Source: Vasconcelosia minhoensis LEGE 07310 (GTDB lineage: Bacteria > Cyanobacteriota > Cyanobacteriia > Phormidesmidales > Phormidesmidaceae). Taken from it: a stretch of DNA of 64,000 nucleotides. The notes under the pieces are model-generated. The model saw nothing but the letters and a program-made list of their open reading frames with translations, searched no databases and had not been told where the DNA came from. Positions 1-64,000 of this stretch are shown here, piece after piece. The stretch spans positions 1-64,000 of the forward strand of contig NZ_JADEXG010000005.1 of assembly GCF_015207255.1 (NCBI RefSeq). Reading direction: 5' to 3'. The stretch's first letter is position 1. Each line of letters opens with the position of its first letter. The translations under genes were made by a program, and so were the position numbers.

Positions 1-11
1 CCACCACCCCA

Positions 12-569
12 TCACCCCGCCCGGTCCACCAAACTCAACCACAGCCGCCTCACTCCGCCTGGACTGCTGTAAAAGAGCAGGTCGATTAGCAGCTGCAGCG
101 CTAGCTGAGCCAATTCTGTCGGTTCAGGCGTTTTGGCAGCGGGCAAAGCGGAGTCATCGACCATCCGCTCTAAATAGGTATTGCTAAAGTTATCTAGATA
201 GTCGCCCAGGACGGCGGCTCGGTGAGGCGGCTGTCCCTGTTCCGTCAGCTGCTCCAGGCGGGCAACGGCCTGGCGAATCAGACCGTGGTGCGCCGTGGCT
301 AGCCGACAGGTAATCAGCACCAGGGCTCTGGCTTCGTCCACGTCGAGCTTTTTGCGACCCTGCCCCTTACGCAGCGGGCTGGACTGGCGCAGCCGCCACA
401 GGCTAACCCGATCGGGCAGCAGGCTGTCGAGCTGCAGTTCCTGAGCTGCGGCTAAAATCGCTTCCGAACCAATGCCGACCAGCGCCTCTAAGGCCAGCAG
501 CACCAGATCGAGCTGGGCTTTGATACTGCTCAGCTGGGCCGGGGGTCGATCGGTCCGGGAAGAATCCAC
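12..569 (-). CDS. DUF3038 family protein
   Basis: A 185-residue protein whose function is unknown; it matches my recollection of the cyanobacterial DUF3038 family. It has a helical N-terminal half with LLALEALV and a segment rich in Leu and Ala, then a central VSLWRLRQSSPLRKG stretch and EARALVLITCRLA, which are the best conserved parts of the family. There is no signal peptide or membrane span. Translation appears to start at GTG (567-569). In other cyanobacteria this gene is usually followed by a DUF4335 gene; that partner would lie beyond the left edge, so this cannot be checked here. Family assignment is from memory of motif pattern. Confidence 0.75.
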   Translation of the reverse strand: MDSSRTDRPPAQLSSIKAQLDLVLLALEALVGIGSEAILAAAQELQLDSLLPDRVSLWRLRQSSPLRKGQGRKKLDVDEARALVLITCRLATAHHGLIRQAVARLEQLTEQGQPPHRAAVLGDYLDNFSNTYLERMVDDSALPAAKTPEPTELAQLALQLLIDLLFYSSPGGVRRLWLSLVDRAG

Positions 570-684
570 AGTGAAACTCAGCGCAGGGTTAGGCCAATTC
601 TGCCATAGCTGGCAATAGATTTATCGATCTTGATAGGAGCTTCATAGGAATGCCCTAACGGAATGGCCTTCACGCATGCACAGT

Positions 685-1407
685 TTAAAACAGACTCTTT
701 TGCTCTAAGACTGGCTCGGTAGCCGCTGCGATCGCGGGCATCGCTCGCCGCCGAGAGGCCAGCCGATCGGCGAGTCGGGTGGTTTCCGGCAGGCGATACT
801 TTGGCGTGCACTGCAAGACATAGCGGAGCGCCGTTTCTAGACTGATCTGATGGCCCGCTGAGACGTACAGCGGTTTCGTCGCTGACCGGCTGCGCAGCAC
901 CGCGCCGATTGTCTCACCCTGGTCGAGCAGCGGCACCCAGGCTCCTTTTTCTTCAGGCAGGTCTGAATGCTGGCCGACCAGCCGCGATTTGGCGACGCCG
1001 ATGGTGGGCCGTTGCAGAATCAGCCCCAGATGGCAGGCGATACCCAAGCGGCGGGGATGGGCGGTCCCCTGACCGTCGCAGAGGATCAGGTCGGGCTCGG
1101 TTTTGAGCTGGGCCAACGCTGCCAAAACGGCTGGAATTTCGCGAAAGGAAAGCAGACCCGGGATGTAGGGAAAGTCCGTTGGGCGGCGAGCTAGCTGATA
1201 CTCCAGCGGCGCTAGCTGGGGAAAGCTGAGCACGACCACGGCTGCCCGGGTAACCGCGCCGTCTTGCTCGAACCCGACATCAACCCCCGCTACGGTTGAC
1301 ACCGAGTCGAAACGATCTACAGTGACAATCTGCGATCGCAGCTGGTTTTGCAGCGCGATCGCGCTTTGGGCATCGGTCGGCCAGCGGTTAGGAAAGTTAA
1401 TCTTCAC
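685..1407 (-). CDS. nfi: Endonuclease V (deoxyinosine 3' endonuclease)
   Basis: The enzyme nicks DNA one nucleotide 3' to deoxyinosine and so starts repair of deaminated adenine. The 240-residue length is typical. The family signatures are all present: GVDVGF with catalytic Asp43, the YIPGLLSFRE wedge region with Tyr81 and Glu90, and CDGQGTAHPRRLG with Asp111 and His117. The C-terminal 25 residues after the core (RLADRLASRRR onward) are variable in the family. The predicted start is GTG at 1405-1407. The gene lies on the same strand as the DUF3038 gene, 115 bases upstream of it, but no shared regulation is visible. The assignment is secure. Confidence 0.95.
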   Translation of the reverse strand: MKINFPNRWPTDAQSAIALQNQLRSQIVTVDRFDSVSTVAGVDVGFEQDGAVTRAAVVVLSFPQLAPLEYQLARRPTDFPYIPGLLSFREIPAVLAALAQLKTEPDLILCDGQGTAHPRRLGIACHLGLILQRPTIGVAKSRLVGQHSDLPEEKGAWVPLLDQGETIGAVLRSRSATKPLYVSAGHQISLETALRYVLQCTPKYRLPETTRLADRLASRRRAMPAIAAATEPVLEQKSLF

Positions 1408-1484
1408 AGGGTCTAACGGGGCAAAAGGTCAGGGTTAGGATTGGGGCATACGGGCCTGCAATCGGCCCAAAACAGGGCAGAACA

Positions 1485-2789
1485 ATGCGGTTAATCACAA
1501 TTGTGGCAGGGGGACTGACATTCTTGAACCTAGGCTGGGGGCACCCGGTCGTCGTCCAGGCCGCCCGGCCGATTGAAATTGTAGCGTCATCGCCAATGCC
1601 AGGCGCTGCCGAGTCTTCTCAGCCCGCTGCATCAGCTGGAATTGTGGCAGCTGAGTTTGCCCCACAGTGGGCAATAGCGCTGGGGCTGCTGCTGGGCGCG
1701 GGCGGATTGGCGACCCGGCCTGCCGCCGCGAGGGCACCTCTAAGTTCTACGACGCCCTCTATAGCTACATCCACAGCTACGGCTTTAGTGGCGTCCAAAA
1801 GCTGTTCGAGCGGTTTGGCTATCGAATTCTGCCGTCTCCCTACAAGGAGAACGACCTGACGGCTTTAAAAGTGACGCCCGACTACAGCACCCGGCTTGCT
1901 CTCAGCCTGGCGAAAATCGCCTATTTAAGCTATCAGGACAAAAAAACTGTGGCAGAGATTGTCCGCCGCTGGGGGATCGATATCAAACATGACTTTCGCT
2001 ATTTCAACAACCAGGGGCGCGATACTCAGGCCTTCATGTTTCGCAGCGAACAGTTTATGGTGCTGGCCTTTCGCGGCAGTCAGGAACCCCAGGACTGGGT
2101 AACCAATTTCAGTACCCAGCTGCGCAGCTTTACCATTCGCCGAGACGGAGCAACAACGCTTTCTTCTTACAAAGGCCGGGTGCATACCGGATTTTTTCTC
2201 GCCTGGGCCATTATCGAGCAGTCGGTTCTGCACCAGCTCGATCGCTGGCAGCAGCAGGCGTTCCTTCAGGGTAAATCGCTGCCACCGCTGTACCTCACCG
2301 GCCATAGCCTGGGCGGTGCGCTAGCGTCCATGGCCGCCGCGGCTCTCTCTGACAATCAGATCGAGGTGGCCGGGCTGTATACCTTTGGCCAGCCTCGGGT
2401 AGGCGATCTCACCTTTACCCGTCAGCTCAGTCAGCATCTCGATGGCAAAGTTTTTCGCTTCGTCAACAATATATGACATCGTGCCCCACGTACCGCCGCC
2501 GCTCTCGCTGCTGAACCTCACTCGGTTCTATGGGCACTTCGGCAAAATCAAGTATTTCAACGCTCGGGGCATGATCGTGGCCAACTACCGGCTCACAGCC
2601 CGTTTGTTGGACGCGGCGGCAATCGGTTTTATCAAAGGACTCTTTGACCCGGGCCTCGACCTGATTAACGATCATCGTATGGAATATTACATCAGCCATC
2701 TGAATATGGCCCTGCGACAAGAGCTCGAAGACCTGGCCAGCCAAATGCTAGACACGGCTACAGGCACTAGTCCCAGCCGCCGGCGCTAA
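1485..2789 (+). pseudogene. Class 3 lipase with two compensating frameshifts
   Basis: Three overlapping reading frames together encode one exported lipase-like protein. The first frame (from 1485) gives a signal-like hydrophobic start, a low-complexity linker and the span WAIALGLLLGAGGLA. From about 1730 the protein continues in the next frame with SKFYDALYSYIHSYG and the lipase core, including the nucleophile elbow GHSLGGALAS and YTFGQPRVGD. At about 2471 the frame returns to the first: RFVNN is followed by a premature stop, while YDIVPHVPPPLS continues in the original frame. Removing one A in AATATAT at about 2470 would restore FVNNYDIVP. The two shifts cancel, so the 3' end is read in the original frame. 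Either the gene is decaying or there are two single-base assembly errors. The end overlaps the convergent export gene by 4 bases. Confidence 0.75.
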
Positions 2790-3943
2790 AAAATACTGAA
2801 CAGTCGCAAGATACCGAACAGGGGCGAGAGCACGGCCCCGGTCGTATCTGAGGCTCGGGCTAGGCCGGAGCGATTGACCACGACGGCGTCATTTGGCCGC
2901 AGGGGCGGATTGTTTTCTTCATTGACTCCGGCCGCCAGGTCAACCTCGATGGTGCGCTGAGTGGCTGTCCCGTCGGGATTGAGGCGAACCAATTCTACCG
3001 TCCCGGTTCTCGCCCGATTGGTAAATCCTCCAGCCGCCAAAAGCGCCTGATTTAAGGGTGTGTTCGGCGGCACCTCAACCGCGCCCGGCGACTCGACTTC
3101 GCCAACCACGTTGATGCTGATCACATCTGGAGAGAAGCTAGCCGAAGCCAGGGCTGCCGTTTCGCTGGCCTCCAGCGCCGTGGCGGTCGGGATGACCACT
3201 GTGTCGCCATCTCGCAGGGCTAAATCCTGGCTGAGATCGCCGGTCTTGAGCAGCTCCCACAGGTTGACGTCAATCAGCTGGGCCGCTCCCGGGCGGTTGG
3301 GCTGAGTGCGAAACACCTGAATCTCCCGAATATTGGCCGACTGGGTGATCCCACCCGCTAGTTGCACCACGTCGGTGACGGTGGCCGGGCCGGGCTCTTC
3401 AGTACTGTTGAGCTCGTAGGAGCCGGGCCGGTGAACTTCGCCCGCGATCGCAATTCTCACCGGACGAGCTTCCAATAGGCTCAGCGTGACTACCGGCCGC
3501 TTGACATAAACCGAATAGCGCTGGGTAATCTCTTCCTTGGCCTGCTGCACAGTCATCCCCCCCACCGCCACCGGGCCAATCACCGGCGGATTGATATGCC
3601 CGTCGGCAAGGACCTGGTATTCGCCGCTGTAGTCGGGAATGCCGAGCAGGTTGATGCTGATGCGATCGCCAGTCCCTAAGACATATCCCTGGTCATTGAA
3701 AACAGGCGTCAGGGGTGACGTCTGAGCTTCCGCATTGGCTGCGGGAATCGCAGGAACATCCGGAGATAGCCCACCGTTCTCATCTATTTCGGAATCTATC
3801 CCAGAGCTGCTGCCTGGGTTGATTTCGGGAAGTTGCGCCTGAGCCGGATAGGCCAACAGCAAGCCTGCCCCACTGACCAAGGCAAAAACACTTAGATATT
3901 TGTAGTTAAGATCACTAAAAAATCGGACGAACCGCATAGTCAC
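2786..3943 (-). CDS. Wza-type polysaccharide export protein (SLBB domains)
   Basis: Outer-membrane polysaccharide export protein that would form the exit channel for capsule or EPS. The 385 residues begin with a signal peptide (about residues 14-36, ending AYPAQAQ), followed by an acidic, Pro/Ser-rich linker. A Poly_export domain starts near residue 85 (YVLGTGDRISINLLGIPDYSG). One SLBB domain begins at VRIAIAGEVHRPGSYEL and a second near ISINVVGEVESPGAVEV. There is no obvious lipobox, unlike E. coli Wza. It is divergent from the EPS gene run starting at 4672, with a 728-base AT-rich gap between them. That gap probably carries promoters for both directions. The partner kinase is the gene at 5866. 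Confidence 0.9.
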   Translation of the reverse strand: MTMRFVRFFSDLNYKYLSVFALVSGAGLLLAYPAQAQLPEINPGSSSGIDSEIDENGGLSPDVPAIPAANAEAQTSPLTPVFNDQGYVLGTGDRISINLLGIPDYSGEYQVLADGHINPPVIGPVAVGGMTVQQAKEEITQRYSVYVKRPVVTLSLLEARPVRIAIAGEVHRPGSYELNSTEEPGPATVTDVVQLAGGITQSANIREIQVFRTQPNRPGAAQLIDVNLWELLKTGDLSQDLALRDGDTVVIPTATALEASETAALASASFSPDVISINVVGEVESPGAVEVPPNTPLNQALLAAGGFTNRARTGTVELVRLNPDGTATQRTIEVDLAAGVNEENNPPLRPNDAVVVNRSGLARASDTTGAVLSPLFGILRLFSIF

Positions 3944-4671
3944 AAAGCCGAATGAAGACGAAAATAAAGGGAAGCAGCTGAGGTAAAAGGCTAGCGATGA
4001 CAGTAAGTAGCCCCTGGAATCTAGATAAGATAACGCTCTCTATACTCCTATAGAGGACGTTAATCATTTTGCCTTGTTCCTCATATATACAATATTAGCG
4101 AGAAGCGTTAGCCGCGAAATGAACTGTAGTCGCAGATACCTACTTTTTGAATCGATATGAAGTAGATTGAAGTAGGTTTAGGACGGTACGTTTAGCTACA
4201 AAAGCTCACACAGCTTTGATTAAGCTGAGCACTTGGACCGTAAAAAAACTTTGCATATTTCTTAAAAAGCTAAAAATTATACATTTAAATAAGGGCTATG
4301 TCAAGTCAACAGGGTTAGAAATATCAAAAACAAGCATAATTCAGCCGTTTTTATTAAAAGTCTACTAAACTCCGTGAAGTATATTTTTCGCTCGCTTTAC
4401 GAAAACTTTATAATTATTAAGCGATATTACTGCTAAAAATGGCGTTATAAAGTCGTCTGTAGTTCAGAAGCTCGTTACTGACGATGTCTTAAATTGGATG
4501 TCTTGAATACGACATTTTTCACTAGGCTAGCGAAAAACATTGGATTCGAAGGCGCTCAGGTATCTATCAATTTGAGTATAATTTCAAGGATTTAGCGCAT
4601 TCGATTATACGAGTCCAAGCTACGGCAGCAGGCTGTAGTTTCATATACAGAGATGGACAAAAAGGTTTGCT
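3944..4671. other. AT-rich divergent intergenic region
   Basis: This 728-base stretch separates the divergent export gene and the EPS gene run. It is much richer in A+T than its neighbours and has no open frame I would defend. It very likely holds promoters in both directions. TTGCAT at 4252 and TATACA at 4279 resemble promoter hexamers, but their spacing (21 bases) is too long to claim a sigma-70 promoter. No riboswitch or clear operator palindrome was recognised. Confidence 0.4.
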
Positions 4672-5811
4672 ATGAAGATAGCTTTAGTGCATGATTATTT
4701 AACCCAAAGAGGCGGGGCAGAGCGTGTATTCGAACTGCTTTGCAAGCGTTTTCCAGAAGCCGATATATTTACTTCCCTATATGCCCCGGAAAGTACCATT
4801 GATCTCAGCAATCGCGCTGTTCAGACCACCCGGCTACAGAGCCTCCCAGGCGCATCGAAGTATTTTAGACTGCTGGCCCCGTTTTACTTTCAGGCGTTTC
4901 AGGCGCTAGACCTGCAAGATTACGACCTGATTCTCAGTAGTACATCCGCTTTTGCCAAGGCGGTGCGGTCTCGCCGGGATGCCAAGCACATCTGCTTTTG
5001 TCACAATACAACCCGCTTCCTCTGGGACACTCGCACCTATTTGCGGGAGTACGGCACTTACCGCCTTCTGTATCCGGCTATTGAGAAGGTGTTTAGCCTG
5101 CTCAGAGATCAGGATTTGCAGTTTGGTCAAACCCCTGACCTTTATATTGCTAACTCGACGACGGTGGCCAAGCGGATTCGCCGAATCTATGGGAAAGACG
5201 CGATCGCGATTAACTACCCGATCGACAGCCGCCGCTTTACCTTCTCGGATCAAAAGGAAGGGTTTTACCTGGTGTCGGCTCGCTTACTGAGTTACAAGCG
5301 GGTAGACATCATTGTGGAAGCCTTCAACTGGTTGGGGTTACCCCTGATCGTCATCGGCGACGGCCCTGAACGCAAGCAGCTTGAGTCTAGAGCTCTGGGG
5401 AACATTCGCTTCCTCGGCCATGTCAGCGATACGATGCGAGCGCAGCTGATGGCCAAAGCCAGCTTCGTGCTGGTGGCAGCCCTGGAAGATTACGGCCTGG
5501 TGCCGATTGAAGCAAACGCCAGCGGCACGCCGGTCATCGCCTACGGGGCCGGAGGCGTGCTAGACACTCAAATTCCGAGACAGACGGGGTTGTTCTTCAT
5601 GCGACAAACGCCAGAAGATTTGCAGGCAGCAGTCCTTGAGGCTAGTCAGATGATCTGGGATCACGCCAAAATTCGAGACCACGCGCTCAGCAATTTTAGC
5701 GAATCCGTATTTTTTGACAAAGTCGATCAGACGGTCAAAGCGGCCTGTGGCGGAGTCTTCTACGGGAACACGTCAGAGCGCGAAAAAGTCAACCATTTAA
5801 TCAGTTTGTAG
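4672..5811 (+). CDS. GT4-family glycosyltransferase
   Basis: Retaining glycosyltransferase of the GT-B fold (GT4), probably adding a hexose such as mannose to the lipid-linked EPS repeat. The 379 residues start with MKIALVHDYLTQRGGAERV, the usual N-terminal acceptor-binding motif. A C-terminal nucleotide-sugar-binding domain has SARLLSYKRVDIIVEAF, then the E-x7-E motif in EDYGLVPIEANASGTPV near residue 270. No membrane span is present, so it should act at the cytoplasmic face. It is the first gene of the plus-strand EPS run and is followed by the chain-length kinase after 54 bases. The donor sugar cannot be told from sequence. Confidence 0.9.
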   Translation: MKIALVHDYLTQRGGAERVFELLCKRFPEADIFTSLYAPESTIDLSNRAVQTTRLQSLPGASKYFRLLAPFYFQAFQALDLQDYDLILSSTSAFAKAVRSRRDAKHICFCHNTTRFLWDTRTYLREYGTYRLLYPAIEKVFSLLRDQDLQFGQTPDLYIANSTTVAKRIRRIYGKDAIAINYPIDSRRFTFSDQKEGFYLVSARLLSYKRVDIIVEAFNWLGLPLIVIGDGPERKQLESRALGNIRFLGHVSDTMRAQLMAKASFVLVAALEDYGLVPIEANASGTPVIAYGAGGVLDTQIPRQTGLFFMRQTPEDLQAAVLEASQMIWDHAKIRDHALSNFSESVFFDKVDQTVKAACGGVFYGNTSEREKVNHLISL

Positions 5812-5865
5812 CAGAGCCGCCCAGCCTACTTCAAACTGCCAGCTATGGGTTAAGTAGAACAAACT

Positions 5866-8091
5866 ATGATTTCGTCCAATATTGATAAAACAACAGAGCC
5901 AGAATTAGGTTACGGTCAGCTGCTCGCGGTTCTAGTCCGACGGGGGAGCTGGTTACTAGGCGTGCTGGCAGTTACTCTGGCAGCAGCGATTGTTTTTACC
6001 CTGAGAGAAGAGCCGACCTATGAAAGCTCAATGCAGCTGCTGGTAGAGCCCAACTATCAGGGAGAACAAGACCCAGACGACCAGTTAAATCGCAGGCCAG
6101 ATCGCAAGTCAGAGCAGGATTACGCAACTCAGATTAATCTGATGCGCAGCTCACAGTTTACGGAACAGGCCGTAGCCCAGCTGAAACCCCGATACCCCGA
6201 TCTGACAGCGAGGGAGGCCCAGAATTCGCTAACGCTGCGTCAGGTGGCTGAAGACGACGTCGATACTCAGATTTTTGAGCTGACCTATGTCAGCGAGGAT
6301 CCGGTCAAGTCGAAGGCATTTCTCGATACGCTCCAGGGGATCTACCAGGACTACAATCTTCAGCAGCAGGAGCTCAGGCTCTCTAAAGGCGTCAGCTTCA
6401 TCAACAGTCAGCTGCAGGCCGCTCGTGAAGACGTCACTCAAACCCAGACTGAGCTAGAGCAGTTCCGCCAGAACCAAAACCTGATTGATCCCCAGCAGCA
6501 GGCGATTGCCCTGACCAATGCACTAAACCAAATTGAAGAGCAGCAGCAGGACATTCGGTCTGAATATTCTGGGGTTCAGGCCCGCTATCAGGCCTTGCAG
6601 CAGCAGGTTAGCCTGAATCCGGGGGCGGCCCTGATGGCAGCCCGGCTGAGTCAGTCTTCGCGCTACCAAACCCTGCTGAATGAGCTACAGGCAACCGAGC
6701 TGGAGCTGGCACAGCTGCGCTCGGTCTACACCGATGCTGACCCCAAAGTTCAAACCCTGCTCGACCAGCGACAAAATCAGCTAAACCTCTTACAGCAGCA
6801 GGTTTCCGAGGTTTTAGGAGATATTCCGGCTGACCTCGACACGTCACCCGAAAGACTTTTGGAACAGGGGCAGCTCAGCCAGGTTGATCTAGAGATCGTT
6901 AACAACCTGGCTGCGGCAGAAGCGGATCTCGTCAGCCTAGAAGCTCGGCAGCAGAGCCTGGCTGCCTCCTCCCAGGATCTGCGGGGGCAGCTAAATCAGT
7001 TTCCCAGCCTGATTGCCCAATACGATCGCTTGCAGCCCGAGTTAGAAATCGGACGGACGGTGGTTGAAAAACTTTTAGAAGCGCAGCAGGCACTCAGAGC
7101 CCAGCTGAGCCGGGGCGGTTTTAGCTGGCAGGTGGTGGAGTTTCCGAATTTAGGCCGAAAGACTGGTCCTAATCCTAAGCAGAATCTGCTTTTGGGCGCT
7201 ATTGTTGGAATCTTTCTAGGCGCGATCGCGGCTTTTATTCGTGAGGCAATTGATGGTGTCGTTCACACCTCCGATGAACTAAAACAGCAAACGGCTCTAC
7301 CGCTGCTGGGAATTGTGCCGAGCCTGCCGTCAGCCAGAGCGGGCCATTTCCCTATCGGCCTATCCCTGTTCTCTGGCCAGAATGGCGCCAATCAAGTTCA
7401 AGCCTACAGCTGGCAGCCCTTTCAGAATGCTCTCGATTTAATATACAAAAATATTCAGTTTCTCAACCCGCTGTCTGCTGTTAAATCTCTGACGATCACC
7501 TCAGCCCTCGAAGGTGAAGGCAAAACCACTCTAGCGGTGGGGTTAGCCCTCAGCGCCGCTCGTGCCAACCAGCGAGTGCTGGTGATTGATGCCGACCTGC
7601 GTCGGCCCTGCCTGCATCGTTATCTCAGCCTGCCTAACGAGCAGGGGCTGGCAGAGAGTTTAGAGAGCAGTTCTATCAGTCCCAATCCGGTTGAGGTGAC
7701 GCTGCTCGGCTCAAATTTCGACGTCTTGACCGCAGGCAGCGTGTCGTCAGAGCCGGTCAGGCTGCTGAACTCCCAGCGGATGCAGACGCTGATGACGACT
7801 TTCGTCGCTCATTATGATCTGGTCATACTCGACACGCCACCAGTTCTAGGCGTGGTCGATGCGGTTCAGGTCGCCTCCTTGACCAGTGGCACCATTCTAA
7901 TCGGGCGACTCGACCGGGTCACTCAGGATGAGCTCAACCAGGCCGCCGAGGCCCTGAGCCGACTTAACGTTCTAGGAATTGTTGCAAATGGTTCTAAAAA
8001 ACGCTCGAATCAGTACACCTACCTGCCTGAACGCAACGGCAACACGCCAACGCTGGGGCTTTTAGCCGCTAGCAGTCCAAGCAGAAACTAG
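5866..8091 (+). CDS. Wzc/GumC-type chain-length determinant and tyrosine autokinase
   Basis: Inner-membrane protein that controls EPS chain length and couples polymerisation to export through the Wza-type channel at 2786. Its 741 residues show an N-terminal Wzz domain with a first membrane span near residues 28-45. A long periplasmic coiled coil rich in Gln and Leu follows (about 160-410). A second span is near 440-460 (LLLGAIVGIFLGAIAAF). The cytoplasmic kinase has Walker A SALEGEGKTT (about 546), Walker A' VLVIDADLRRP (about 572) and Walker B LVILDTPP (about 651). The C-terminus has only a short Tyr pair (YTY), so the phosphorylated tyrosine cluster is sparse. The coding sequence carries HIP1 sites, unlike the genes after 9 kb. 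Confidence 0.93.
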   Translation: MISSNIDKTTEPELGYGQLLAVLVRRGSWLLGVLAVTLAAAIVFTLREEPTYESSMQLLVEPNYQGEQDPDDQLNRRPDRKSEQDYATQINLMRSSQFTEQAVAQLKPRYPDLTAREAQNSLTLRQVAEDDVDTQIFELTYVSEDPVKSKAFLDTLQGIYQDYNLQQQELRLSKGVSFINSQLQAAREDVTQTQTELEQFRQNQNLIDPQQQAIALTNALNQIEEQQQDIRSEYSGVQARYQALQQQVSLNPGAALMAARLSQSSRYQTLLNELQATELELAQLRSVYTDADPKVQTLLDQRQNQLNLLQQQVSEVLGDIPADLDTSPERLLEQGQLSQVDLEIVNNLAAAEADLVSLEARQQSLAASSQDLRGQLNQFPSLIAQYDRLQPELEIGRTVVEKLLEAQQALRAQLSRGGFSWQVVEFPNLGRKTGPNPKQNLLLGAIVGIFLGAIAAFIREAIDGVVHTSDELKQQTALPLLGIVPSLPSARAGHFPIGLSLFSGQNGANQVQAYSWQPFQNALDLIYKNIQFLNPLSAVKSLTITSALEGEGKTTLAVGLALSAARANQRVLVIDADLRRPCLHRYLSLPNEQGLAESLESSSISPNPVEVTLLGSNFDVLTAGSVSSEPVRLLNSQRMQTLMTTFVAHYDLVILDTPPVLGVVDAVQVASLTSGTILIGRLDRVTQDELNQAAEALSRLNVLGIVANGSKKRSNQYTYLPERNGNTPTLGLLAASSPSRN

Positions 8092-8171
8092 TAAAAATAG
8101 GATTCAGGATTCTCTAAGTTTTCTAGGTTTAAATTTTCACTTATTGATTACCAATCAGGGCTTATCCTCTC

Positions 8172-9107
8172 ATGACCAAATCTCACCTCCTCTTGACCAC
8201 ATCTAGAATTTCTCTTTTAGAAACTCTCGAAGCCGACAGCGGTCAACGTTCTATTCCTAACTATACGCTCAAGTGGAAGGCCCGGCGGCTCTGGGTGAGC
8301 TGCAAATTGAACGAAACTGTTCGCGTTCCAGCGCTTAAGAGCAAACAGTGGCTTCAAGACTGTCTCAATCGGTCTTTTATTCAGGCCGTTTACATTGACT
8401 TGAGTGCTGGTGAAGCTGAACTTAAACAGTGGGCAGAGTCCTGCCATCAGGCTAATCTGCAGGCTTTTGTGCGGCTACCTACGCTGTCGAAATTGCCTCA
8501 AAAGCAATGGCCGCTAAAGTGGGTACTGAAGCGATCCAGCGACTGGCTGGTAGCAGCTCTGTTACTGCTGCTCTTGAGCCCGCTAATGCTTATTTTAGGG
8601 TTTCTTGTTCGGTTTACCTCCTCAGGTCCAATATTTTACCGACAGTGGCGAGTAGGCCATCGGGGCAAGCTTTTCCAAATCATCAAGTTTCGAACTATGA
8701 AAGCCGATGCTGAAAAGCTCCATAATCAGGTCATGGCAAACCAGCCAGGACTCCATAAGTGTAAGGACGATCCCCGAATTACCCAGATAGGACGCTGGAT
8801 GCGAAAATTTAGCTTGGACGAGCTTCCACAGCTCTTGAATGTACTGCGCGGTGAGATGAGTTTAGTAGGGCCAAGACCCTGGGCGCTGTATGATGCCGTA
8901 CGGATTGAACCAGAGCTACAAGGTCGGTTAAATGCAGTACCGGGGATTACAGGGGCATGGCAGGTGACAACGCGATCTCATAACTGCGATTTGGCATCTG
9001 TAAACCGAATGGACTTAGATTATCTTCATCAATGGACTTTTCGAAAAGATTTAAAGTTCCTATTGCTGACGGCACCCAAAGTTTTTACGGGGTTTGGGGC
9101 TTACTAA
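8172..9107 (+). CDS. Priming sugar-phosphate transferase (WcaJ/HepC-like)
   Basis: Transfers a sugar-1-phosphate from a nucleotide sugar to undecaprenyl phosphate and so starts repeat-unit synthesis. The 311 residues comprise an unconserved N-terminal region (about 1-110) and one long hydrophobic segment (WLVAALLLLLLSPLMLIL, about 125-142). The conserved catalytic domain follows, with FYRQWRVGHRGKLFQIIKF, KFSLDELPQLLNVLRG and MSLVGPRP. VPGITGAWQV and DLDYLHQWT complete the family signature. It resembles the cyanobacterial HepC subgroup in having a single span rather than four. It follows the kinase by 80 bases in the same direction. The sugar, glucose or galactose, is not decidable. Confidence 0.92.
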   Translation: MTKSHLLLTTSRISLLETLEADSGQRSIPNYTLKWKARRLWVSCKLNETVRVPALKSKQWLQDCLNRSFIQAVYIDLSAGEAELKQWAESCHQANLQAFVRLPTLSKLPQKQWPLKWVLKRSSDWLVAALLLLLLSPLMLILGFLVRFTSSGPIFYRQWRVGHRGKLFQIIKFRTMKADAEKLHNQVMANQPGLHKCKDDPRITQIGRWMRKFSLDELPQLLNVLRGEMSLVGPRPWALYDAVRIEPELQGRLNAVPGITGAWQVTTRSHNCDLASVNRMDLDYLHQWTFRKDLKFLLLTAPKVFTGFGAY

Positions 9108-9547
9108 ATCGGCTACCGATTGATGTTTTAGCTAGATAAACTCTTTCACTAGTTTCAATATGAACCAGCAAGTCACTGGGACTGCACATTTTCAAAGTTT
9201 AGATAAAGCTCTAAGGGATCATACCAACTTCGAAGATTCACAAACTTGGAGCCAAAATACTACAGTGAGTCAAACGCTTAAAACAGGAATTTTCGTTCGT
9301 AAGTACCAATTCCGGTTGCAAACCTGACATATTAAGTGCATCCCAATCTTGTAAGTCTAGGATTGAGACAGGCTTTCAATACCCTTGATTTGAATATGTT
9401 AAGCCCCAGAATATTTATGCTTATTGCAAAACTGGGATGCACTCAACTTACTCCTAAGATTCAACGAACATGAGATAAGAAAACGAACATGAGACAAGAA
9501 ATTGAAGGCTTTTGATTCCTGTTCTAAAAACGCGACTTAGGATAAAG
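9108..9547. other. Intergenic region with a candidate mini-element and a short direct repeat
   Basis: About 440 bases lie between the priming transferase and the first sulfotransferase, with no credible open frame. The stretch holds an inverted-repeat pair at 9332-9446 (separate entry). It also holds an 18-base direct repeat with one mismatch, at 9464-9481 and 9483-9500 (ACGAACATGAG followed by ATAAGAA or ACAAGAA). The composition becomes AT-rich here and stays so to about 17.8 kb. It may be the join between the older EPS core and an acquired block. Confidence 0.5.
9332..9446. repeat. Candidate mini-element with 23-base imperfect terminal inverted repeats
   Basis: The left arm starts at 9332 and contains AGTGCATCCCA at 9335-9345. 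The right arm contains its exact reverse complement TGGGATGCACT at 9433-9443. Extending outward and inward gives about 19 matches in 23 positions, spanning roughly 115 bases in all. No protein is encoded between the arms. This is the architecture of a MITE or an insertion-sequence remnant. A second copy was not found by eye in the window and no clear target duplication can be set, so mobility is inferred only. Confidence 0.4.
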
Positions 9548-10318
9548 ATGAATCTACAATCAATTAGTGATAAAGCCAAAAAACTTTTAGTCTTAAACAA
9601 ACCACACATATTTTTTATGCGCATTCCAAAAACAGGAAGTACCTCTATCGATCTTGCAATAAGCCGGCATTATCCTGCAAATTCTTATGAAATAGATTCA
9701 TTAAAATCCTTGCAAGCGACTGAAGCAATGCATTACGGTGAAAACATAGATTTCAATCAGTGTCTACAGTTACGAGAAGCATTAGCTGCTTATGCTATGT
9801 CAAAAGACATAAAATACATTTCCGGACACGTACCATATTTGAAGGCTCTTGCAGAGGCTCACCAAGAAAAATACGTATACGTAACTCTATTAAGGGACCC
9901 TGTTAAGCGGTTGATTTCGAAGTATTTTTTTAATTTTCAGAAGTCTGACAATCACTGCAGTATCGACATAAGTTTGTCAGAATATCTCGACTCAGAAAAA
10001 GGTATTCAGTCAGGTTGCGAATACATTAAGTATCTTAAAGGAATATCGAAAGCAAATAGCTACTCTCTTGAATCTGAAATTTCAATAGCGAAAAATAATT
10101 TGTCTAAGTTTAATGTCGTGGGCACTTTGGAAAATCTTGAAAAATTTGTTTCAGACTTTTATGGAAAAACCGGCATTCAATTAAAAATCCCTCACAAAAA
10201 TGCAAGAGAAGGAGCTAATGCAAAACCACAGCTAGATAAAACTACCTTAAAGAATATAGAGAGTGTATGTCGGCCAGACATTGAATTATATGAGTACTTA
10301 ACTCACATCAAAGGCTGA
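9548..10318 (+). CDS. Sulfotransferase (PAPS-dependent, Sulfotransfer_2-like)
   Basis: Predicted to transfer sulfate from 3'-phosphoadenylyl sulfate to the EPS glycan. The 5'-phosphosulfate loop is RIPKTGSTS (about residues 25-33 from this start). The 3'-phosphate-binding strand is TLLRDPVKRLISKY (about 114-127). Length is 256 residues with no signal peptide, so it acts in the cytosol on the lipid-linked repeat. I chose ATG 9548 because AGGA (9539-9542) sits 5 bases upstream; an in-frame TTG at 9512 would add 12 residues. The gene is AT-rich and without HIP1. It is one of two sulfotransferases in the locus and lies directly before the flippase. Acceptor sugar unknown. Confidence 0.85.
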   Translation: MNLQSISDKAKKLLVLNKPHIFFMRIPKTGSTSIDLAISRHYPANSYEIDSLKSLQATEAMHYGENIDFNQCLQLREALAAYAMSKDIKYISGHVPYLKALAEAHQEKYVYVTLLRDPVKRLISKYFFNFQKSDNHCSIDISLSEYLDSEKGIQSGCEYIKYLKGISKANSYSLESEISIAKNNLSKFNVVGTLENLEKFVSDFYGKTGIQLKIPHKNAREGANAKPQLDKTTLKNIESVCRPDIELYEYLTHIKG

Positions 10319-10364
10319 TTATACAAAATAGAGCAGTGTTCTTCATTTAAGCAAGATTTCATAC

Positions 10365-11801
10365 ATGAGTTTACGACAGAAAGCAATTCGAGGAGCAATG
10401 TGGTCTGCAGTAGAGAAATGGGGCGCTCAGCTTGCTTCAACGGCTGTCTTTCTAATTTTAGCTCGACTACTGGGTGCTGAGGCGTTTGGGCTAGTGGCTC
10501 TCGCAAATGTATTTTTAGCCTTTATGCAAATCTTCTTAGACCAAGGATTTGCTCAAGCAATTATTCAAAAAGAGGAACTAAACCCAGAGCATTTGGACAC
10601 AGCCTTCTGGACGAGCGTGCTGACGAGTATTCTGTTTGTTCTAGCGATGTTTACTGGAGCTGGATTTGTCGCGGATTTCTATGATGAGCCAGACCTAGCG
10701 CCGATTATTCGATGGATGTCGATTAGCTTCTTTTTTGGAGGAATGAGTAGCGTTCAGTCAGCCATACTGAAGCGGAACATGCTGTTTAAAGCTTTTGCGA
10801 CTCGTTCTATAATTGCAACGGTGGCTTGTGGTATAGCTGGAGTGTGTGCGGCAGTATTAGGTTTGGGAGTGTGGAGTTTAGTTGTTAAAGAACTTGTCTT
10901 TGGCTCGTCTGGAGCTATTTTGCTCTGGAGTATTAGTGACTGGCGTCCTAGACTTCGTTTTTCTGCCTCACACTTTAGAGAACTATTTTCTTTTGGCATT
11001 AATATTATTGGCTTTAACTTCCTAAACTTCTTCAATAGACGATCAGATGATATGTTAATCGGATATTTCTTGGGACCAGTGTCGCTAGGCTACTACAGTG
11101 TTGCCTATCGCTTGCTTCTCATTATGATAGATCTTTTAACAAGAGTTACCTCGCAAGTGGCGCTGCCAGTTTTTTCAAGAATGCAGAGAGAACCGGCCAA
11201 AATGCGCAGCGCATTTTACCAAGTTACTAAGCTCACTAGTCTTGTTTCATTTCCAGCATTTCTAGGAATGGCAGTGCTTGCTCCAGAAATTGTATACTGC
11301 CTTTTTGGAGAACAGTGGATGCCAAGCGTACCTGTAATGAGGATTTTAGCTTTTATAGGTATTCTACAATCTGTTTCTCAGTTCAGTGGAACTATACTAT
11401 TGGCCTCGGGTAACCCTTCTCGGAGACTGGCAATACAGTTCTTGAATGCCTCATGTAATGTACTGACTTTTATCTTTGTAGTTCGTTGGGGTATTGTGGC
11501 TGTAGCACTAGGCTACGTATTACGTGGATATATCCTATCGCCAATACCTCTAATTGTTATTAGAAATATAATTAAGATAAGCCTGACAAAGTACTACTCA
11601 CAGTATGCACTGCCATTGTTTTCATCGGCAATAATGGTTACGACAATCTTTGGGGTCAAGAGTTTATTGAGTCATACACTAAACTCATACGCAGAGCTAA
11701 CAATCCTTGCACCTCTCAGCATTCTGACGTATACGATTATAGTTCTTCTGATATCACCAGATCTTCTCGGCCAAATTAAAAGACTTATTATTTCAGCCTA
11801 A
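10365..11801 (+). CDS. Wzx-type repeat-unit flippase (MOP superfamily, WzxC-like)
   Basis: Integral membrane protein expected to flip the undecaprenyl-linked EPS repeat unit across the inner membrane. It is 478 residues long with about 12-14 hydrophobic segments spread over the whole length. The N-terminus MSLRQKAIRGAMWSAVEKWG and the following ARLLGAEAFGLVALANVF and FLDQGFAQAIIQ are typical of the WzxC/lipopolysaccharide-biosynthesis branch of MOP transporters. It starts 46 bases after the first sulfotransferase and is followed by the acyltransferase. It supplies the flipping step between cytosolic assembly and the Wzy-like polymerase at 18819. Confidence 0.9.
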   Translation: MSLRQKAIRGAMWSAVEKWGAQLASTAVFLILARLLGAEAFGLVALANVFLAFMQIFLDQGFAQAIIQKEELNPEHLDTAFWTSVLTSILFVLAMFTGAGFVADFYDEPDLAPIIRWMSISFFFGGMSSVQSAILKRNMLFKAFATRSIIATVACGIAGVCAAVLGLGVWSLVVKELVFGSSGAILLWSISDWRPRLRFSASHFRELFSFGINIIGFNFLNFFNRRSDDMLIGYFLGPVSLGYYSVAYRLLLIMIDLLTRVTSQVALPVFSRMQREPAKMRSAFYQVTKLTSLVSFPAFLGMAVLAPEIVYCLFGEQWMPSVPVMRILAFIGILQSVSQFSGTILLASGNPSRRLAIQFLNASCNVLTFIFVVRWGIVAVALGYVLRGYILSPIPLIVIRNIIKISLTKYYSQYALPLFSSAIMVTTIFGVKSLLSHTLNSYAELTILAPLSILTYTIIVLLISPDLLGQIKRLIISA

Positions 11802-11827
11802 ATCAACTGAGAGTTGGAGGCGAATGC

Positions 11828-12421
11828 ATGAAACAGATTGATACATGGAAAAGTTTTATAAAGAGGAAATTAGCGAAAAATATTGCAAAATATTGCACCT
11901 ATGGAGAATCTATTATCTTAATGGAAAAAAATGAGCATTTAAAAGAACGACTTAAGTTCTGTGGCAGGGGTGTTGTCATCAACGGACAAGTGACGGTTGT
12001 TTGTCCAGAGAATATTGTTATTAAGGATAACGTCCACATAGGAGAAAACTCTTATTTAGATGGCAGAGGAAGTATTGAAATCGGCGAAAACACTCATATA
12101 AGTCGGAACTTCGTTGTTCATTCATCAAGCCATAATTACAACGGTACAAAATTGCCTTACGATGACACTTATGTGCTTAAGCCTATTAAAATTGATAGAA
12201 ATGTTTGGGTTGGAACGCATGTTGTTTTAGTTCCTGGGGTTTCAATAGGTGAAGGAGCAATTATAGGAGCAGGTACAGTAGTCACCAAGGAAGTTCCGGA
12301 ATTCAATATCTTGGGTAGTCAACCTGCCAGAACTCTAAAGCTTCGTAATATTGAGCATTATAGACAGACCGACTTTTTGAAAAGATATGGTGGCGTTTCC
12401 GGCAGAGACATCAACTTATAA
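11828..12421 (+). CDS. Left-handed beta-helix acyltransferase (hexapeptide family)
   Basis: Probably O-acetylates an EPS sugar using acetyl-CoA. The 197 residues have a short helical N-terminus, then hexapeptide repeats forming a left-handed beta-helix (about residues 45-175). VCPENIVIKDNVHIGEN and WVGTHVVLVPGVSIGEGAI are clear repeats, and the VHSSSHNY segment contains the likely catalytic His. The C-terminal cap GSQPARTLKLR is standard for maltose/galactoside-acetyltransferase relatives such as WcaF. It is preceded by GGAGG 8 bases before ATG (11815-11819), a strong ribosome site. It lies 26 bases after the flippase, consistent with an operon. Confidence 0.88.
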   Translation: MKQIDTWKSFIKRKLAKNIAKYCTYGESIILMEKNEHLKERLKFCGRGVVINGQVTVVCPENIVIKDNVHIGENSYLDGRGSIEIGENTHISRNFVVHSSSHNYNGTKLPYDDTYVLKPIKIDRNVWVGTHVVLVPGVSIGEGAIIGAGTVVTKEVPEFNILGSQPARTLKLRNIEHYRQTDFLKRYGGVSGRDINL

Positions 12422-12430
12422 ACCGCGTCC

Positions 12431-12541
12431 ATGTTGAGACCCAAAGTTTTCGATGACATGACCGAAGAACTGAAAGCCTTATCTGGAGGCTGCTTCAAGC
12501 TAATCCTAAAAACCGCAGTTTTCAAGTTGGACGAGGTATAG
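12431..12541 (+). CDS. Possible 36-residue peptide, unrecognised
   Basis: A short frame between the acyltransferase and the second sulfotransferase reads MLRPKVFDDMTEELKALSGG at its start and ends KTAVFKLDEV. I do not recognise it. It has no clear ribosome-binding site and may be only a gene remnant or chance. It is recorded because it uses a continuous frame over almost the whole gap. Confidence 0.12.
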   Translation: MLRPKVFDDMTEELKALSGGCFKLILKTAVFKLDEV

Positions 12542-12558
12542 TTCAAATGATTTTGAAC
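12541..12558. promoter_or_regulatory. Short perfect inverted repeat before the second sulfotransferase
   Basis: GTTCAAA and TTTGAAC flank a 4-base loop (TGAT). This makes a 7-base-pair hairpin or a small operator 27 bases before the start of the sulfotransferase gene. No T-run follows, so it is not a convincing terminator. Function unknown. Confidence 0.25.
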
Positions 12559-12584
12559 AATAGTAGATTAAGGAGCTTGTTAGT

Positions 12585-13505
12585 TTGATTAAACTACCAT
12601 TCATGAGAAGAACAGTAAGCCAGCGATTTTACGATTCACCTAATTCTATCGAGGGTAGAATATTTGTGGTCGGTTGTCCTAGATCTGGGACAACTCTATT
12701 GCAGAGATTGATAAGTAATCATCCTGAAATCACGTCATTCCCGGAAAGCAAGTTTTATCAAAGATTAGTTGACTCAAAATCTCAAAGAGCGAGATACGGT
12801 ATAGTTTCGAAGCGCGCTAGAGAAACGGTGAGTTCTTTCTTAGAATTAATTGAGAGTGAAGAGCTGTTATATCTGTTTCCTAGCAGAATAGCTTTTGTTT
12901 CTGAGTATTCAAGCGCTTTTGTTAAGGTCCTAGATATTCTGTCTATTCAAAGCGGAAGTTCATATTGGCTTGAAAAGACACCTGCTCATTTGCATTATAT
13001 CGACCTAATTAAAAAGCTTGTTCATAAAGCGAAGTTTGTTCATATTGTCAGGGAACCACTTGATGTTGTTGCTTCGCTTTATGAAGTTAATCTAAAATAT
13101 CCTGAATTGTGGTGGGGTTCAGCAGATATTGACCGATGTATAGAGCGATGGCTACATGATGTTGAAATAACAAAGCGCTATTCGATTCTAGGGCAAGATC
13201 TTTATATTACTTACGAGGAACTTACGCAGCAAACAGAGGCTACTCTTGAAAACGTCTGTAAATTTATAGGAGTTGAGTTTACGAGTGAAATGCTTACTTT
13301 GAAAAATGAAGAGACAATTAAACTGGTTAGGAAAAGCGAAGCTTGGAAGGCCAGAACAAATCAGCCAATAGCATATACAAAGCATGAAAAATTCAACCGT
13401 ATCTTTAATGACCACCAAAAAGAAAGAATTTGTGATAGCCTTTTAATGGCCGATCTATCTTTTTTGCCGGAAAGCTATAAAACTAATATTGTCAGTTATT
13501 TTTAA
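12585..13505 (+). CDS. Sulfotransferase (Sulfotransfer_3-like)
   Basis: Second PAPS-dependent sulfotransferase of the locus. The 5'-phosphosulfate loop is CPRSGTTLL (residues 31-39), and FVHIVREPLDVVASL (about 151-165) supplies the 3'-phosphate contact. The 306-residue length fits the family. A TTG start at 12585 is preferred over the later ATG at 12603, because AAGGAG (12570-12575) is 9 bases before TTG but 27 before ATG. The C-terminus ends with a lipid-independent, basic region and there is no signal peptide. The two sulfotransferases belong to different subfamilies, so they probably modify different positions or sugars. The gene is AT-rich. Confidence 0.87.
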   Translation: MIKLPFMRRTVSQRFYDSPNSIEGRIFVVGCPRSGTTLLQRLISNHPEITSFPESKFYQRLVDSKSQRARYGIVSKRARETVSSFLELIESEELLYLFPSRIAFVSEYSSAFVKVLDILSIQSGSSYWLEKTPAHLHYIDLIKKLVHKAKFVHIVREPLDVVASLYEVNLKYPELWWGSADIDRCIERWLHDVEITKRYSILGQDLYITYEELTQQTEATLENVCKFIGVEFTSEMLTLKNEETIKLVRKSEAWKARTNQPIAYTKHEKFNRIFNDHQKERICDSLLMADLSFLPESYKTNIVSYF

Positions 13506-13571
13506 ATTTAATATTTCATCTGTATATAATAAATTTCTTCGATAACTTTGATCCATTTTAGAGGTATATAT

Positions 13572-14513
13572 ATGACCGGAAAGAAGCGGCATGAGGATAC
13601 TATTTGCGATGAAGGAAATGACTTTCACCCATTGGTCTCAGTGATAATCCCTGTTTTCAACGATTTTTCTAGATTGCTTCTGTGCTTAACTTCTTTGAGA
13701 AATCAGAGCTATCCGAAAGACTATTATGAAATTATTGTGGTTGACAATAATTCTACAAGTTTTTTTAATCTTTCCCACAGTGAATTTGGAGAAATTAAGT
13801 TATGCTTTGAGGCCACTCCTGGCTCATATGCAGCACGTAATAAGGGAATTTCTGTAGCCAAAGGAGATATATTTGCTTTCATCGATTCAGACTGTGTGGC
13901 GCAGAAAAGCTGGATAGCGAATGGAGTCGCGGCGTTAGAATCAGCATCAGCCCATTTAGTAGGTGGGCAGGTGACTTTTATTTTATCGCCTCAAAGAACA
14001 CCGGCGGAAATCTATGATTCGCTAACTAATATGCAGATTGAGCGAAATATCGCAGAAAGGAAAGTCAGCAAGACTGCCAATCTGTTTGTACGCAGAGAGA
14101 TATTTGACTCAGTTGGCTTGTTTCCACAGCATCTTAAATCCGGCGGAGACGTAGCCTGGACAAAGAAAGCTACAGATTCTGGTCACTTGTTAGCTTACTC
14201 AAAAGAAGCTGAGGTATTCCATCCAGCCCGCAAGCTACCACAACTACTGAAAAAGCAATTTCGCGTTGGCAAAGGACAAACTACGATGAGGTTGGCAGAG
14301 GGACAAACATTAAAGAAGATTGCTATTGACACAATTTTTTGCTTTAAGTATCCTAGAATTCAATTTTTGACTGACAAAATTGAACCAAAGTATGAAGAAG
14401 AGGTCATGTCGAGGCCGTTAGCAATTCTTTTAGTTATCTGGTTATGTAATATTTCGACGGGTCTTGGTAGATTCACTACAATATTAATTAAACTAGTAAC
14501 TTCACTAAAATGA
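13572..14513 (+). CDS. GT2-family glycosyltransferase (first of a paralogous pair)
   Basis: Inverting GT-A glycosyltransferase. From ATG 13572 the protein has 313 residues. The nucleotide-binding start is PLVSVIIPVFNDFSRL, followed by VVDNNST, ARNKGIS and the metal-binding DSDC motif (FIDSDC). The C-terminus has a hydrophobic stretch (LAILLVIWLCNISTGLG) that may anchor it. ATG 13572 follows AGAGGT by 6 bases; the TTG at 13548 is less likely. It is clearly related to the GT2 gene at 15725: both have LKSGGD, YDSL and VFHPAR blocks. It overlaps the next gene by 4 bases (ATGA at 14510), so the two should be translationally coupled. Confidence 0.88.
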   Translation: MTGKKRHEDTICDEGNDFHPLVSVIIPVFNDFSRLLLCLTSLRNQSYPKDYYEIIVVDNNSTSFFNLSHSEFGEIKLCFEATPGSYAARNKGISVAKGDIFAFIDSDCVAQKSWIANGVAALESASAHLVGGQVTFILSPQRTPAEIYDSLTNMQIERNIAERKVSKTANLFVRREIFDSVGLFPQHLKSGGDVAWTKKATDSGHLLAYSKEAEVFHPARKLPQLLKKQFRVGKGQTTMRLAEGQTLKKIAIDTIFCFKYPRIQFLTDKIEPKYEEEVMSRPLAILLVIWLCNISTGLGRFTTILIKLVTSLK

Positions 14514-15601
14514 CAAAACTTTACGATATTTTGATAAGAAGCGCTACAGCTGCGCTGCAGCTGCAAAATCAGGAAACAGGTTCTATGCCTGCTGGTCATA
14601 ATGGCCCCTATTTTGACATTGAGACGCCAGTTCGCAATACCTCACACTGGTTGATTACTTTCCTGCATGCATATTCTTTTTCTCGCAAAAAATCGTTTTT
14701 AGCAGCTGCTGAGCGCGCCATAACGTATCTCTGCAGTAGAGATGCCCGTCCAGTAGGTGCAACATTTTGGCATCGTAAAAACTCGGCAAAAGATACGTGT
14801 AACGGTCTCATGGGACAAGCTTGGACTATAGAAGCGTTAGTTGAAGCAGCGATACAACTTGAAAGGCCAGAACTTATCAAACTTGCCGAAGAAGTTTTCT
14901 TACTGCATCCTTTCGATGACAACCTCGGTCTCTGGCAAAGAGTGAGCGTTGATGGAACTTATTTGGATTTTGACTATACATTCAACCATCAGCTTTGGTT
15001 CGCTGCAGCGGGTAGTATGCTTTCCAAGCATGCAAAGAGTGAAGTGGGAGCGCAAATTAAACGTTACATGAGCATAGTTCCGTTTTCATTGGAAGCTCAT
15101 TCTTCAGGATTAATTCGACACAATAATAGTTGGAATAGGTTTAAAATTACGACCCGCATTATTAAAAGGTTGAAACTACGTCGTTCAGCAAAAATGGTTA
15201 AGTATTTGACGCATAAAGAAATAGGTTACCACAGCTTTAACTTATATGCTTTTAGTCTCATTAGAAGTTGCTATCCTAACCATCCATTTTGGGATTCCAG
15301 AAAGTTTAGAAGAGTGCTTCAATATATGACTTCGAATAACTACAAAGAGGAAATAGAGAACAATGAGTACGGTTATCCCTATAATCCACCAGGGTTTGAA
15401 GTTGCTTTTGCCATGAGTCAATTTGTGCCTAATTCTACGAAGGAGCAAGAATACTGGGTGTCGAGGCAGTTACAGCGGTGCTATGACTTCAAAAAAGATT
15501 TAATGTGTTTGATGACGAAGGATCACATGACTGGCTCAGCGAGAATATATGAAGCTACTCGTATATCTGACCTCGCACTGACTCAAAAACCAATCGCTTA
15601 G
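14510..15601 (+). CDS. Uncharacterised probable alpha/alpha-toroid protein of the EPS locus
   Basis: I do not recognise a named family. The 363 residues are mostly helical, with repeating amphipathic helix pairs (HWLITFLHAYSF, FLAAAERAITYL, GQAWTIEALVEAAIQL, IKLAEEVFLLHPF) spaced about 45-50 residues apart. Aromatic and acidic residues sit between them (FNHQLWFAAAG, YGYPYNPPGFEV). This pattern is that of six-hairpin or alpha/alpha-toroid enzymes, such as uronyl hydrolases, polysaccharide lyases and epimerases. There is no signal peptide, so it would work in the cytosol, unlike most lyases. It overlaps the upstream GT2 by 4 bases and is flanked by two paralogous GT2 genes, so a role in making or editing the repeat unit is inferred. 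Confidence 0.6.
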   Translation: MTKLYDILIRSATAALQLQNQETGSMPAGHNGPYFDIETPVRNTSHWLITFLHAYSFSRKKSFLAAAERAITYLCSRDARPVGATFWHRKNSAKDTCNGLMGQAWTIEALVEAAIQLERPELIKLAEEVFLLHPFDDNLGLWQRVSVDGTYLDFDYTFNHQLWFAAAGSMLSKHAKSEVGAQIKRYMSIVPFSLEAHSSGLIRHNNSWNRFKITTRIIKRLKLRRSAKMVKYLTHKEIGYHSFNLYAFSLIRSCYPNHPFWDSRKFRRVLQYMTSNNYKEEIENNEYGYPYNPPGFEVAFAMSQFVPNSTKEQEYWVSRQLQRCYDFKKDLMCLMTKDHMTGSARIYEATRISDLALTQKPIA

Positions 15602-15724
15602 CTGAGTTTTACTGACGCGCTAACAAAGCTTATTGATTGAATTAGGCGAAAATTTGCCTAGTTGAAGTCTGTATTTATTCTTTCTCGAAGAATATGAAAT
15701 CTATTTCTTACGAAAACTGAATCT

Positions 15725-16642
15725 ATGCATATCACAAGTTCAGCTCTCATAGCAGTCATAGTTCCAGTATATAACGATCCAAAGCGCTTGCGGATTTGTT
15801 TGGAAGCTCTTGATAAACAAACCTTGTCCAAAGAACGGTATGAAATTTTAGTAGTTGATAATAATTCATCACAGAGTATTGAAGATGTTGTTAAAAATTT
15901 TCGACAAGCTGTGTTATGTCATGAGAAGCGACCGGGTTCTTATTCGGCTAGAAACAAAGGCATTTCTCTTACAAAAGCAAGGCTCCTAGCATTTACTGAT
16001 TCTGACTGTGTTCCTGAAAGTGATTGGTTGGAAAAGGGGCTCCATTACTTGCTGTCTGCTCCAAATTGTGGTTTTGTTGCCGGCGGCATTGATTTCTTCT
16101 TTAATAAACCTAATAAGCCTAATCCTATAGAACTTTACGATAGCCTTTTCTATCTCCAACAAAAAATCTATGTAGAAGAGCAAGGGTGGGGAGCTACAGC
16201 TAATTTATTTACTCATAAGCATATTTTCGAAAAAGTAGGCTTTTTTAATGCGAATTTAAAGTCTGGAGGTGATGCAGAGTGGGGAAGAAGAGTTACAGCC
16301 GCTGGATACACTGCTGTTTATGCAGAGGATTGTTGTGTATTTCATCCTGCTCGCTCCTCGCTAAAAGAATTGCGTAAAAAGATCCGTAGGACATTAGGCG
16401 GAGTACTTGATATTGATTGTATTAGCCAGAATGACCAAATCCTTGAGGCATTTTCACGTAAAGGTAATCTATTATCTCATCTGCGACCACCGCTGCGCTC
16501 CTCATTCCGGAAGTCTTTCCAAAATCAAAGTTTGCATAGTCAGCATCAAAAGATTATTATCTTCATGATGGTTTTCTTCCTTCATTATCTCAAAGCATTC
16601 GAGGTCTATCAACTTCAATCTGAGAAGTTGACATTCCGCTAA
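15725..16642 (+). CDS. GT2-family glycosyltransferase (second of a paralogous pair)
   Basis: A 305-residue GT-A transferase with IAVIVPVYNDPKRL at the nucleotide-binding start. VVDNNSS, a SARNKGIS block and the metal-binding TDSDC follow. It shares many blocks with the gene at 13572 (ELYDSL against EIYDSL, LKSGGDAEW against LKSGGDVAW, CVFHPAR against EVFHPAR), so one arose by duplication of the other around the toroid gene. It ends with a weakly hydrophobic helix (IIIFMMVFFLHYLKAF). The ATG at 15725 follows a 123-base gap with no strong ribosome site. Donor and acceptor unknown. Confidence 0.88.
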   Translation: MHITSSALIAVIVPVYNDPKRLRICLEALDKQTLSKERYEILVVDNNSSQSIEDVVKNFRQAVLCHEKRPGSYSARNKGISLTKARLLAFTDSDCVPESDWLEKGLHYLLSAPNCGFVAGGIDFFFNKPNKPNPIELYDSLFYLQQKIYVEEQGWGATANLFTHKHIFEKVGFFNANLKSGGDAEWGRRVTAAGYTAVYAEDCCVFHPARSSLKELRKKIRRTLGGVLDIDCISQNDQILEAFSRKGNLLSHLRPPLRSSFRKSFQNQSLHSQHQKIIIFMMVFFLHYLKAFEVYQLQSEKLTFR

Positions 16643-16724
16643 ATGTTATCTCCAAATATGCTATTAGCTAATAGAACATAAAAGCTATGAATAGGTAAAT
16701 TTCACGCCAAAGCCGTCTTATACT

Positions 16725-16748
16725 ACCGAAAAGTAAACCGAAAAGTAA
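16725..16748 (+). repeat. 12-base perfect tandem duplication
   Basis: ACCGAAAAGTAA occurs twice without a gap in the leader region of the next GT2 gene, and a third partial unit (AAAGTA) follows. It could be simple replication slippage in an AT-rich leader; no function is claimed. Confidence 0.5.
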
Positions 16749-16790
16749 AAAGTATTCTAGCCTCAGCCCTTAACTTATACCTCAGTACGC

Positions 16791-17771
16791 GTGTCCATGA
16801 AAGCCCCTGAAGTTTCTGTGATCATTCCCGCTTATAATGCAGCGTCATACCTTCCTGAAACAATCGAGAGTGTTCTGAAACAAACTTTTCAGGATTTTGA
16901 AGTCCTTGTAGTTGACGATGGAAGCGTTGACAAAACTACCGAATGTGTTTCTAGCTTTACTGACAGTCGAATTAAGCTATTTAACCAGGCCAATCAAGGC
17001 TGTGCAGCTGCTCGCAATACCGGCCTCGGTGCATCTCAAGGTCGATATGTCGCATTTCTAGACTCCGACGATCTCTGGGAAACAACGAAGCTAGAAAAAC
17101 AGGTAAAATGCTTAGAGGAAAACTCTGAAATAGGCCTGGTTTATTCTTGGGTCGATTTCTCTGATGCAGATGGAAATCCTACTGGTAAAGTACGAAAAGT
17201 TTTTGCTGAAGGGAATGTTTTTAAGCAAATGATTGTTGGTAATTTAATTTCCTGCGGTAGTGTTCCTCTGGTTCGACGTGTATGTTTTGAGGCAGTGGGT
17301 CTCTTTGATACTAATTTGTGGACTGCAGAGGACAAAGATATGTGGCTACGAATTTCAGCTCACTATCCTTTCGCATTGATAAAAGAGCCTTTGGTTTACT
17401 ACCGACAGCATTCCAACAGTAAATCTTCAAAAGGGTTTAGGCGGCGAGAGCAAGATTTCCAAAGAATTATGAGCAAACTTCCTGAATCTTTGCTGGTAGA
17501 AGGGTCGTTAGAGTGGAAGAAAGTCTACTCGCAGCAATATCTTTACTTCGCCTGGCGGGCTTATGAAGGGAAATCTTACAGAGAATGTTTCAAATACCTG
17601 CTTGATGCGGCTCGTTTCCATCCGCTTTCCCTCTTTTTAAAGGAGTTCATTCACTTATCAAGCCTTTTGTGTGTAAAAACTTTAATGGGGGAAAGCAGCT
17701 ATAGGAAGCTAAGACGTCTCATTATAGGTTCCTCGAAGCATTGTAATCATTTATTGAAAAGGCAGCTCTAA
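16791..17771 (+). CDS. GT2-family glycosyltransferase (tandem paralogue A)
   Basis: A GT-A transferase of 326 residues from GTG 16791; ATG 16797 is an equally good start two codons later. Motifs are VSVIIPAYNAASYLPETI, VVDDGSVDKT, ARNTGLG and the DXD-type motif LDSDD. A conserved C-terminal acceptor region has ETVGLFDTNL-like and AEDKDMWLRI blocks. The latter contains the usual ED catalytic base (AEDKD). It is a tandem paralogue of the next gene, which starts 2 bases after its stop. It is still in the AT-rich, HIP1-free part of the locus. Sugar specificity unknown. Confidence 0.9.
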   Translation: MSMKAPEVSVIIPAYNAASYLPETIESVLKQTFQDFEVLVVDDGSVDKTTECVSSFTDSRIKLFNQANQGCAAARNTGLGASQGRYVAFLDSDDLWETTKLEKQVKCLEENSEIGLVYSWVDFSDADGNPTGKVRKVFAEGNVFKQMIVGNLISCGSVPLVRRVCFEAVGLFDTNLWTAEDKDMWLRISAHYPFALIKEPLVYYRQHSNSKSSKGFRRREQDFQRIMSKLPESLLVEGSLEWKKVYSQQYLYFAWRAYEGKSYRECFKYLLDAARFHPLSLFLKEFIHLSSLLCVKTLMGESSYRKLRRLIIGSSKHCNHLLKRQL

Positions 17772-17773
17772 TA

Positions 17774-18724
17774 ATGAAGGTCTCAGTCGTCATCCCGGCC
17801 TATAATGCTATGTCCTATCTACCTCAAGCGGTAAATAGCTTACTTCAGCAGACCTTCACAGACTTTGAAGTCCTCATCGTTGATGACGGCAGCTCAGATA
17901 ATACCGCCGTCTGGGCCTCACGACTCCACGACCCTCGCTTCAAGCTCATCTCTCAACCCAATCAGGGAGCCGGGGCTGCCCGCAACACGGGTGTCAAAAA
18001 TGCTCAGGGTGACTATGTTGCCTTCCTTGATGCTGACGACTTTTGGGCTCCTACAAAGCTTGCTAAGCAGGTCCAGCGTCTCGATCATCAGCCCGAGGTG
18101 GGCTTAGTCCACACTTGGATTACCTATGCAAATCCTGACGGCAGCCTGAGCGATCGCGTCATGAAGACTGCAGGCGAAGGTCATATCTGGACCCAGGTCG
18201 TCGTCTACAACCCGCTTCGGTGCGGCAGCACTCCTATGGTCAGACGGGAATGCTTTAAGGAAGTCGGGTATTTTGACCTGAGCCTCAAATATGCTGAAGA
18301 CTGGGACATGTGGATTCGCATCGCCCGCAAATATGCCTTTGCAGTCATCCACGAACCCCTAACCTATTATCGCCTTCATCCCTTCAATAAATCCAAAAAT
18401 TATGAAGGGCAGCTCAAAAGCTTTTGCCAAATCCTTGACAAGGCCTTTAAATCGCCCCCACCCCAATCTAGTCATCTCAAAAGCCGCTGCTACGCCAGAG
18501 CCCATCTTCACGCTGCTTGGCGCGCCTACTCTTCAAATGCCTACGAGCGGGCCAACACCTTAATGTTTCAAGCCATTGGCTATGACAAGCACCTGCTGCT
18601 TCATGGTAACTGCCTACACCTGCTGCTTAAGCTCTCAGCTATTCATCTGCCCCTGTTGAAGCTACCTATCGAGGTTCTAATTTTCCTGAGATACCGTCTG
18701 CTCGGAGGAAAAACTCTGTACTAA
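17774..18724 (+). CDS. GT2-family glycosyltransferase (tandem paralogue B)
   Basis: This 316-residue protein is a close paralogue of the preceding gene over its full length. It has VSVVIPAYNAMSYLPQAV, VDDGSSDNT, ARNTGV, FLDADDFW and the AEDWDMWIRIA block with the catalytic acid pair. Its base composition is clearly richer in G+C than paralogue A. It contains a HIP1 site near 18152, the first after about 7.2 kb. The border of the AT-rich block therefore falls between two adjacent paralogues, which suggests that one of them was acquired rather than copied in place. It starts 2 bases after the previous stop, so it is probably co-transcribed. Confidence 0.9.
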   Translation: MKVSVVIPAYNAMSYLPQAVNSLLQQTFTDFEVLIVDDGSSDNTAVWASRLHDPRFKLISQPNQGAGAARNTGVKNAQGDYVAFLDADDFWAPTKLAKQVQRLDHQPEVGLVHTWITYANPDGSLSDRVMKTAGEGHIWTQVVVYNPLRCGSTPMVRRECFKEVGYFDLSLKYAEDWDMWIRIARKYAFAVIHEPLTYYRLHPFNKSKNYEGQLKSFCQILDKAFKSPPPQSSHLKSRCYARAHLHAAWRAYSSNAYERANTLMFQAIGYDKHLLLHGNCLHLLLKLSAIHLPLLKLPIEVLIFLRYRLLGGKTLY

Positions 18725-18818
18725 AGCCGCCTTTAATTCCCGCAACTCACTAGCTCATCTAGCTGTAGCATCGGAGTTATCAATGGAAAATCAGCAGCAC
18801 CAAGGCTCTCAGCCATGA

Positions 18819-20279
18819 TTGCTCAAAACCTATCTTAAAGCGGTTTACCTACCCATCTGTAAAATTGTGAACAACAGAGAGCGCATACGCCCGAAGTTTA
18901 TACTGCCTATCCAACTTCAGCCTGCTCTAGAATGGAGCTTGATTTTGGGTTTTGGGCTGCTATGTGCCCTCTGCATATTAGTCGGAGTTTCTGCTCCCCT
19001 GCGTATTCTGTTTCCCTCAGGGGCATTATTGATTGGCACTGTTCTCTACAGCCGTCAACCCGTCCTTTATGTAGGCTTTACCTGGTGGCTGTGGTTTTTG
19101 TCTCCCTGGGTTCGACGGCTGATTGACTACCAGAGCGGCTGGCAAAATCCCAGCATTGTGCTGCTGGCGCCGCCGCTAGTCACTATGGTCTCTTCCATAA
19201 CATTGCTCCGTTTTCTTCCCAATGCCCATCGCCATGGGGGACTACCGTTTACCCTTTGCTTTGCCAGCGTCTTCTACGGATTTTTGCTTGGATTGGTTCA
19301 GAACTCATTAGCTGGGAGTATCGTTGCATTGTTGAACTGGTTGCCCCCACTGGTGTTTGGTTTTCATCTGTTTGTCAACTGGCATCTGTATCCGGCCTAC
19401 CGTCAAAACATTCAGCGCACATTTCTCTGGGGCGTACTGGTCATGGGAGCATACGGCGTATGGCAGTACCTCACTTCTCCAGAGTGGGATCGCTTCTGGC
19501 TAATCAACGTGGATACCCCCGTATTCGGCGATCCAGAGCCATTAGGTATTCGGGTATGGAGCACAATGAATTCTCCCCAGCCCTTTGCTGCAGTGATGAT
19601 GGCGGGACTCATTCTGCTGCTGAGCAATCGAGGAAGCTTGAAGTTCATCGCAACTGGGGTCGGGTATCTCGCTTTCCTGCTATCGCTAGCGCGCTCAGGA
19701 TGGCTGAGTTGGATGGTCGGACTGCTGATTTATATTCCCTCACTTAAGTCACATTTACAGATCCGATTACTCATAACCCTGATGATTATGGCCTTGCTAG
19801 TTGTACCCCTGGCCTCAATGGAGCCGCTAGCAAGCGAAATCGCACCCCGTTTGGAGTCACTTTCGCAGACCCGCGAGGACAACAGCTATCAAGCTCGCTT
19901 AGAGGGATATAATCAATTGCTCGAAGAAGCAACCACAGAGTTCATTGGCCAGGGTTTGGGCGCTGAAGTAGAAAGCGATAGCTTAGGGAGCCGAGACAGC
20001 GGAGTTTTAACGCTGCTGTTTTCTCTGGGCTGGATAGGAACCATTCCGTATATCACGGGGATTTTTCTTATTTTCTCGAAGCTTTTTCAGAGTGCTGAAG
20101 CCGGCTTTGATAAATTTACCAGCGCAGCTCGTGCAATTGCTTTTGGAATATTCGCTCAGATTGGCCTTAATGTAGCCATGCTTGGCGCAGTCGGCATGGT
20201 ACTCTGGGGTTTTTTAGGAATTGCTTTGGCTGCATCACGCTACAATACTCAAATAAAAACCCTTCATTCCCAATCTTAA
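18819..20279 (+). CDS. O-antigen ligase/polymerase-like membrane protein (Wzy candidate)
   Basis: Predicted to polymerise flipped repeat units at the periplasmic face. The 486 residues contain about 10-12 membrane spans. A large periplasmic loop between residues about 345 and 400 has RLEGYNQLLEEA and FIGQGLGAEVESDS, the part recognised by the O-antigen-ligase (Wzy_C) family. The protein otherwise has little sequence conservation, as expected for polymerases. The start at TTG 18819 is uncertain, because an out-of-frame ATG lies at 18815 and no strong ribosome site was seen. Together with the flippase at 10365 and the chain-length kinase at 5866 it completes a Wzx/Wzy system. Confidence 0.85.
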   Translation: MLKTYLKAVYLPICKIVNNRERIRPKFILPIQLQPALEWSLILGFGLLCALCILVGVSAPLRILFPSGALLIGTVLYSRQPVLYVGFTWWLWFLSPWVRRLIDYQSGWQNPSIVLLAPPLVTMVSSITLLRFLPNAHRHGGLPFTLCFASVFYGFLLGLVQNSLAGSIVALLNWLPPLVFGFHLFVNWHLYPAYRQNIQRTFLWGVLVMGAYGVWQYLTSPEWDRFWLINVDTPVFGDPEPLGIRVWSTMNSPQPFAAVMMAGLILLLSNRGSLKFIATGVGYLAFLLSLARSGWLSWMVGLLIYIPSLKSHLQIRLLITLMIMALLVVPLASMEPLASEIAPRLESLSQTREDNSYQARLEGYNQLLEEATTEFIGQGLGAEVESDSLGSRDSGVLTLLFSLGWIGTIPYITGIFLIFSKLFQSAEAGFDKFTSAARAIAFGIFAQIGLNVAMLGAVGMVLWGFLGIALAASRYNTQIKTLHSQS

Positions 20280-20297
20280 ATTTTGGAATTGTCAAAT

Positions 20298-20309
20298 GTC
20301 TAATTAGAC
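20298..20309. promoter_or_regulatory. 12-base palindrome GTCTAATTAGAC
   Basis: A perfect dyad lies about 70 bases before the GH-A lipoprotein gene, in the 101-base gap after the polymerase. It could be an operator. No second copy was seen in the window, so the assignment is weak. Confidence 0.2.
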
Positions 20310-20380
20310 CAAATATGCACCTAAGTTAAGTTGCCAACAATCAACGTATCGCATCAAGACAGCCTCACGGTTCTAGTCCT

Positions 20381-21682
20381 ATGCAAACAGTTTTAGCTAC
20401 TTGGATTCAACGTTATAAGTTTTTACTAATGCTTTTGATAACTGTACTGTTTGCCTGTAATGCTTCTTTACCTAGTCAATCAAAATTTTTGACAGAGCCC
20501 GCTAAAAGTGCCAATTCATTTGTTGATTCAGCTGGCGTGGTAGTTCATCTCAACTATAGGAACAGTGCCTACAAGAATTACAATAATGTCATCAAGCCAA
20601 GACTGCAAGAATTGGGCATTCGCCACATTCGAGATGGTGTAACGATAGAAGATACGGCAACGCAGCAAAAGTTTATCGGACTGGCATCTGTGGGCATCAA
20701 ATCTACTCTGGTTATGGATCCTAGGGACCAGCCGAAAGCATCGCTCGCTGTTGATATTGCTAAAGCCATGCCAACTTCGGTTGAAGCTGTTGAAGGTCCC
20801 AATGAATGGGATGTTTGGGATGACCTAACTTATAAAGAGCGGCCTTTCCCAGAAGGGGTTCGGATTTTTCAAGCTGAACTCTATGACTCAATCAAAGGGG
20901 ATTTAGCAACGGCGGAGCTTGATGTTCTCAGTCCGACAGTAGCCTACTGGAATAATGCAAACCAGCTAGGTGAGGTAGACTGTGACTATGGTGCAATGCA
21001 TAGCTATGCCGGAGGAAATCCACCCGGGACAGACCTGGAGCAGCACTGGATTCCGTCGGCAAAACTAATATGTCCTGCCAAACCTGTGATTGCAACAGAG
21101 TCTGGATGGCACAATGCAATTTCTAGCACCTACGGACAACCGGGTGTTTCAGAGGATGCTGCTGGAAAATATGTTCCCCGGTTATTTTTAGAATATTTTA
21201 ACCGAGGAATTCGGAGAGCCTATATCAACGAGCTAATTAATAGATACCAAAACAGCGGTATGGAAGGTAATTTTGGCCTGTTGCGCTGGGACGGCTCTCC
21301 TAAACCAGCATTTATTGCCCTCAAGAACTTTATTGCGCTTATTCGAGATGACGTAGAAGGTGAATTTTCTCCAAGCGCACTCAGCTATTCGATATCTGGA
21401 GGAAATTCAGATGTTCACCATACTCTACTACAGAAGCATAATGGAAATTTTTATTTGATTCTTTGGCAAGAAGTTCGAAGTTTCAATTTGTCAAGCAAAC
21501 GCGATATCTTAGTGACGGCTCAGCCTGTCACAGTAAATCTAGCCTCGACTATCAGGCATGGAAAACTCTACTATCCTCTGCAATCAACTACGCCTGAGGC
21601 TGAATATACCAATCCTACATCGATTGACCTAGAGGTGAGCGATGCGCCACTTATACTCGAGCTGTCGCCATCAACAAGTTGA
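20381..21682 (+). CDS. GH-A clan glycoside hydrolase-like lipoprotein
   Basis: A probable exported enzyme that cuts or trims the EPS. The 433 residues begin with a hydrophobic signal and lipobox-like LFAC (Cys26), suggesting a lipid anchor. A TIM barrel follows from about residue 47 (FVDSAGVVVHLNY) to 330. The clan GH-A catalytic pair is visible: GPNEWD (acid/base Glu142) and ATESGW (nucleophile Glu240). The C-terminal 100 residues resemble a small beta-sandwich. It is a clear paralogue of the gene at 28587 (IKPRLQELGIRHIRDG against IKPRLIELGVRHVRDG) but lacks its binding module. The exact GH family, for example near GH39 or GH5, cannot be set without a search. Confidence 0.8.
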   Translation: MQTVLATWIQRYKFLLMLLITVLFACNASLPSQSKFLTEPAKSANSFVDSAGVVVHLNYRNSAYKNYNNVIKPRLQELGIRHIRDGVTIEDTATQQKFIGLASVGIKSTLVMDPRDQPKASLAVDIAKAMPTSVEAVEGPNEWDVWDDLTYKERPFPEGVRIFQAELYDSIKGDLATAELDVLSPTVAYWNNANQLGEVDCDYGAMHSYAGGNPPGTDLEQHWIPSAKLICPAKPVIATESGWHNAISSTYGQPGVSEDAAGKYVPRLFLEYFNRGIRRAYINELINRYQNSGMEGNFGLLRWDGSPKPAFIALKNFIALIRDDVEGEFSPSALSYSISGGNSDVHHTLLQKHNGNFYLILWQEVRSFNLSSKRDILVTAQPVTVNLASTIRHGKLYYPLQSTTPEAEYTNPTSIDLEVSDAPLILELSPSTS

Positions 21683-21799
21683 AATAGTAATCGTTTATCC
21701 CAGATGTAATCCGTCAGATATCCCTACCAATTATTACTAACAACGAGTGTCGTAATTTAACAGCATAGAATTCGTAATGTCCACCTAAGGAGTAGACCC

Positions 21800-22963
21800 A
21801 TGCACAATCGATATATTAGTTTGTTTATTCCTAACCTTGACGGGGGAGGGGCTGAGAGAGTCATGCTGCATCTTGCTGAAGGGTTTGCCAATCGTGGATT
21901 TAAAGTAGATCTTGTTGTCGCACAGGCCCAAGGGGCCTATCTCTCAAAGATTCCAGAAACTATACGGCTGGTTAACTTAGATGCAAAACCTCCTATCATC
22001 TTATCTAAGACGCTAGCCTTGAAGCAGTATTTAAAAAGGGAACAGCCAGCGTTCTTAATATCAACTCTGGATATTCTCAGCGCTGCAACCTGGGCAAGAC
22101 GTCTGGCAGGTGAAGATACAAGTACACAAATCATTATGTGTGTGCAGACAAACCTTTCCCAGCAGTTTAATGATCGCCATAGTACGCTGATGCGAAAGTT
22201 CAAGTGGTCTGCGGTGCAACATTTCTATCCCTGGGCCGACGCCATTGTTACGGCCTCAGCGGGAATCGCTCACGATCTGGAGAAAAATGCCAGAATTTCA
22301 ATGCAGCAGATGAATATAATACATAATCCTGTAGTTACACCAGATTTTAATCAAAAAGCCCAGGAAAATGTGGTTCACCCTTGGTTCTCACCAGGTCAAC
22401 CTCCAGTCTTGCTGGGAGTTGGCCGGATTGTTAAGCAAAAGGACTTTACCACTCTAATAGAGGCTTTTGCCCTCGTTCGTCGTCGTCATCCAGCACGGTT
22501 GATGATTTTGGGTGACGTTGACCCGCGTGAGCCTCAGGTCAAACCCGATTTGGAGTTACTGATTGATAAATTTAAGCTAAAAGACGACATCGAGTTTCTG
22601 GGATTTGTCGAAAACCCCTATGCTTACATGGCAAAAGCCAATGTTTTTGTTTTATCCTCTATATATGAGGGATTTGGTAACGTGGTAGCGGAAGCGATCG
22701 CGACCGGGACACCGGTTGTATCTACTGATTGTGAGAGCGGCCCGGCTGAAATTCTAGACAATGGCCAGTATGGTACGCTTGTCCCAGTTGGTGATTGTAA
22801 GGCAATGGCCGATGCCATCGTGAAGACCCTCAATCAACCACTAGATCCTGACCTGCTTAAGCAGCGATCGCAGTCCTTCACCATCGATTGCATCGTTCAC
22901 CAGTATCTTGAGGTGTTGAATAATTTACGGTCAATTCAACATCCAACCGCTGGAGCTGTATAG
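21800..22963 (+). CDS. GT4-family glycosyltransferase
   Basis: A 387-residue GT-B transferase. It starts ISLFIPNLDGGGAERVMLHL, which has the N-terminal motif of GalNAc- and hexosyl-transferases of EPS and O-antigen loci. The donor site is formed by GVGRIVKQKDFTTLIEAF and the E-x7-E segment EGFGNVVAEAIATGTPVVS. TDCESGPAEIL follows, as in the same subgroup. AAGGAG (21787-21792) sits 7 bases before ATG, a strong site. It overlaps the next gene at TAGTG (stop and GTG start share one base), so translation is coupled. HIP1 sites return in this gene. Confidence 0.9.
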   Translation: MHNRYISLFIPNLDGGGAERVMLHLAEGFANRGFKVDLVVAQAQGAYLSKIPETIRLVNLDAKPPIILSKTLALKQYLKREQPAFLISTLDILSAATWARRLAGEDTSTQIIMCVQTNLSQQFNDRHSTLMRKFKWSAVQHFYPWADAIVTASAGIAHDLEKNARISMQQMNIIHNPVVTPDFNQKAQENVVHPWFSPGQPPVLLGVGRIVKQKDFTTLIEAFALVRRRHPARLMILGDVDPREPQVKPDLELLIDKFKLKDDIEFLGFVENPYAYMAKANVFVLSSIYEGFGNVVAEAIATGTPVVSTDCESGPAEILDNGQYGTLVPVGDCKAMADAIVKTLNQPLDPDLLKQRSQSFTIDCIVHQYLEVLNNLRSIQHPTAGAV

Positions 22964-24027
22964 TGCGAGTCCTACACATTCTTAACCATATCCGAAAAGT
23001 AGGCAATGGTATTGTCAATGTCGCAGTAGATCTAGCTTGCCTTCAAGCTCAAGCCGGGCATCAGGTGAGTATTGTGTCTGGCGGTGGCGAATATGAAACC
23101 CTATTGACTCAATACGAGGTTGAGCATTTTTTGCTAAATCAAACCCGAACCTGGCCTAATTTGGCTCGTGCAGCTGTGCAGTATCGGACTATTGTTCGAC
23201 AGGTGCAGCCGGACATTGTACATGCCCATATGATGACAGGAGTCATATTGGCTCGTGGCTTGAAACTTTGGAGCCAATACGGCTTAGTCGCAACGGTTCA
23301 CAACGAGTTTCAGGAGAATGCTAAGCTGATGAGGCTGGCCGACCGCGTTATTGCTGTGAGTCAGGCCGTAGCTGAGTCAATGCAGAACCGTAGGATGCCT
23401 GCACACAAGTTGCGAGTTGTAACCAACGGCACGATCCAAAGCCCTCGGTTAGGCTTACTGAAAGAATGTAAGCCTGCTTTACTACATCGTCCTGCTATCA
23501 CAACTGTAGCAGGCATGAATTTACGTAAGGGAATTGCTGAGCTCATTGAAGCTTTTGAGCTCATTGCTTTAGATTTCCCAGAGGCTCATCTTTATCTTGT
23601 TGGTCATGGCCCCGATCAAAAAAAATTTCAGAAGCAGGCCCGTCAGACCCGCGTGGCTAACCGTATCCATTTTGAAGGTTTTCAGCCGGACCCTCGGGCT
23701 TATTTGCTATCTTCAGATGTGTTCGTTCTAGCTTCTCATCGTGAACCTTTTGGACTTGTTATTTCAGAAGCTCGAGAATCAGGTTGTGCAATTATAGCGA
23801 GCAATGTAGATGGAATTCCTGAAGTCTTAGAGCACGGAAGAGCGGGACTGTTAGTTCCGCCAGCAAACAGTTCAGCCCTGGCTACTGCTATTGTAGAGCT
23901 ACTCGAAAATTCCAACAAACTAAATTATTGGAGAACCCAGGCCCAACAAAACTTGGACTGGCTCAACGTTTCTCGTACCTCTACTGAGACCCTAAATGTG
24001 TACCATGAACTAAGGCAAGTGAACTAA
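22963..24027 (+). CDS. GT4-family glycosyltransferase
   Basis: A 354-residue GT-B transferase that starts at GTG 22963, sharing one base with the upstream stop. Signature parts are MRVLHILNHIRKVGNGIVNV, HAHMMTGVILARGL in the acceptor half and TVAGMNLRKGIAELIEAFEL at the domain border. The E-x7-E segment is EPFGLVISEARESGCAI, followed by VDGIPEVLEHGRAGLLVPP. No membrane span is visible. It belongs with the previous gene in one transcription unit. The sugar donor is unknown. Confidence 0.9.
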   Translation: MRVLHILNHIRKVGNGIVNVAVDLACLQAQAGHQVSIVSGGGEYETLLTQYEVEHFLLNQTRTWPNLARAAVQYRTIVRQVQPDIVHAHMMTGVILARGLKLWSQYGLVATVHNEFQENAKLMRLADRVIAVSQAVAESMQNRRMPAHKLRVVTNGTIQSPRLGLLKECKPALLHRPAITTVAGMNLRKGIAELIEAFELIALDFPEAHLYLVGHGPDQKKFQKQARQTRVANRIHFEGFQPDPRAYLLSSDVFVLASHREPFGLVISEARESGCAIIASNVDGIPEVLEHGRAGLLVPPANSSALATAIVELLENSNKLNYWRTQAQQNLDWLNVSRTSTETLNVYHELRQVN

Positions 24028-24158
24028 TAAGAATACAGGCAATTTTTCTAAACCAAGATGCTGATTTTGTTAGCCTGTCTCAGCTGAGGTAAATTGAGGA
24101 ACTAGGCATGAATAAACTGCTTGTTCAATATTGAGAGAACATCTTATACGACAAAAAC

Positions 24159-25298
24159 ATGAAGATCTTGTTTCTGGATCAGAGTGGAAAGCTTGGGGGT
24201 GCTGAACTTTGCTTAGCTGACATTACCCAACATTTCAGACAAACAAGCCTGGTAGGAGTCTTTTCTAAAGGCCCTTTCCCTGACTACCTGCGCCAGCTCA
24301 ATATTCCCGTTAAAATCCTGGCTGACCAAACCTTAAATGTTCAAAAAGCCAGCGGTTTATTGGCAGTATTCAAAAGTCTCAATCGGCTAATTCCCCTAAT
24401 AACGGCGGTTACCCAGCTCAGCAAAGGCTTCGACCTGGTCTACGCCAATACCCAAAAGGCCCTGGTTGTGGGCGCTATTGCCAGCTTTGTCAACGGTCGC
24501 CCCCTCGTTTATCATCTTCACGACATCGTCTCCCCCGATCATTTCAGCTCTACTAACCGCCGCATCATCATCACACTTGCTAACCGGGCTGCACTAATCA
24601 TTGCCAACTCTCAGGCTAGTCGGGATGCTTTTATTGCCGCTGGAGGACGTGCCGATACTATCCAGATTGTCTATAATGGTTTCCGGCTAGAATCCTATCA
24701 GATTAGTGCTCCCCAGCAATCTGTCATCTGCAACAGCTTTGTTCTAAACGATAAATTTGTCATCGGACACTTCAGCCGCCTCGCTCCCTGGAAGGGACAG
24801 CACATTCTGATTAAGGCTTTAGCACATTGCTCTGAAAAAGCGGTTGCCCTTATTGTTGGCGATGCTCTGTTTGGCGAAGATGACTATGCTACTTATCTGC
24901 ACTGCCTCGTCAAGAACCTGAATCTACAGCACCGAGTCCACTTCTTGGGTTTTCGCTCTGACGTACCTGCCCTCATGAAAGCCTGCGACCTGATTGCGCA
25001 TACCTCTACTGCCCCTGAACCCTTTGGTCGCGTTATCGTTGAGGCTATGCTGTGCAATCGACCAGTCGTTGCTGCTGGTGCTGGCGGTGCCGTAGAACTC
25101 ATCGAGCAGGGCCGTACTGGTTGGCTTACTCCCCCCAGCGATGTCCCAAAACTCGCTGACATCATTACTACGGTCTACACTCAGCCTGAGATAGCAAGGG
25201 CAATCGCCCAAAAAGGGTACTTACAAGCTCAGCAGAGATTCAATCTAGCGAATACTAATGAGAAAATTGAAACTCTTCTATATCAAATAAGGTCTTAG
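24159..25298 (+). CDS. GT4-family glycosyltransferase
   Basis: A 379-residue GT-B transferase. The N-terminus MKILFLDQSGKLGGAELCL has the usual glycine-rich acceptor loop. YHLHDIVSPDHFS is in the acceptor half. FSRLAPWKGQHILIKAL marks the donor domain and EPFGRVIVEAMLCNRPVVA carries E-x7-E. It starts 131 bases after the preceding GT4 gene and ends one base before the next frame (TTG 25300). The codon composition is mixed and slightly richer in C than the genes around it. It is probably one of three sequential GT4 steps in this half of the locus. Confidence 0.9.
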   Translation: MKILFLDQSGKLGGAELCLADITQHFRQTSLVGVFSKGPFPDYLRQLNIPVKILADQTLNVQKASGLLAVFKSLNRLIPLITAVTQLSKGFDLVYANTQKALVVGAIASFVNGRPLVYHLHDIVSPDHFSSTNRRIIITLANRAALIIANSQASRDAFIAAGGRADTIQIVYNGFRLESYQISAPQQSVICNSFVLNDKFVIGHFSRLAPWKGQHILIKALAHCSEKAVALIVGDALFGEDDYATYLHCLVKNLNLQHRVHFLGFRSDVPALMKACDLIAHTSTAPEPFGRVIVEAMLCNRPVVAAGAGGAVELIEQGRTGWLTPPSDVPKLADIITTVYTQPEIARAIAQKGYLQAQQRFNLANTNEKIETLLYQIRS

Positions 25299-25299
25299 A

Positions 25300-26796
25300 T
25301 TGTATGGAAACTATCAACGGTTATCTACAATGCCTCAACTAGAGTTTTACCCAATCTGTCGGAAAGACTATTCTACCCTGCCAAAAATGCTTCTAGCTCT
25401 TGGTATAGGCGTTACTTTGATGCATCTAGCTTTTTTAAAACCTTTAATATGGGACCTTGATGGTAACGAGGTCCTCAAGGTTTCCTATTCGCTGGTCACT
25501 GACCAAAGCTTCAGCCTACCGCCAGGGTCTGGTGGAATGTTGGGGCCTGATGGACAAAGCTATTCAATTCGATATCTATTACTGCCCATTCTAGTTGCTC
25601 CTTTTGTAGCAATCGGGATCCTTATCAGTTCGTGGCTAGGCTTGCCGTGGATTTCTACAACGGGTATTTTTGCAGTTAGCTCAACGGTTTTACTCACAGC
25701 CTCTACAACGGTTTTGGTTGCTTTATTGGCCCTGAAGCTCGGCAGTACTAAGCAAGGAGCCTATGTTGCAGCTCTTGGTTTTGCGTTTGGAACTATAGCC
25801 TTAACCTATGCTCAGACATTATTTTCCGAACCGCTGCTGGCGTTTCTAATCATTGCCTGTGTTTATTTGGCCTTTGATGAATCCCGGAGTTGGATAGGCT
25901 GTAGCTTGCTGGCGATGCTTTCTATTTTGGCCAAACCAGCAGGAATCATCGTTGGCCCAATCATATCTATCTACTTTTTATCAAAACGGTACCAAATTTC
26001 TGCTATCTTAGGACCTATCATATTTCCCGCTTTAGGAATCCTTTTATACCTGACCTATAACTACCTAAGGTTTGGCAATCCGTTAATAACAGGGCAGCCC
26101 TTATCCGTAGGACTGAGTGCCTTCGAGATGCCCCAGCGTCTGCTTGGATTTCTGTTTGGATTTGGCATGGGTGGCGGCTTGATCTGGTATTGCCCACCTG
26201 TAGCAATGGCTGTCGTCGGATTTTTCAAAGCATCAAAAAGCAAACCATTAGAAGCTGCCGTACTGGCAGAGATAGGATTAGGCTTTTTAATGCTACATTC
26301 ATTCTGGCATTGTTGCGGTTGGGACTGGGGACCCCGGTTTCTAGTGCCCCTGCTCCCCCTGCTTCTTGCCCTGACTGGGCTGATTGACTACAGAAGTCGC
26401 AAATGGCTTGTTGCTCTATGTATTGTAGGATTTATAGTTAATGCTCCAACATTGGTTTCATTTTACCAGCGGTATTACTGGGAGCTTGAAGCCACAGGTC
26501 ATCAGGTCTGGCAACTGAGTCTCTGGACTAACATAGCCGATGCTCCCTTGTCCAACGTCTGGGCAGCGACATTTCGTCAAATTAGTGAAGCCATGGTAAC
26601 CGACGTGAAAGTTTTTTTGGCAGGAAGTGATTCTGTCACATTAATGCAAATTTTACCCGTGTGGTGGTGGATACTGCCTGCCATTGGAGTGCCTGTATGG
26701 TGTGGTGCGACCGTCGCAGGACTACTACTTGCCACAGGTATAGGGGTTTTGTGGAGAGGCTGGCCAAAACTAGAGCCGTCCGCCCCATCGATTTGA
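25300..26796 (+). CDS. Multispanning GT-C-like glycosyltransferase or EPS membrane protein
   Basis: A 498-residue integral membrane protein with about 11-13 spans. An N-terminal periplasmic loop, after the first span, contains an acidic pair in IWDLDGNEVLKV. This is the arrangement of GT-C enzymes that use polyprenyl-phosphate sugars (PMT/ArnT relatives). Conserved-looking loops include FGTIALTYAQTLFSEPLLAF and LHSFWHCCGWDWGPRFLVPL; the latter is typical of the superfamily (WGPRFL). I would call it a GT-C-like protein without naming the sugar. TTG 25300 begins the frame one base after the upstream stop; ATG 25330 is an alternative. The gene converges on the exostosin-like gene with a 63-base gap. 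Confidence 0.7.
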   Translation: MYGNYQRLSTMPQLEFYPICRKDYSTLPKMLLALGIGVTLMHLAFLKPLIWDLDGNEVLKVSYSLVTDQSFSLPPGSGGMLGPDGQSYSIRYLLLPILVAPFVAIGILISSWLGLPWISTTGIFAVSSTVLLTASTTVLVALLALKLGSTKQGAYVAALGFAFGTIALTYAQTLFSEPLLAFLIIACVYLAFDESRSWIGCSLLAMLSILAKPAGIIVGPIISIYFLSKRYQISAILGPIIFPALGILLYLTYNYLRFGNPLITGQPLSVGLSAFEMPQRLLGFLFGFGMGGGLIWYCPPVAMAVVGFFKASKSKPLEAAVLAEIGLGFLMLHSFWHCCGWDWGPRFLVPLLPLLLALTGLIDYRSRKWLVALCIVGFIVNAPTLVSFYQRYYWELEATGHQVWQLSLWTNIADAPLSNVWAATFRQISEAMVTDVKVFLAGSDSVTLMQILPVWWWILPAIGVPVWCGATVAGLLLATGIGVLWRGWPKLEPSAPSI

Positions 26797-26859
26797 TCAG
26801 CCACCTTTTGTATCCTGAGGACGGAGCCTAAACGCAAAGCTGGCTTTTGCCATGAATAA

Positions 26860-28122
26860 TTATGGATTTAGCTTGCTGGCAATAAATTTACCTACAGCGC
26901 TTTCTGAACATTTTTCATCCCACCAGTCTACTGATTTCTGGTGCATTTCTTGTAGAAAGGTCTCGTCCTCAATCTTTTCCAATAGCCTTCCAAGCTCACC
27001 CCATTGCTTGATATGGATAACTGGAGACCCATCATAAAACCATCTAGATGGTAAAGCCTCTGTCACAACGATACATCCATATCTTAAAGCTTCAAAAAAT
27101 CGATATGTCTCGAATGTAGCACCTCGGGGAATCAGGCAAATCTTTGTATTCATCATGTCTTCTGAATACCTCTTTGAGTCCGTATTGTTGGTCGTGTGAA
27201 ATCCATTTGTTATAGTGAGCTTAATATTAAGGCTGGGGTTCGTAATCATTAGTTTCTGGACACTTTCTAACATTTTTTTTCGCGAAATAATTTTAGGATC
27301 CTGAAGCCAGTATTTAAACGACCTTATTGAGTACGTGTGATTGACAAGGCTACCGTCGAAAGAAATATCATAGATGCGCTTGCTGATATCGCGGATGGGT
27401 AGTTCGATCTGCTTATAGTAGCCTAGTGGAATGTCATAAATGGGGCCGGATTTGGCCTTTGTTACCGCACTTCTAAAACGAGAGAATCTGTATTTTAATA
27501 ATCCCGGAAGGCCGATTATACATATCTTTATAAATCGTAGCGTTGTCAGGAGATTTAAATAAGAAGGATTGAATAAGAGATTACATCCAAGCATAGGACT
27601 GACACCATAGCATTTAAATATAGCTTTTACCTTATCGAAGTATCGTGGAATACGACTCCACTCATCGTCAAGTACAATTGCAACCACGTTTTCCCCGTAC
27701 GATGGCAACTGATTTACATCTGTGGTGATATAAAAAACGAGTCCCTTAAGCTTTAGCTCTTTCTCCATTGCCTCAAGCACTCTGCCATAATAAACACAGC
27801 TTGGCGATTTACTTTTGGTGGCGTCTAGAGAATTCCACGGAATCGGCCTTTTTCCCTGCTGGTAGAAAAAATATTGATTCGACGGAGAGTGGCATGGTGG
27901 CATGATTCTATTGCGCTTATAGGGAGTATGTAGAGCCGATAAAGATGATGACGGGTCGAAGTGAACAGGAACGTGAAACCAGTAAGCGTGGGATGCGTCA
28001 TACAAAAGGTACCACAAGTGCCGAAAGCTATGAATTGACCCTTCTGAGGTCATTCTCTGCCCCACAGTCACGTTTGAACTAGCCAAGGTAACTAGCGATA
28101 CAATTGTGCTCACTGTCAGCAT
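26860..28122 (-). CDS. Exostosin-like (GT47) family protein
   Basis: A 420-residue protein on the strand opposite the other EPS genes. The C-terminal third carries the exostosin signature: TKICLIPRGATFETYRFFEALRY overlaps the donor site, followed by GCIVVTEALP and VIHIKQWGEL. In eukaryotes this family makes heparan-type and xyloglucan linkages; bacterial members are found in polysaccharide loci. The N-terminus has a hydrophobic stretch (VSTIVSLVTLASSNVTVG) that may be a weak anchor. Its AT-rich composition resembles the 9-17 kb block. It converges with the GT-C-like gene, and its promoter must lie in the 464-base gap before 28587. Confidence 0.75.
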   Translation of the reverse strand: MLTVSTIVSLVTLASSNVTVGQRMTSEGSIHSFRHLWYLLYDASHAYWFHVPVHFDPSSSLSALHTPYKRNRIMPPCHSPSNQYFFYQQGKRPIPWNSLDATKSKSPSCVYYGRVLEAMEKELKLKGLVFYITTDVNQLPSYGENVVAIVLDDEWSRIPRYFDKVKAIFKCYGVSPMLGCNLLFNPSYLNLLTTLRFIKICIIGLPGLLKYRFSRFRSAVTKAKSGPIYDIPLGYYKQIELPIRDISKRIYDISFDGSLVNHTYSIRSFKYWLQDPKIISRKKMLESVQKLMITNPSLNIKLTITNGFHTTNNTDSKRYSEDMMNTKICLIPRGATFETYRFFEALRYGCIVVTEALPSRWFYDGSPVIHIKQWGELGRLLEKIEDETFLQEMHQKSVDWWDEKCSESAVGKFIASKLNP

Positions 28123-28586
28123 CCTTTTACATCAACGATCAGCATGCTCTACTATCGCCGCCGGAATAAGTCTGGCCATCTCTAGCAGCAGACGAAAATG
28201 GTGAAACGATTGGTCGTGAGCAACTTCAACTCCGTTACTCCGTGTAGATATCTACATCTAATTTGATATGCGGAAACGACTCACATAAACTTTACGTAAA
28301 TTTTCCGTTAGCCTCCTAAAGTCTTCAGTGCTACAAATATTATTGTCTGCGACTGTAAATGCTCTGTCCTTCGGACTAATTTACTAAAAGCATCTAGGGG
28401 CTCAGAGGGACTCAGTGTTCAATAACTCTAAGACTTTAGCTGAATAGATCAAGCAGCTATTGGATGCTCTTTTGAAGTTAAAAACCAGCTGTGTCTTAAA
28501 CCTAAAATACAGAAGCAATAAACTTTCGCATTACAGCACTTGGATTATTTTTCTCAGCGAAACACAACGATAACGGATGCAAGACC
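28123..28586. other. Divergent intergenic region
   Basis: This 464-base gap lies between the exostosin-like gene (leftward) and the GH-A/CBM gene (rightward). It should contain promoters for both. No open frame, palindrome or RNA motif stood out on reading. Confidence 0.4.
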
Positions 28587-30470
28587 ATGAGCATTTCAAC
28601 GACTCTCTCATCTAAAAAGGCAAAAAAAGCCAACAATTTTATCGACTCAATTGGTGTTAATATCCACCTACATTACCAAGATAAAGTCTATAGCAAAAAG
28701 TACGACGATATCATTAAGCCCAGGTTGATTGAGCTCGGTGTTCGCCATGTCCGTGATGGAGCAATGACCTATGATGGGATCAGTCAAAACACCTTTTACT
28801 ATCGGCGCGTACGCGATCTAGCTAATCAAGATATTCAGTTCACTTTTATTGCCCCAGCCCTGAAGACAAGTTGGGGTGAGCCGACAAACTACGACCTATT
28901 AGACGAAGTATATCAGTGGAGCAATGGCGCAATAGCTGCTTTTGAGGGTACTAATGAGCCTGAATTGCAAAACGTTTCTACATGGGTAGAAGACACACGC
29001 AGTGGACAAAAGCAGCTATACCAAAAGGTCAAAAGCGATCCGCTACTAAGCCATATTCCAGTAATTGGGCCATCAGTGACCGTTCTAAATAATGGAATTA
29101 ACAAGGTTGGTGATCTCTCGCAATGGTTAGACTATGGAAATCTCCACAACTACTTCAGTAGTTATAATCCTGATACTGATGGCTGGGCTTCAAGTATAAA
29201 GGGCTATGGAAGCGTCGAATGGAGCCTTTCTGAGGCTGAAAAGGTGAGTGGGAACAAGGCTGTCATGACCACAGAGACGGGTTGGGACAACAGTCTACCA
29301 TCGGCTAGTGGAAGTCAAGGCATTCCCGAGGATGTAACGGCGAAGTATATCCCTCGTCTGTTTTTAAATCAGTTCAATGAAGGCATTGTTCGAACCATAG
29401 CCTATGAGCTGATTGACATTGGAACGAATCCTAAAGTGCGAGACCAAAATCTTGGTCTATTACGAAATGATGGCTCACCAAAGCCAAGCTTTATCGCTCT
29501 TAAAAATCTGATTTCCCTCCTCGAAGACCCCGATCCCAACCTAAATTTTACCTCGGAGAAACTAACCTTTGCCCTAGAGGGCGAAATAGAAGGTATTGAG
29601 CATACGCTACTTCAAAAGAGCAATGGCGATTTCTATCTGGCCCTGTGGCAGGCTGAGTTGGGCTGGGATGCCAGCAATCAACAGTATCTGAAAGTAACAG
29701 ATCAGGCAGTAACGCTATCCCTGCAGGATATTCAACAGGCAACGCTGTATCAATTCGATTCACAAGGTAGCGTGAAGACTTCGGCAGGCGCGATCGCAGA
29801 TAATCAGCTAAAGCTAAGTATTAAAGACACTGTCACAGTTATCAAACTGACACCAGAATCAGCTAGGTCTGCTCCAGTGTTAGCTCAATCATTGCTTTCT
29901 CCTGTGAGCTACGAAGCTGAAGGCTTAACACTCAGCGGTGGCTATGTAATTGAATCTCACCGAGGTTCCAAAGCATCCAATGGCCAGTTCATTGCTTTGA
30001 GGAAAGGAAATAATGGAGCTGCTGCTGGGTTCTTTCAAGGAGATGCAGGTATCTACGATGTAAAAGTTCATTACTTTGATGAGAATGATGGAGTCTCATC
30101 TGCTTCAGTTACAGTAGCAGACAACACAAAGTCTTTCCTGCTCGACAAAGATTTACCTGCTAACTATGCGAGTTCTAAAGCTTTGACTAGTCGCGTCACT
30201 CATCAGGACTTAGTCCTCAATCCAGGTGACCGTTTTGAGCTTAAAGGAACGAAGAACAGAGGTGAATATGTTCGATTTGACCGCATCGAGTTTATTCCAG
30301 TGGGTCGTCCAGTAGATAGCATTGTGGCAGGTCGCTCAAGTTTGGGTTCAACGTCTAACCAGGCTCTGTTCTCAGGCTTGGATAAAACTGCGTATAGCGG
30401 TTTACTTGATTACAAAGGGACTGAGGCTGGCATTGCGTCAGTTTCTACCGACACCGTGAGTCTGTTGTGA
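28587..30470 (+). CDS. GH-A clan hydrolase-like protein with C-terminal carbohydrate-binding module
   Basis: The 627 residues hold a TIM barrel (about 16-315) with the GH-A pair GTNEPE (Glu124) and TTETGW (Glu230). A beta-sandwich linker follows. A CBM6/35-like module runs from SYEAEGLTLSGGYV (441) to RFDRIEFIP (572). The last 50 residues are Ser/Thr/Ala-rich and start with VAGRSSLGSTS. No signal peptide is visible at the N-terminus (MSISTTLSSKKAKK), although a polysaccharide-binding enzyme should be secreted. The C-terminal tail may be a type I secretion signal, since the broken copy at 32150 keeps a similar tail. It is a paralogue of the lipoprotein at 20381. The likely substrate is the EPS itself. 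Confidence 0.8.
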   Translation: MSISTTLSSKKAKKANNFIDSIGVNIHLHYQDKVYSKKYDDIIKPRLIELGVRHVRDGAMTYDGISQNTFYYRRVRDLANQDIQFTFIAPALKTSWGEPTNYDLLDEVYQWSNGAIAAFEGTNEPELQNVSTWVEDTRSGQKQLYQKVKSDPLLSHIPVIGPSVTVLNNGINKVGDLSQWLDYGNLHNYFSSYNPDTDGWASSIKGYGSVEWSLSEAEKVSGNKAVMTTETGWDNSLPSASGSQGIPEDVTAKYIPRLFLNQFNEGIVRTIAYELIDIGTNPKVRDQNLGLLRNDGSPKPSFIALKNLISLLEDPDPNLNFTSEKLTFALEGEIEGIEHTLLQKSNGDFYLALWQAELGWDASNQQYLKVTDQAVTLSLQDIQQATLYQFDSQGSVKTSAGAIADNQLKLSIKDTVTVIKLTPESARSAPVLAQSLLSPVSYEAEGLTLSGGYVIESHRGSKASNGQFIALRKGNNGAAAGFFQGDAGIYDVKVHYFDENDGVSSASVTVADNTKSFLLDKDLPANYASSKALTSRVTHQDLVLNPGDRFELKGTKNRGEYVRFDRIEFIPVGRPVDSIVAGRSSLGSTSNQALFSGLDKTAYSGLLDYKGTEAGIASVSTDTVSLL

Positions 30471-30514
30471 TGTACAAATTTTCTCCAAGCCTAATGACGT
30501 AGGCTGAAGGGTAG

Positions 30515-30558
30515 CAACGTAATGAGCCGGGAGCGATCGCTCCCGGCTCATTACGTTG
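30515..30558. terminator. 44-base perfect palindrome centred on HIP1, probable bidirectional terminator
   Basis: The two arms starting CAACGTAATGAGCCGGGAGC are exact reverse complements around GATC, so the whole 44 bases are palindromic and the centre is GCGATCGC. It lies between two converging genes and covers the stop codon of the cysteine hydrolase gene (30551-30553). A GC-rich hairpin of this length would stop transcription from both sides, but no U-tract follows, so it is an atypical terminator. It could also be a cruciform or a protein-binding site. Confidence 0.6.
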
Positions 30559-31192
30559 CCGAAAACGGTGCCGTTTTAACTTCGGACAGCCCGGCTAAAA
30601 CTTGGTCAGCCGTGGCCGTCCAGCCGAGTAGCGCATCCTGCGATCGCACCATCGCCAGAGTCGCCTGCTTGAATTCAGGAAAGTAGCTGTCAGTGGCGTC
30701 TTCGATTAGCAGGCAGCGGCAGCCCCGGTCGTTGGCCTCCCGCAGCGTAGACTGCACGCAGACTTCCGTGGTGACGCCGGTGATAATGAGGTGCGTAATT
30801 GCGTTGGCTTGCAGGATAATCTGCAGCTCGGTTTTATAAAAAGCCCCTTTGCCGGGTTTACGAATGACCGTTTCACTCATGTGGGGTGCAAGCTCGGGCA
30901 CAATCTTGTTACCGGGTTCGTCCAGCACCAGAATTCGCCCCATCGGTCCTGAGTCCCCAATCCTCAGCTGTCCCCGACCGCGATCGCGCTTTGCCGGATG
31001 ACAGTCTGACAAATTCGGCTGATGGCCTTCGACAGTTTGGATAATCGGTAGGTTGCGATCTCGAAACGCCTGCTGCAAACGCTGCACCGTCGGCACTATT
31101 GCCTGCAGCCGGGACACATCATTGCTAAGGGCCTCGCCAAAGCCGCCAGGCTCTAAAAAGTCTCGCTGCATGTCAATAATCAGCATCGCCAT
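30551..31192 (-). CDS. Isochorismatase-like cysteine hydrolase (biuret/ureide amidohydrolase type)
   Basis: Cytosolic amidohydrolase of the isochorismatase fold. The 213 residues show the catalytic triad: Asp7 in IIDMQRDF, Lys in RKPGKGAFY and Cys in TGVTTEVCVQSTLREAND. A GHQPNLSDCHPAKRDR block and IGDSGPMGRILV resemble the biuret-amidohydrolase branch as I remember it; this sub-assignment is inference. The next leftward gene is convergent. To the right on the same strand lie remains of a BMP-type ABC transporter and a second hydrolase of the same kind, so this gene seems to be the surviving member of a degraded nitrogen-compound uptake and hydrolysis operon. Confidence 0.85.
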   Translation of the reverse strand: MAMLIIDMQRDFLEPGGFGEALSNDVSRLQAIVPTVQRLQQAFRDRNLPIIQTVEGHQPNLSDCHPAKRDRGRGQLRIGDSGPMGRILVLDEPGNKIVPELAPHMSETVIRKPGKGAFYKTELQIILQANAITHLIITGVTTEVCVQSTLREANDRGCRCLLIEDATDSYFPEFKQATLAMVRSQDALLGWTATADQVLAGLSEVKTAPFSAT

Positions 31193-31254
31193 GTGAGGCT
31201 CTTCGGGGAACTCGTAGGGATAGGGGAGGGCGGCAATCTAAGGCATAGGCTAGT

Positions 31255-31677
31255 GGGTTTCTAACTGGCCGGCCATCCGCTGACTGATGGTGGAGCGGTC
31301 CCGTCATTTCGCTGGACCCGCAAATTTTTAACGCTGAGCACCGGATGAGAGGCCAGGTCGATTAGTTTATCCACGGTTTGAGGCGGGCGGGCCTGACCTA
31401 GCATCATCTCGGCCAGGACCTGATTTGAAAGATCCTGAACCCTTCCCTGCTCGCTGGCCCTTACGTAGAATGGTCACCTCGTCCGCAAACGCCTGAACCT
31501 CGCGAAACTTATGGGTAATTAGCAAGATACTCAGCTTCACCTGCTTTGCCTCAGCTTTCAGCAATCCCCGCACCTCATCCGCTTCTCCCGGCGCTAGCAC
31601 AGAAGTGGGCTCATCGAGAACAGGCAACCAAACCGCTTGGTCATGTCTACCATATCGAGCTGGGGCGGACGGCGGTC
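31255..31677 (-). pseudogene. Internally deleted ABC ATPase remnant (BMP/nucleoside-type importer)
   Basis: Reading leftward, the sequence RPPQLDMVDMTKRFG (31631-31675) is the start of a sugar/nucleoside-type ATPase. It is joined directly to PVLDEPTSVLAPGEADEV, the Walker B and D-loop region, so Walker A and the signature motif are gone. LITHKFREVQAFADEVTILR follows. After a frameshift near 31445 the frame continues GRVQDLSNQVLAEMMLGQAR and PVLSVKNLRVQRNDGT, the start of the second ATPase half. It then stops matching. The order and wording fit the double-ATPase YufO/BMP family. The gene cannot make a working protein. Confidence 0.7.
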
Positions 31678-31721
31678 AGCAGAAACGGGAGTCGGAGCTG
31701 GCGCAGCAGCAATATCCAGAG

Positions 31722-32145
31722 CTAAGCCTGAATTGCCTCAATAAAGTCGGCTGATTCTGCGATCGCGCCAAAAACGCCGTCCCGCATCGTGATCATCTTC
31801 AGCGCGGCCTGATAGTTGCCTTAGTCAGCCGCGCCGGCGCAGTCAGAAAGAACTAGGCATTCGTAGCCGCGATCGTTGGCTTCGCGCTTCGTGGTATGGA
31901 CGCAGACATCGGTGGTGATGCCGGTCAGAACCAGGTTTTGAATTTGCTTACGGCGCAGCAGCAGGTCTAGGTCGGTGGCATAAAAAGCACCTTTACCCGG
32001 CTTGTCAATCACCGTTTCTCCCGGCAGCGGCGCCAGTTCGGGAATAATTTCCCACCCCGGCTCACCCCGCACCAGAATTTTGCCACAGGGACCGGGGTCG
32101 CCGATGCCAGCGCCGACCTGCCGCGATCGCCCCAGTTCAACCCCT
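31722..32145 (-). pseudogene. Second isochorismatase-like hydrolase, truncated and frameshifted
   Basis: Only the middle and end remain. [37 protein letters not shown] and [18 protein letters not shown] (with catalytic Cys) are in one frame, which stops after [10 protein letters not shown]. Beyond a frameshift the end continues QAALKMITMRDGVFGAIAES and stops at 31722. The N-terminal Asp region is missing; the sequence breaks off near 32145 against the carbohydrate-binding-module remnant, which runs on the other strand. It is a homologue of the intact gene at 30551, probably from the same former operon. Confidence 0.75.
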
Positions 32146-32149
32146 TGTC

Positions 32150-32792
32150 AGCTTCATCAGCTATGAGGCTGAAAGCCTAACCTAGGCGGTGGCTATGTTA
32201 CCCAAACGGGGCAATATTCTACAGCTTCTAAGGGTAAATTTATCTCTGTAGAGAACATGCTAAAGGGAACGGCTGAGGCATTGTTTCAGGGTAAAACAGG
32301 GGCTTACAGCGTGAAGGTTCACTACTTTGATGAAAATGACGGTGCTGCATCTGCGTCAGTTACCGTCGGTGGAGAAAAGCAGTCCTTTAAGTTTGATAAA
32401 AACCTGCCTGCTGACTTTGCGAGCGCTAAAATCTTGACCAGCCGCGTTGAGTAGTCATTCAAAATAAATTACACAACAGAAAAGTAATAGCCCTTGATAT
32501 GTCATCGATATTATCAGAATGTTGTGCAATTTTCATTGCATAGGTACTTACCCATCAGGACATAGTCCTCCACCCGAGCGATCGATTCAAAATTGAAGCA
32601 ATGCGACATCACGGGGAAGCTGCCCGGTTTGACCGGATTGAATTTATCCCAACAGAAAGCACTGTGGCAGGTCGCTCTAGTCTTGGGTCAACCTCCAGCC
32701 AGGTATTTACTGGCCTGGCCCAAACCGAGCATAGCGGTCTGCTCGGCACTGAGGTTGGCTTTAGCGCTGATGCGGCCAACACTATAAGCTAG
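32150..32792 (+). pseudogene. Broken copy of the carbohydrate-binding module and tail of the 28587 gene
   Basis: This is a second copy of residues about 440-627 of the GH-A/CBM protein without any catalytic domain. SYEAESLT is followed by a one-base loss, then GGYVTQTGQYSTASKGKF, VKVHYFDENDGAASASVTV and ILTSRV. At that point a 99-base mini-element is inserted (32450-32548). After it the module resumes with HQDIVLHPSDRFKIEA, RFDRIEFIP and the tail VAGRSSLGSTSSQ, ending in TIS. Comparison with the intact gene shows that removing the element and one TA rebuilds RVTHQD in frame. Confidence 0.8.
32450..32548 (-). mobile_element. TA-flanked mini inverted-repeat element, copy 3 (short form)
   Basis: One end reads AGTAGTCATTCAAAAT and the other, inverted, AGTACCTATGCAATGAAAA. 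These match the right and left ends of the two longer copies (35763 and 60827), so this copy is in the opposite orientation. It is flanked by TG on the left and TA on the right; the expected pair is TA/TA. It interrupts a coding sequence whose intact paralogue shows the empty site. The element is non-coding and must have been mobilised in trans. Confidence 0.7.
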
Positions 32793-32865
32793 CTGTAATT
32801 ATGGGTGGCTTCAAAGCTCGGGGAGTAAAGCAGACTTGCAGAGAGTGAGACGCGATCGCGCCTAC

Positions 32866-32937
32866 CCTTTTCGCGTCGTTGCCCATCGGCTCAGCACCAT
32901 TCGCCATGCCGACCGCATCTATGTGATCAAGTCGCGG
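32866..32937 (+). pseudogene. Scrap of an ABC exporter ATPase (H-loop region)
   Basis: The frame reads FRVVAHRLSTIRHADRIYVI, which is the switch-histidine segment of ABCB/MsbA-type exporters (usual form AHRLSTIRNADRI). Nothing before or after matches the rest of such a protein. It is a short remnant in the 269-base gap before the Omp85 gene. Confidence 0.5.
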
Positions 32938-33061
32938 TGCGAAGGAATGCCCTGAGGGTGGCTCTAATTCGGCGAATGCGGCATAATTTGAGGCAGCCCC
33001 ACTGCCCCGACAGACTGCCTCCCCGTCAGCACCTTCTATCCGTCAGGTCCTGAGCTCGGCA

Positions 33062-34660
33062 ATGCTACCTATGGCTCAAAACTTACCCTCACCCTGGCGC
33101 TGGCGACGGTTCGGCGGATGCGCGGCGTTGGGTGCTTCATTCGCTGCGATCGCGAGCTGGGGACAGGCCGCCGAGGCCCAGCTGCCCGGTGCCCAAGCGC
33201 TGCTGGAGCCAGAGCCCGCTATTTCAATCCAGTCAGGCCCTGGGGAAGTAGAATCATCGTCAGCCAGATTACAGACTGGCCTGAGGGGGCCATCAAGCCG
33301 TGGCGCGGTGATTGCGGCTATTCACGTTCGCGATGGCAGTGACGATCGGGTGACTAAGGGCGGAAAGCCCCACGCTGGCATTGTCCAGCTGTTTAACCTC
33401 CAGCCTGGAGACGTCTACGGTCCAGCCAAGGCGCAAGCCGACCTGGCGCAAGCTACAGCGTTATCGACATCAGGCCAGGCAACGCTGACGCTTGAACCGG
33501 CGGCTGAGCCCGACCAGGTGGTGATGGTAGTCACCGTGGACAAGCCGAATGCCTTCTTCTATGGCTTTGGCAATCTGCCCCGGCCCACGGCTTTGCCAGG
33601 CCCCGTCCGGCCCTCTACCGTCCGGACTGCCTCCAATCGGGCCCGAGGAATTGCGATTCGGGCCTACGCCGGGTTTGACCATCTGGGGGGCAACAATCAG
33701 CGGCTGACCCTGGGAGCGGTTGGTGGCGCAAATGCTTTGGGAGCCGAGCTAGACTTTCGACAGTTCTACGACAACGGTTCGGGCTATGGTGTTAACTTTG
33801 AAAATCGGCGAGGCGTGGAGCCTGAGTTCGACGGCGGCGAAGTTGAGGTAGATACGCCCGGCGGTGACGACCCCTGGGTGCATCGGTTGGGCGGTGGCGC
33901 TGAATATTTTCGCCCCCTAGCCCCCGACTTAGAAGCGGCATTGGGCGTTTCCTATCAGCGGGTGTCGGTCCGCGACGATGTTTTTACCTCTGATATTGTT
34001 CCTAGCGATGAACTCGGCAATGCGCTAACGGTGAGTGACAGCGGCCAGGATGACCTGCTGACGGTGAATTTCAGCGGCAATTTTGATCGCCGTAACGACC
34101 CGCAGCTGCCGACTCAGGGCTTTAGGCTGCTGTTTGGCATGGATCAGTCTATCCCCATCGGCGATGCCGATATTCTCTTTAATCGCCTCAGCGCAAACTA
34201 TTCCCACTATATTCCCCTCGATCTGTTTGGGTTCACAGCGGGGCCTCGCACGCTGGCGCTCAATCTTCAGGGGGGAACTATCATCGGCGATGCCCCGCCC
34301 TACGAATCCTTTAGCCTGGGCGGCTCCAGCTCGGTGCGGGGCTACAGCCTGGGTGAGTTAGGCACCGGGAAAAGCTATCTCCAGGCCACCGCCGAATATC
34401 GCTTTCCCGCATTCTCTTTTAACGCCCTGCGTCAAGACGTTGACGTCGGTGGAACGCTGTTTTTTGACTATGCCACCGACCTAGGAACCGGAGACGACGT
34501 GATTGGCGAGCCCGCCGAGGCTCGGGATAAGCCTGGGGAGGGTTTCGGCTATGGGCTGGGCATCCGGGCGGTGACTTCGGTAGGCGTGTTCAGAGCAGAA
34601 TTTGGCATCAGCGATGAAGGCGAGTCTCAATTCACCTTTAGCATTGGCGATCGCTTCTAG
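33062..34660 (+). CDS. Omp85-family outer membrane protein (short POTRA form)
   Basis: Outer-membrane beta-barrel protein of the Omp85/BamA superfamily, with a role in membrane-protein insertion or transport. The 532 residues start with a signal peptide (ending GQAAEAQ, about residue 40). One recognisable POTRA-like segment follows (about 80-175: VIAAIHVRDGSDD and LFNLQPGDVYGPAKAQADL). The barrel then contains the L6 motif in SLGGSSSVRGYSLGELG and a terminal strand ending FTFSIGDRF. Cyanobacterial BamA usually has three POTRA domains, so this is a small accessory paralogue. It stands alone and intact between decayed regions. Both 33062 and 33071 could be the start. Confidence 0.88.
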   Translation: MLPMAQNLPSPWRWRRFGGCAALGASFAAIASWGQAAEAQLPGAQALLEPEPAISIQSGPGEVESSSARLQTGLRGPSSRGAVIAAIHVRDGSDDRVTKGGKPHAGIVQLFNLQPGDVYGPAKAQADLAQATALSTSGQATLTLEPAAEPDQVVMVVTVDKPNAFFYGFGNLPRPTALPGPVRPSTVRTASNRARGIAIRAYAGFDHLGGNNQRLTLGAVGGANALGAELDFRQFYDNGSGYGVNFENRRGVEPEFDGGEVEVDTPGGDDPWVHRLGGGAEYFRPLAPDLEAALGVSYQRVSVRDDVFTSDIVPSDELGNALTVSDSGQDDLLTVNFSGNFDRRNDPQLPTQGFRLLFGMDQSIPIGDADILFNRLSANYSHYIPLDLFGFTAGPRTLALNLQGGTIIGDAPPYESFSLGGSSSVRGYSLGELGTGKSYLQATAEYRFPAFSFNALRQDVDVGGTLFFDYATDLGTGDDVIGEPAEARDKPGEGFGYGLGIRAVTSVGVFRAEFGISDEGESQFTFSIGDRF

Positions 34661-34708
34661 GATGTGGTTCTGGAAATAGCCAACCCGCTCTACCAACCCG
34701 CCCTGTGA

Positions 34709-35476
34709 TCAAATCAGCAGCGGCGACTTAAGCGGCAGCCAGACGGTAAAGCAAGTCCCCTGCTCAGCAGATTCAATCAGCAGCTCTCCGCTGTGAGCTT
34801 CGACAATGCGTTTGACGATGGCCAACCCCATCCCGGTTCCGGCTGCCTTGGTCGTGTAGAAAGGCTGCGTCAGCTGCGGCAAAACATCGGCTGGAATGGG
34901 AGCACCGCCGTTCTGAACGGAGATGGAAATCTGTCCGACTTAACCGTCTGCAACCGACCATAGAATCGTCTCTCCGGGTTCGACCGCCTCACAGGCATTG
35001 CGAATCAGGTTGATGAACACCTGCTTGAGTTTGTCTCGATCGCCCAAAATCTGCATCGGTGAGGGCGCAGGGACGTATTCAATTTGCCTCCTTTGGGCAG
35101 CGGGAGCCGCTTGCAGGGGTACCAGCAGCTCCTGGATTAAAGAATCAACTTCAATTTTAGACAGCTTCAGCATTTGAGGCTTGGAGTAGGACAGAATCTC
35201 TTGTAAAAGATGGGTGAGTCGCCTAGCTTCATCTGCTGCCAGGGCTAAGCGAACCCGGGCCGATTGGGGCAGATCGAGCTTCTTGAAATAGTCCAAGCCT
35301 AGCTGAACGGTCGTCAGAGGGTTGCGAATTTCGTGGACGATCATCGTGGCTAATTCGCCAATTGCCGCAAGGCGTTCATGCTCAATTAGCTTTGCCTGGG
35401 CAGAGCGGAGTTCTATCGTTCGCTGGGTCACCTCAGCCTCTAACAGACCGCGATCGCTGACTCCCCTAATTGGCAA
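34709..35476 (-). pseudogene. Histidine kinase remnant with in-frame stop
   Basis: The leftward frame has HisKA (LAAIGELATMIVHEIRNPLT with the phospho-acceptor His) and the start of the ATPase domain (QVFINLIRNACEAVEPGE). It is then cut by TAA at 34940-34942. The same frame continues after the stop with ISISVQNGGAPIPADVLPQL, PFYTTKAAGTGMGLAIVKRI and ends normally at 34709. The sensor part is missing: the sequence begins abruptly at about 35476 next to a fragment of another kinase. One nonsense change plus N-terminal loss marks it as a pseudogene, though the stop could be a sequencing error. Confidence 0.75.
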
Positions 35477-35477
35477 A

Positions 35478-35760
35478 AATCTGCTGCGGATCGGTCAGGA
35501 GTCGATTGCCAACGTAATCAAGTCGTCGCTGACCATCCTATTGTTCGCAAAGGCCTGATGCTGATGGTTAAGTATGAGCCTGGCATGGAGACGGCAGCGG
35601 AGGCGAGCAGCGGGGCGGAGGCGATCGCGCAGTTTCACCAGCATCGGCCCGACGTAACGCTGATGGATTTACGCCTGGGTGACATGAATGGCGTGGACGC
35701 GATCGCGACGATCCGCCAGGATTTTCCCGATGCCCGAATTGTTATTCTGACTACCTACGA
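35478..35760 (+). pseudogene. Fused fragments of a NarL-type kinase and response regulator, cut by a mini-element
   Basis: In one plus-strand frame NLLRIGQESIANVIKS is the N-box of a HisKA_3-type kinase (35478-35525). In the next frame, starting almost at once, VADHPIVRKGLMLMV begins a NarL/FixJ receiver domain, with VTLMDLRLGDMNGVDAIATI (phospho-acceptor Asp) and ARIVILTTYD. There the sequence meets the mini-element at 35761. The receiver has no start codon and no output domain. A deletion seems to have joined the kinase ATPase to the receiver of its neighbour before or during insertion of the element. Confidence 0.6.
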
Positions 35761-35762
35761 TA

Positions 35763-35947
35763 AGTACCTGAGCATTAAAATTTACATAGAAGAAATTGTC
35801 ATTCCGAGCATAGCGTAGACGCTTGCGGCTTCCCGCAGGGTGGAATCTCTCAATCACTGACGCTTCTGGGATAGATGCCTCGACAGGCTCGGCATGACAT
35901 CAGGCTCTCCTTTGTAAAAAATGTGTAATTAATTTTGTTCGACTACT
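35763..35947 (+). mobile_element. TA-flanked mini inverted-repeat element, copy 1
   Basis: The element runs from AGTACCTGAGCATTAAAATT to the inverted end (reverse complement AGTAGTCGAACAAAATTAAT), with TA at 35761-35762 and 35948-35949. The inner part is nearly identical to copy 2 at 60827 over the shared 185 bases. It includes the GC-rich stem region CTTGCGGCTTCCCGCAGGGT and encodes nothing. TA at each end and non-autonomous structure suggest mobilisation by an IS630/Tc1-mariner type transposase, none of which is present in the window. Confidence 0.75.
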
Positions 35948-35949
35948 TA

Positions 35950-36321
35950 CCCTCTGGCAATCTGATGGCCATTATTTTGTTCTCAAAGCAGCCGATTCGG
36001 CGGGAAACTGCCGAGGTATTTAAGCCCCTGGCGATCAACGCCAAGATGGCCGTATTGCCGTTCGACCCGGGAACGATTTTCACGCCGTCTCTACAGAGAT
36101 AGGGGCAGACCTGAAATATCTATTTTCCAGACCAGGTGACGCCTATACCTTTATGCTGCTGGGGAGACAAATTTCGCTAGAGTCCAACTGCTTAAAGCTA
36201 ATTTGGAAGGAATTACTTTGCGTGAAGCTAAGCAACGCCTACAGCTATGGGCTGGTCATCCTGCCGCTGATGGTGCTGTCGTGGTTGATCAAACGGGGGC
36301 TTGAGACTCCAATGGCTACAG
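35950..36321 (+). pseudogene. Unrecognised coding remnant with a C-terminal hydrophobic segment
   Basis: Two frames give protein-like sequence: AEVFKPLAINAKMAVLPFDP, then after a frameshift near 36085 STEIGADLKYLFSRPGDAYT and YGLVILPLMVLSWLIKRG. The wording looks like a real membrane-associated protein, but I do not recognise the family and no start is visible. It is joined directly to the right end of mini-element copy 1. Its 3' end runs into the antisense phospholipase D gene. Confidence 0.3.
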
Positions 36322-37617
36322 CTATAGCTGCCAGTAAGCCAGCCGCACTAAATGCCCGAGAACTTTATTTTTTAGCGGACGCTGCTTTAGAGACTGCCGC
36401 GTCACCGGTTTGCTATTGGCAAAACCCTGCTCGAAGAATGCCTCCATCCGCTTGACCAGATCCGGCTCGGGGCTGGCAAAGTTGAGCTCGTCGTTTTGGT
36501 AAAAGCTGCGCGGATCGACGTTGGCGCTACCTAGGCTAATCCAGGCATCGTCCACCAGCAGCATCTTGGCGTGGAGCATACTAGGCTGATATTCGTGCAG
36601 TGCCACCCCCCGGGCCAGCAGGTCTGGGTATCGCAGCTGCGATACCCAGCGAATGTAGGGCTTATCGTTGATCGCGCCCATGGTCAGAATGCGCACGTCT
36701 ACGCCTCGCTGAACTGCCTGGCTGAGGCTCTTCCGCAGGTTTTCGTCGGGCAGCAGATAGGGACTGGCAATCCAAACCCGCTGCTGGGCCGCCAGCACCC
36801 ACATTTCAAACAGGGCGCGGATGGGCGAATTGCGATAGCTGGGGTACTCGCCGGTGGTGATCAAAATCGGTCCCGACTGCGGCAAATCGTGGGTTAAGTC
36901 TGGGGCGGGTGTGCCAGAGCTAGCGAAGTCAGCCGCGCCGCCAGCATCGAGCCAGTGCTGAATAAAAAAGCCGTGCAGGGTCGAGACCACGTCGCCCTGG
37001 AGCCGCACTTCAAAGTCAAACCAGGGCGTACCGTCGCCCACACCCGCGCCGTCCCACATATCAGAAACGCCCGCGCCGCCAATCAGCGCCTGCTGCTGGT
37101 CGATTAGCAGCAGCTTGCAGTGGCTGCGACGCAGATAGTCAATTGGGGAACGCCAGCTGGGCGGATTGAACAAATGGACTTCGATCCCACCCCGGCGCAG
37201 ATACTGCCAGTAGGCCGACGGCATCTTGCGGACGCCGTAGCTGTCGGCGACGAACTGCACCTTGATGCCCGCCTGAGCCTGGCGGATCAGGGCCTCGGCA
37301 AAGTCTTCGGCCCGCTGGCCGGGCGTCATGATGTAGGTTTCAAACTGGATAATCCGCTGGGCAGCCGCGATCGCATCCAACCTTGCCGCAAAGATCTCCT
37401 CCGCCTTGAGCCAGACCTGGGTTACCGCACCGCTGCTCTGCAGCGAGTCTGACAGGCTAGCAATGACTGGCAAAAACCGAGCCGACGTCGGGTCAGGTAA
37501 ATTAGAAAGCCGATAATTTGGCCGTCGCCGAAAGGCGCCTCGAAGGTATAGCAGGAGCAGGAGGCCAGCCAGTAGGACGGCTAAAACAGCCAGCGTTATG
37601 GACCAAAATAAGGGCAC
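36322..37617 (-). CDS. cls: Phospholipase D-family protein, cardiolipin synthase type
   Basis: Likely condenses two phosphatidylglycerol molecules into cardiolipin at the inner membrane, or acts as a phospholipase D. The 431 residues begin with an N-terminal membrane span (TLAVLAVLLAGLLLLLYL) followed by basic residues. They carry both HKD motifs: HCKLLLID (about 166) and HAKMLLVD (349-356). Each is followed by the usual GG or GSAN turn (GSANVDPRSF). Two PLD domains and one anchor are the usual bacterial layout. The gene reads toward the decayed region. Substrate is inferred from family. Confidence 0.9.
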   Translation of the reverse strand: MPLFWSITLAVLAVLLAGLLLLLYLRGAFRRRPNYRLSNLPDPTSARFLPVIASLSDSLQSSGAVTQVWLKAEEIFAARLDAIAAAQRIIQFETYIMTPGQRAEDFAEALIRQAQAGIKVQFVADSYGVRKMPSAYWQYLRRGGIEVHLFNPPSWRSPIDYLRRSHCKLLLIDQQQALIGGAGVSDMWDGAGVGDGTPWFDFEVRLQGDVVSTLHGFFIQHWLDAGGAADFASSGTPAPDLTHDLPQSGPILITTGEYPSYRNSPIRALFEMWVLAAQQRVWIASPYLLPDENLRKSLSQAVQRGVDVRILTMGAINDKPYIRWVSQLRYPDLLARGVALHEYQPSMLHAKMLLVDDAWISLGSANVDPRSFYQNDELNFASPEPDLVKRMEAFFEQGFANSKPVTRQSLKQRPLKNKVLGHLVRLAYWQL

Positions 37618-37738
37618 TGTCGGAGTCGCTGTAAAGGCTTTTAGCTACAGAGATTGGTAGCCTTGCCCATCCTACCCAACCCTGAAGGGCCTTTTCGCAT
37701 TGAATTGCTTCGCTCTGCTCTATTTGCCTATGCCTGTC

Positions 37739-37933
37739 CTAAGCGCTCTGCCGCAGTCTGTAGGGCTCCAGGTCACTTGGCAGCTTCGGCCAACCTCTGA
37801 TTCTTGGCTCAAGATTTGGCATTTCTTGTCTACAGTGGAGGCAGTACCAATACCTTTCCTGATGGCGAATCTGCTGAATCAGTCGATGAGAGCAGCAAGG
37901 ACAGGTGTTGGTGTTATGGATAGCTCTGGCCAT
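37739..37933 (-). CDS. Small zinc-ribbon-like protein
   Basis: The 64-residue protein has two Cys pairs, CPCC and CLHC, 18 residues apart, with a conserved-looking YWYCLHCRQEMPN after the second knuckle. I recall very similar short proteins in many cyanobacteria, but none with a known function. AAGGA lies about 10 bases before the ATG at 37933, and the frame is isolated between two larger genes. The plus-strand frame over the same bases is judged a shadow because it lacks these features. Confidence 0.65.
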   Translation of the reverse strand: MARAIHNTNTCPCCSHRLIQQIRHQERYWYCLHCRQEMPNLEPRIRGWPKLPSDLEPYRLRQSA

Positions 37934-38171
37934 TTTAGAGGGTTCCTTATTGTTTTCTTAAAGATGAGACGGCTTATATGTTAGGTGTAAGCAAAGTTAG
38001 CGGTTTATGGTTCCATCTTGGGTTATAAAGCGCTATTGAGCTTAACCTTAAGCAGGTTGACCGCTCAGGCTTCAGCCCCTGACTTTCAGCCCCTATTTCT
38101 AAAGTACCCAGAAGGAAAACTTAACCTCGGGTACAGAAAATGTTTAAAAGCTGTCGTGTACGCTCTAGACC

Positions 38172-39779
38172 ATGCGTTTTGTTTCTGACCCACCGATCAC
38201 CGTAAAAATCGACCGCATGAAAGAGCGGATCTGCTGGCAGCATCCACTTATGTTGCAGCAGCAGATTGACCAAACCCGGCTGGCGTTCGAGTCCGACCCC
38301 TTTACGCCGGAGCTAGCCGACGGCTCATTTTCTTTTCTGGCATTTGGCGATAGCGGCTCTGGCAATCATCGTGGCGACAATCCCCAGCGGCGGGTCGCCG
38401 AATACCTAGGCCAGCATAGTCAGGACTGCCAGTTTGTACTGCACACGGGTGACGTGGTGTATCTGGTCGGTTCCAGCGAGCAGTATCCCGATAATTTCAT
38501 TAAGCCCTACCGGGAGTATATTGCCGGCGGCGAGCGCCCCGACCAGATTGCCTACGATCAGATGGTTTTTGAGCTGCCTTTTCTGCCGACGCTAGGCAAC
38601 CATGACTACTACGATTTACCCTTTATCTACGGCATGTTGGCCCAACTTGCCCTGCCCCTACGCCGCCTGTTCAACCGCCAGATCGACATAGATGTGGGCT
38701 GGCACGGCTCCCGCAAGGGCGATGCCTATGCCCGCGCTTTTCTAGACTATCTACAGCCCCTGAATGAGTCTCAGCTACGTCAGCACCTGGACCAGCATTA
38801 TACGGTTCAAACTCCGACCGGGCGGTGTATCCGCTATGTTACCGGTCATTTTACTCGGCTGCCCAATCGCTACTATATGTTTCGGCGTCAGGGCATCGAC
38901 TTTTTTGCCCTCGATACCAACACCTTCAATGCACCGCAGCCCTTGCCTAGCACGCCCGCTGGCCAGCGGCAGCGGCAGGAACTCAAAACCCGGCGAGAGG
39001 AGCTAGCCCAGCAAAAGCAGGCGCTGCTGGCCGAGGCAGCGCTCCCGAATATGCCTGATAGAGATGATATGAATCGTTCCGAGGACGCCACCCGGGTTGA
39101 TGATATCTACGTCAAAATTGAGCAGATCAATGAGCAGCTGCGCGATATCGAGAAGCAGCTGACCGCTTCGAGTACGACCAGCACAACCGATTTTGAGCAG
39201 CTCGACTGGCTGCGGCATCGGCTGGTCGATTCCTGGCAGGATCCCGCCGTCAGGGGGCGGGTACTCTATTTTCATCACCCACCCTATGTGACCGAGGCGA
39301 CTAAGTGGGATCAGGGCCAGACGTTGGCGGTGCGATCTCGCCTACGTGAAGTCCTCGACCGGGTTAAGTCCGAAGTGGATGAGAAGGCCCAGGGTCGAGC
39401 CCTGATCGATTTGGTGCTATGCGGCCATGCCCACTGCTTCGAACATATCCGCACGGGCGATACCGGCCACGGCGACGCCAATATCGACTGGCTAATCTGC
39501 GGCGGCAGCGGCTTTAGCCTGCGGCGACAGCGGCCCGAAGGCCCCAAATTGGAGGAGTCGGGACAGGTTATAGCAGAGTCAAAGCAGTTTATTGGGCGCA
39601 GCGGTCAGGGATCAAACAAGCGACGCCCCTATTCGGCCCTGCGGATCGACGTTGAGCCCGGGACGCCGCCTCGGTTCACAGTGCGGCCCTTTGTGGCTGA
39701 GCAGCAGCGGCGGCGCTGGAGCACCTACGAGATAGAGCCGATTCAGCTCAATCCTTCCCAAGCGAGCCTGTCTCCATGA
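38172..39779 (+). CDS. Metallophosphoesterase (calcineurin-like)
   Basis: A 535-residue two-metal phosphoesterase. The ligand motifs occur in order: FLAFGDSGSG (about 57), LHTGDVVY (about 93), LGNHDYYD (about 142), a His in YFHHPPYV (about 369) and CGHAHCFEH (about 418). A charged, coiled-coil-like insert with many Glu and Gln (about 265-335) separates the metal-binding halves and is not typical of small family members. There is no signal peptide, so it should be cytosolic. The substrate cannot be predicted. It is separated by 240 bases from the transporter operon. Confidence 0.88.
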   Translation: MRFVSDPPITVKIDRMKERICWQHPLMLQQQIDQTRLAFESDPFTPELADGSFSFLAFGDSGSGNHRGDNPQRRVAEYLGQHSQDCQFVLHTGDVVYLVGSSEQYPDNFIKPYREYIAGGERPDQIAYDQMVFELPFLPTLGNHDYYDLPFIYGMLAQLALPLRRLFNRQIDIDVGWHGSRKGDAYARAFLDYLQPLNESQLRQHLDQHYTVQTPTGRCIRYVTGHFTRLPNRYYMFRRQGIDFFALDTNTFNAPQPLPSTPAGQRQRQELKTRREELAQQKQALLAEAALPNMPDRDDMNRSEDATRVDDIYVKIEQINEQLRDIEKQLTASSTTSTTDFEQLDWLRHRLVDSWQDPAVRGRVLYFHHPPYVTEATKWDQGQTLAVRSRLREVLDRVKSEVDEKAQGRALIDLVLCGHAHCFEHIRTGDTGHGDANIDWLICGGSGFSLRRQRPEGPKLEESGQVIAESKQFIGRSGQGSNKRRPYSALRIDVEPGTPPRFTVRPFVAEQQRRRWSTYEIEPIQLNPSQASLSP

Positions 39780-40019
39780 GGGATGAGGAGGCGACTCGCC
39801 AGCCCAGGCGCGACCCGCCGCGACCGTTCATCCTGGTATAGGCTGGGCCGTAGAATGGCCGGAAAGCGGTAAGGATTTATAATGACGCTTATAGGCCAAT
39901 TGAAGTGCCTGCTGTACCGGATCAAGTCTCAGCTTTCTGGTTTTTAAATCACAGACTTTGGGCTGCACCGCCATTCGCTGAAACTATCCGCTGAGCAATC
40001 TCCCCCTTGAGGACCCCCG

Positions 40020-41171
40020 ATGACCGCTGCGATGCCAATGATTCAGTTCAATAACGTCACAAAGGTCTATCCGGGGGCGCCCCAGCCCTCGGTAAAGAAT
40101 CTGACCATTTCGGTGCCCGAGGGTGAAACCTGTGTCGTGATTGGACCGTCTGGCTGCGGCAAAACCACGACAATGAAAATGGTGAATCGGCTGATTGAGC
40201 CGACTGAGGGCGAAATTTTAGTCGGCGGGCGCGACATTATGAAGCAGTCGTCGGTTGACCTGCGCCGGGGGATGGGCTACGTCATTCAGCAAATTGGGTT
40301 ATTTCCCCATTTTACAATTCGAGACAATGTGGCCACCGTGCCCAATATGCTGGGCTGGAAAAAGGAGCGCACCTACCAGCGGATCGACGAGCTGCTGGAA
40401 GTGGTGGGTTTGGATCCGGTGCAGTTTCGCGATCGCTATCCCAGCCAGCTCTCCGGCGGTCAGCGGCAGCGGGTTGGCGTAGCCCGGGCGCTAGCCGCCG
40501 ATCCGCCGGTGATGCTGATGGATGAGCCCTTTGGCGCAATCGACCCGATTACCCGCGATCGCCTGCAAAACGAATTTCTGCGGCTGCAAAAGCGGATGAA
40601 GAAAACCATTATGTTCGTCACCCACGACATCGACGAAGCGCTGAAGATGGGCACGCTAGTCTGCATTTTGCAGGTCGGCGGCGTGTTACAGCAGCTCGAC
40701 AGTCCCTCTCATATTCTTTCGGCTCCGGCAAATAAGTTTGTGGCTGACTTTGTCGGGTCTGACCGCGGCTTGAAGAAACTCACTCTGGTGCGGGTCAGCG
40801 AAGTGATGAATACGGAGCTGGTAGTCGGTCGGCACGACCAGTCTGCCGATGAGCTAGCCGCTCGGATGCGCCAGCGGGGCGAAGACAGCCTCTTTATCGT
40901 GGACGAGATGGAGCACCTGATCGGCTATGTCAACTTAGAAGACGCTCAGACTCAGCCTGGACAGCGGGCTAGCGCCATTTTGCAGCATCCCATCGCCGTG
41001 ACCGAGGCCGAGGCCACGATGAAAGATGCGTTCTCTCAAATGCTGAGTAATGGCATCCGCTATCTGCCCGTGCTGGATGGTCAGAAGCGGCTGGTCGGCA
41101 TGGTCACCGCTGACGACGCTCAGCGCCTAATTGAGAAAAAGCAGCCCGCTCTATCGAGGTCAGCATCGTGA
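40020..41171 (+). CDS. opuCA: OpuC/ProV-type osmolyte ABC transporter ATPase with CBS domains
   Basis: Energises import of a quaternary amine or related osmolyte (glycine betaine, choline, carnitine). The 383 residues show Walker A GPSGCGKTT (about 43), Q-loop VIQQIGLFPH, signature LSGGQRQRVG and Walker B VMLMDEPFGA, followed by the H-loop VTHDIDEA. Two CBS domains fill the C-terminus (about 265-375). In OpuA/OpuC systems these sense ionic strength or c-di-AMP. It overlaps the next gene by 4 bases (GTGA). Gene order ATPase, permease, permease, binding protein is the classical one. Confidence 0.93.
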   Translation: MTAAMPMIQFNNVTKVYPGAPQPSVKNLTISVPEGETCVVIGPSGCGKTTTMKMVNRLIEPTEGEILVGGRDIMKQSSVDLRRGMGYVIQQIGLFPHFTIRDNVATVPNMLGWKKERTYQRIDELLEVVGLDPVQFRDRYPSQLSGGQRQRVGVARALAADPPVMLMDEPFGAIDPITRDRLQNEFLRLQKRMKKTIMFVTHDIDEALKMGTLVCILQVGGVLQQLDSPSHILSAPANKFVADFVGSDRGLKKLTLVRVSEVMNTELVVGRHDQSADELAARMRQRGEDSLFIVDEMEHLIGYVNLEDAQTQPGQRASAILQHPIAVTEAEATMKDAFSQMLSNGIRYLPVLDGQKRLVGMVTADDAQRLIEKKQPALSRSAS

Positions 41172-41857
41172 CTGCCCTACTCCAGGATCTGGCTAATTTT
41201 TTCATCAGCTTCAAGGATGGTCTGCTCTATTTTTTGCCTCAGACGGGCCGCCCTGATCGGGTCGCAGAATTTCTCTGGGGTCATCTGCTGATCACCTTTG
41301 TCACGCTCTTTTTCGCGATCTTGATCAGCGTTCCCATGGGCGTTTTGATCACTCGTGTGCGCTTCCTTTACGATCCGGTGATTAAGCTGGCTGGGATGCT
41401 CTACACCGTACCGAGCCTGGCCATGTTCGGCATTCTCATCCCAATTGTGGGAATTGGCTTTACGCCGGCGGTGATTGCGCTCACCCTCTATTCCCTGCTG
41501 GCGATTATCCGCAACACGGCCGTAGGCATTGATGGCGTAGACCCGGCAATTATCGAAGCGGCTCGCGGCATGGGCATGACGGCGCGGGGAATTTTACTTC
41601 AGGTGGAGCTACCGCTGGCGCTGCCGGTGATTTTTGCCGGCATTCGCATTGCCGCTGTCTCGACTATCAGTCTGGCGACGATCGCGTCTTTTTTTGGTTC
41701 AGACAGCCTCGGCAAGCTGATTTTTGAGGGCATTTCTGCCGGTGGCACCCGTAACGATAAGGTCATGGCGGGAGCCATTGGCGCGGCCCTTTTGGCTATC
41801 CTCTTTGACCAGGTGATCAGTCGAGTGGAACGAGCGCTTCCCGGCTCTAGAGCTTAG
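41168..41857 (+). CDS. opuCB: OpuC-type osmolyte ABC permease
   Basis: Inner-membrane permease of 229 residues with about 5-6 spans. The coupling-helix loop is EAARGMGMTARGILLQVELP, the EAA motif that contacts the ATPase. It starts at GTG 41168 inside the upstream stop codon, so translation is coupled. An AGGAGG site just after its end serves the second permease. It pairs with the next gene to form a heterodimeric channel. Confidence 0.92.
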   Translation: MTALLQDLANFFISFKDGLLYFLPQTGRPDRVAEFLWGHLLITFVTLFFAILISVPMGVLITRVRFLYDPVIKLAGMLYTVPSLAMFGILIPIVGIGFTPAVIALTLYSLLAIIRNTAVGIDGVDPAIIEAARGMGMTARGILLQVELPLALPVIFAGIRIAAVSTISLATIASFFGSDSLGKLIFEGISAGGTRNDKVMAGAIGAALLAILFDQVISRVERALPGSRA

Positions 41858-41871
41858 GAGGAGGAGACCCC

Positions 41872-42957
41872 ATGCTGCAAGACATTGCCACCTATCTGCT
41901 AGAAAACTCGCAGGACTTTACCACTGCCCTCAGCCAGCATTTACAGATTACCTTTATTGCCCTGGGCATCTCCATCCTCGTTGGCCTGCTGTTTGGCATT
42001 ATTGGTACCCGAATAGCCTGGCTGCGCGGCTTTTTGCTTGGCGTCGGCAAGATTGGTAACACGATTCCTAGCCTGGCCGTTCTGGCTTTGGCGCTGCCGC
42101 TGTTGGGGATTGGCCGACCGCCTACCCTGCTAGCGCTCACCTTTATCGGCACGCTGCCGATCTTGATCAACACCCTAATCGGCATTGAACAGGTCGATCC
42201 CGATATTAAAGAATCGGCCCGGGGGATGGGGATGAAGGACCTGCAAATTCTATTTCAGGTAGAGCTGCCGATTGCGGTTTCGGTGATTATGGCCGGGGTC
42301 CGCACCGCTGCGGTAGTGGTGGTGGCCGGGGCGACGCTGGCCGGGTTTATCGGCGGCGGCGGGCTGGGCGATCTGATCCTGCGCGGACATGCCCTCAATC
42401 AGGATCAGATTATGCTGTCAGGGGCAATTCCAGCGACGCTGCTGGCCTTCTACTTTGAGGAAACCTTTGGCCGCTTGGAGAACTGGATGACCCCTAAGGG
42501 GCTAAAGGTAGGTCAGGTGACCCGTCAGACCGGCGGCCTGATTGGGCTGCTGGCAGCAGTGACGGTACTGCCGCTGATCTTTGGCGTAATGCTACCTTGG
42601 GAAACGGTGGCTGGCTCCGGCGGCGCGAGCATCCTCACAGGACTGCATGCGGAGTATCGCAGCATTGGCCTGCCGGTGCTGCTGCTGGGTTTGATTGCGG
42701 CCCTTTGGCCCCGCCGGGGCGAAAGCGGCAATGCCTGGCCGATTACGATTGCCACCTTTGTGGCGGCCCTGCTGGCTTTTATCTGGCTGGTGTTTGGCCT
42801 AGTAACGCGGCTGCCGGGGATAGATTCTGCCGGGATTTTGGCGCTGCTAGTAGCCGTTGTGGGATTAGCAGTGATTACCGGCGCAGAACTGGTCCTGAGC
42901 TATCGCAAAGGTCAGACTGACCGCGACACCGTGCAGCTCCAGCAGGCGGCGTCTTGA
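41872..42957 (+). CDS. opuCD: OpuC-type osmolyte ABC permease with extra C-terminal membrane domain
   Basis: The first 215 residues are a standard permease with the EAA loop ESARGMGMKDLQILFQVELP and the usual end after ENWMTPKGL. Unlike the normal 210-230 residue partner, it continues to 361 residues with about four more hydrophobic segments (GLIGLLAAVTVLPLIFGVML, LPVLLLGLIAALW, TFVAALLAFIWLVFGLV, ALLVAVVGLAVITGAEL). The extension resembles no domain I can name. A strong AGGAGG site lies 9 bases before ATG, after a 14-base gap. Confidence 0.88.
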   Translation: MLQDIATYLLENSQDFTTALSQHLQITFIALGISILVGLLFGIIGTRIAWLRGFLLGVGKIGNTIPSLAVLALALPLLGIGRPPTLLALTFIGTLPILINTLIGIEQVDPDIKESARGMGMKDLQILFQVELPIAVSVIMAGVRTAAVVVVAGATLAGFIGGGGLGDLILRGHALNQDQIMLSGAIPATLLAFYFEETFGRLENWMTPKGLKVGQVTRQTGGLIGLLAAVTVLPLIFGVMLPWETVAGSGGASILTGLHAEYRSIGLPVLLLGLIAALWPRRGESGNAWPITIATFVAALLAFIWLVFGLVTRLPGIDSAGILALLVAVVGLAVITGAELVLSYRKGQTDRDTVQLQQAAS

Positions 42958-43012
42958 CTGGCTTACCGCGATCGCACAATTTTCAATTTCAACTGACTAA
43001 GGAACCCAATTT

Positions 43013-43924
43013 ATGAAAACTATGCTGAAGCGTCGAGTCTTTTTAAGCGCGCTATTTGTGACGTCACTGGGCGCGATCTCGGCCTGCTCCGGTGGCGGCA
43101 GCGGTGAGACCATTCGGGTCGGGGCGAAGGACTTCACCGAGCAGTACATTCTCGGCAATATGTACCAGATGGTGCTGGAAGACGCCGGGTTTGACGCCAC
43201 CTATACCTCCATCGGCGGCAGCAGCGAAAATCATCAGGCGCTGCTGTCGGGCGAAATCGACGTCTACCCTGAATATGTCGGCACGGCGCTACTGACTCAC
43301 CTGGGCGGGACGTTTGACTCCAGCATGACTGCGGAAAGCGTTTATGACACCGTTAAGGAGCAGTATGCCGAAGAATTCAACCTGGCTATCTTAGAACCGA
43401 CGTCCTTCAGCAATTCCTACGTCTTTGCCATGACTCAGGACGAGGCCAGCAGTACGGGGATTAGTACTATCAGCGAGCTCTCTCAACAGGCAGGCGACCT
43501 GACCCTGGGGACGACTCAGGAGTTTACCCAGCGCGATGACGGTATCCCGGGGCTGAAAGAAGCCTACGGCGGCTTCAATTTTGAGGATGTCAAGGCGTTA
43601 GATCCCGGCCTGCTCTATTCCGGCATCGAAGACGGCAGCATCGACGTGACCACCGGCTTCGGCACCGACGGGCAGATTGCGGCCTATGACCTAGTGGTTT
43701 TAGAAGATGACAAAAACTTCTTTCCGCCCTACCCGGCCGTTCCCGTGGTAAGGCAGGAGGTGCTCGACGCCAACCCCGATATCGCCGAACCGCTCAACCG
43801 GGTTTCAGCTGCCCTCGACTCTGAAACCATGAGCGCCCTGAATTGGGAGGTCGCTGGCAACGGTCGCGAAGCCGATGAGGTCGCCCGCGAGTTTCTAGAA
43901 GCGCAGGGCCTGATTGGTAACTAA
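43013..43924 (+). CDS. opuCC: OpuC-type osmolyte-binding lipoprotein
   Basis: Periplasmic solute receptor of the OpuAC family. It has 303 residues with a signal and lipobox ending GAISAC (Cys25), then IRVGAKDFTEQYILGNMYQ at the start of the mature domain. GEIDVYPEYVGTALL is the conserved hinge-near segment and DGSIDVTTGFGTDGQI the second-lobe motif. Tyr and Phe residues suited to a cation-binding aromatic box are present, but the ligand cannot be fixed. It closes the four-gene operon, 55 bases after the permease. Confidence 0.92.
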   Translation: MKTMLKRRVFLSALFVTSLGAISACSGGGSGETIRVGAKDFTEQYILGNMYQMVLEDAGFDATYTSIGGSSENHQALLSGEIDVYPEYVGTALLTHLGGTFDSSMTAESVYDTVKEQYAEEFNLAILEPTSFSNSYVFAMTQDEASSTGISTISELSQQAGDLTLGTTQEFTQRDDGIPGLKEAYGGFNFEDVKALDPGLLYSGIEDGSIDVTTGFGTDGQIAAYDLVVLEDDKNFFPPYPAVPVVRQEVLDANPDIAEPLNRVSAALDSETMSALNWEVAGNGREADEVAREFLEAQGLIGN

Positions 43925-43963
43925 CTGTCCGAAGTCGATTAGTCCCAGACGGTAGGCTGAGAG

Positions 43964-45931
43964 ATGCTGAGTGCGAAGCGGTTTTCTCACCTGTCTGACA
44001 GCCTCCAGCCGCTGCTGACAGATATCTACGATTGCTATCGGAACCTGACCGAGGGTAGCTGTCCCGCTGATCTGCCCGCGATCGCGCATCCCCATGCCTT
44101 TGCGATCAGTCTGGTCGATCACAATGGTCGCACCTACAGCATCGGGGAAACCGATGTGGCATTTCCGATCCAGTCGATTGCCAAGCCCTTTGTCTACGGT
44201 CTGGCGTTAGAACATTGGGGCGAGGCCGTGCTCAACAAGGTCGGCGTTGAACCCACCGGGGAGCCATTTAATTCGCTGCTGGAGCCGAATAGCATCACGG
44301 CCCGGCAGTACAATCCGATGGTAAATGCGGGCGCGATCGCGACCACTAGCCTGATCCCCGGTGAGACCCTGGCTCAGCGGCAGGCCCTTCTACATCGGCT
44401 ATTTCAGAAATATATGGGCCATCCGGTCGAGGTCAACCAGTCGCTGCTGAACTGGCGGCAGCAGCAGGATCATCTCAACCGCGCGATCGCCCATATGCTG
44501 TTCAACTTTGGCCTGCTGACGGGCGAGGTCAGCGACATTCTCAGCCTTTACTTCTATCAATGCTCCCTCAGCGTCACCTGTCAGGATCTGGCGATGATGG
44601 CCGCGACTCTGGCCAATGGCGGAACTCATCCCATTAGCGGGGAGCAGGCGCTTGCCCCTGGCTACGTGCAGCAGGTACTCAGCATTATGTATACCTGTGG
44701 GCTGTACGACTTTTCAGGCCAGTGGGCCTACCGGGTGGGCATTCCGGCCAAGAGCGGCCTGTCTGGTGCGATTCTGGCGGTCGTGCCGCAGTGCCTGGGG
44801 ATTGCTGTCTTCTCGCCGCCGCTGGGCGTTCACCAAAAAAGCCTGCGCGGTGTAAAGGTGCTGGAGGCGCTGGCCGAGAGACTGCGGCTGCACATTTTTG
44901 ACCTCGGGGCTCAGAACATCGCGGGCGAGCTTGACTGCTCTCCCCCCTGTAGCGTGACGCCCGATCCCTCGGCCCAGCTGCCCGCTCGCCAGATCGATAG
45001 CTACCTGGCCGACCTCTACCAGCAGTATCTGCCGCTGCGGACCGGTTCCGTCTATGTTAGCGAGCCCGACCTGCTCCAGCTTGATCCCGATGGGTTTGGC
45101 ATTAGCCTAGTCACAGTCGAAGGTCAGATCTATTCCGTCGGCGACTCGCAGGTCCCGTTCTTAATTCAGTCCATTTCCAAAGTCTTTTCCTACGGGCTAG
45201 CCCTAGAAGACCACGGGCGCGACTATGTATTAACCAAGGTCGATGTTGAGCCCAGCGGCGATACCTACAATTCCATCATCAAGCTAGAGGCCAACTCAAA
45301 ACGGCCCTATAACCCCATGGTGAATACGGGCGCGATCGCGACTACCAGCCTGATCCAGGGCACCAGCCCGGCGGTGCGGCTACAGCGAATTTTAGCCATG
45401 TATCGCCGCTACATTGGCCATCGCGTTTTTGTCGATACGCCAACGCTGGTTTCTGAGCAGGTGATGGGCGATCGCAACTGGGCGATCGCCTACCTGCTGC
45501 GCCACTTCGACATGCTCAGCGGCGACCTCAAGCAGACTTTGGACCTTTATTTGCAGCAGTGCTCTGTCCTCATTACCTGCCAGGACCTGGCCGTCATGGG
45601 AGCCACTTTGGCGAATCAGGGGATCAATCCGCTAACCAGCGAACGGGCGATTCAGTCTGGCTATGTGCAGGACTTGCTCAGCGTGATGAATACCTGCGGC
45701 ATGTATGACTATGCGGGTGAATGGGTCTACCAGGTCGGCTTCCCAGCCAAGAGCGGCGTTGGCGGCGGCATCATCGGCGTCGTTCCGGGCCGTATGGGGA
45801 TCGCGGTATTTTCGCCCCGGCTGGACTCACGGGGAAACAGCGTGCGGGGAATCCAGGTCTGCAAAGCGCTTTCCCAGCGGCTGGGGCTGCATCTCTTTGC
45901 GTCTGGCGCCAATAATCTACCTTTGGCGTAA
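43964..45931 (+). CDS. glsA: Fused tandem glutaminase (two GlsA domains)
   Basis: Hydrolyses glutamine to glutamate and ammonia. The usual enzyme has about 310 residues and acts as an oligomer; here 655 residues hold two complete copies (about 10-312 and 345-645) joined by a Cys/Pro-rich linker. Domain 1 has the SxxK pair Ser71/Lys74 (IQSIAKPF) and YNPMVNAGAI. Domain 2 has Ser403/Lys406 (IQSISKVF) and YNPMVNTGAI. The substrate-binding Glu seven residues before the conserved Asn is present in domain 2 (Glu498, Asn505) but is Arg in domain 1 (Arg165, Asn172). The first half is therefore probably inactive or altered. It follows the osmolyte operon by 39 bases. Confidence 0.92.
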   Translation: MLSAKRFSHLSDSLQPLLTDIYDCYRNLTEGSCPADLPAIAHPHAFAISLVDHNGRTYSIGETDVAFPIQSIAKPFVYGLALEHWGEAVLNKVGVEPTGEPFNSLLEPNSITARQYNPMVNAGAIATTSLIPGETLAQRQALLHRLFQKYMGHPVEVNQSLLNWRQQQDHLNRAIAHMLFNFGLLTGEVSDILSLYFYQCSLSVTCQDLAMMAATLANGGTHPISGEQALAPGYVQQVLSIMYTCGLYDFSGQWAYRVGIPAKSGLSGAILAVVPQCLGIAVFSPPLGVHQKSLRGVKVLEALAERLRLHIFDLGAQNIAGELDCSPPCSVTPDPSAQLPARQIDSYLADLYQQYLPLRTGSVYVSEPDLLQLDPDGFGISLVTVEGQIYSVGDSQVPFLIQSISKVFSYGLALEDHGRDYVLTKVDVEPSGDTYNSIIKLEANSKRPYNPMVNTGAIATTSLIQGTSPAVRLQRILAMYRRYIGHRVFVDTPTLVSEQVMGDRNWAIAYLLRHFDMLSGDLKQTLDLYLQQCSVLITCQDLAVMGATLANQGINPLTSERAIQSGYVQDLLSVMNTCGMYDYAGEWVYQVGFPAKSGVGGGIIGVVPGRMGIAVFSPRLDSRGNSVRGIQVCKALSQRLGLHLFASGANNLPLA

Positions 45932-45989
45932 AACAACCTGGTATATCCCCCCATTAAAAGTAGTTAAGGTGTTGTTCCAGAGGAAAGAG

Positions 45990-46364
45990 ATGGCTGAAGC
46001 TAACAGTGCCAAAAACGTTTTAGGATCGGAGCTCCAGGCTTGCTGCACCGATCCGATGACCGGCTTCTATCGAGACGGCAGCTGCCACACTGGGCCGCAG
46101 GATAGAGGGTCCCATGTGGTCTGCGCCCGTGTTACCGAAGCCTTTCTCAGCTATACCAAGGCCCAGGGTAACGACCTCAGCACGCCGAGACCGGAGTTCA
46201 ACTTTCCGGGACTCAAGCCCGGCGACGGCTGGTGTCTCTGCGCTGCCCGTTGGAAAGAGGCTCTGGATGACGGTGTTGCCCCGCCCGTTGTCCTAGCGGC
46301 TACCCATGAGGCCGCCTTGAAGACTGTCTCGCTAGACGATCTCAAGGCCAACGCAGCAGAGTAA
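45990..46364 (+). CDS. DUF2237 family protein
   Basis: A 124-residue protein of unknown function and clear family membership. The conserved blocks are NVLGSELQACC, DPMTGFYRDGSC, VCARVTEAFL, GNDLSTPRPEFNFPGL and GDGWCLCAARWKEA. Several invariant Cys residues suggest a metal or redox role, but this is not established. I place the start at ATG 45990 after AGAGGAAAGAG. The same frame is open further upstream, but that part overlaps the glutaminase gene. It ends 4 bases from the convergent DUF4347 gene. Confidence 0.88.
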   Translation: MAEANSAKNVLGSELQACCTDPMTGFYRDGSCHTGPQDRGSHVVCARVTEAFLSYTKAQGNDLSTPRPEFNFPGLKPGDGWCLCAARWKEALDDGVAPPVVLAATHEAALKTVSLDDLKANAAE

Positions 46365-46368
46365 CGTC

Positions 46369-47055
46369 CTATAGAACACTGGTGTAGGCTTCTCTAATCG
46401 GAACGGGGAAGACAATTTCGGCCGTGATCTGGCCGGTGGTATATTCGAGCTGCCAGTCTCCGCCAAGACTGGCGCTGCCCGTACGCCTGGCCGAGGCGGC
46501 GATCTGGGCTCCCGTCAGCGCATGCAGCAGTTTGATAAACCGAGCACCGGTCCGCCCAGCGGCGACCTGACAGCCATACAGCAGCAGATTGGTCGCTTCG
46601 CTAGCCCGCCTCCAGCTGCGGAGAAGCTCTGCGTAGCGCTCTAGCGTGGCCAGATTCAGCTGACTGCTGCCCAGGTTCAGCGCACCGGGAAAGCCGTTGC
46701 AGATGATGTGGATGCTGGAAAAATGCGATCGCTGCTGCAGATGTTCGGTAATTTGCACAATGCCATCTCGCTCTGGGTCAAGCAAGATCACTTCAGTGTC
46801 GGGCTCAATGCTGGATACCAGAGTCGGGTAGTCATCTACCTGGGGATCAACAAAAACAATCTGGCGGGTTGTACCTTCCGAAAGATTGTCTGGTAGACCG
46901 TCTGGCGGCAGAGCAGACCGTTTGATGGGCTGATTCGAAGCGGCCTGGCTTGAATCGGTTTGCCTTAAGTCGATAGCGGCGATGGGGATAAAGTGGGGGG
47001 ATTGCACTCGTAGATACCTCTGAAGGTCGTCAGTTAGGAAGGTTGGAGCGCGCAT
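46369..47055 (-). CDS. Stand-alone DUF4347 domain protein
   Basis: DUF4347 normally forms the N-terminal domain of very large secreted cyanobacterial and proteobacterial repeat proteins. Here the 228-residue protein consists of it alone. It has IVFVDPQVDDYPTLVSSI, then VILLDPERDGIVQI, an SIHIICNGFPGALNLGSS block, LLLYGCQVAAGRTG and GDWQLEYTTG at the end. There is no signal peptide, and about 60 unconserved residues precede the domain. It may be the stub left by loss of the repeat part, or a specialised short form. Function unknown. Confidence 0.78.
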   Translation of the reverse strand: MRAPTFLTDDLQRYLRVQSPHFIPIAAIDLRQTDSSQAASNQPIKRSALPPDGLPDNLSEGTTRQIVFVDPQVDDYPTLVSSIEPDTEVILLDPERDGIVQITEHLQQRSHFSSIHIICNGFPGALNLGSSQLNLATLERYAELLRSWRRASEATNLLLYGCQVAAGRTGARFIKLLHALTGAQIAASARRTGSASLGGDWQLEYTTGQITAEIVFPVPIREAYTSVL

Positions 47056-47571
47056 AGTCCAGGGGGCAATAACCCTTTGGGTATGGCTGGCGCTAGTGCT
47101 AGCGCTAGGGCGGAGCCTCTCCTCAGGAGAATCGCGTCTCTGCTCAAGTTGTCTACTGGCCTCGTCTACTGGCCTATCCGGTCGGGCCTATGCTTCAGCT
47201 CCGAACCTTAGACAGGGGTTCTTTAGAAGAATACGTCGCAGCTCAGCAAACGGATTTGATTCAGGCAAATAGGCAAATATTTGGAGTTAGCTCTCACGCG
47301 CTAGCTCTAGCGAGAGCTTTGTCAGGCTTGCGCAAACTGCATTAGCCTAATTTTTAGGCGCTGCGCAAATTCTCAAAAGCCGCTGTAGGCCAATTTTTCA
47401 AGCGGAAGCCCCGATTGAACCGAAAATCTACCTTTGGAAATAGCTGTTTTTGAGGGGTGACGTCTGGCAGCAGCGTTTTCGAGCATTGTCAATTGTCAAA
47501 ATTTTGATAGGGTTAGACGCTGATAGCTTACCCAAAAAATATGTCATTTTTGTTAAACTGTCACTACAGCT
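47056..47571. other. Intergenic region before the toxin-antitoxin pair
   Basis: About 516 bases. Several GCTAGCGCTAG-like palindromic words lie near 47090-47107 and 47297-47315. A 51-codon frame at 47190-47345 (MLQLRTLDRGSLEEYVAAQQ at its start) has no clear ribosome site and is not called. The right end contains ATTGTCA twice in tandem (47485-47498) and the 12-base palindrome TCAAAATTTTGA (47496-47507). These are candidate operator parts for the downstream pair. Confidence 0.45.
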
Positions 47572-47582
47572 ATGAGTGACAG
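47558..47582. promoter_or_regulatory. Inverted repeat across the antitoxin start codon, candidate autoregulatory operator
   Basis: CTGTCAC (47558-47564) and GTGACAG (47576-47582) are exact reverse complements with an 11-base spacer that contains the ATG. AbrB-type antitoxins commonly repress their own promoter by binding such dyads. Placement over the start region would also allow an RNA hairpin that limits translation. This role is inferred. Confidence 0.45.
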
Positions 47583-47838
47583 AAAAATATTCATGGGCTA
47601 TTCCGAAATAATGACAAAAATAAACGATGGTGGCAGAGTAGTGATTCCTGTCGAATACAGAAAAGCGTTGGGAATTGATGTTGGCGATGAGATGCTGATG
47701 TTCTTAGAAGATGAGGAAATCCGGCTCGTGCCCCGTCGGGTAACCCTTAAACGCGCTCAGCAGCTGGTCAAGCGATATGCTAAATCTCGTTCGCTCAGTG
47801 ACGAGCTGATTCAAGACCGGCGTGCGTCCAATGAGTAA
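47572..47838 (+). CDS. AbrB/SpoVT-type antitoxin
   Basis: An 88-residue protein with a swapped-hairpin AbrB DNA-binding domain (about residues 13-58): TKINDGGRVVIPVEYRKALGI and DVGDEMLMFLEDEEIRLVP. A basic helical tail (RAQQLVKRYAKSR) probably binds and neutralises the toxin. Its stop overlaps the toxin start by 8 bases (ATGAGTAA), so translation is coupled in the usual antitoxin-first order. An inverted repeat covers its start codon. A second ATG 7 codons downstream is possible. Confidence 0.88.
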   Translation: MSDRKIFMGYSEIMTKINDGGRVVIPVEYRKALGIDVGDEMLMFLEDEEIRLVPRRVTLKRAQQLVKRYAKSRSLSDELIQDRRASNE

Positions 47839-48214
47839 GTACGTGCTGGATGCGTCTGCCATCCTGGCTTTTCTCAACGAAGAACCCGGCAGTGAGCGGG
47901 TTGCCCAGGTGATTGAAGGGGCGTCTGTCAGCACAGTGAATTTAAGCGAAGTGATCACCAAGCTGATCGATACTGAAATGCCAGAGGATGAGATTGCTTT
48001 GGTAATGGATTATCTTGCTGTCCAGATCCAAGTCTATGACCCTGAGGATGCCTGGCATACGGCAAGGCTTCGCGCTGCGACTCGAAACCAGGGACTTTCA
48101 CTGGGCGACCGGGCCTGTTTGGGTCTGGCTCAAAAGCTGGGACATACCGCTTTGACCGCTGATAGAGCCTGGGGAGAACTGGCAATCGATATACCAGTAG
48201 AGCTGCTCCGCTAA
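47831..48214 (+). CDS. vapC: VapC-type PIN-domain ribonuclease toxin
   Basis: Predicted Mg-dependent endoribonuclease that stops translation when the antitoxin is lost. The 127 residues from ATG 47831 hold the PIN acidic set: Asp in YVLDASAILAFL, Glu in VNLSEVITKL and the Asp pair in LSLGDRACLGLA and ALTADRAW. The length is standard. A GTG three codons earlier (47822) is the alternative start. The pair lies in a region without mobile-element signs. The RNA target is unknown. Confidence 0.92.
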   Translation: MSKYVLDASAILAFLNEEPGSERVAQVIEGASVSTVNLSEVITKLIDTEMPEDEIALVMDYLAVQIQVYDPEDAWHTARLRAATRNQGLSLGDRACLGLAQKLGHTALTADRAWGELAIDIPVELLR

Positions 48215-48287
48215 GCCTTTTTATGCTTCTTGATCAATATTCAACTTATTGCATATAATAAGGCAGCGTCATTGGACAACTCTAGCC

Positions 48288-48725
48288 ATGGATAGTGTTT
48301 CTCAACCGACTAATAAGACCTATTCTTCCGAAGTAGCTCAACAGATTTTGCAGCGGGCGCTGGCTCGGCAGTCGGCTGGAGACTTCAGCTACGACCAGCT
48401 TCAAGAAATGGCGGCTGAGCTGAGCATTTCTCCTAGCCTCCTGCAGCAGGCAGAGCAAGACTGGCAGACGCAGCAGGCCCAGCAAAATGCGATCGCGGCC
48501 AAACAGACTAAGCGGCGACGCTGGCTGAAGCAGCAGCTGATCACTTATGCTGCCGTCAATACCTTCTTGATTGGCTTGAACATTATTATTGAAGGAACCG
48601 TCACCTGGGCAATTTATCCGCTGTTGGGCTGGGGCCTATCCCTGCTGCTCAGCCCCTACAAAAGCTGTCAGGGTACCCAACAGACAGGCAAAAGCTGCAT
48701 TCAGTCTACAAAGCTGACATCTTAG
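48288..48725 (+). CDS. Small 2TM-domain membrane protein
   Basis: The 145 residues comprise a soluble helical N-terminal half with a SHOCT-like or DUF1707-like pattern (SSEVAQQILQRALARQ, FSYDQLQEMAAELSISPSLL). A 2TM domain follows (RRWLKQQLITYAAVNTFLIG and WAIYPLLGWGLSLLLS). Proteins of this layout are common in cyanobacteria and have no known role. ATG 48288 is chosen; the TTG at 48249 adds 13 residues of unlikely sequence. It converges on the YgfZ gene after 7 bases. Confidence 0.7.
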   Translation: MDSVSQPTNKTYSSEVAQQILQRALARQSAGDFSYDQLQEMAAELSISPSLLQQAEQDWQTQQAQQNAIAAKQTKRRRWLKQQLITYAAVNTFLIGLNIIIEGTVTWAIYPLLGWGLSLLLSPYKSCQGTQQTGKSCIQSTKLTS

Positions 48726-48732
48726 CAGTAAC

Positions 48733-49689
48733 CTACGGCGTCGCTGCTTTGGCTAAATATTCGTGGGACAGGTAGGGCACAGCGACAACCTCAGCCGTCG
48801 CCGCTCCAGCCTGTACCGCTAGCCCGGCTCCCCCTGCCTTTGTGCGCAGATAGCCCAGGCCGACCGCGCCCTCATCGGTGGCGATCGCGCTGGTAACGCG
48901 CCCGACTCGCTCTCCGGCCTGCTCAATCACAATACCCGGCTCGACCAGGCCGCTCAGCTTTAATCCCCACAGGCGTTTTTTCACCCCCTGGTAGGTATTC
49001 AGCCGGGCAATCGTTTCCTGGCCAATATAGCAGCCCTTCTCAAAGGAGATCGCGTGCCACAGCCCGGCTTCCAGCGGATTGTCTTCCTCAGTCAGCTCAT
49101 GGCCAGGCAGCGGGCGTCCCTGCTGAATCCGCAGCTGCTCCCAACTGGCCTCAGACTGCGGCTCTAGGCCTGCTGTGAGGAGGGCTTGCCAGACCACTTC
49201 AGCCTGCTGGCTGGGGCCAATCAATGTATAGCCTGGTAAAGCTAAACCGCTATCGGCCGCAATTAGCAGCGAGGTATTAGCTAGCTCTGCTGGCCTGTGA
49301 TCCCAGCGGGAAAAGCTATCTATAGGAACCCCTAGCTTTTCTAGTACTGCGGCGCTCCCTTTGCCTACCAGCGTAAAAGCAAAGGTTTCTGCGGTAATGT
49401 CCGCGAGCTGTACTTTGTCGGCAAAAAAGATATAGCGATCCATCCATTCCACTAGCTGCCCGGCCATCTCCGGCGAGGTCAGCAGCAGTACAGACGCTTC
49501 CTCTACATAGGCCGTCACCAGGTCAAGCGTTCGCGCTGTAGAAGTGACGAAGACGGTCTCGCCGCCCTGCCCCGGCTGGAGCCGCTGAAAGTCCTGCGTG
49601 GTCTGGTTGTGCAAAAACCTGATGCGGTCGGCGTCTGAGACCCGGATACGGCCCCAGCGGCTGCGGTCGAAGAGGGCGATTTTGGGCAT
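48733..49689 (-). CDS. ygfZ: YgfZ/GcvT-like folate-binding protein
   Basis: Tetrahydrofolate-dependent protein of the COG0354 family. It supports synthesis or repair of certain Fe-S enzymes and, in E. coli, tRNA modification. The 318 residues include the family signature KGCYIGQETIARL (about 222-234). An N-terminal segment has RIRFLHNQTTQDFQ and the C-terminal beta-barrel has GLGYLRTKAGGAG. The length and the invariant Cys are as expected. It is a single gene with no evident operon partner. Confidence 0.92.
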   Translation of the reverse strand: MPKIALFDRSRWGRIRVSDADRIRFLHNQTTQDFQRLQPGQGGETVFVTSTARTLDLVTAYVEEASVLLLTSPEMAGQLVEWMDRYIFFADKVQLADITAETFAFTLVGKGSAAVLEKLGVPIDSFSRWDHRPAELANTSLLIAADSGLALPGYTLIGPSQQAEVVWQALLTAGLEPQSEASWEQLRIQQGRPLPGHELTEEDNPLEAGLWHAISFEKGCYIGQETIARLNTYQGVKKRLWGLKLSGLVEPGIVIEQAGERVGRVTSAIATDEGAVGLGYLRTKAGGAGLAVQAGAATAEVVAVPYLSHEYLAKAATP

Positions 49690-49846
49690 AGATCTAGGTT
49701 CGGGCTACTGTGCCATCTTAGCGATTTGGGGGAGCGAGCCAGAATAGTGAGAAAAATAGTTTGGCAGAATGATATCTACTTAACAATTTATTCTGGGAAG
49801 ATTAACTATTATTGCAGTTTTAAACCATCGAGTACTGTCGGCCCCT

Positions 49847-50530
49847 ATGACTTTCTCCATTGTTGCCTGGGACCCTAGCACCCACATGACCGGCGTCGCC
49901 GTCGCGACTAAGCACCTCGCCGTTGGCGCGCTGGTTCCCCATGCCAGAGCGGGGGTAGGCGCGATCGCAACTCAGGCGCAGACCAATCCGCTGCTCGGTA
50001 TTCTGGGTCTAAAGCTACTCGAAAACCACCGCCACCTTCAAGTCAACGAGCTGCTCGACACGCTGCTCAGCAAAGAGAAAGAAAAGGAAGACCGGCAGCT
50101 ACACATCGTCGATCGCTATGGCAATACGGCCGCTTGGACGGGCTATAACTGTATCGACTGGGCAGGCCACCGCACCTATCAGAATTTTTCGGTGGCGGGC
50201 AATATGCTCGTTAGCGAAGCGCCGCTAACTGCGATGGCTGAAGCCTTCAACAGTGCTACCCACCTGCCATTTTGTGAACGACTCGTCCAAGCCTTGGAAG
50301 CGGGCGACACTACCGGCGGCGACAAACGCGGTCGGCAGTCGGCTGCGCTCTACGTCGTTCACGAAGACGACTATCCCCATCTGGACCTGCGGGTCGATCA
50401 TCACCCCGATCCAATTGCGACCCTGCGGCTGCTCTACGACGAGGCTCAAAAGGACTACTATCGCAGCTTCCGACAGGCAATGCCGTCCCGGCGAGGGCTG
50501 CCGATGTCGCTGTCGCAGATGGCCCTTTAG
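49847..50530 (+). CDS. DUF1028 family (Ntn-hydrolase-like) protein
   Basis: A 227-residue member of the DUF1028 family, whose fold resembles N-terminal-nucleophile hydrolases; substrates are unknown. It starts with TFSIVAWDPSTHMTGVAVAT and has VGAIATQAQTNPLLG, the motif used to recognise the family. QNFSVAGNMLVSE and AGDTTGGDKRGRQSAAL follow. Thr2 could become the N-terminal nucleophile after removal of Met1, which is an inference. It converges on the P450 gene with 7 bases between. Confidence 0.85.
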   Translation: MTFSIVAWDPSTHMTGVAVATKHLAVGALVPHARAGVGAIATQAQTNPLLGILGLKLLENHRHLQVNELLDTLLSKEKEKEDRQLHIVDRYGNTAAWTGYNCIDWAGHRTYQNFSVAGNMLVSEAPLTAMAEAFNSATHLPFCERLVQALEAGDTTGGDKRGRQSAALYVVHEDDYPHLDLRVDHHPDPIATLRLLYDEAQKDYYRSFRQAMPSRRGLPMSLSQMAL

Positions 50531-50537
50531 AAGGACT

Positions 50538-51917
50538 CTAGTTTCTGACTGGTGGCTGCGGGCTTGAGGCTTGGTGGTCGCTTTTGAGTACCAGCTGCAC
50601 TCCCCTGGCGGGTGCGAGCGTCACGCCCCGCCGCCGAGGCCGCTCAGGACGGCTATCGGCCAGCTCGAATTCGCCCTGGGTGAGCAGCGTCGCCAGCACC
50701 AGCTTCATTTCATACAGCGCTAACGCCTCACCGACGCAGCGGCGTGCTCCATTGCCAAACGGGATAAATTCGTACTGCGAATATTTGCGCTCTAAAAAGC
50801 GCTCGGGCCGGAATTCCTGGGGATCGCGATAGAGGTCGGGCCGCTGATGGGTTAGATAGATGCAGCCGGTGAAGATGGTTCCAGCGTCGAAGGGCACACC
50901 CATAACCACAACGGGTTCCTGAGCCACTCTGGGGAAGGTCAGCATCGCTACCGGAGAGCGCCGCAGCGTTTCCTGACAGACGGCCGTTAGGTAGGGGAGT
51001 CGAGCGATCTCTACCGGGTCGGGCTTACTGCCCAGGGTAGCTAGCTCCGCCAGTAGTTTGGCCCGAACCTCTGGCTGGCGGTGGCTCCAGTACAGCGACC
51101 AGGCCATTGCCGTTGCCGTGGTCTCGTGGCCCGCAAAAAGCAGCGTCATCAGCTCGTCCCGTAGCTCCTGATCGCTGAGCCGCTGCCCGGTTTCATCCTG
51201 GGCCGACATCAGCAGGGAAAGCATATCAGTGCGGCTAGGGTCGGGATGGCTGCGGCGATCGCGAATCTCAGCATAAAGTAGCTGGTCAATCTGCTGCCGC
51301 AGCCGCAGAAATCGCCCCCAGGGACTCCAGCCACCCAGGTCCTGCTGCATCCAGCTAAAAAACAGCATGGCCGAGGTCAGCGGCGAGCCAAAGCGGTCGG
51401 CGGTTTCGGTCAGCAGCTGCCGAATGCGCGCTGCCCGCTCGCCCTCATGCAGGCCAAAGACGACCTCGAAAATGACCCTGAGCGATATCGCCTGAGTCAT
51501 CTGTCGCGCTGAAAAAGGCTTACCCATTGGCAGCCGCTCAGCCGCTTTCGCCGCCAGGTAGCAGATCAGCTCGCCATAGGCGCTCAACCGCTCACCGTGA
51601 AAGGGGGGCAAAACCAGCTGCCGCCGCGAGCGATGGCGCTGACCGCTGAGCATAAGGATGGAGTTAGCACCGACAACCGGCTCTAGCAGTGAACTCAGAT
51701 CGCCAGGGGCAGAGAGCTGCTTGCGATCGCGGCTAAGAATATCCTGGATTGCTTTGGGATGGCTGGTCACGACCAGCTTTTCACCAAATCCAATTGCGTC
51801 TCCGCCAAAGAAGTCAGGAGACCGTTTGAAGTTTTGCTCTAGAAACGTAACAGGGTCAAAGATCCACTGTAGCCGCTGTATGAGCATGGGCAGCTCAGCC
51901 TGCTTGACAGGTCTCAT
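50538..51917 (-). CDS. Cytochrome P450, CYP110-like
   Basis: Haem monooxygenase of 459 residues. The I-helix oxygen-binding motif is AGHETTATAMAW, the K-helix motif is QETLRRSP (ExxR) and the haem loop is PFGNGARRCVGEALA with the axial Cys near residue 392. The N-terminus lacks a membrane anchor, as in soluble bacterial P450s. CYP110 members of cyanobacteria hydroxylate fatty acids and terpenes; the subgroup assignment is by overall wording, not a computed identity. No redox partner gene is adjacent. Confidence 0.92.
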   Translation of the reverse strand: MRPVKQAELPMLIQRLQWIFDPVTFLEQNFKRSPDFFGGDAIGFGEKLVVTSHPKAIQDILSRDRKQLSAPGDLSSLLEPVVGANSILMLSGQRHRSRRQLVLPPFHGERLSAYGELICYLAAKAAERLPMGKPFSARQMTQAISLRVIFEVVFGLHEGERAARIRQLLTETADRFGSPLTSAMLFFSWMQQDLGGWSPWGRFLRLRQQIDQLLYAEIRDRRSHPDPSRTDMLSLLMSAQDETGQRLSDQELRDELMTLLFAGHETTATAMAWSLYWSHRQPEVRAKLLAELATLGSKPDPVEIARLPYLTAVCQETLRRSPVAMLTFPRVAQEPVVVMGVPFDAGTIFTGCIYLTHQRPDLYRDPQEFRPERFLERKYSQYEFIPFGNGARRCVGEALALYEMKLVLATLLTQGEFELADSRPERPRRRGVTLAPARGVQLVLKSDHQASSPQPPVRN

Positions 51918-52077
51918 TGAGCTTCTCCTGGGGTGGCGAATATCGGTTTTGAGGCCATCTTTATTTTAAGAGAAACACTGGGTTAGCTTCCTCTAAAAGG
52001 ATGAAACTTCAAACGCAGAATCCTCATATTGAAATTAGCAAGCCTGTTTAGAGCATAGCCCTGGTCCTATACAGGCG

Positions 52078-53049
52078 TTATTGGGTGGCTGCGTCTGCCG
52101 CAATCACCGACCGATTGCGTCCTTTCTCCTTTGCCTGATAGAGGGCCTGGTCCGCAGCTGTAATGATTTCTTTAGGCGATGACCCAGGAGAGGGAATCAG
52201 GCTAGCCACACCCAGACTTATCGTCACGCGGTCACTGACGCTAGACTGGCTATGGGGGATCTTAAAAGCGCTGAGGTTGCGTTGAATCATCTCAGCCACT
52301 TGTAAGGCCCCTGGAGCAGAAGTGTTGGGCAGAATCACAGCGAATTCCTCGCCGCCATAGCGGGCGACCAGATCCGCCGGGCGGGTAGCTGCTAAACTGA
52401 ATGCTTCGGCAACCGTCTTCAGACACAGGTCGCCAACCTGGTGGCCATAGGTGTCGTTATAGACCTTAAAGAAATCAACATCTCCTAGAATTAAAGTCAG
52501 AGGGTTCTGCTCCCGACTCAGACGCTGCCATTCTTGCTGTAGATACTGATCAAACCGGCGACGATTGGCCACCTGCGTCAAGCTATCAATGGTTGCCACC
52601 CGATAGAGTTCCTGATTGGCTTGTTGTAGTACCTGATTTGACTCTGCTAGCGCTTGGGCCAGCTGAGCCTCCCGGAGAACCCGTCGCATCCGTTGGCGCA
52701 GCACCGGCCAGTGAATTGGCTTGATCACATAGTCAACGGCTCCCACTTCAAAGGCTTGATCCACTGAGGCTTGGTCCTCTAGACCCGTAATCATCAAGAG
52801 TGGTATGTTTCCACTCCCCGGTAGGCTTTGCAGCTGTTTACAGTAGGTAAAGCCGTCCATTATCGGCATCATGGCATCTACCAAGATGAGACTGGGTCGC
52901 AGACGCTGGTAGGCCTCCAATCCCTGTTCCCCATCGTTGACAGCCTCTACCCGGTAGCCTTCTTGCTGAATCATCTGACTCAGTTTCAGCCGCATATAGC
53001 GGTCATCATCAATCACTAGGATCAGCGGAGGCTCGTTATCACTGTGCAT
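52078..53049 (-). CDS. Response regulator diguanylate cyclase (REC-GGDEF)
   Basis: Makes cyclic di-GMP in response to phosphorylation. The N-terminal receiver has LVIDDDRYMRLKLSQMI with phospho-acceptor Asp58 (ILVDAMMPIMDG) and the conserved Lys in YVIKPIHW. A coiled linker leads to a GGDEF domain with LTLILGDVDFFKVYNDTYGH and the active-site RYGGEEFAVILP (about 231-242). Both halves keep their catalytic residues. An RxxD inhibitory site was not seen four residues before GGEEF. It lies 12 bases downstream of the hybrid kinase on the same strand, so the two form a signalling pair that could control EPS or motility. Confidence 0.93.
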   Translation of the reverse strand: MHSDNEPPLILVIDDDRYMRLKLSQMIQQEGYRVEAVNDGEQGLEAYQRLRPSLILVDAMMPIMDGFTYCKQLQSLPGSGNIPLLMITGLEDQASVDQAFEVGAVDYVIKPIHWPVLRQRMRRVLREAQLAQALAESNQVLQQANQELYRVATIDSLTQVANRRRFDQYLQQEWQRLSREQNPLTLILGDVDFFKVYNDTYGHQVGDLCLKTVAEAFSLAATRPADLVARYGGEEFAVILPNTSAPGALQVAEMIQRNLSAFKIPHSQSSVSDRVTISLGVASLIPSPGSSPKEIITAADQALYQAKEKGRNRSVIAADAATQ

Positions 53050-53061
53050 TGTTAAATATCT

Positions 53062-56000
53062 CTATGGTCTGATCATGCTGCGACTCGTCTGGAGGGCAGC
53101 CTTGACACGCTCGTACTCAGTCTCGACCTGATGAGTCAGCTGACCCGCTGCCTCAGTCATTACCCCCGACCGACCTAAATCTTCCAGACCTTTGCAGAGG
53201 TTAGCCAGAAGAACGGCTCCCTGGTCGGCGCTACTGGATTTAAGCGTATGGGCAGCCTGACGCAGGGCTGCTGAATCCTGCTGGCTGACAGCCACAGTCA
53301 TGGCTTGCAGCAGCTTAGGAGTCTCCTCAAGGTAACAGTCAACGAGTTCTCCGACCAGAGTGGCACCATTGTCACCAAGTAGGGTTTGCAGGTCCTGTCG
53401 GACTTGCTCATCAATCGCTGGAACGTCGGCAGATAGAGGCTTTTGATTCGGCTTTTGCGCTGGGCAAGGAGCCCTACAGCAGGGTTGGCACTGCTGTAGG
53501 GCCAGCTTTAAGCTCTCTAGCTTGATGGGTTTGCTGATATAGTCGGCCATTCCGGCAGCTAAGCATTCCTCCCGAGCCCCCTGCAGAGCATTGGCAGTCA
53601 TGGCAATTAGCCGGGGCCGGTGCTCTGAGGGCCATTCCTGGCAAATGCGGCGACCGGCCTCTAACCCATCCATTTCGGGCATCTGCACATCCATCAGGAT
53701 GACATCGTAGGGCTGGTGGTGTAGCGCCGCTAAGACTTCGCGGCCATTGGCTGCCAGATCGGCACGATATCCTAATTTTTCTAAGAAGAGCAGGGCAAGT
53801 TTTTGATTCACCAAGTGGTCTTCAGCGAGCAAAATCCTTAAAGGAAGTTGTTGAGCGAGAGGCTCATCTGTCGCATAAACTGAAGCAGATATAGGGGCAG
53901 GTTTAAGCTGAACTGGCTGCCCTTTTAAAGCCGCTGTCAGGACATTGTAAAGCTGTGACTGTTTAATCGGCTTGCTGAGAAAAGCTGCAAAATCGACATT
54001 GGCTTTCTGAAGAAGAGTCTGATCGGGCCGCCCCATCGAAGATAGGATCATCAGGGGCAACATCTGACAGCTAGGCAAACGGCGGATTTGGGTGGCTAAG
54101 GTGACGCCATCCATTTCAGGCATCTGCATATCGAGGATTGCCAAGTCAAACCTTTCTGCCTTTCGCAGCCACTCCAGAGCTTCAGCGCCTGAGGCCACCG
54201 CATAGGGAATCATCTCCCAAGCGTGAGTTTGCAACGTCAATATTTTGCGGTTGGTGGCGCTATCGTCGACGATGAGCACTCGTTTGCCAGCGAGCCAAGA
54301 ATGATTGTCTGGATGACGAGCCTCCAGCAGCCCGACAGCCGGTTCTACCTGGATGGTACAGAAAAAGGTGGAACCTTTTCCCAGTTCACTCTCTACCCAC
54401 ATCCTGCCGCCCATCATCTCACTGAGGCGTTTACTAATCGCCAGTCCTAAACCGGTGCCACCGTATTTGCGAGTCGTTGAAGCATCCACCTGAGAGAATG
54501 ACTGGAACAGGCGATCCATGCGCTCGGCGGGAATGCCAATGCCCGTGTCTTTGACAGCAAACTGAATTTCATAGGCACGGGGCTGGCTACCGAGGCACGG
54601 TTGAGCCGTAACAATCGCCGAGACTTCTCCCTCAGGGGTGAACTTAATTGCATTTGAGAGCAAATTGACTAGAACCTGCCGCACTCGGGTCACGTCTCCG
54701 ATGACAGAATCCGGAACATGAGGCTCGATTAAGCCGGTCAGCTCAATGCCCTTTTCAATCGCTTTCGGGGCTAGCAGGTTAAGTGACTCTTCTAAGCAGG
54801 CTCGCAGGTCAAAGGGCTGGTGTTCTAGCTCTAGCCGATCAGACTCGATTTTGGAGAAGTCCAGAATATCATTGATGATGGTGAGCAGGGCATTGCCACT
54901 GATCCGAATAGTTTCGGCAAGGTCTCGCTGCTCTAGGGATAGGTCTGTGTCGAGGAGCAAACCGGTCATCCCAAGCACCCCATTCATCGGGGTGCGGATT
55001 TCATGGCTCATGGTAGCCAGAAATGCACTTTTGGCTCTAGTGGCGGCTTCTGCGGCTTCTTTGGCCTGTTTTAGAGCTACTTCGGACTGCTTGCGCTCGC
55101 TGATATCCCGGGAGTTGACGACAATAGCTTGCACTGCCGGGTTCTGGAGCAGATTATTGCCAGTCGATTCTAAGTAGCGCCAAGTGCCATTCTGATGCCG
55201 AAAGCGGAACTCTATTTGCAGAATGTTACCAGATGATTGCACGAGTTCCTGAAAGACAGCCAAAACCTGTGCCTTGTCATCGGGATGAATCGACTCAAAA
55301 ACGTTCTGGCCGACTAAATCCTCTGGCAGATACCCTAAGACTGCCTCCAGAGATGGACTTTCGTAGAGTATAGTGCCATCGCCTGACAGCAGAGTAATAA
55401 TGTCACTGCTGTTTTGGATCAGAGAACGGAATTTGGCTTCATTGACGCGAAGCCTGTCTTCCGACTGCTTCTGAGCACTGATGTCGCGGATTATCTTTGA
55501 AGCGCCAATGACCTGGCCACTTTGATCTTTAATCGGGGAGACGGTCAGAGAAACATCAATCAGAGTGCCATCTTTGCGTCTTCGCACGGTTTCATAATGG
55601 TCGATGCGCTCCCCTCGTTGTTTTTTTTTAAGTATATGAGGTTCCTGATCGGAATAGTCGGGTGGGTGCAAAAGCTCAATCGATCGACCTATGATCTCGG
55701 CAGCCCTGTAGCCAAACAGCCGTTCTGCCCCCGCATTCCAGCTTAGAATTTTGTTATTTAGAGACTTACTGATAATGGCATCGCCTGATGACTCGACGAT
55801 AGCAACCAATTGAGAACGAGCCTCCTCAGCTTTTCTTCGCTCAGTAATATCTATCACTGTTCCTTCGTATCCTAACGCGTTACCATTGTCATCTCGGATC
55901 ATCCGAACATTTTCAGAAATCCAGATCACACTGCCATCTTGCCGATAGACCTGGGATTCAAAATTTTCAGCCCTCCCCTGCTCCTGAATCAGGCGCTGGA

Positions 56001-57369
56001 ACTCACTGCGGCGGTTTGGATCGACATAGAGTTGAGATTCAATACTGTTAACAGCAGCAATGAGTTCCGTTGGCGAGCTATACCCGTAGATGTGTGCCAA
56101 TCTAGGATTTGCCGTCAGGAAACGTCCATCGAGTGTAGATTGAAGGATTCCTTCCGTCGCATTTTCAACAATGCTGCGATATTTTTGCTCCGTTAGCTGA
56201 AACGCTGTTTCGGCCTGCGTACGCTCGGTGATATCACGGTAGGTGGTGACAATTCCCGCGATACTGGGCTGGCTGATTAAGTTGTTGGCAATGACTTCAA
56301 AATCTCGCCAGGACTGCTCAGTGTGCCGTAAGCGAAACTCGGTAACAATGTTAGTCGCTGGATTTTGGAGTACCTCTCTCAGCAGCTGCTCCAGCCGGGA
56401 AAGGTCGTCAGGATGCACAAACGCGCTGACTGGCTTTCCAACAAAGTCCTCAGGCTGATATCCTAGGATAGGCTGAATCGAGGCACTGGTGTGACTGACC
56501 ATGGCATCAGCTGTCATGATCGTCAGCACGTTTGATGAATTTTGCACCAGGACCCGATACCGTTCTTCACTCTGACGCAGCGCTGCTGCCTGGGCAGTCT
56601 TGGTGTAGATCCACTGATCAAAGAGGGATGCGGCTAGCGCCAGGGCCAGAATAAGCAAGGTGGTGACGACCGTTCCAAAGGCTAGCGCGGGGGTGCCCAT
56701 GGCATCGGATACGGCCTGCTGAGCCGTTAACGCCTGATTCAAAGGCAAGGGCTGATAGCTGACGGCGGCCATGCCGGTATAGTGCATGCCGGCAATGGCA
56801 AAGCCCATAATGATGGCGCTGCCGATTTTTTTGGCGCTGCCGATCAGCGAAGTTTCCTGGCGTAGATGAAAGGCTAACCGTAGCGCCACCCCAGAGACGA
56901 GGATGGCTATCCCGACTGAGAGGGCGACAACGCTTAGACCGTAGTGGGCAATCGCGGGCACCTGCATCGCGACCATACCGATGTAGTGCATCGAGGCAAT
57001 CCCGGTTCCCATAAATAGGCTGCCTAAGCCTAACTTCAACCATCCCAGCTTCTGTCTGCTGACCAGAAACAGCGCCAATCCAGAAGCGAGCACGGCTGCC
57101 ACAATAGAGAGCAGCACCGTAGGCATGTCATAGGCCATGGGAATCGGCAAACGATAGGCCAGCATCGCCACAAAATGCATGGACCAGATGCCAATGCCCA
57201 TCGCGACTGCACCGCCCGTCAGCCAGACCTTCTGAGCGGTGCCCTGATTGACACTGACGCGTCCGGCCAAATTCAAAGCGGTATAAGACGCCAGAATTGC
57301 GATACTAATTGACAGGATGACCAGCCCCACATCATAGGTGGCTGCTAGCCAGACGACATTCTGGTTCAT
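53062..57369 (-). CDS. MHYT-PAS hybrid sensor histidine kinase
   Basis: A 1435-residue membrane sensor. An N-terminal MHYT domain with about seven spans has three M-H-x-x motifs (MHFV at 64, MHYI near 126, MHYT near 195), proposed in the literature to bind copper and sense O2, CO or NO. Four PAS domains follow (about 265-770), each with an RDI-type PAC end. HisKA holds the phospho-His789 ([12 protein letters not shown]). The ATPase has GTGLGLAI. Two receivers ([26 protein letters not shown]) and an HPt domain ([12 protein letters not shown]) complete the phosphorelay. The REC-GGDEF gene is the obvious output. Confidence 0.95.
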
Positions 57370-57713
57370 GAGATAGCTTCCCTCTAGAGATTAGCGGTTG
57401 CAAATTTTGGGACCTTTGTACACCACACCGCGTTTCCGCGCTTAGTACACCCAATTTGATTCACAAAAGCGCTACTAGCAGTCGTATTTCCGATTATCTA
57501 CTGACTTATTCCGAGAACGGCTGACCTGGACATTGAACTTAAAAAATCTTTCCTAAGCCGAGACGCGGCTGCCTTGAGCCCGCCTAGCAGCGATAGTGAC
57601 AGATGCAGGCCATCGAGTTCGCAGAAGTTATATTTTTCCTCTGGACGGGGGCCATGGTAGTCGCTGCCGCCCGTCGCGAGCAGGACTTAAGTTAGGCAGG
57701 GGAGTTCTAGCAT
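57370..57713. other. Intergenic region with a possible PHP-domain remnant
   Basis: About 344 bases. The minus strand between 57690 and 57560 reads VLLATGGSDYHGPRPEEKYN, whose GGSDYHGP resembles the C-terminal metal-binding end of PHP-domain phosphoesterases (TrpH-like). Only about 15 residues fit, so it is a weak trace of a lost gene. The part next to the kinase presumably holds its promoter. Confidence 0.25.
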
Positions 57714-58403
57714 TTAAGCAGATTGAATCAGGGTAAGCTCCTGAACGACTCGGGCTTTGCTGGCGCTGAGGTGGGACTGAATGGCGGTCTGGGCGGCGGC
57801 GGGATTTTGATGCGCGATCGCGTCACAGATCACCTGATGCTCTTGGCAAATTTCCAGCACTCTGGGGTTGTGGCGGGTGGTCTGCATCCGCAGCAGGGCC
57901 ATTTTGCCAAAGACCTGATCGAGTAGGGAGATCAGACAGTCGTTGTTAGAGCTAGCCGCGATCAGGCTGTGGAACTGGTAGTCAACTTCCAGGAGACGCT
58001 GGCCGTGGTAGACCGTCAGCGTCTCCTGGCTGAGCTTTTTAGCTTTTTCAACCAGCTGTTGAAGCTTTTTCACCTGAGCTGGCCTGGCCTGTTCGCAGGC
58101 CGCCGTCACGGCCAGGGTTTCCAGCGCCATCCGGCAGTCGTAGAGCTGCTCGGCCTCGGCGGCAGAAACGGTGATCACCCGCAGCCAGCCATTGGCGTCA
58201 GCGGCAACTAGCTTTTCGCGCTGGAGCTGGCGAATGGCCTCGCGAATCGGCGTCCGGCTGACCTGGAGCTGCTCGGCCAGCTGGGTTTCGACCAGGCGAT
58301 CCCCCGGTAGCAGCTCACCGGCTAGGACGCTGTCGCGCAGCGCTTGGTAAGTCTGCTCGTAAAGCGATTTGCGGCGCTGGAGGGAGCGGGATAGCTGAAC
58401 CAA
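57714..58403 (-). CDS. GntR-family regulator (FadR/FCD subfamily)
   Basis: Transcription factor of 229 residues. A winged-helix domain (about 12-78) carries LAEQLQVSRTPIREAIRQLQ, which is the recognition helix of GntR proteins. A helical FCD ligand domain follows, with metal-ligand candidates Asp and His in LLEVDYQFHSLIAASSN and QEHQVICDAIAHQNP. FCD regulators usually answer to carboxylic acids or amino acids; the effector is unknown. No metabolic gene is adjacent. It might once have controlled the broken hydrolase/ABC operon, but that is far away and speculative. Confidence 0.9.
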   Translation of the reverse strand: MVQLSRSLQRRKSLYEQTYQALRDSVLAGELLPGDRLVETQLAEQLQVSRTPIREAIRQLQREKLVAADANGWLRVITVSAAEAEQLYDCRMALETLAVTAACEQARPAQVKKLQQLVEKAKKLSQETLTVYHGQRLLEVDYQFHSLIAASSNNDCLISLLDQVFGKMALLRMQTTRHNPRVLEICQEHQVICDAIAHQNPAAAQTAIQSHLSASKARVVQELTLIQSA

Positions 58404-58550
58404 AACCGGTTCTCCTTAAAGAGTGAGGGGGATGTTTGGGTCTTTGCTATCATTCTAAAGTTACGCTGAAGCCAATGCATACAGAATGCAGACGGGTTCG
58501 AGCAGTCTTTATAAACCCATAGGTCCCATATATAGGTTTAGAGACGGGCT

Positions 58551-58823
58551 CTAGTTGTGATAGTGCCGCTCTTCCAGCCAAACCCGCAGCGCGTCTTCCG
58601 ATACCTTGCGAATGGTTTTGCCGCTGGTCGGGTCGTAGGCGTTCCACAGGGTGCCCTGCTTGTCCTGAGTTTTCCACACCCGGGGCTCGCTGGAGCCGCT
58701 GAAGAACGCGATCGCGCCCTGCAAAAATGACGGCGTGTAGCTATTTTGATCCGGTTTAGGATAGTTGAGATCGGCGGAGGTGCCTAATTGCCAGGCTTGG
58801 TCGTACCAAAATGAGGATTTCAT
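58551..58823 (-). CDS. Small conserved-looking protein of unknown function
   Basis: A 90-residue protein starting MKSSFWYDQAWQLGTSADLN. It is rich in Trp and Tyr, with no signal peptide or span, and reads like a compact folded domain (WKTQDKQGTLWNAYDPTSGK, RVWLEERHYHN). I do not recognise a named family. It is divergent from the LysR gene across a 123-base gap, the arrangement in which LysR proteins often control the neighbouring gene. The overlapping minus-strand frame at 58450-58677 is a shadow. Confidence 0.6.
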   Translation of the reverse strand: MKSSFWYDQAWQLGTSADLNYPKPDQNSYTPSFLQGAIAFFSGSSEPRVWKTQDKQGTLWNAYDPTSGKTIRKVSEDALRVWLEERHYHN

Positions 58824-58946
58824 AGTGAGTATCTTTTGTGTTTCAACATAAGTATCTTAATAATTCTGTCGCCAAATATACAAAAAGCGGCGTTCATCGC
58901 TTGCATGAGTAGCTTCGATGTTGAGTTCTAGGCCGTTTGGGGAAGC

Positions 58947-59891
58947 ATGAAAGACAATTCGCAAAATCAGATCAAGCTATCGCAGCTGCGAATTTTAGTC
59001 GCGGTGGCGGAGCAGGGAAATTTTAGCGAGGCGGCTTTGCAGCTGGAGATGTCGCAGTCGGCAGTGAGCCACGCGATCGCGACTCTCGAAGACCATCTCG
59101 GCGTCATTCTGCTATCGCGCGGTCGGCACGGGGCGCGGCTGACGCCTGTCGGGGAGCGAGTTGTCGGTCACGCTCGCGAGATTGCCCGGCGGACGGAGCA
59201 AATTTCCAAAGAGGCGGAACTGGCCAAAGGGCTGAAGGGCGGCCAGGTGCGAATTGCCTCATTTCGCAGCGTCGCCGCGCAAATTTTGCCGCCGATTATT
59301 GCCCGGTTTCACCAGCGCTATCCGGCGGTTTCGGTGAGCATGGCCGAATTTGACGACTATCCCCAGGTGGAGCGGGCGCTGCTAGAGGGGCGCGTAGAAA
59401 TTGGCTTTACCTTCATTCCTTCAGATCATGAGGCTTTTGACAGTCGCGAGGTGCTGCGGGATGAGTTTATCGCCCTCTTCCCAGCGGGCTTTACCCCGGC
59501 CAGCGGTGAGCTCACTTGGGAAGAACTCACCGACCAGCCGCTGATTATGCCGCCGGTGGACTACATTATGATGCGGCCCGTCTACGACCATATCAACGCC
59601 TATGGCTATCGGCTGAAGGTGGCCTATGAGGTTGAAACCGACGCCACGATCGTCAGCCTGGTGGCTCAGGGACTGGGTGCGACGATTTTGCCCCGCCTGG
59701 CCGCACAGCCGATCCCGCCGGAGGTGCAGGTCTATCCGCTGCCGGTGCCGCTGGAACGGGTGATCAGCGTAGTTATCCTGGCTGAAGCGCTGCATTCTCC
59801 CGCTGTCTATGCTTTCCTAGATAGCCTGGAAGCGTTTAAGCCGCTGGGCGAACCTGAAAGGATGAGCACTCACGAGTCGTCCCAGCGCTAG
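58947..59891 (+). CDS. LysR-family transcriptional regulator
   Basis: A 314-residue regulator. The helix-turn-helix is at about residues 24-47 (EAALQLEMSQSAVSHAIATL), preceded by ILVAVAEQGNFS. The effector domain starts near residue 95 (GGQVRIASFRSVAAQILPPI) and contains a typical second-subdomain segment (VETDATIVSLVAQGLGATIL). All domains are full length. It is divergent from the small gene at 58551, which is the best candidate target. Any T-N11-A box would lie in the 58824-58946 gap; none was assigned with confidence. Confidence 0.92.
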   Translation: MKDNSQNQIKLSQLRILVAVAEQGNFSEAALQLEMSQSAVSHAIATLEDHLGVILLSRGRHGARLTPVGERVVGHAREIARRTEQISKEAELAKGLKGGQVRIASFRSVAAQILPPIIARFHQRYPAVSVSMAEFDDYPQVERALLEGRVEIGFTFIPSDHEAFDSREVLRDEFIALFPAGFTPASGELTWEELTDQPLIMPPVDYIMMRPVYDHINAYGYRLKVAYEVETDATIVSLVAQGLGATILPRLAAQPIPPEVQVYPLPVPLERVISVVILAEALHSPAVYAFLDSLEAFKPLGEPERMSTHESSQR

Positions 59892-59951
59892 ACCAGAAAC
59901 AAATTTCAGGTAGAGACCTACAATCAAATCAAGTGTTTCACAAATGATGCG

Positions 59952-60755
59952 ATGCCGTCTCCCTTCCCTGGCATGAATCCCTATTTGGAGCATCCCGAGC
60001 TGTGGCCAGAGGTGCATCATCGGCTGATTACGGCGATCGCGAACTGACAAGTCAGCGCTTGCGCGATCGCGCTTCAGCCTGCCCTGCTCCCCAAATACCG
60101 GGTCGCGATTGAAAAGCGAACCTACATCAGCACCGATGAGGATGCTTTGCTGATTGGCATCCCTGATGTCTCAGTCATTTCCGCTCAAACCCAAGCTACC
60201 TCAAACACATTTGTCAGCTCGGATTCTGCCATGAAACCAATGACGGTAACCTTGCCCATGCCCGTAGAAATAAAAGAGGGCTATTTGGAAGTTAGGGAAG
60301 TTTCAGGGGGCAGGGTTGTCACCGTGATCGAAGTGCTTTCGCCGACAAACAAACAACCCGGCAAAGGAAAAGACGAATACGAAGAGAAGCGGCTTGATAT
60401 CCTGAGCAGCTCAGCCAATCTGATCGAAATCGATCTGCTACGAGAAGGGAAAGCGCCAAGAGTGGTTAGCCCAGTTCCGCAAACCGATTACCGCATTCTA
60501 GTCGCCCGCCGAAATCGCCGCCCTCAGGCTGATCTATATGGCTTCAGCATCCGACAGACCATTCCAACGTTCAAATTGCCGCTGCAAAGAGGCGATGTTG
60601 AACCCAACGTCGATTTACAGTATCTACTAGCGGAAATTTACGAGCAAGGCGGCTTTGACCTGGCCATCGACTATGCCCAAGATCCATTTCCACCGCTAAA
60701 AGCTGATGACCAAGCTTGGGCAGATAATCTGCTGCGCGACCAAGAACGCCGATGA
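59952..60755 (+). pseudogene. DUF4058 family gene with an early in-frame stop
   Basis: The frame starts MPSPFPGMNPYLEHPELWPE, the hallmark start of the family, and meets TGA at 60045-60047 after 31 codons. The same frame then continues without change: QPALLPKYRVAIEKRTYIST, VIEVLSPTNKQPGKGKDEYE and the normal end at 60755. A single C-to-T change (CGA to TGA) would explain the stop. An internal start at 60147 or earlier might make a shorter product, so loss of function is likely but unproven. DUF4058 proteins are numerous in cyanobacteria and have no established role. Confidence 0.75.
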
Positions 60756-60826
60756 CTCGTGAAACCCTCAACCCTCTGAGCATAGGCTAACTTGTTGAGT
60801 CGTTGTCAGAGGGGACCTGGCATGTA

Positions 60827-61055
60827 AGTACCTGAGCATTAAAATTTACATAGAAGGAATTGTCATTCCGAGCATAGCGTAGACGCTTGCGGCTTCCCGC
60901 AGGGTGGAATCTCTCAATCACTGACGCTGCTGGGATAGATGCCTCGACAGGTTGCTCTTTCAGAGCGGCTACGCCGGTTCATGCCCCTTGGGCTATACGG
61001 CATGACATCAAACTCTCCTTTGTAAAAAATGTGTAATTAATTTTGTTCGACTACT
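60827..61055 (+). mobile_element. TA-flanked mini inverted-repeat element, copy 2 (with 44-base insert)
   Basis: The copy has the same ends and nearly the same inner sequence as the element at 35763, in the same orientation. TA lies on both sides (60825-60826 and 61056-61057). It is 44 bases longer because an extra block follows CCTCGACAGG (near 60952-60996, TTGCTCTTTCAGAGC at its start). It lies between the broken DUF4058 gene and a small frame and interrupts nothing recognisable. Confidence 0.75.
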
Positions 61056-61069
61056 TAACGGTGAAAGGG

Positions 61070-61222
61070 TTAGATTTGCGCGGTGCCCAGCGTTAGCCGC
61101 TGCGCGGTGGTCCAGAGCTGGTGGGTCTGGCTGGCCGACTGAGGAGCCGTCCCGCAGGCATTTCCTAGAGACTGGCTGAGCTGGATAAGCTGTTGGGTTG
61201 TCCAAATTTGAGCGTTTTTCAT
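61070..61222 (-). CDS. Possible 50-residue protein with an internal repeat
   Basis: ATG at 61220-61222 is preceded by AGGAG 8 bases upstream, a better start than the in-frame ATG at 61264. The peptide begins MKNAQIWTTQQLIQLSQSLG and later repeats the pattern as HQLWTTAQRLTL. No family is recognised. The strong ribosome site is the main support. The stop lies 12 bases from the end of mini-element copy 2. Confidence 0.4.
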   Translation of the reverse strand: MKNAQIWTTQQLIQLSQSLGNACGTAPQSASQTHQLWTTAQRLTLGTAQI

Positions 61223-61349
61223 AGGGTAGTCTCCTGAAGGTGAAGGGATTTTGTCTTTCGACATTTACATTCTAGAAAACCGTATCAATAGTTACAAAAA
61301 CCAGGGTACATGGCTTATATGAGCATCTTTGATAGTAAGAGCTGAGGCC

Positions 61350-62660
61350 CTAGCTCCCCGTCACTGACAAACCGTTCACAGCAACGCTAGGCGTGTAGGT
61401 AGAGCCGTTCCAAACGCTGTCACTGCCCAGGCCAATCAGATGCTTCAGCGCGGTATATACATTCCCGGCGATCATCGTGTCTTTCACCCGGCCAACAATG
61501 TGTCCCTGCCTGACGCGGTAGCCTAGTTCCAGGTTGACCGACAGCTCGCCTGAAAGGCCACCGCTGTTGCCCAAAACCTGATCGATCACAATGGCGTCAT
61601 CCAAAGAGCCGATCATCTGCTCCCAGCTCAGCGACTCCGGTTCGACAATCAGATTTAGCAGGCTGGGCTGCGGATAGCCGCCCAGACCCGGACGGAAGCC
61701 ATTGCCGGTCGAGGCCAGCCCGAGCTGACGACCGATTTTGAGATCGCAATACACCCCCCGCATCACCCCCTGACTGACCAGCTCAACTGGCTGAATCAGC
61801 GTCCCCTCATCATCAAACGGACAGCTGTAGGGGCCAGCCGTCGGGTCCTGCCGCAGCGAAAGCGGCTCTGCAATCACCGTCTGGCCGAGCCGTTCACTCC
61901 AGGGAGAAGCGCCCTCGGCAATTCGCTTGCCGTTTAGCGCCGCGCACAGCGTATCCCAGAGCAGGTCTGCGGCCTTGGCGGTAAACACCACCGGCACCTG
62001 GCCCTGGGGCGGGGCGACCGATTGTTTGGCCCAGGCCAGCCGCTGGATAATGTCAGCCGCGATCGCGTCCGGCTTAAGCTGATGCCGGTCAACCTGCCCA
62101 TCGCCGACGTTCAAAAAGTCATCGCCGCGAATCCATTCCGCGTCTACATAGCCGCTCAGCGTTATGTCCTGAAAGCGATAGTCAAGGCCAAGGGAGTTAA
62201 CAATCCGCGTTTGCTCTTGCTCACAGGCCAGCTCAGCCGCGCAGATGGCCTCCGGGTAGGCATCGCGAATTTGCGCGATCGCGCTTTCCCCGTAAGCAAT
62301 CAGCTGCTTAACCGCGATCGTCTCCCCGACGGCGGCAAACTGCTGCGAGTCACCCGCCGTCAGCTCGGGCGTTTCTGGCGAATTCAGCTGGCTAAGCGTT
62401 AGGGCCTTTTCAACCAGCAGCTGCGGCTCGACTGCGCCATAGGCCACCGCCAGTCCCGGTCGGCCCTGATGCCAGAGCCGTAGCGCCGTGCCCTCGGCCT
62501 GCGAAGTCTCAATCTGCTTTAGCCGATTCGTCTCAAAAACCACCGGCTGGGTCAGACTTTCAGTTTGATAAACCTCCGCCGCCTCAGCTCCGGCCTGAGC
62601 TGCCAGCGCTAAAAGCTGTTCGGGGGACAGCGAACTGGTTTGAGCGAGTTCTGGGCTCAT
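61350..62660 (-). CDS. pmbA: PmbA/TldE-type peptidase subunit
   Basis: Partner subunit of the TldD/TldE metallopeptidase, which removes leader peptides of modified peptides and degrades the CcdA antitoxin in E. coli. The 436 residues include LALAAQAGAEAAEVYQTES, ETNRLKQIETSQAEG, GTALRLWHQGRPGLA and a C-terminal SGELSVNLELGYRVRQGHIV block typical of the TldE side. The metal-binding HExxxH of TldD is absent, as expected for PmbA. No tldD lies in the window. It starts inside the last 4 bases of the HHL1-like gene, so the two are co-translated. Confidence 0.88.
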   Translation of the reverse strand: MSPELAQTSSLSPEQLLALAAQAGAEAAEVYQTESLTQPVVFETNRLKQIETSQAEGTALRLWHQGRPGLAVAYGAVEPQLLVEKALTLSQLNSPETPELTAGDSQQFAAVGETIAVKQLIAYGESAIAQIRDAYPEAICAAELACEQEQTRIVNSLGLDYRFQDITLSGYVDAEWIRGDDFLNVGDGQVDRHQLKPDAIAADIIQRLAWAKQSVAPPQGQVPVVFTAKAADLLWDTLCAALNGKRIAEGASPWSERLGQTVIAEPLSLRQDPTAGPYSCPFDDEGTLIQPVELVSQGVMRGVYCDLKIGRQLGLASTGNGFRPGLGGYPQPSLLNLIVEPESLSWEQMIGSLDDAIVIDQVLGNSGGLSGELSVNLELGYRVRQGHIVGRVKDTMIAGNVYTALKHLIGLGSDSVWNGSTYTPSVAVNGLSVTGS

Positions 62661-63094
62661 GACTTTTGAGATTTAGAGCCAAATAGGGATGACATTTTCT
62701 GGCCTACTTTGCCCCAGGCAGACTGAACGCCCTTTCCTAAGCCGGGCTCGACTGCCAGCTGAATCGGGTCGTCCTTAAACTCCTTCAGCCGATAGCCATA
62801 CTCTAGTCGCTCTTGATTCTTTTTCAAAACGGGATAGAGACGAAAGGCCCCCTGGAGAAGATTATCCCGGCTGCCGAAGATGGCTCGGTTGATCTGGCTA
62901 GAGCGCTTCACCGCAATCACGCCGACGGGGTACCACTGGGTCTGCCCCTGCACTCGGATATAAACCTCATAATCAGGCGTCCCATCGGACTTCATTTTCT
63001 CATACCGCTCCGTCGCTTTTACGCGCTCCTTCGAGCGCTTGGAGACCTTGGGCTGAGACTGCTTGGGTTTACCGAATCCGAGATTGTCAGACAT
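62657..63094 (-). CDS. HHL1-like protein (DUF6523 type)
   Basis: A 145-residue homologue of the plant chloroplast HHL1 protein, which protects photosystem II under high light in Arabidopsis. The conserved core is DYEVYIRVQGQTQWYPVGVI, AVKRSSQINRAIF and LQGAFRLYPVL. A basic N-terminal stretch (KVSKRSKERVKATERY) and a C-terminal tail of low conservation flank it. Unlike the plant protein it has no clear membrane span. Its stop overlaps the pmbA start by 4 bases. Assignment is from recollection of the motif pattern. Confidence 0.75.
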   Translation of the reverse strand: MSDNLGFGKPKQSQPKVSKRSKERVKATERYEKMKSDGTPDYEVYIRVQGQTQWYPVGVIAVKRSSQINRAIFGSRDNLLQGAFRLYPVLKKNQERLEYGYRLKEFKDDPIQLAVEPGLGKGVQSAWGKVGQKMSSLFGSKSQKS

Positions 63095-63212
63095 GTCAGT
63101 TGAACCGTGGAATTTATAAAAGTTTACTTTTTTCTCAGTATTTTGTATAGCGCTGCTGCCTTAGCGTAGCCAGGACATCTAATCAAAAATGATGCGCTAA
63201 GCTATCCAAAAG

Positions 63213-63902
63213 CTAGCAGGACCTATTCTGATGCTTGAGCCAACTAACTTTGTCCTCTTTCGCGTCCGCAGTCAGCGCTTCCGGCCCTCCAATGAGAAAA
63301 ATACGGTTCCCTGACGTTTCCAGCCGGGCGGCTGCTAGCACAAAGTCAGCCAGGGTTCGGTGTGAAATCCATGAAATAGGCCAATCCGGCTGAATGGGAT
63401 AGGCAAATACGCCCTCCTGGACGATTGCGGGTGCTGCCCAGGGCGCGGCCAGATTGTCCATATACACTGTGGGCTGGAGAGTGATGACGCTGATATTGCT
63501 AGCTTGGACGCGATCGCAGACAGCTCTGAGCACCTGAGATACGGGTCGGTCATCATCTTCAAAGATCTCAGCAGCGCTGTTGAACACAATTCGACGCACT
63601 TCAGCCTGTTCTGCCGCTTTAATAATCTGGTCTGCAAGCTGCTCGCGTGCACCAGGTCGATGGTCGATTGGGGAGGTGAAGACTACCACTTCTGCCTGGT
63701 CAAAAGCCCGAACTAGGCTGGCGACGTTTGTGAAATCGACAATGGCCGGTGCTGCACCCATAGATTGAATTTGCTGATGCTGTGCCGCGTTCCGAATTAG
63801 CCCTCGAACCTGATAACCCGCCTCAATGAGTCGATGGATAATGCTGCTGCCCTGAGCTCCTGTTGATCCAGTGACAACGGCGAGGGGAAGAGTATCAGTC
63901 AT
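63213..63902 (-). CDS. NmrA-like NAD(P)-binding protein, possibly truncated
   Basis: An atypical short-chain dehydrogenase of the NmrA group. The dinucleotide motif is VVTGSTGAQGSSIIHRL at the N-terminus, followed by VVFTSPIDHRPGA and VRRIVFNSAAEIFED; the usual active-site Tyr/Lys pair is not clear. I prefer ATG 63902 over TTG 63920, giving 229 residues. Relatives have about 280-300, and this one loses the family pattern after FLIGGPEALT, so the C-terminus was probably lost or frameshifted. A 12-base palindrome lies 40 bases upstream. Confidence 0.75.
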   Translation of the reverse strand: MTDTLPLAVVTGSTGAQGSSIIHRLIEAGYQVRGLIRNAAQHQQIQSMGAAPAIVDFTNVASLVRAFDQAEVVVFTSPIDHRPGAREQLADQIIKAAEQAEVRRIVFNSAAEIFEDDDRPVSQVLRAVCDRVQASNISVITLQPTVYMDNLAAPWAAPAIVQEGVFAYPIQPDWPISWISHRTLADFVLAAARLETSGNRIFLIGGPEALTADAKEDKVSWLKHQNRSC

Positions 63903-63941
63903 GCCTATATGCCTACTCAATTGATATTGCCAATATTAAAA

Positions 63942-63953
63942 TGTAGGCCTACA
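63942..63953. promoter_or_regulatory. 12-base perfect palindrome TGTAGGCCTACA
   Basis: The dyad lies 40 bases before the NmrA-like start, in the expected promoter region. It could be an operator for a regulator encoded beyond the right edge; NmrA-like genes are often divergent from HxlR or TetR regulators. No such gene is visible in the remaining bases. Confidence 0.35.
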
Positions 63954-64000
63954 GGCAACCAGTACGCACATTTATCTCACGTAGTATCAAAATGAATACC

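Follow-up and report, generated by a model that had tools for sequence, protein, structure and literature searches.

A probable sulfated exopolysaccharide locus in Vasconcelosia minhoensis LEGE 07310: a conserved Wzx/Wzy frame around a putatively exchangeable centre

In the literature surveyed, a worked-out gene cluster is available for only one cyanobacterial sulfated polysaccharide. The xss locus of Synechocystis PCC 6803, a Wzx/Wzy system that yields the sulfated exopolysaccharide (EPS) synechan, has the Wzx/Wzy pair, a priming enzyme, several glycosyltransferases (GTs), and two sulfotransferases, each from a different subfamily, in a single cluster; it is plasmid-borne, has no OPX gene of its own, and carries the regulators XssQ/R/S (PMC8205485). 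One of its sulfotransferases, XssE, is dispensable (PMC8205485), and therefore the presence of such a gene is no proof of its use. The window analysed here comprises 64,000 nucleotides of the cyanobacterium Vasconcelosia minhoensis LEGE 07310 (contig NZ_JADEXG010000005.1, positions 1 to 64,000), of which positions 2786-30470 hold a complete Wzx/Wzy polysaccharide locus whose two sulfotransferases are intact and fall into separate Pfam families. An earlier note had named the synechan locus as an example of known sulfated EPS in cyanobacteria. The likeness to it, judged on gene content, is limited to the sulfotransferases and the Wzx/Wzy machinery; the locus here has a HepC-type frame, a Wza neighbour, and a PslG-like enzyme, and no regulator of the XssQ/R/S kind was recognised beside the locus. 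The genes scanned at 1-34 kb included no recognised STAND or two-component gene; a large hybrid kinase and a GGDEF regulator lie at 52-57 kb of the window. Judged from its genes, the best reading is a sulfated Wzx/Wzy exopolysaccharide locus, and it is likely that a conserved frame serves a sulfated heteropolysaccharide while the centre is an exchangeable cassette, probably acquired horizontally.

The whole parts list that the earlier note had proposed, including priming transferase, Wzc, Wzx, Wzy candidate, acyltransferase, four GT2, four GT4, one GT-C-like and one GT47 gene, and a Wza-type exporter, is present where it had been placed (Table 1). The five components of such a system, priming transferase, PCP, OPX, Wzx, and Wzy, all occur together, although the Wzy assignment rests on position and homology and should be read as a candidate. 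Frame and centre differ strongly in conservation. The frame, running OPX-GT4-Wzc-HepC-type priming transferase on one side and Wzy-(PslG-like glycosidase)-three GT4 on the other, is conserved across cyanobacteria and recurs in six or more further genera of this phylum; the OPX gene, which here is divergent from the main gene run, adjoins GT4a in relatives. Reciprocal-best homologues of at least 40% identity fill 45 of 56 gene/genome cells in the frame, whereas in the centre they fill 5 of 56 (Fisher p 6e-15, a guide only because the cells are not independent). Searches of the window for tRNA and Rfam families gave no match.

Table 1. Features of the locus, with positions in the window and the evidence for each (percentages are identities)
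Feature	Position	Strand	Evidence
OPX, Wza-type outer-membrane polysaccharide exporter (frame)	2786..3943	-	PF02563 80.3 bits, SLBB domains
GT4a (frame)	4672..5811	+	PF00534; 64-71%, reciprocal best, in seven relatives
Wzc-type co-polymerase (PCP) with ATPase/kinase domain (frame)	5866..8091	+	Wzz, AAA_31; TIGR01007 128.8 bits (cut-off 108); 42-49% in seven relatives
Priming sugar-phosphate transferase, HepC type (frame)	8172..9107	+	PF02397 198.7 bits; NCBIfam NF045514 HepC 248.6 bits (cut-off 140); 52-61% in seven relatives
MITE-like element, left edge of cassette	9332..9446		23-nt inverted repeat (inverted-repeat search)
ST2 (Sulfotransfer_2)	9512..10318	+	PF03567 48.8 bits; GC3 0.305
Wzx flippase	10365..11801	+	PF13440 320.5 bits; 67-68% to Wzx immediately 3' of HepC in G002, G015
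Acyltransferase, hexapeptide-repeat	11828..12421	+	PF00132; nearest WcaF-type, below cut-off; 58% to gene at equivalent position in Hyella
ST3 (Sulfotransfer_3)	12585..13505	+	PF13469 118 bits; 44-46% to sulfotransferase between Wzx/LbH and GT2a in Hyella, Myxosarcina, Mastigocoleus
GT2a, upstream partner of toroid	13548..14513	+	PF00535; 52-58%, same position, in three cyanobacteria
Toroid, (alpha/alpha)6 protein of an uncharacterised family	14510..15601	+	Predicted structure; homologue loci
GT2b, downstream partner of toroid	15725..16642	+	PF00535
GT2c, final low-GC cassette gene	16791..17771	+	PF00535; GC3 0.379
GT2d, first gene past cassette	17774..18724	+	PF00535; GC3 0.571; 48-52%, reciprocal best, in G063, G070
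Wzy polymerase candidate (frame)	18819..20279	+	PF04932 26.8 bits, below 31.7 cut-off; 43-77%, same position, in seven relatives
GHA1, PslG-like GH-A glycosidase (frame)	20381..21682	+	Lipobox LFAC (by eye); 46-65% in G002, G015, G063, G070
GT4b (frame)	21800..22963	+	PF13692; 58-77% in five relatives
GT4c (frame)	22963..24027	+	PF00534; 55-79% in four relatives
GT4d (frame)	24159..25298	+	PF00534; 55-60% in four relatives
Membrane protein, possible GT-C glycosyltransferase	25300..26796	+	No Pfam match; weak NF047440 (putative glycosyltransferase family), E 8e-6, below cut-off
GT47/RXYLT1-like glycosyltransferase	26860..28122	-	PF24785 RXYLT1_C 35.5 bits, over cut-off; PF03016 Exostosin 31.6 bits, just short of 33.4 cut-off
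GHA2, second GH-A protein	28587..30470	+	35% to GHA1

The centre, with the order ST2-Wzx-acyltransferase-ST3-GT2a-toroid-GT2b-GT2c, is an 8.3-kb block (9512-17771) with a GC content near 39%, whereas the genome as a whole is near 55%. Across 9-18 kb the GC content is 36-44%, compared with 49-55% in the stretch immediately before it and 54-58% in the rest of the genome; a GC3 step between GT2c and GT2d marks the right edge, and at the left edge stands the MITE-like element, whose interior has three further genomic copies at 74-78% identity. Low GC alone is no proof of transfer, because AT-richness is frequent in polysaccharide loci, the second EPS locus in this genome (39% GC) being one example. 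The order Wzx-(acyltransferase)-ST3-GT2a-toroid-GT2b is repeated within other frames in Hyella, Myxosarcina, and Mastigocoleus, and the matching slot of relatives, directly after HepC, holds other cassettes with either a Wzx (G002, G015, G033, G023, G063) or a HepA-type ABC exporter (G229, G013, G070, G065, G026); in G023 a sulfotransferase follows Wzx. This pattern resembles serotype-style exchange of cassettes, in which sulfation would be a trait of the cassette, and the 9.5-17.8 kb block is probably an exchangeable cassette acquired by horizontal transfer. In the literature surveyed, no account of a cyanobacterial HepC-type locus with a variable centre came up.

Whether the polymer is sulfated turns on the two sulfotransferases, which sit beside the flippase and belong to distinct subfamilies, as the earlier note had it. 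By inspection of the sequence, both keep PAPS motifs (in ST2 PKTGSTS and RDPVKRLIS, in ST3 PRSGTTLL and REPLDVVASL); ST2 aligns with heparan sulfate 2-O-sulfotransferase, GHV segment included (E 1.1e-4), and an APS kinase is strongly matched elsewhere in the search of the genome (227.7 bits). Sulfotransferase acceptors can be lipids, proteins, or small molecules, and the polysaccharide might be unsulfated or rarely sulfated, with both sulfotransferase-fold proteins using another acceptor or staying unexpressed. The same frame commonly occurs without any recognised sulfotransferase (G063, G070, G026, G229), seven further sulfotransferase matches lie elsewhere in the genome, and single sulfotransferase-like genes there lie away from polysaccharide genes. 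An unsulfated or rarely sulfated product is nevertheless unlikely, given that ST2 and ST3 flank Wzx within the gene run with their PAPS motifs kept, that a linkage of ST3 with Wzx, GT2a, and the toroid is seen in four cyanobacterial genera, and that ST2-type genes stand within polysaccharide loci alongside a GT2b-like gene in five relatives. Sulfation of the product is the reading favoured by this gene context, and it, like every sugar specificity, is an inference from sequence.

A polymer released from the cell is likewise favoured by the surrounding genes. Since O-antigens too are built by Wzx/Wzy systems and the Wzy candidate belongs to the O-antigen ligase/polymerase Pfam family, the product could instead be a glycan carried on lipid, protein, or lipopolysaccharide, but this is improbable in a locus framed by a Wzc-type co-polymerase and a Wza-type exporter, the hallmark of exported or capsular polymers, and containing a PslG-like glycosidase, an enzyme known from an EPS locus. 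The paired GH-A enzymes of the earlier note are indeed present, both with the two clan GH-A glutamates; the acid/base (NE) and nucleophile residues, E124 and E230, are invariant in seven sequences. A GH-A profile searched against the PDB matched PslG (E 2.7e-5, the alignment being confined to the C-terminal half of the catalytic domain), while a Pfam search of GHA1 and GHA2 gave no match, GH39 included. GHA1 is part of the conserved frame of this locus type and not an oddity. At the 3' end, GHA2, the GT47 gene, and the GT-C gene have no clear positional counterpart among syntenic loci, and the C-terminal module of GHA2 is repeated in other proteins (large ORFs of relatives).

The least-known part of the locus is the toroid protein, which in the window matches no Pfam or NCBIfam family. 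It is predicted to have an (alpha/alpha)6 toroid fold by a confident model built from 41 sequences (pLDDT 94.6), which resembles AGE epimerases (TM mostly 0.56-0.67) and GH76 and supersedes one built on five sequences, which had a pLDDT of 81 and GH76 as its nearest match. Assignment as a true AGE epimerase was rejected, as the fold fits but the sequence does not: PF07221 matched weakly in 1 of 41 homologues, and hhalign against cyanobacterial AGE proteins was not significant, a weak test, since no more than four close sequences made up the AGE alignment. A C5-epimerase was likewise rejected, with weak C5-epim_C matches in nine of the 41 (best E 8e-4). Homologues occur in 55 loci from cyanobacteria to haloarchaea, mostly adjoining a GT2, and each of the five cyanobacterial genomes recovered has a GT2b-like gene next to its toroid. 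A GSYAARN-type motif is present in 24 of 39 toroid-adjoining GT2s versus 11 of 72 others (p 1e-6), an enrichment that is suggestive only because the pattern was picked by eye from the same data. A general link of toroid and sulfotransferase was rejected, since no more than 11 of 50 toroid loci contain a recognised sulfotransferase; the association is mainly a cyanobacterial one. It is very improbable that the polymer is uronate-rich and glycosaminoglycan-like, with the toroid as sugar epimerase and ST2 in uronate 2-O-sulfation after the manner of C5-epimerase and HS2ST in heparan sulfate, for although the ST2 alignment, the C5-epim_C matches, and a fold resembling 2-epimerases point that way, the window protein matches no epimerase family, AGE enzymes and GH76, not C5-epimerase, come closest to it in fold, the toroid is tracked by ST3 with no general link to ST2, and UDP-glucose dehydrogenase was not recognised in the locus. 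Tentatively, toroid and GT2 partner may form an undescribed glycan-assembly module common to bacteria and haloarchaea, in which a cytoplasmic (alpha/alpha)6 enzyme would modify a sugar or lipid-linked intermediate passed to or from the neighbouring GT2, and which in cyanobacteria would travel with flippase and sulfotransferase as an exchangeable sulfation cassette.

In the sulfated Wzx/Wzy pathway proposed here, the HepC-type enzyme would prime the lipid carrier and cytoplasmic GT2 and GT4 enzymes would extend the repeat unit, on which the toroid and its GT2 may also act. Decoration by the two PAPS-dependent sulfotransferases and the acyltransferase would most likely take place on the lipid-linked unit before flipping by Wzx; Wzy would then polymerise, Wzc and Wza would carry the heteropolysaccharide out, and the membrane-anchored PslG-like enzyme might trim or clear polymer in the periplasm. 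Should sulfation prove to be a swappable cassette within a conserved frame, sulfated and unsulfated polymers could be predicted from the locus centre, and cassette exchange would become a testable route to new sulfated polymers. As an enzyme to assay, the toroid is a clear unknown, and homologues of it occur in archaea and in many bacterial phyla.

The earlier note's view of the combination as unusual is borne out in part but not in full. Many cyanobacteria have the GH-A enzyme as an element of the frame, Hyella patelloides repeats the toroid-acyltransferase-sulfotransferase group in unchanged order, Myxosarcina and Mastigocoleus do so minus the acyltransferase, and a unique combination was rejected because frame and cassette each recur. 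With the Pseudomonas Psl locus the present one shares a GH-A glycosidase gene (there PslG) within EPS biosynthesis genes. The locus of Hyella patelloides LEGE 07179 (L050) shares the order Wzx-acyltransferase-sulfotransferase-GT2-toroid-GT2 and likewise has a second sulfotransferase, a Wzc, and a GH39 protein, but its Wzc, Wzy, and gene order outside the cassette differ, and its second sulfotransferase is Sulfotransfer_3-like, not Sulfotransfer_2 as here. HepC/HepA-type (HEP-like) loci, such as that of Leptolyngbya ULC077bin1, share the HepC-type enzyme after GT4a and Wzc as well as the same Wzy, and the Leptolyngbya locus also carries the toroid-GT2b pair; here, in contrast, Wzx replaces the HepA ABC exporter, and two sulfotransferases and an acyltransferase are extra. 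HepA-type export was rejected for this locus, the best HepA match of the genome (570 bits) falling below the cut-off of 725. The locus is neither a one-off nor of synechan-like layout; it is HepC-type by frame, and related to loci with a HepA exporter.

To judge from its genes, the polysaccharide locus appears to be mosaic, joining a common frame to a cassette that is also known from other loci, since the order of that cassette recurs in toroid loci of Hyella patelloides, Myxosarcina and Mastigocoleus testarum in which no close relative of the window's Wzc or Wzy was found. All of the genes named in the earlier note are present with open reading frames, in a draft genome (G000; 5.26 Mb, 161 contigs) of which the window forms positions 1-64000 of contig C140, and their family assignments are concordant. 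The weak points of the set are Wzy, which scores under its Pfam cut-off, the GT-C-like gene, without a Pfam match, and the GT47 gene, in which RXYLT1_C is over the cut-off and the exostosin match just under.

A homology search with the priming enzyme identified close homologues in 13 of 77 genomes, a count that includes the genome of the window; several of the 13 also have a GH-A homologue on the contig of the priming gene, at a distance of 12-21 kb. A single layout recurs in these regions: OPX, GT4a, Wzc and the HepC-type priming enzyme are followed by an export gene, either a flippase or an ABC exporter, then by a variable centre and Wzy, and lastly by all or part of the set GT4d, GHA1, GT4b and GT4c, the order of which varies. 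GT4a, Wzc, the priming enzyme and Wzy have reciprocal-best homologues in each of the seven genomes compared, with identities to the window proteins of 64-71%, 42-49%, 52-61% and 43-77% respectively; GHA1 (46-65%) was found in four of the seven, GT4b (58-77%) in five, and GT4c and GT4d, both with at least 55% identity, in four each. With eight genes assigned to each part and seven genomes, identity reaches at least 40% in 45 of 56 frame cells versus 5 of 56 centre cells, a comparison whose p-value is a guide only, as the genomes are related and the division was set from the data after the loci were inspected; OPX is truncated or beyond the stretch taken in some relatives' loci, and relatives' ORFs come from mechanical calling and were named by BLAST against window genes only, so that genes unrelated to the window register as unknown.

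Immediately 3' of the priming enzyme, five relatives (G002, G015, G033, G023 and G063) carry a Wzx 50-68% identical to that of the window, whereas G229 carries an ABC transporter, to which those in the same slot of G013, G070, G065 and G026 are 59-66% identical. The G229 transporter exceeds the NCBIfam HepA cut-off (988.6 versus 725 bits) and its neighbour that of HepC; no protein of the window's genome exceeds the HepA cut-off. One frame thus accommodates two export solutions, Wzx or a HepA-type ABC transporter. The locus is near-identical in three genomes of one genus (L159, L160 and L166, of G002, G015 and G033), G002 differing from the others mainly in genes adjoining Wzx: a MurB-like gene replaces the acyltransferase and the pyruvyl transferase differs, possibly a small-scale cassette exchange.

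The cassette order is Wzx, acyltransferase, sulfotransferase, GT2, toroid, GT2 in Hyella, and the same lacking the acyltransferase in Myxosarcina and Mastigocoleus (the sulfotransferase model, built on few sequences, will miss divergent members). Compared with the window proteins, ST3 is 44-46% identical, GT2a 52-58% and the toroid 51-56%; the Hyella acyltransferase is 58% identical, and Wzx only 31-33%.

Base composition also sets the cassette apart. GC3 is 0.30-0.38 from ST2 through GT2c, versus 0.60-0.62 in GT4a and Wzc and 0.49 in the priming gene upstream, and 0.57 in GT2d and 0.52 in Wzy downstream; stretches sampled elsewhere in the genome have 54-58% overall GC. Similarly, in G229 the toroid, GT2b and next gene have GC3 of 0.29-0.30 versus 0.43-0.51 in the adjoining 5' frame genes. 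The left junction is a 404-bp spacer of 38% GC holding a MITE-like element with three further genomic copies (74-78% identity); at the right, two bases only separate GT2c from GT2d. A second polysaccharide locus of the genome (L038, contig C73; 39% GC) combines several glycosyltransferase genes with an ABC transporter and one sulfotransferase-like gene.

Features of the window and of a locus in a family relative, with coordinates
Feature	Position	Remarks
MITE-like element	9332-9446	115 bp; 23-nt inverted repeats; within left-junction spacer, edge of low-GC cassette
Tandem repeat	9463-9500	two copies of 19 nt (AACGAACATGAGAYAAGAA), just 5' of ST2
Low-GC genes	9512-17771	ST2 through GT2c
Stop-interrupted segments	32179-32454, 32529-32792 (+)	54-55% identical to GHA2 C-terminal part (residues 448-626)
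ORF	43964-45931	halves resemble repeats of a single glutaminase-like domain (by eye only)
L030, locus of a family relative	G033:C11:1520001-1540000	some seven sulfotransferase-like genes within 20 kb, judged from sequence starts and clustering only

The toroid itself matches no Pfam or NCBIfam family and, as a single sequence, no PDB sequence. A 41-sequence profile weakly matches cellobiose 2-epimerases through its positions 47-132 (E 2e-5), and a model from that alignment (mean pLDDT 94.6) most resembles AGE-family epimerases/isomerases, then GH76 (TM mostly about 0.55-0.67); hhalign against cyanobacterial AGE proteins, whose alignment is shallow, was not significant. Sixteen residues invariant in the 41 sequences, including R42, W47, N98, Q103, N159, Q161, H204, Y240, N244 and D338, suggest an active site. 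The toroid was found in 5 of 390 cyanobacterial genomes, adjoined by a GT2 in all five. More broadly, a five-sequence profile found 55 loci in genome contigs, among them haloarchaea, Bacteroidota, Firmicutes and Chloroflexota.

GHA1 and GHA2 are 35% identical; a seven-sequence GH-A profile matches PslG (E 2.7e-5), and the glutamates of NE and TE are invariant in its alignment. By eye, GHA1 has a lipobox and GHA2 no evident signal peptide. The C-terminal module of GHA2 also occurs in relatives' large ORFs, often as repeats, and the stop-interrupted segments downstream are evidently its decayed duplicate.

ST2 resembles heparan sulfate 2-O-sulfotransferase (E 1e-4) over a region that takes in the GHV segment, whose histidine is the putative catalytic base, and ST3 resembles polyketide and tyrosyl-protein sulfotransferases. 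Homologues of ST2 (31-39%) occur in five family relatives, within polysaccharide loci having a GT2b-like gene; L030 is one of these. A GH39 protein and one further sulfotransferase are also encoded in the Hyella locus. Cyanobacterial sulfotransferases are reported to be located mostly within polysaccharide clusters (PMC8205485), and such systems have been described as combining standard polysaccharide machinery with sulfotransferases (PMC13125312), a picture that the window locus, of predicted sulfated-polysaccharide type, fits.
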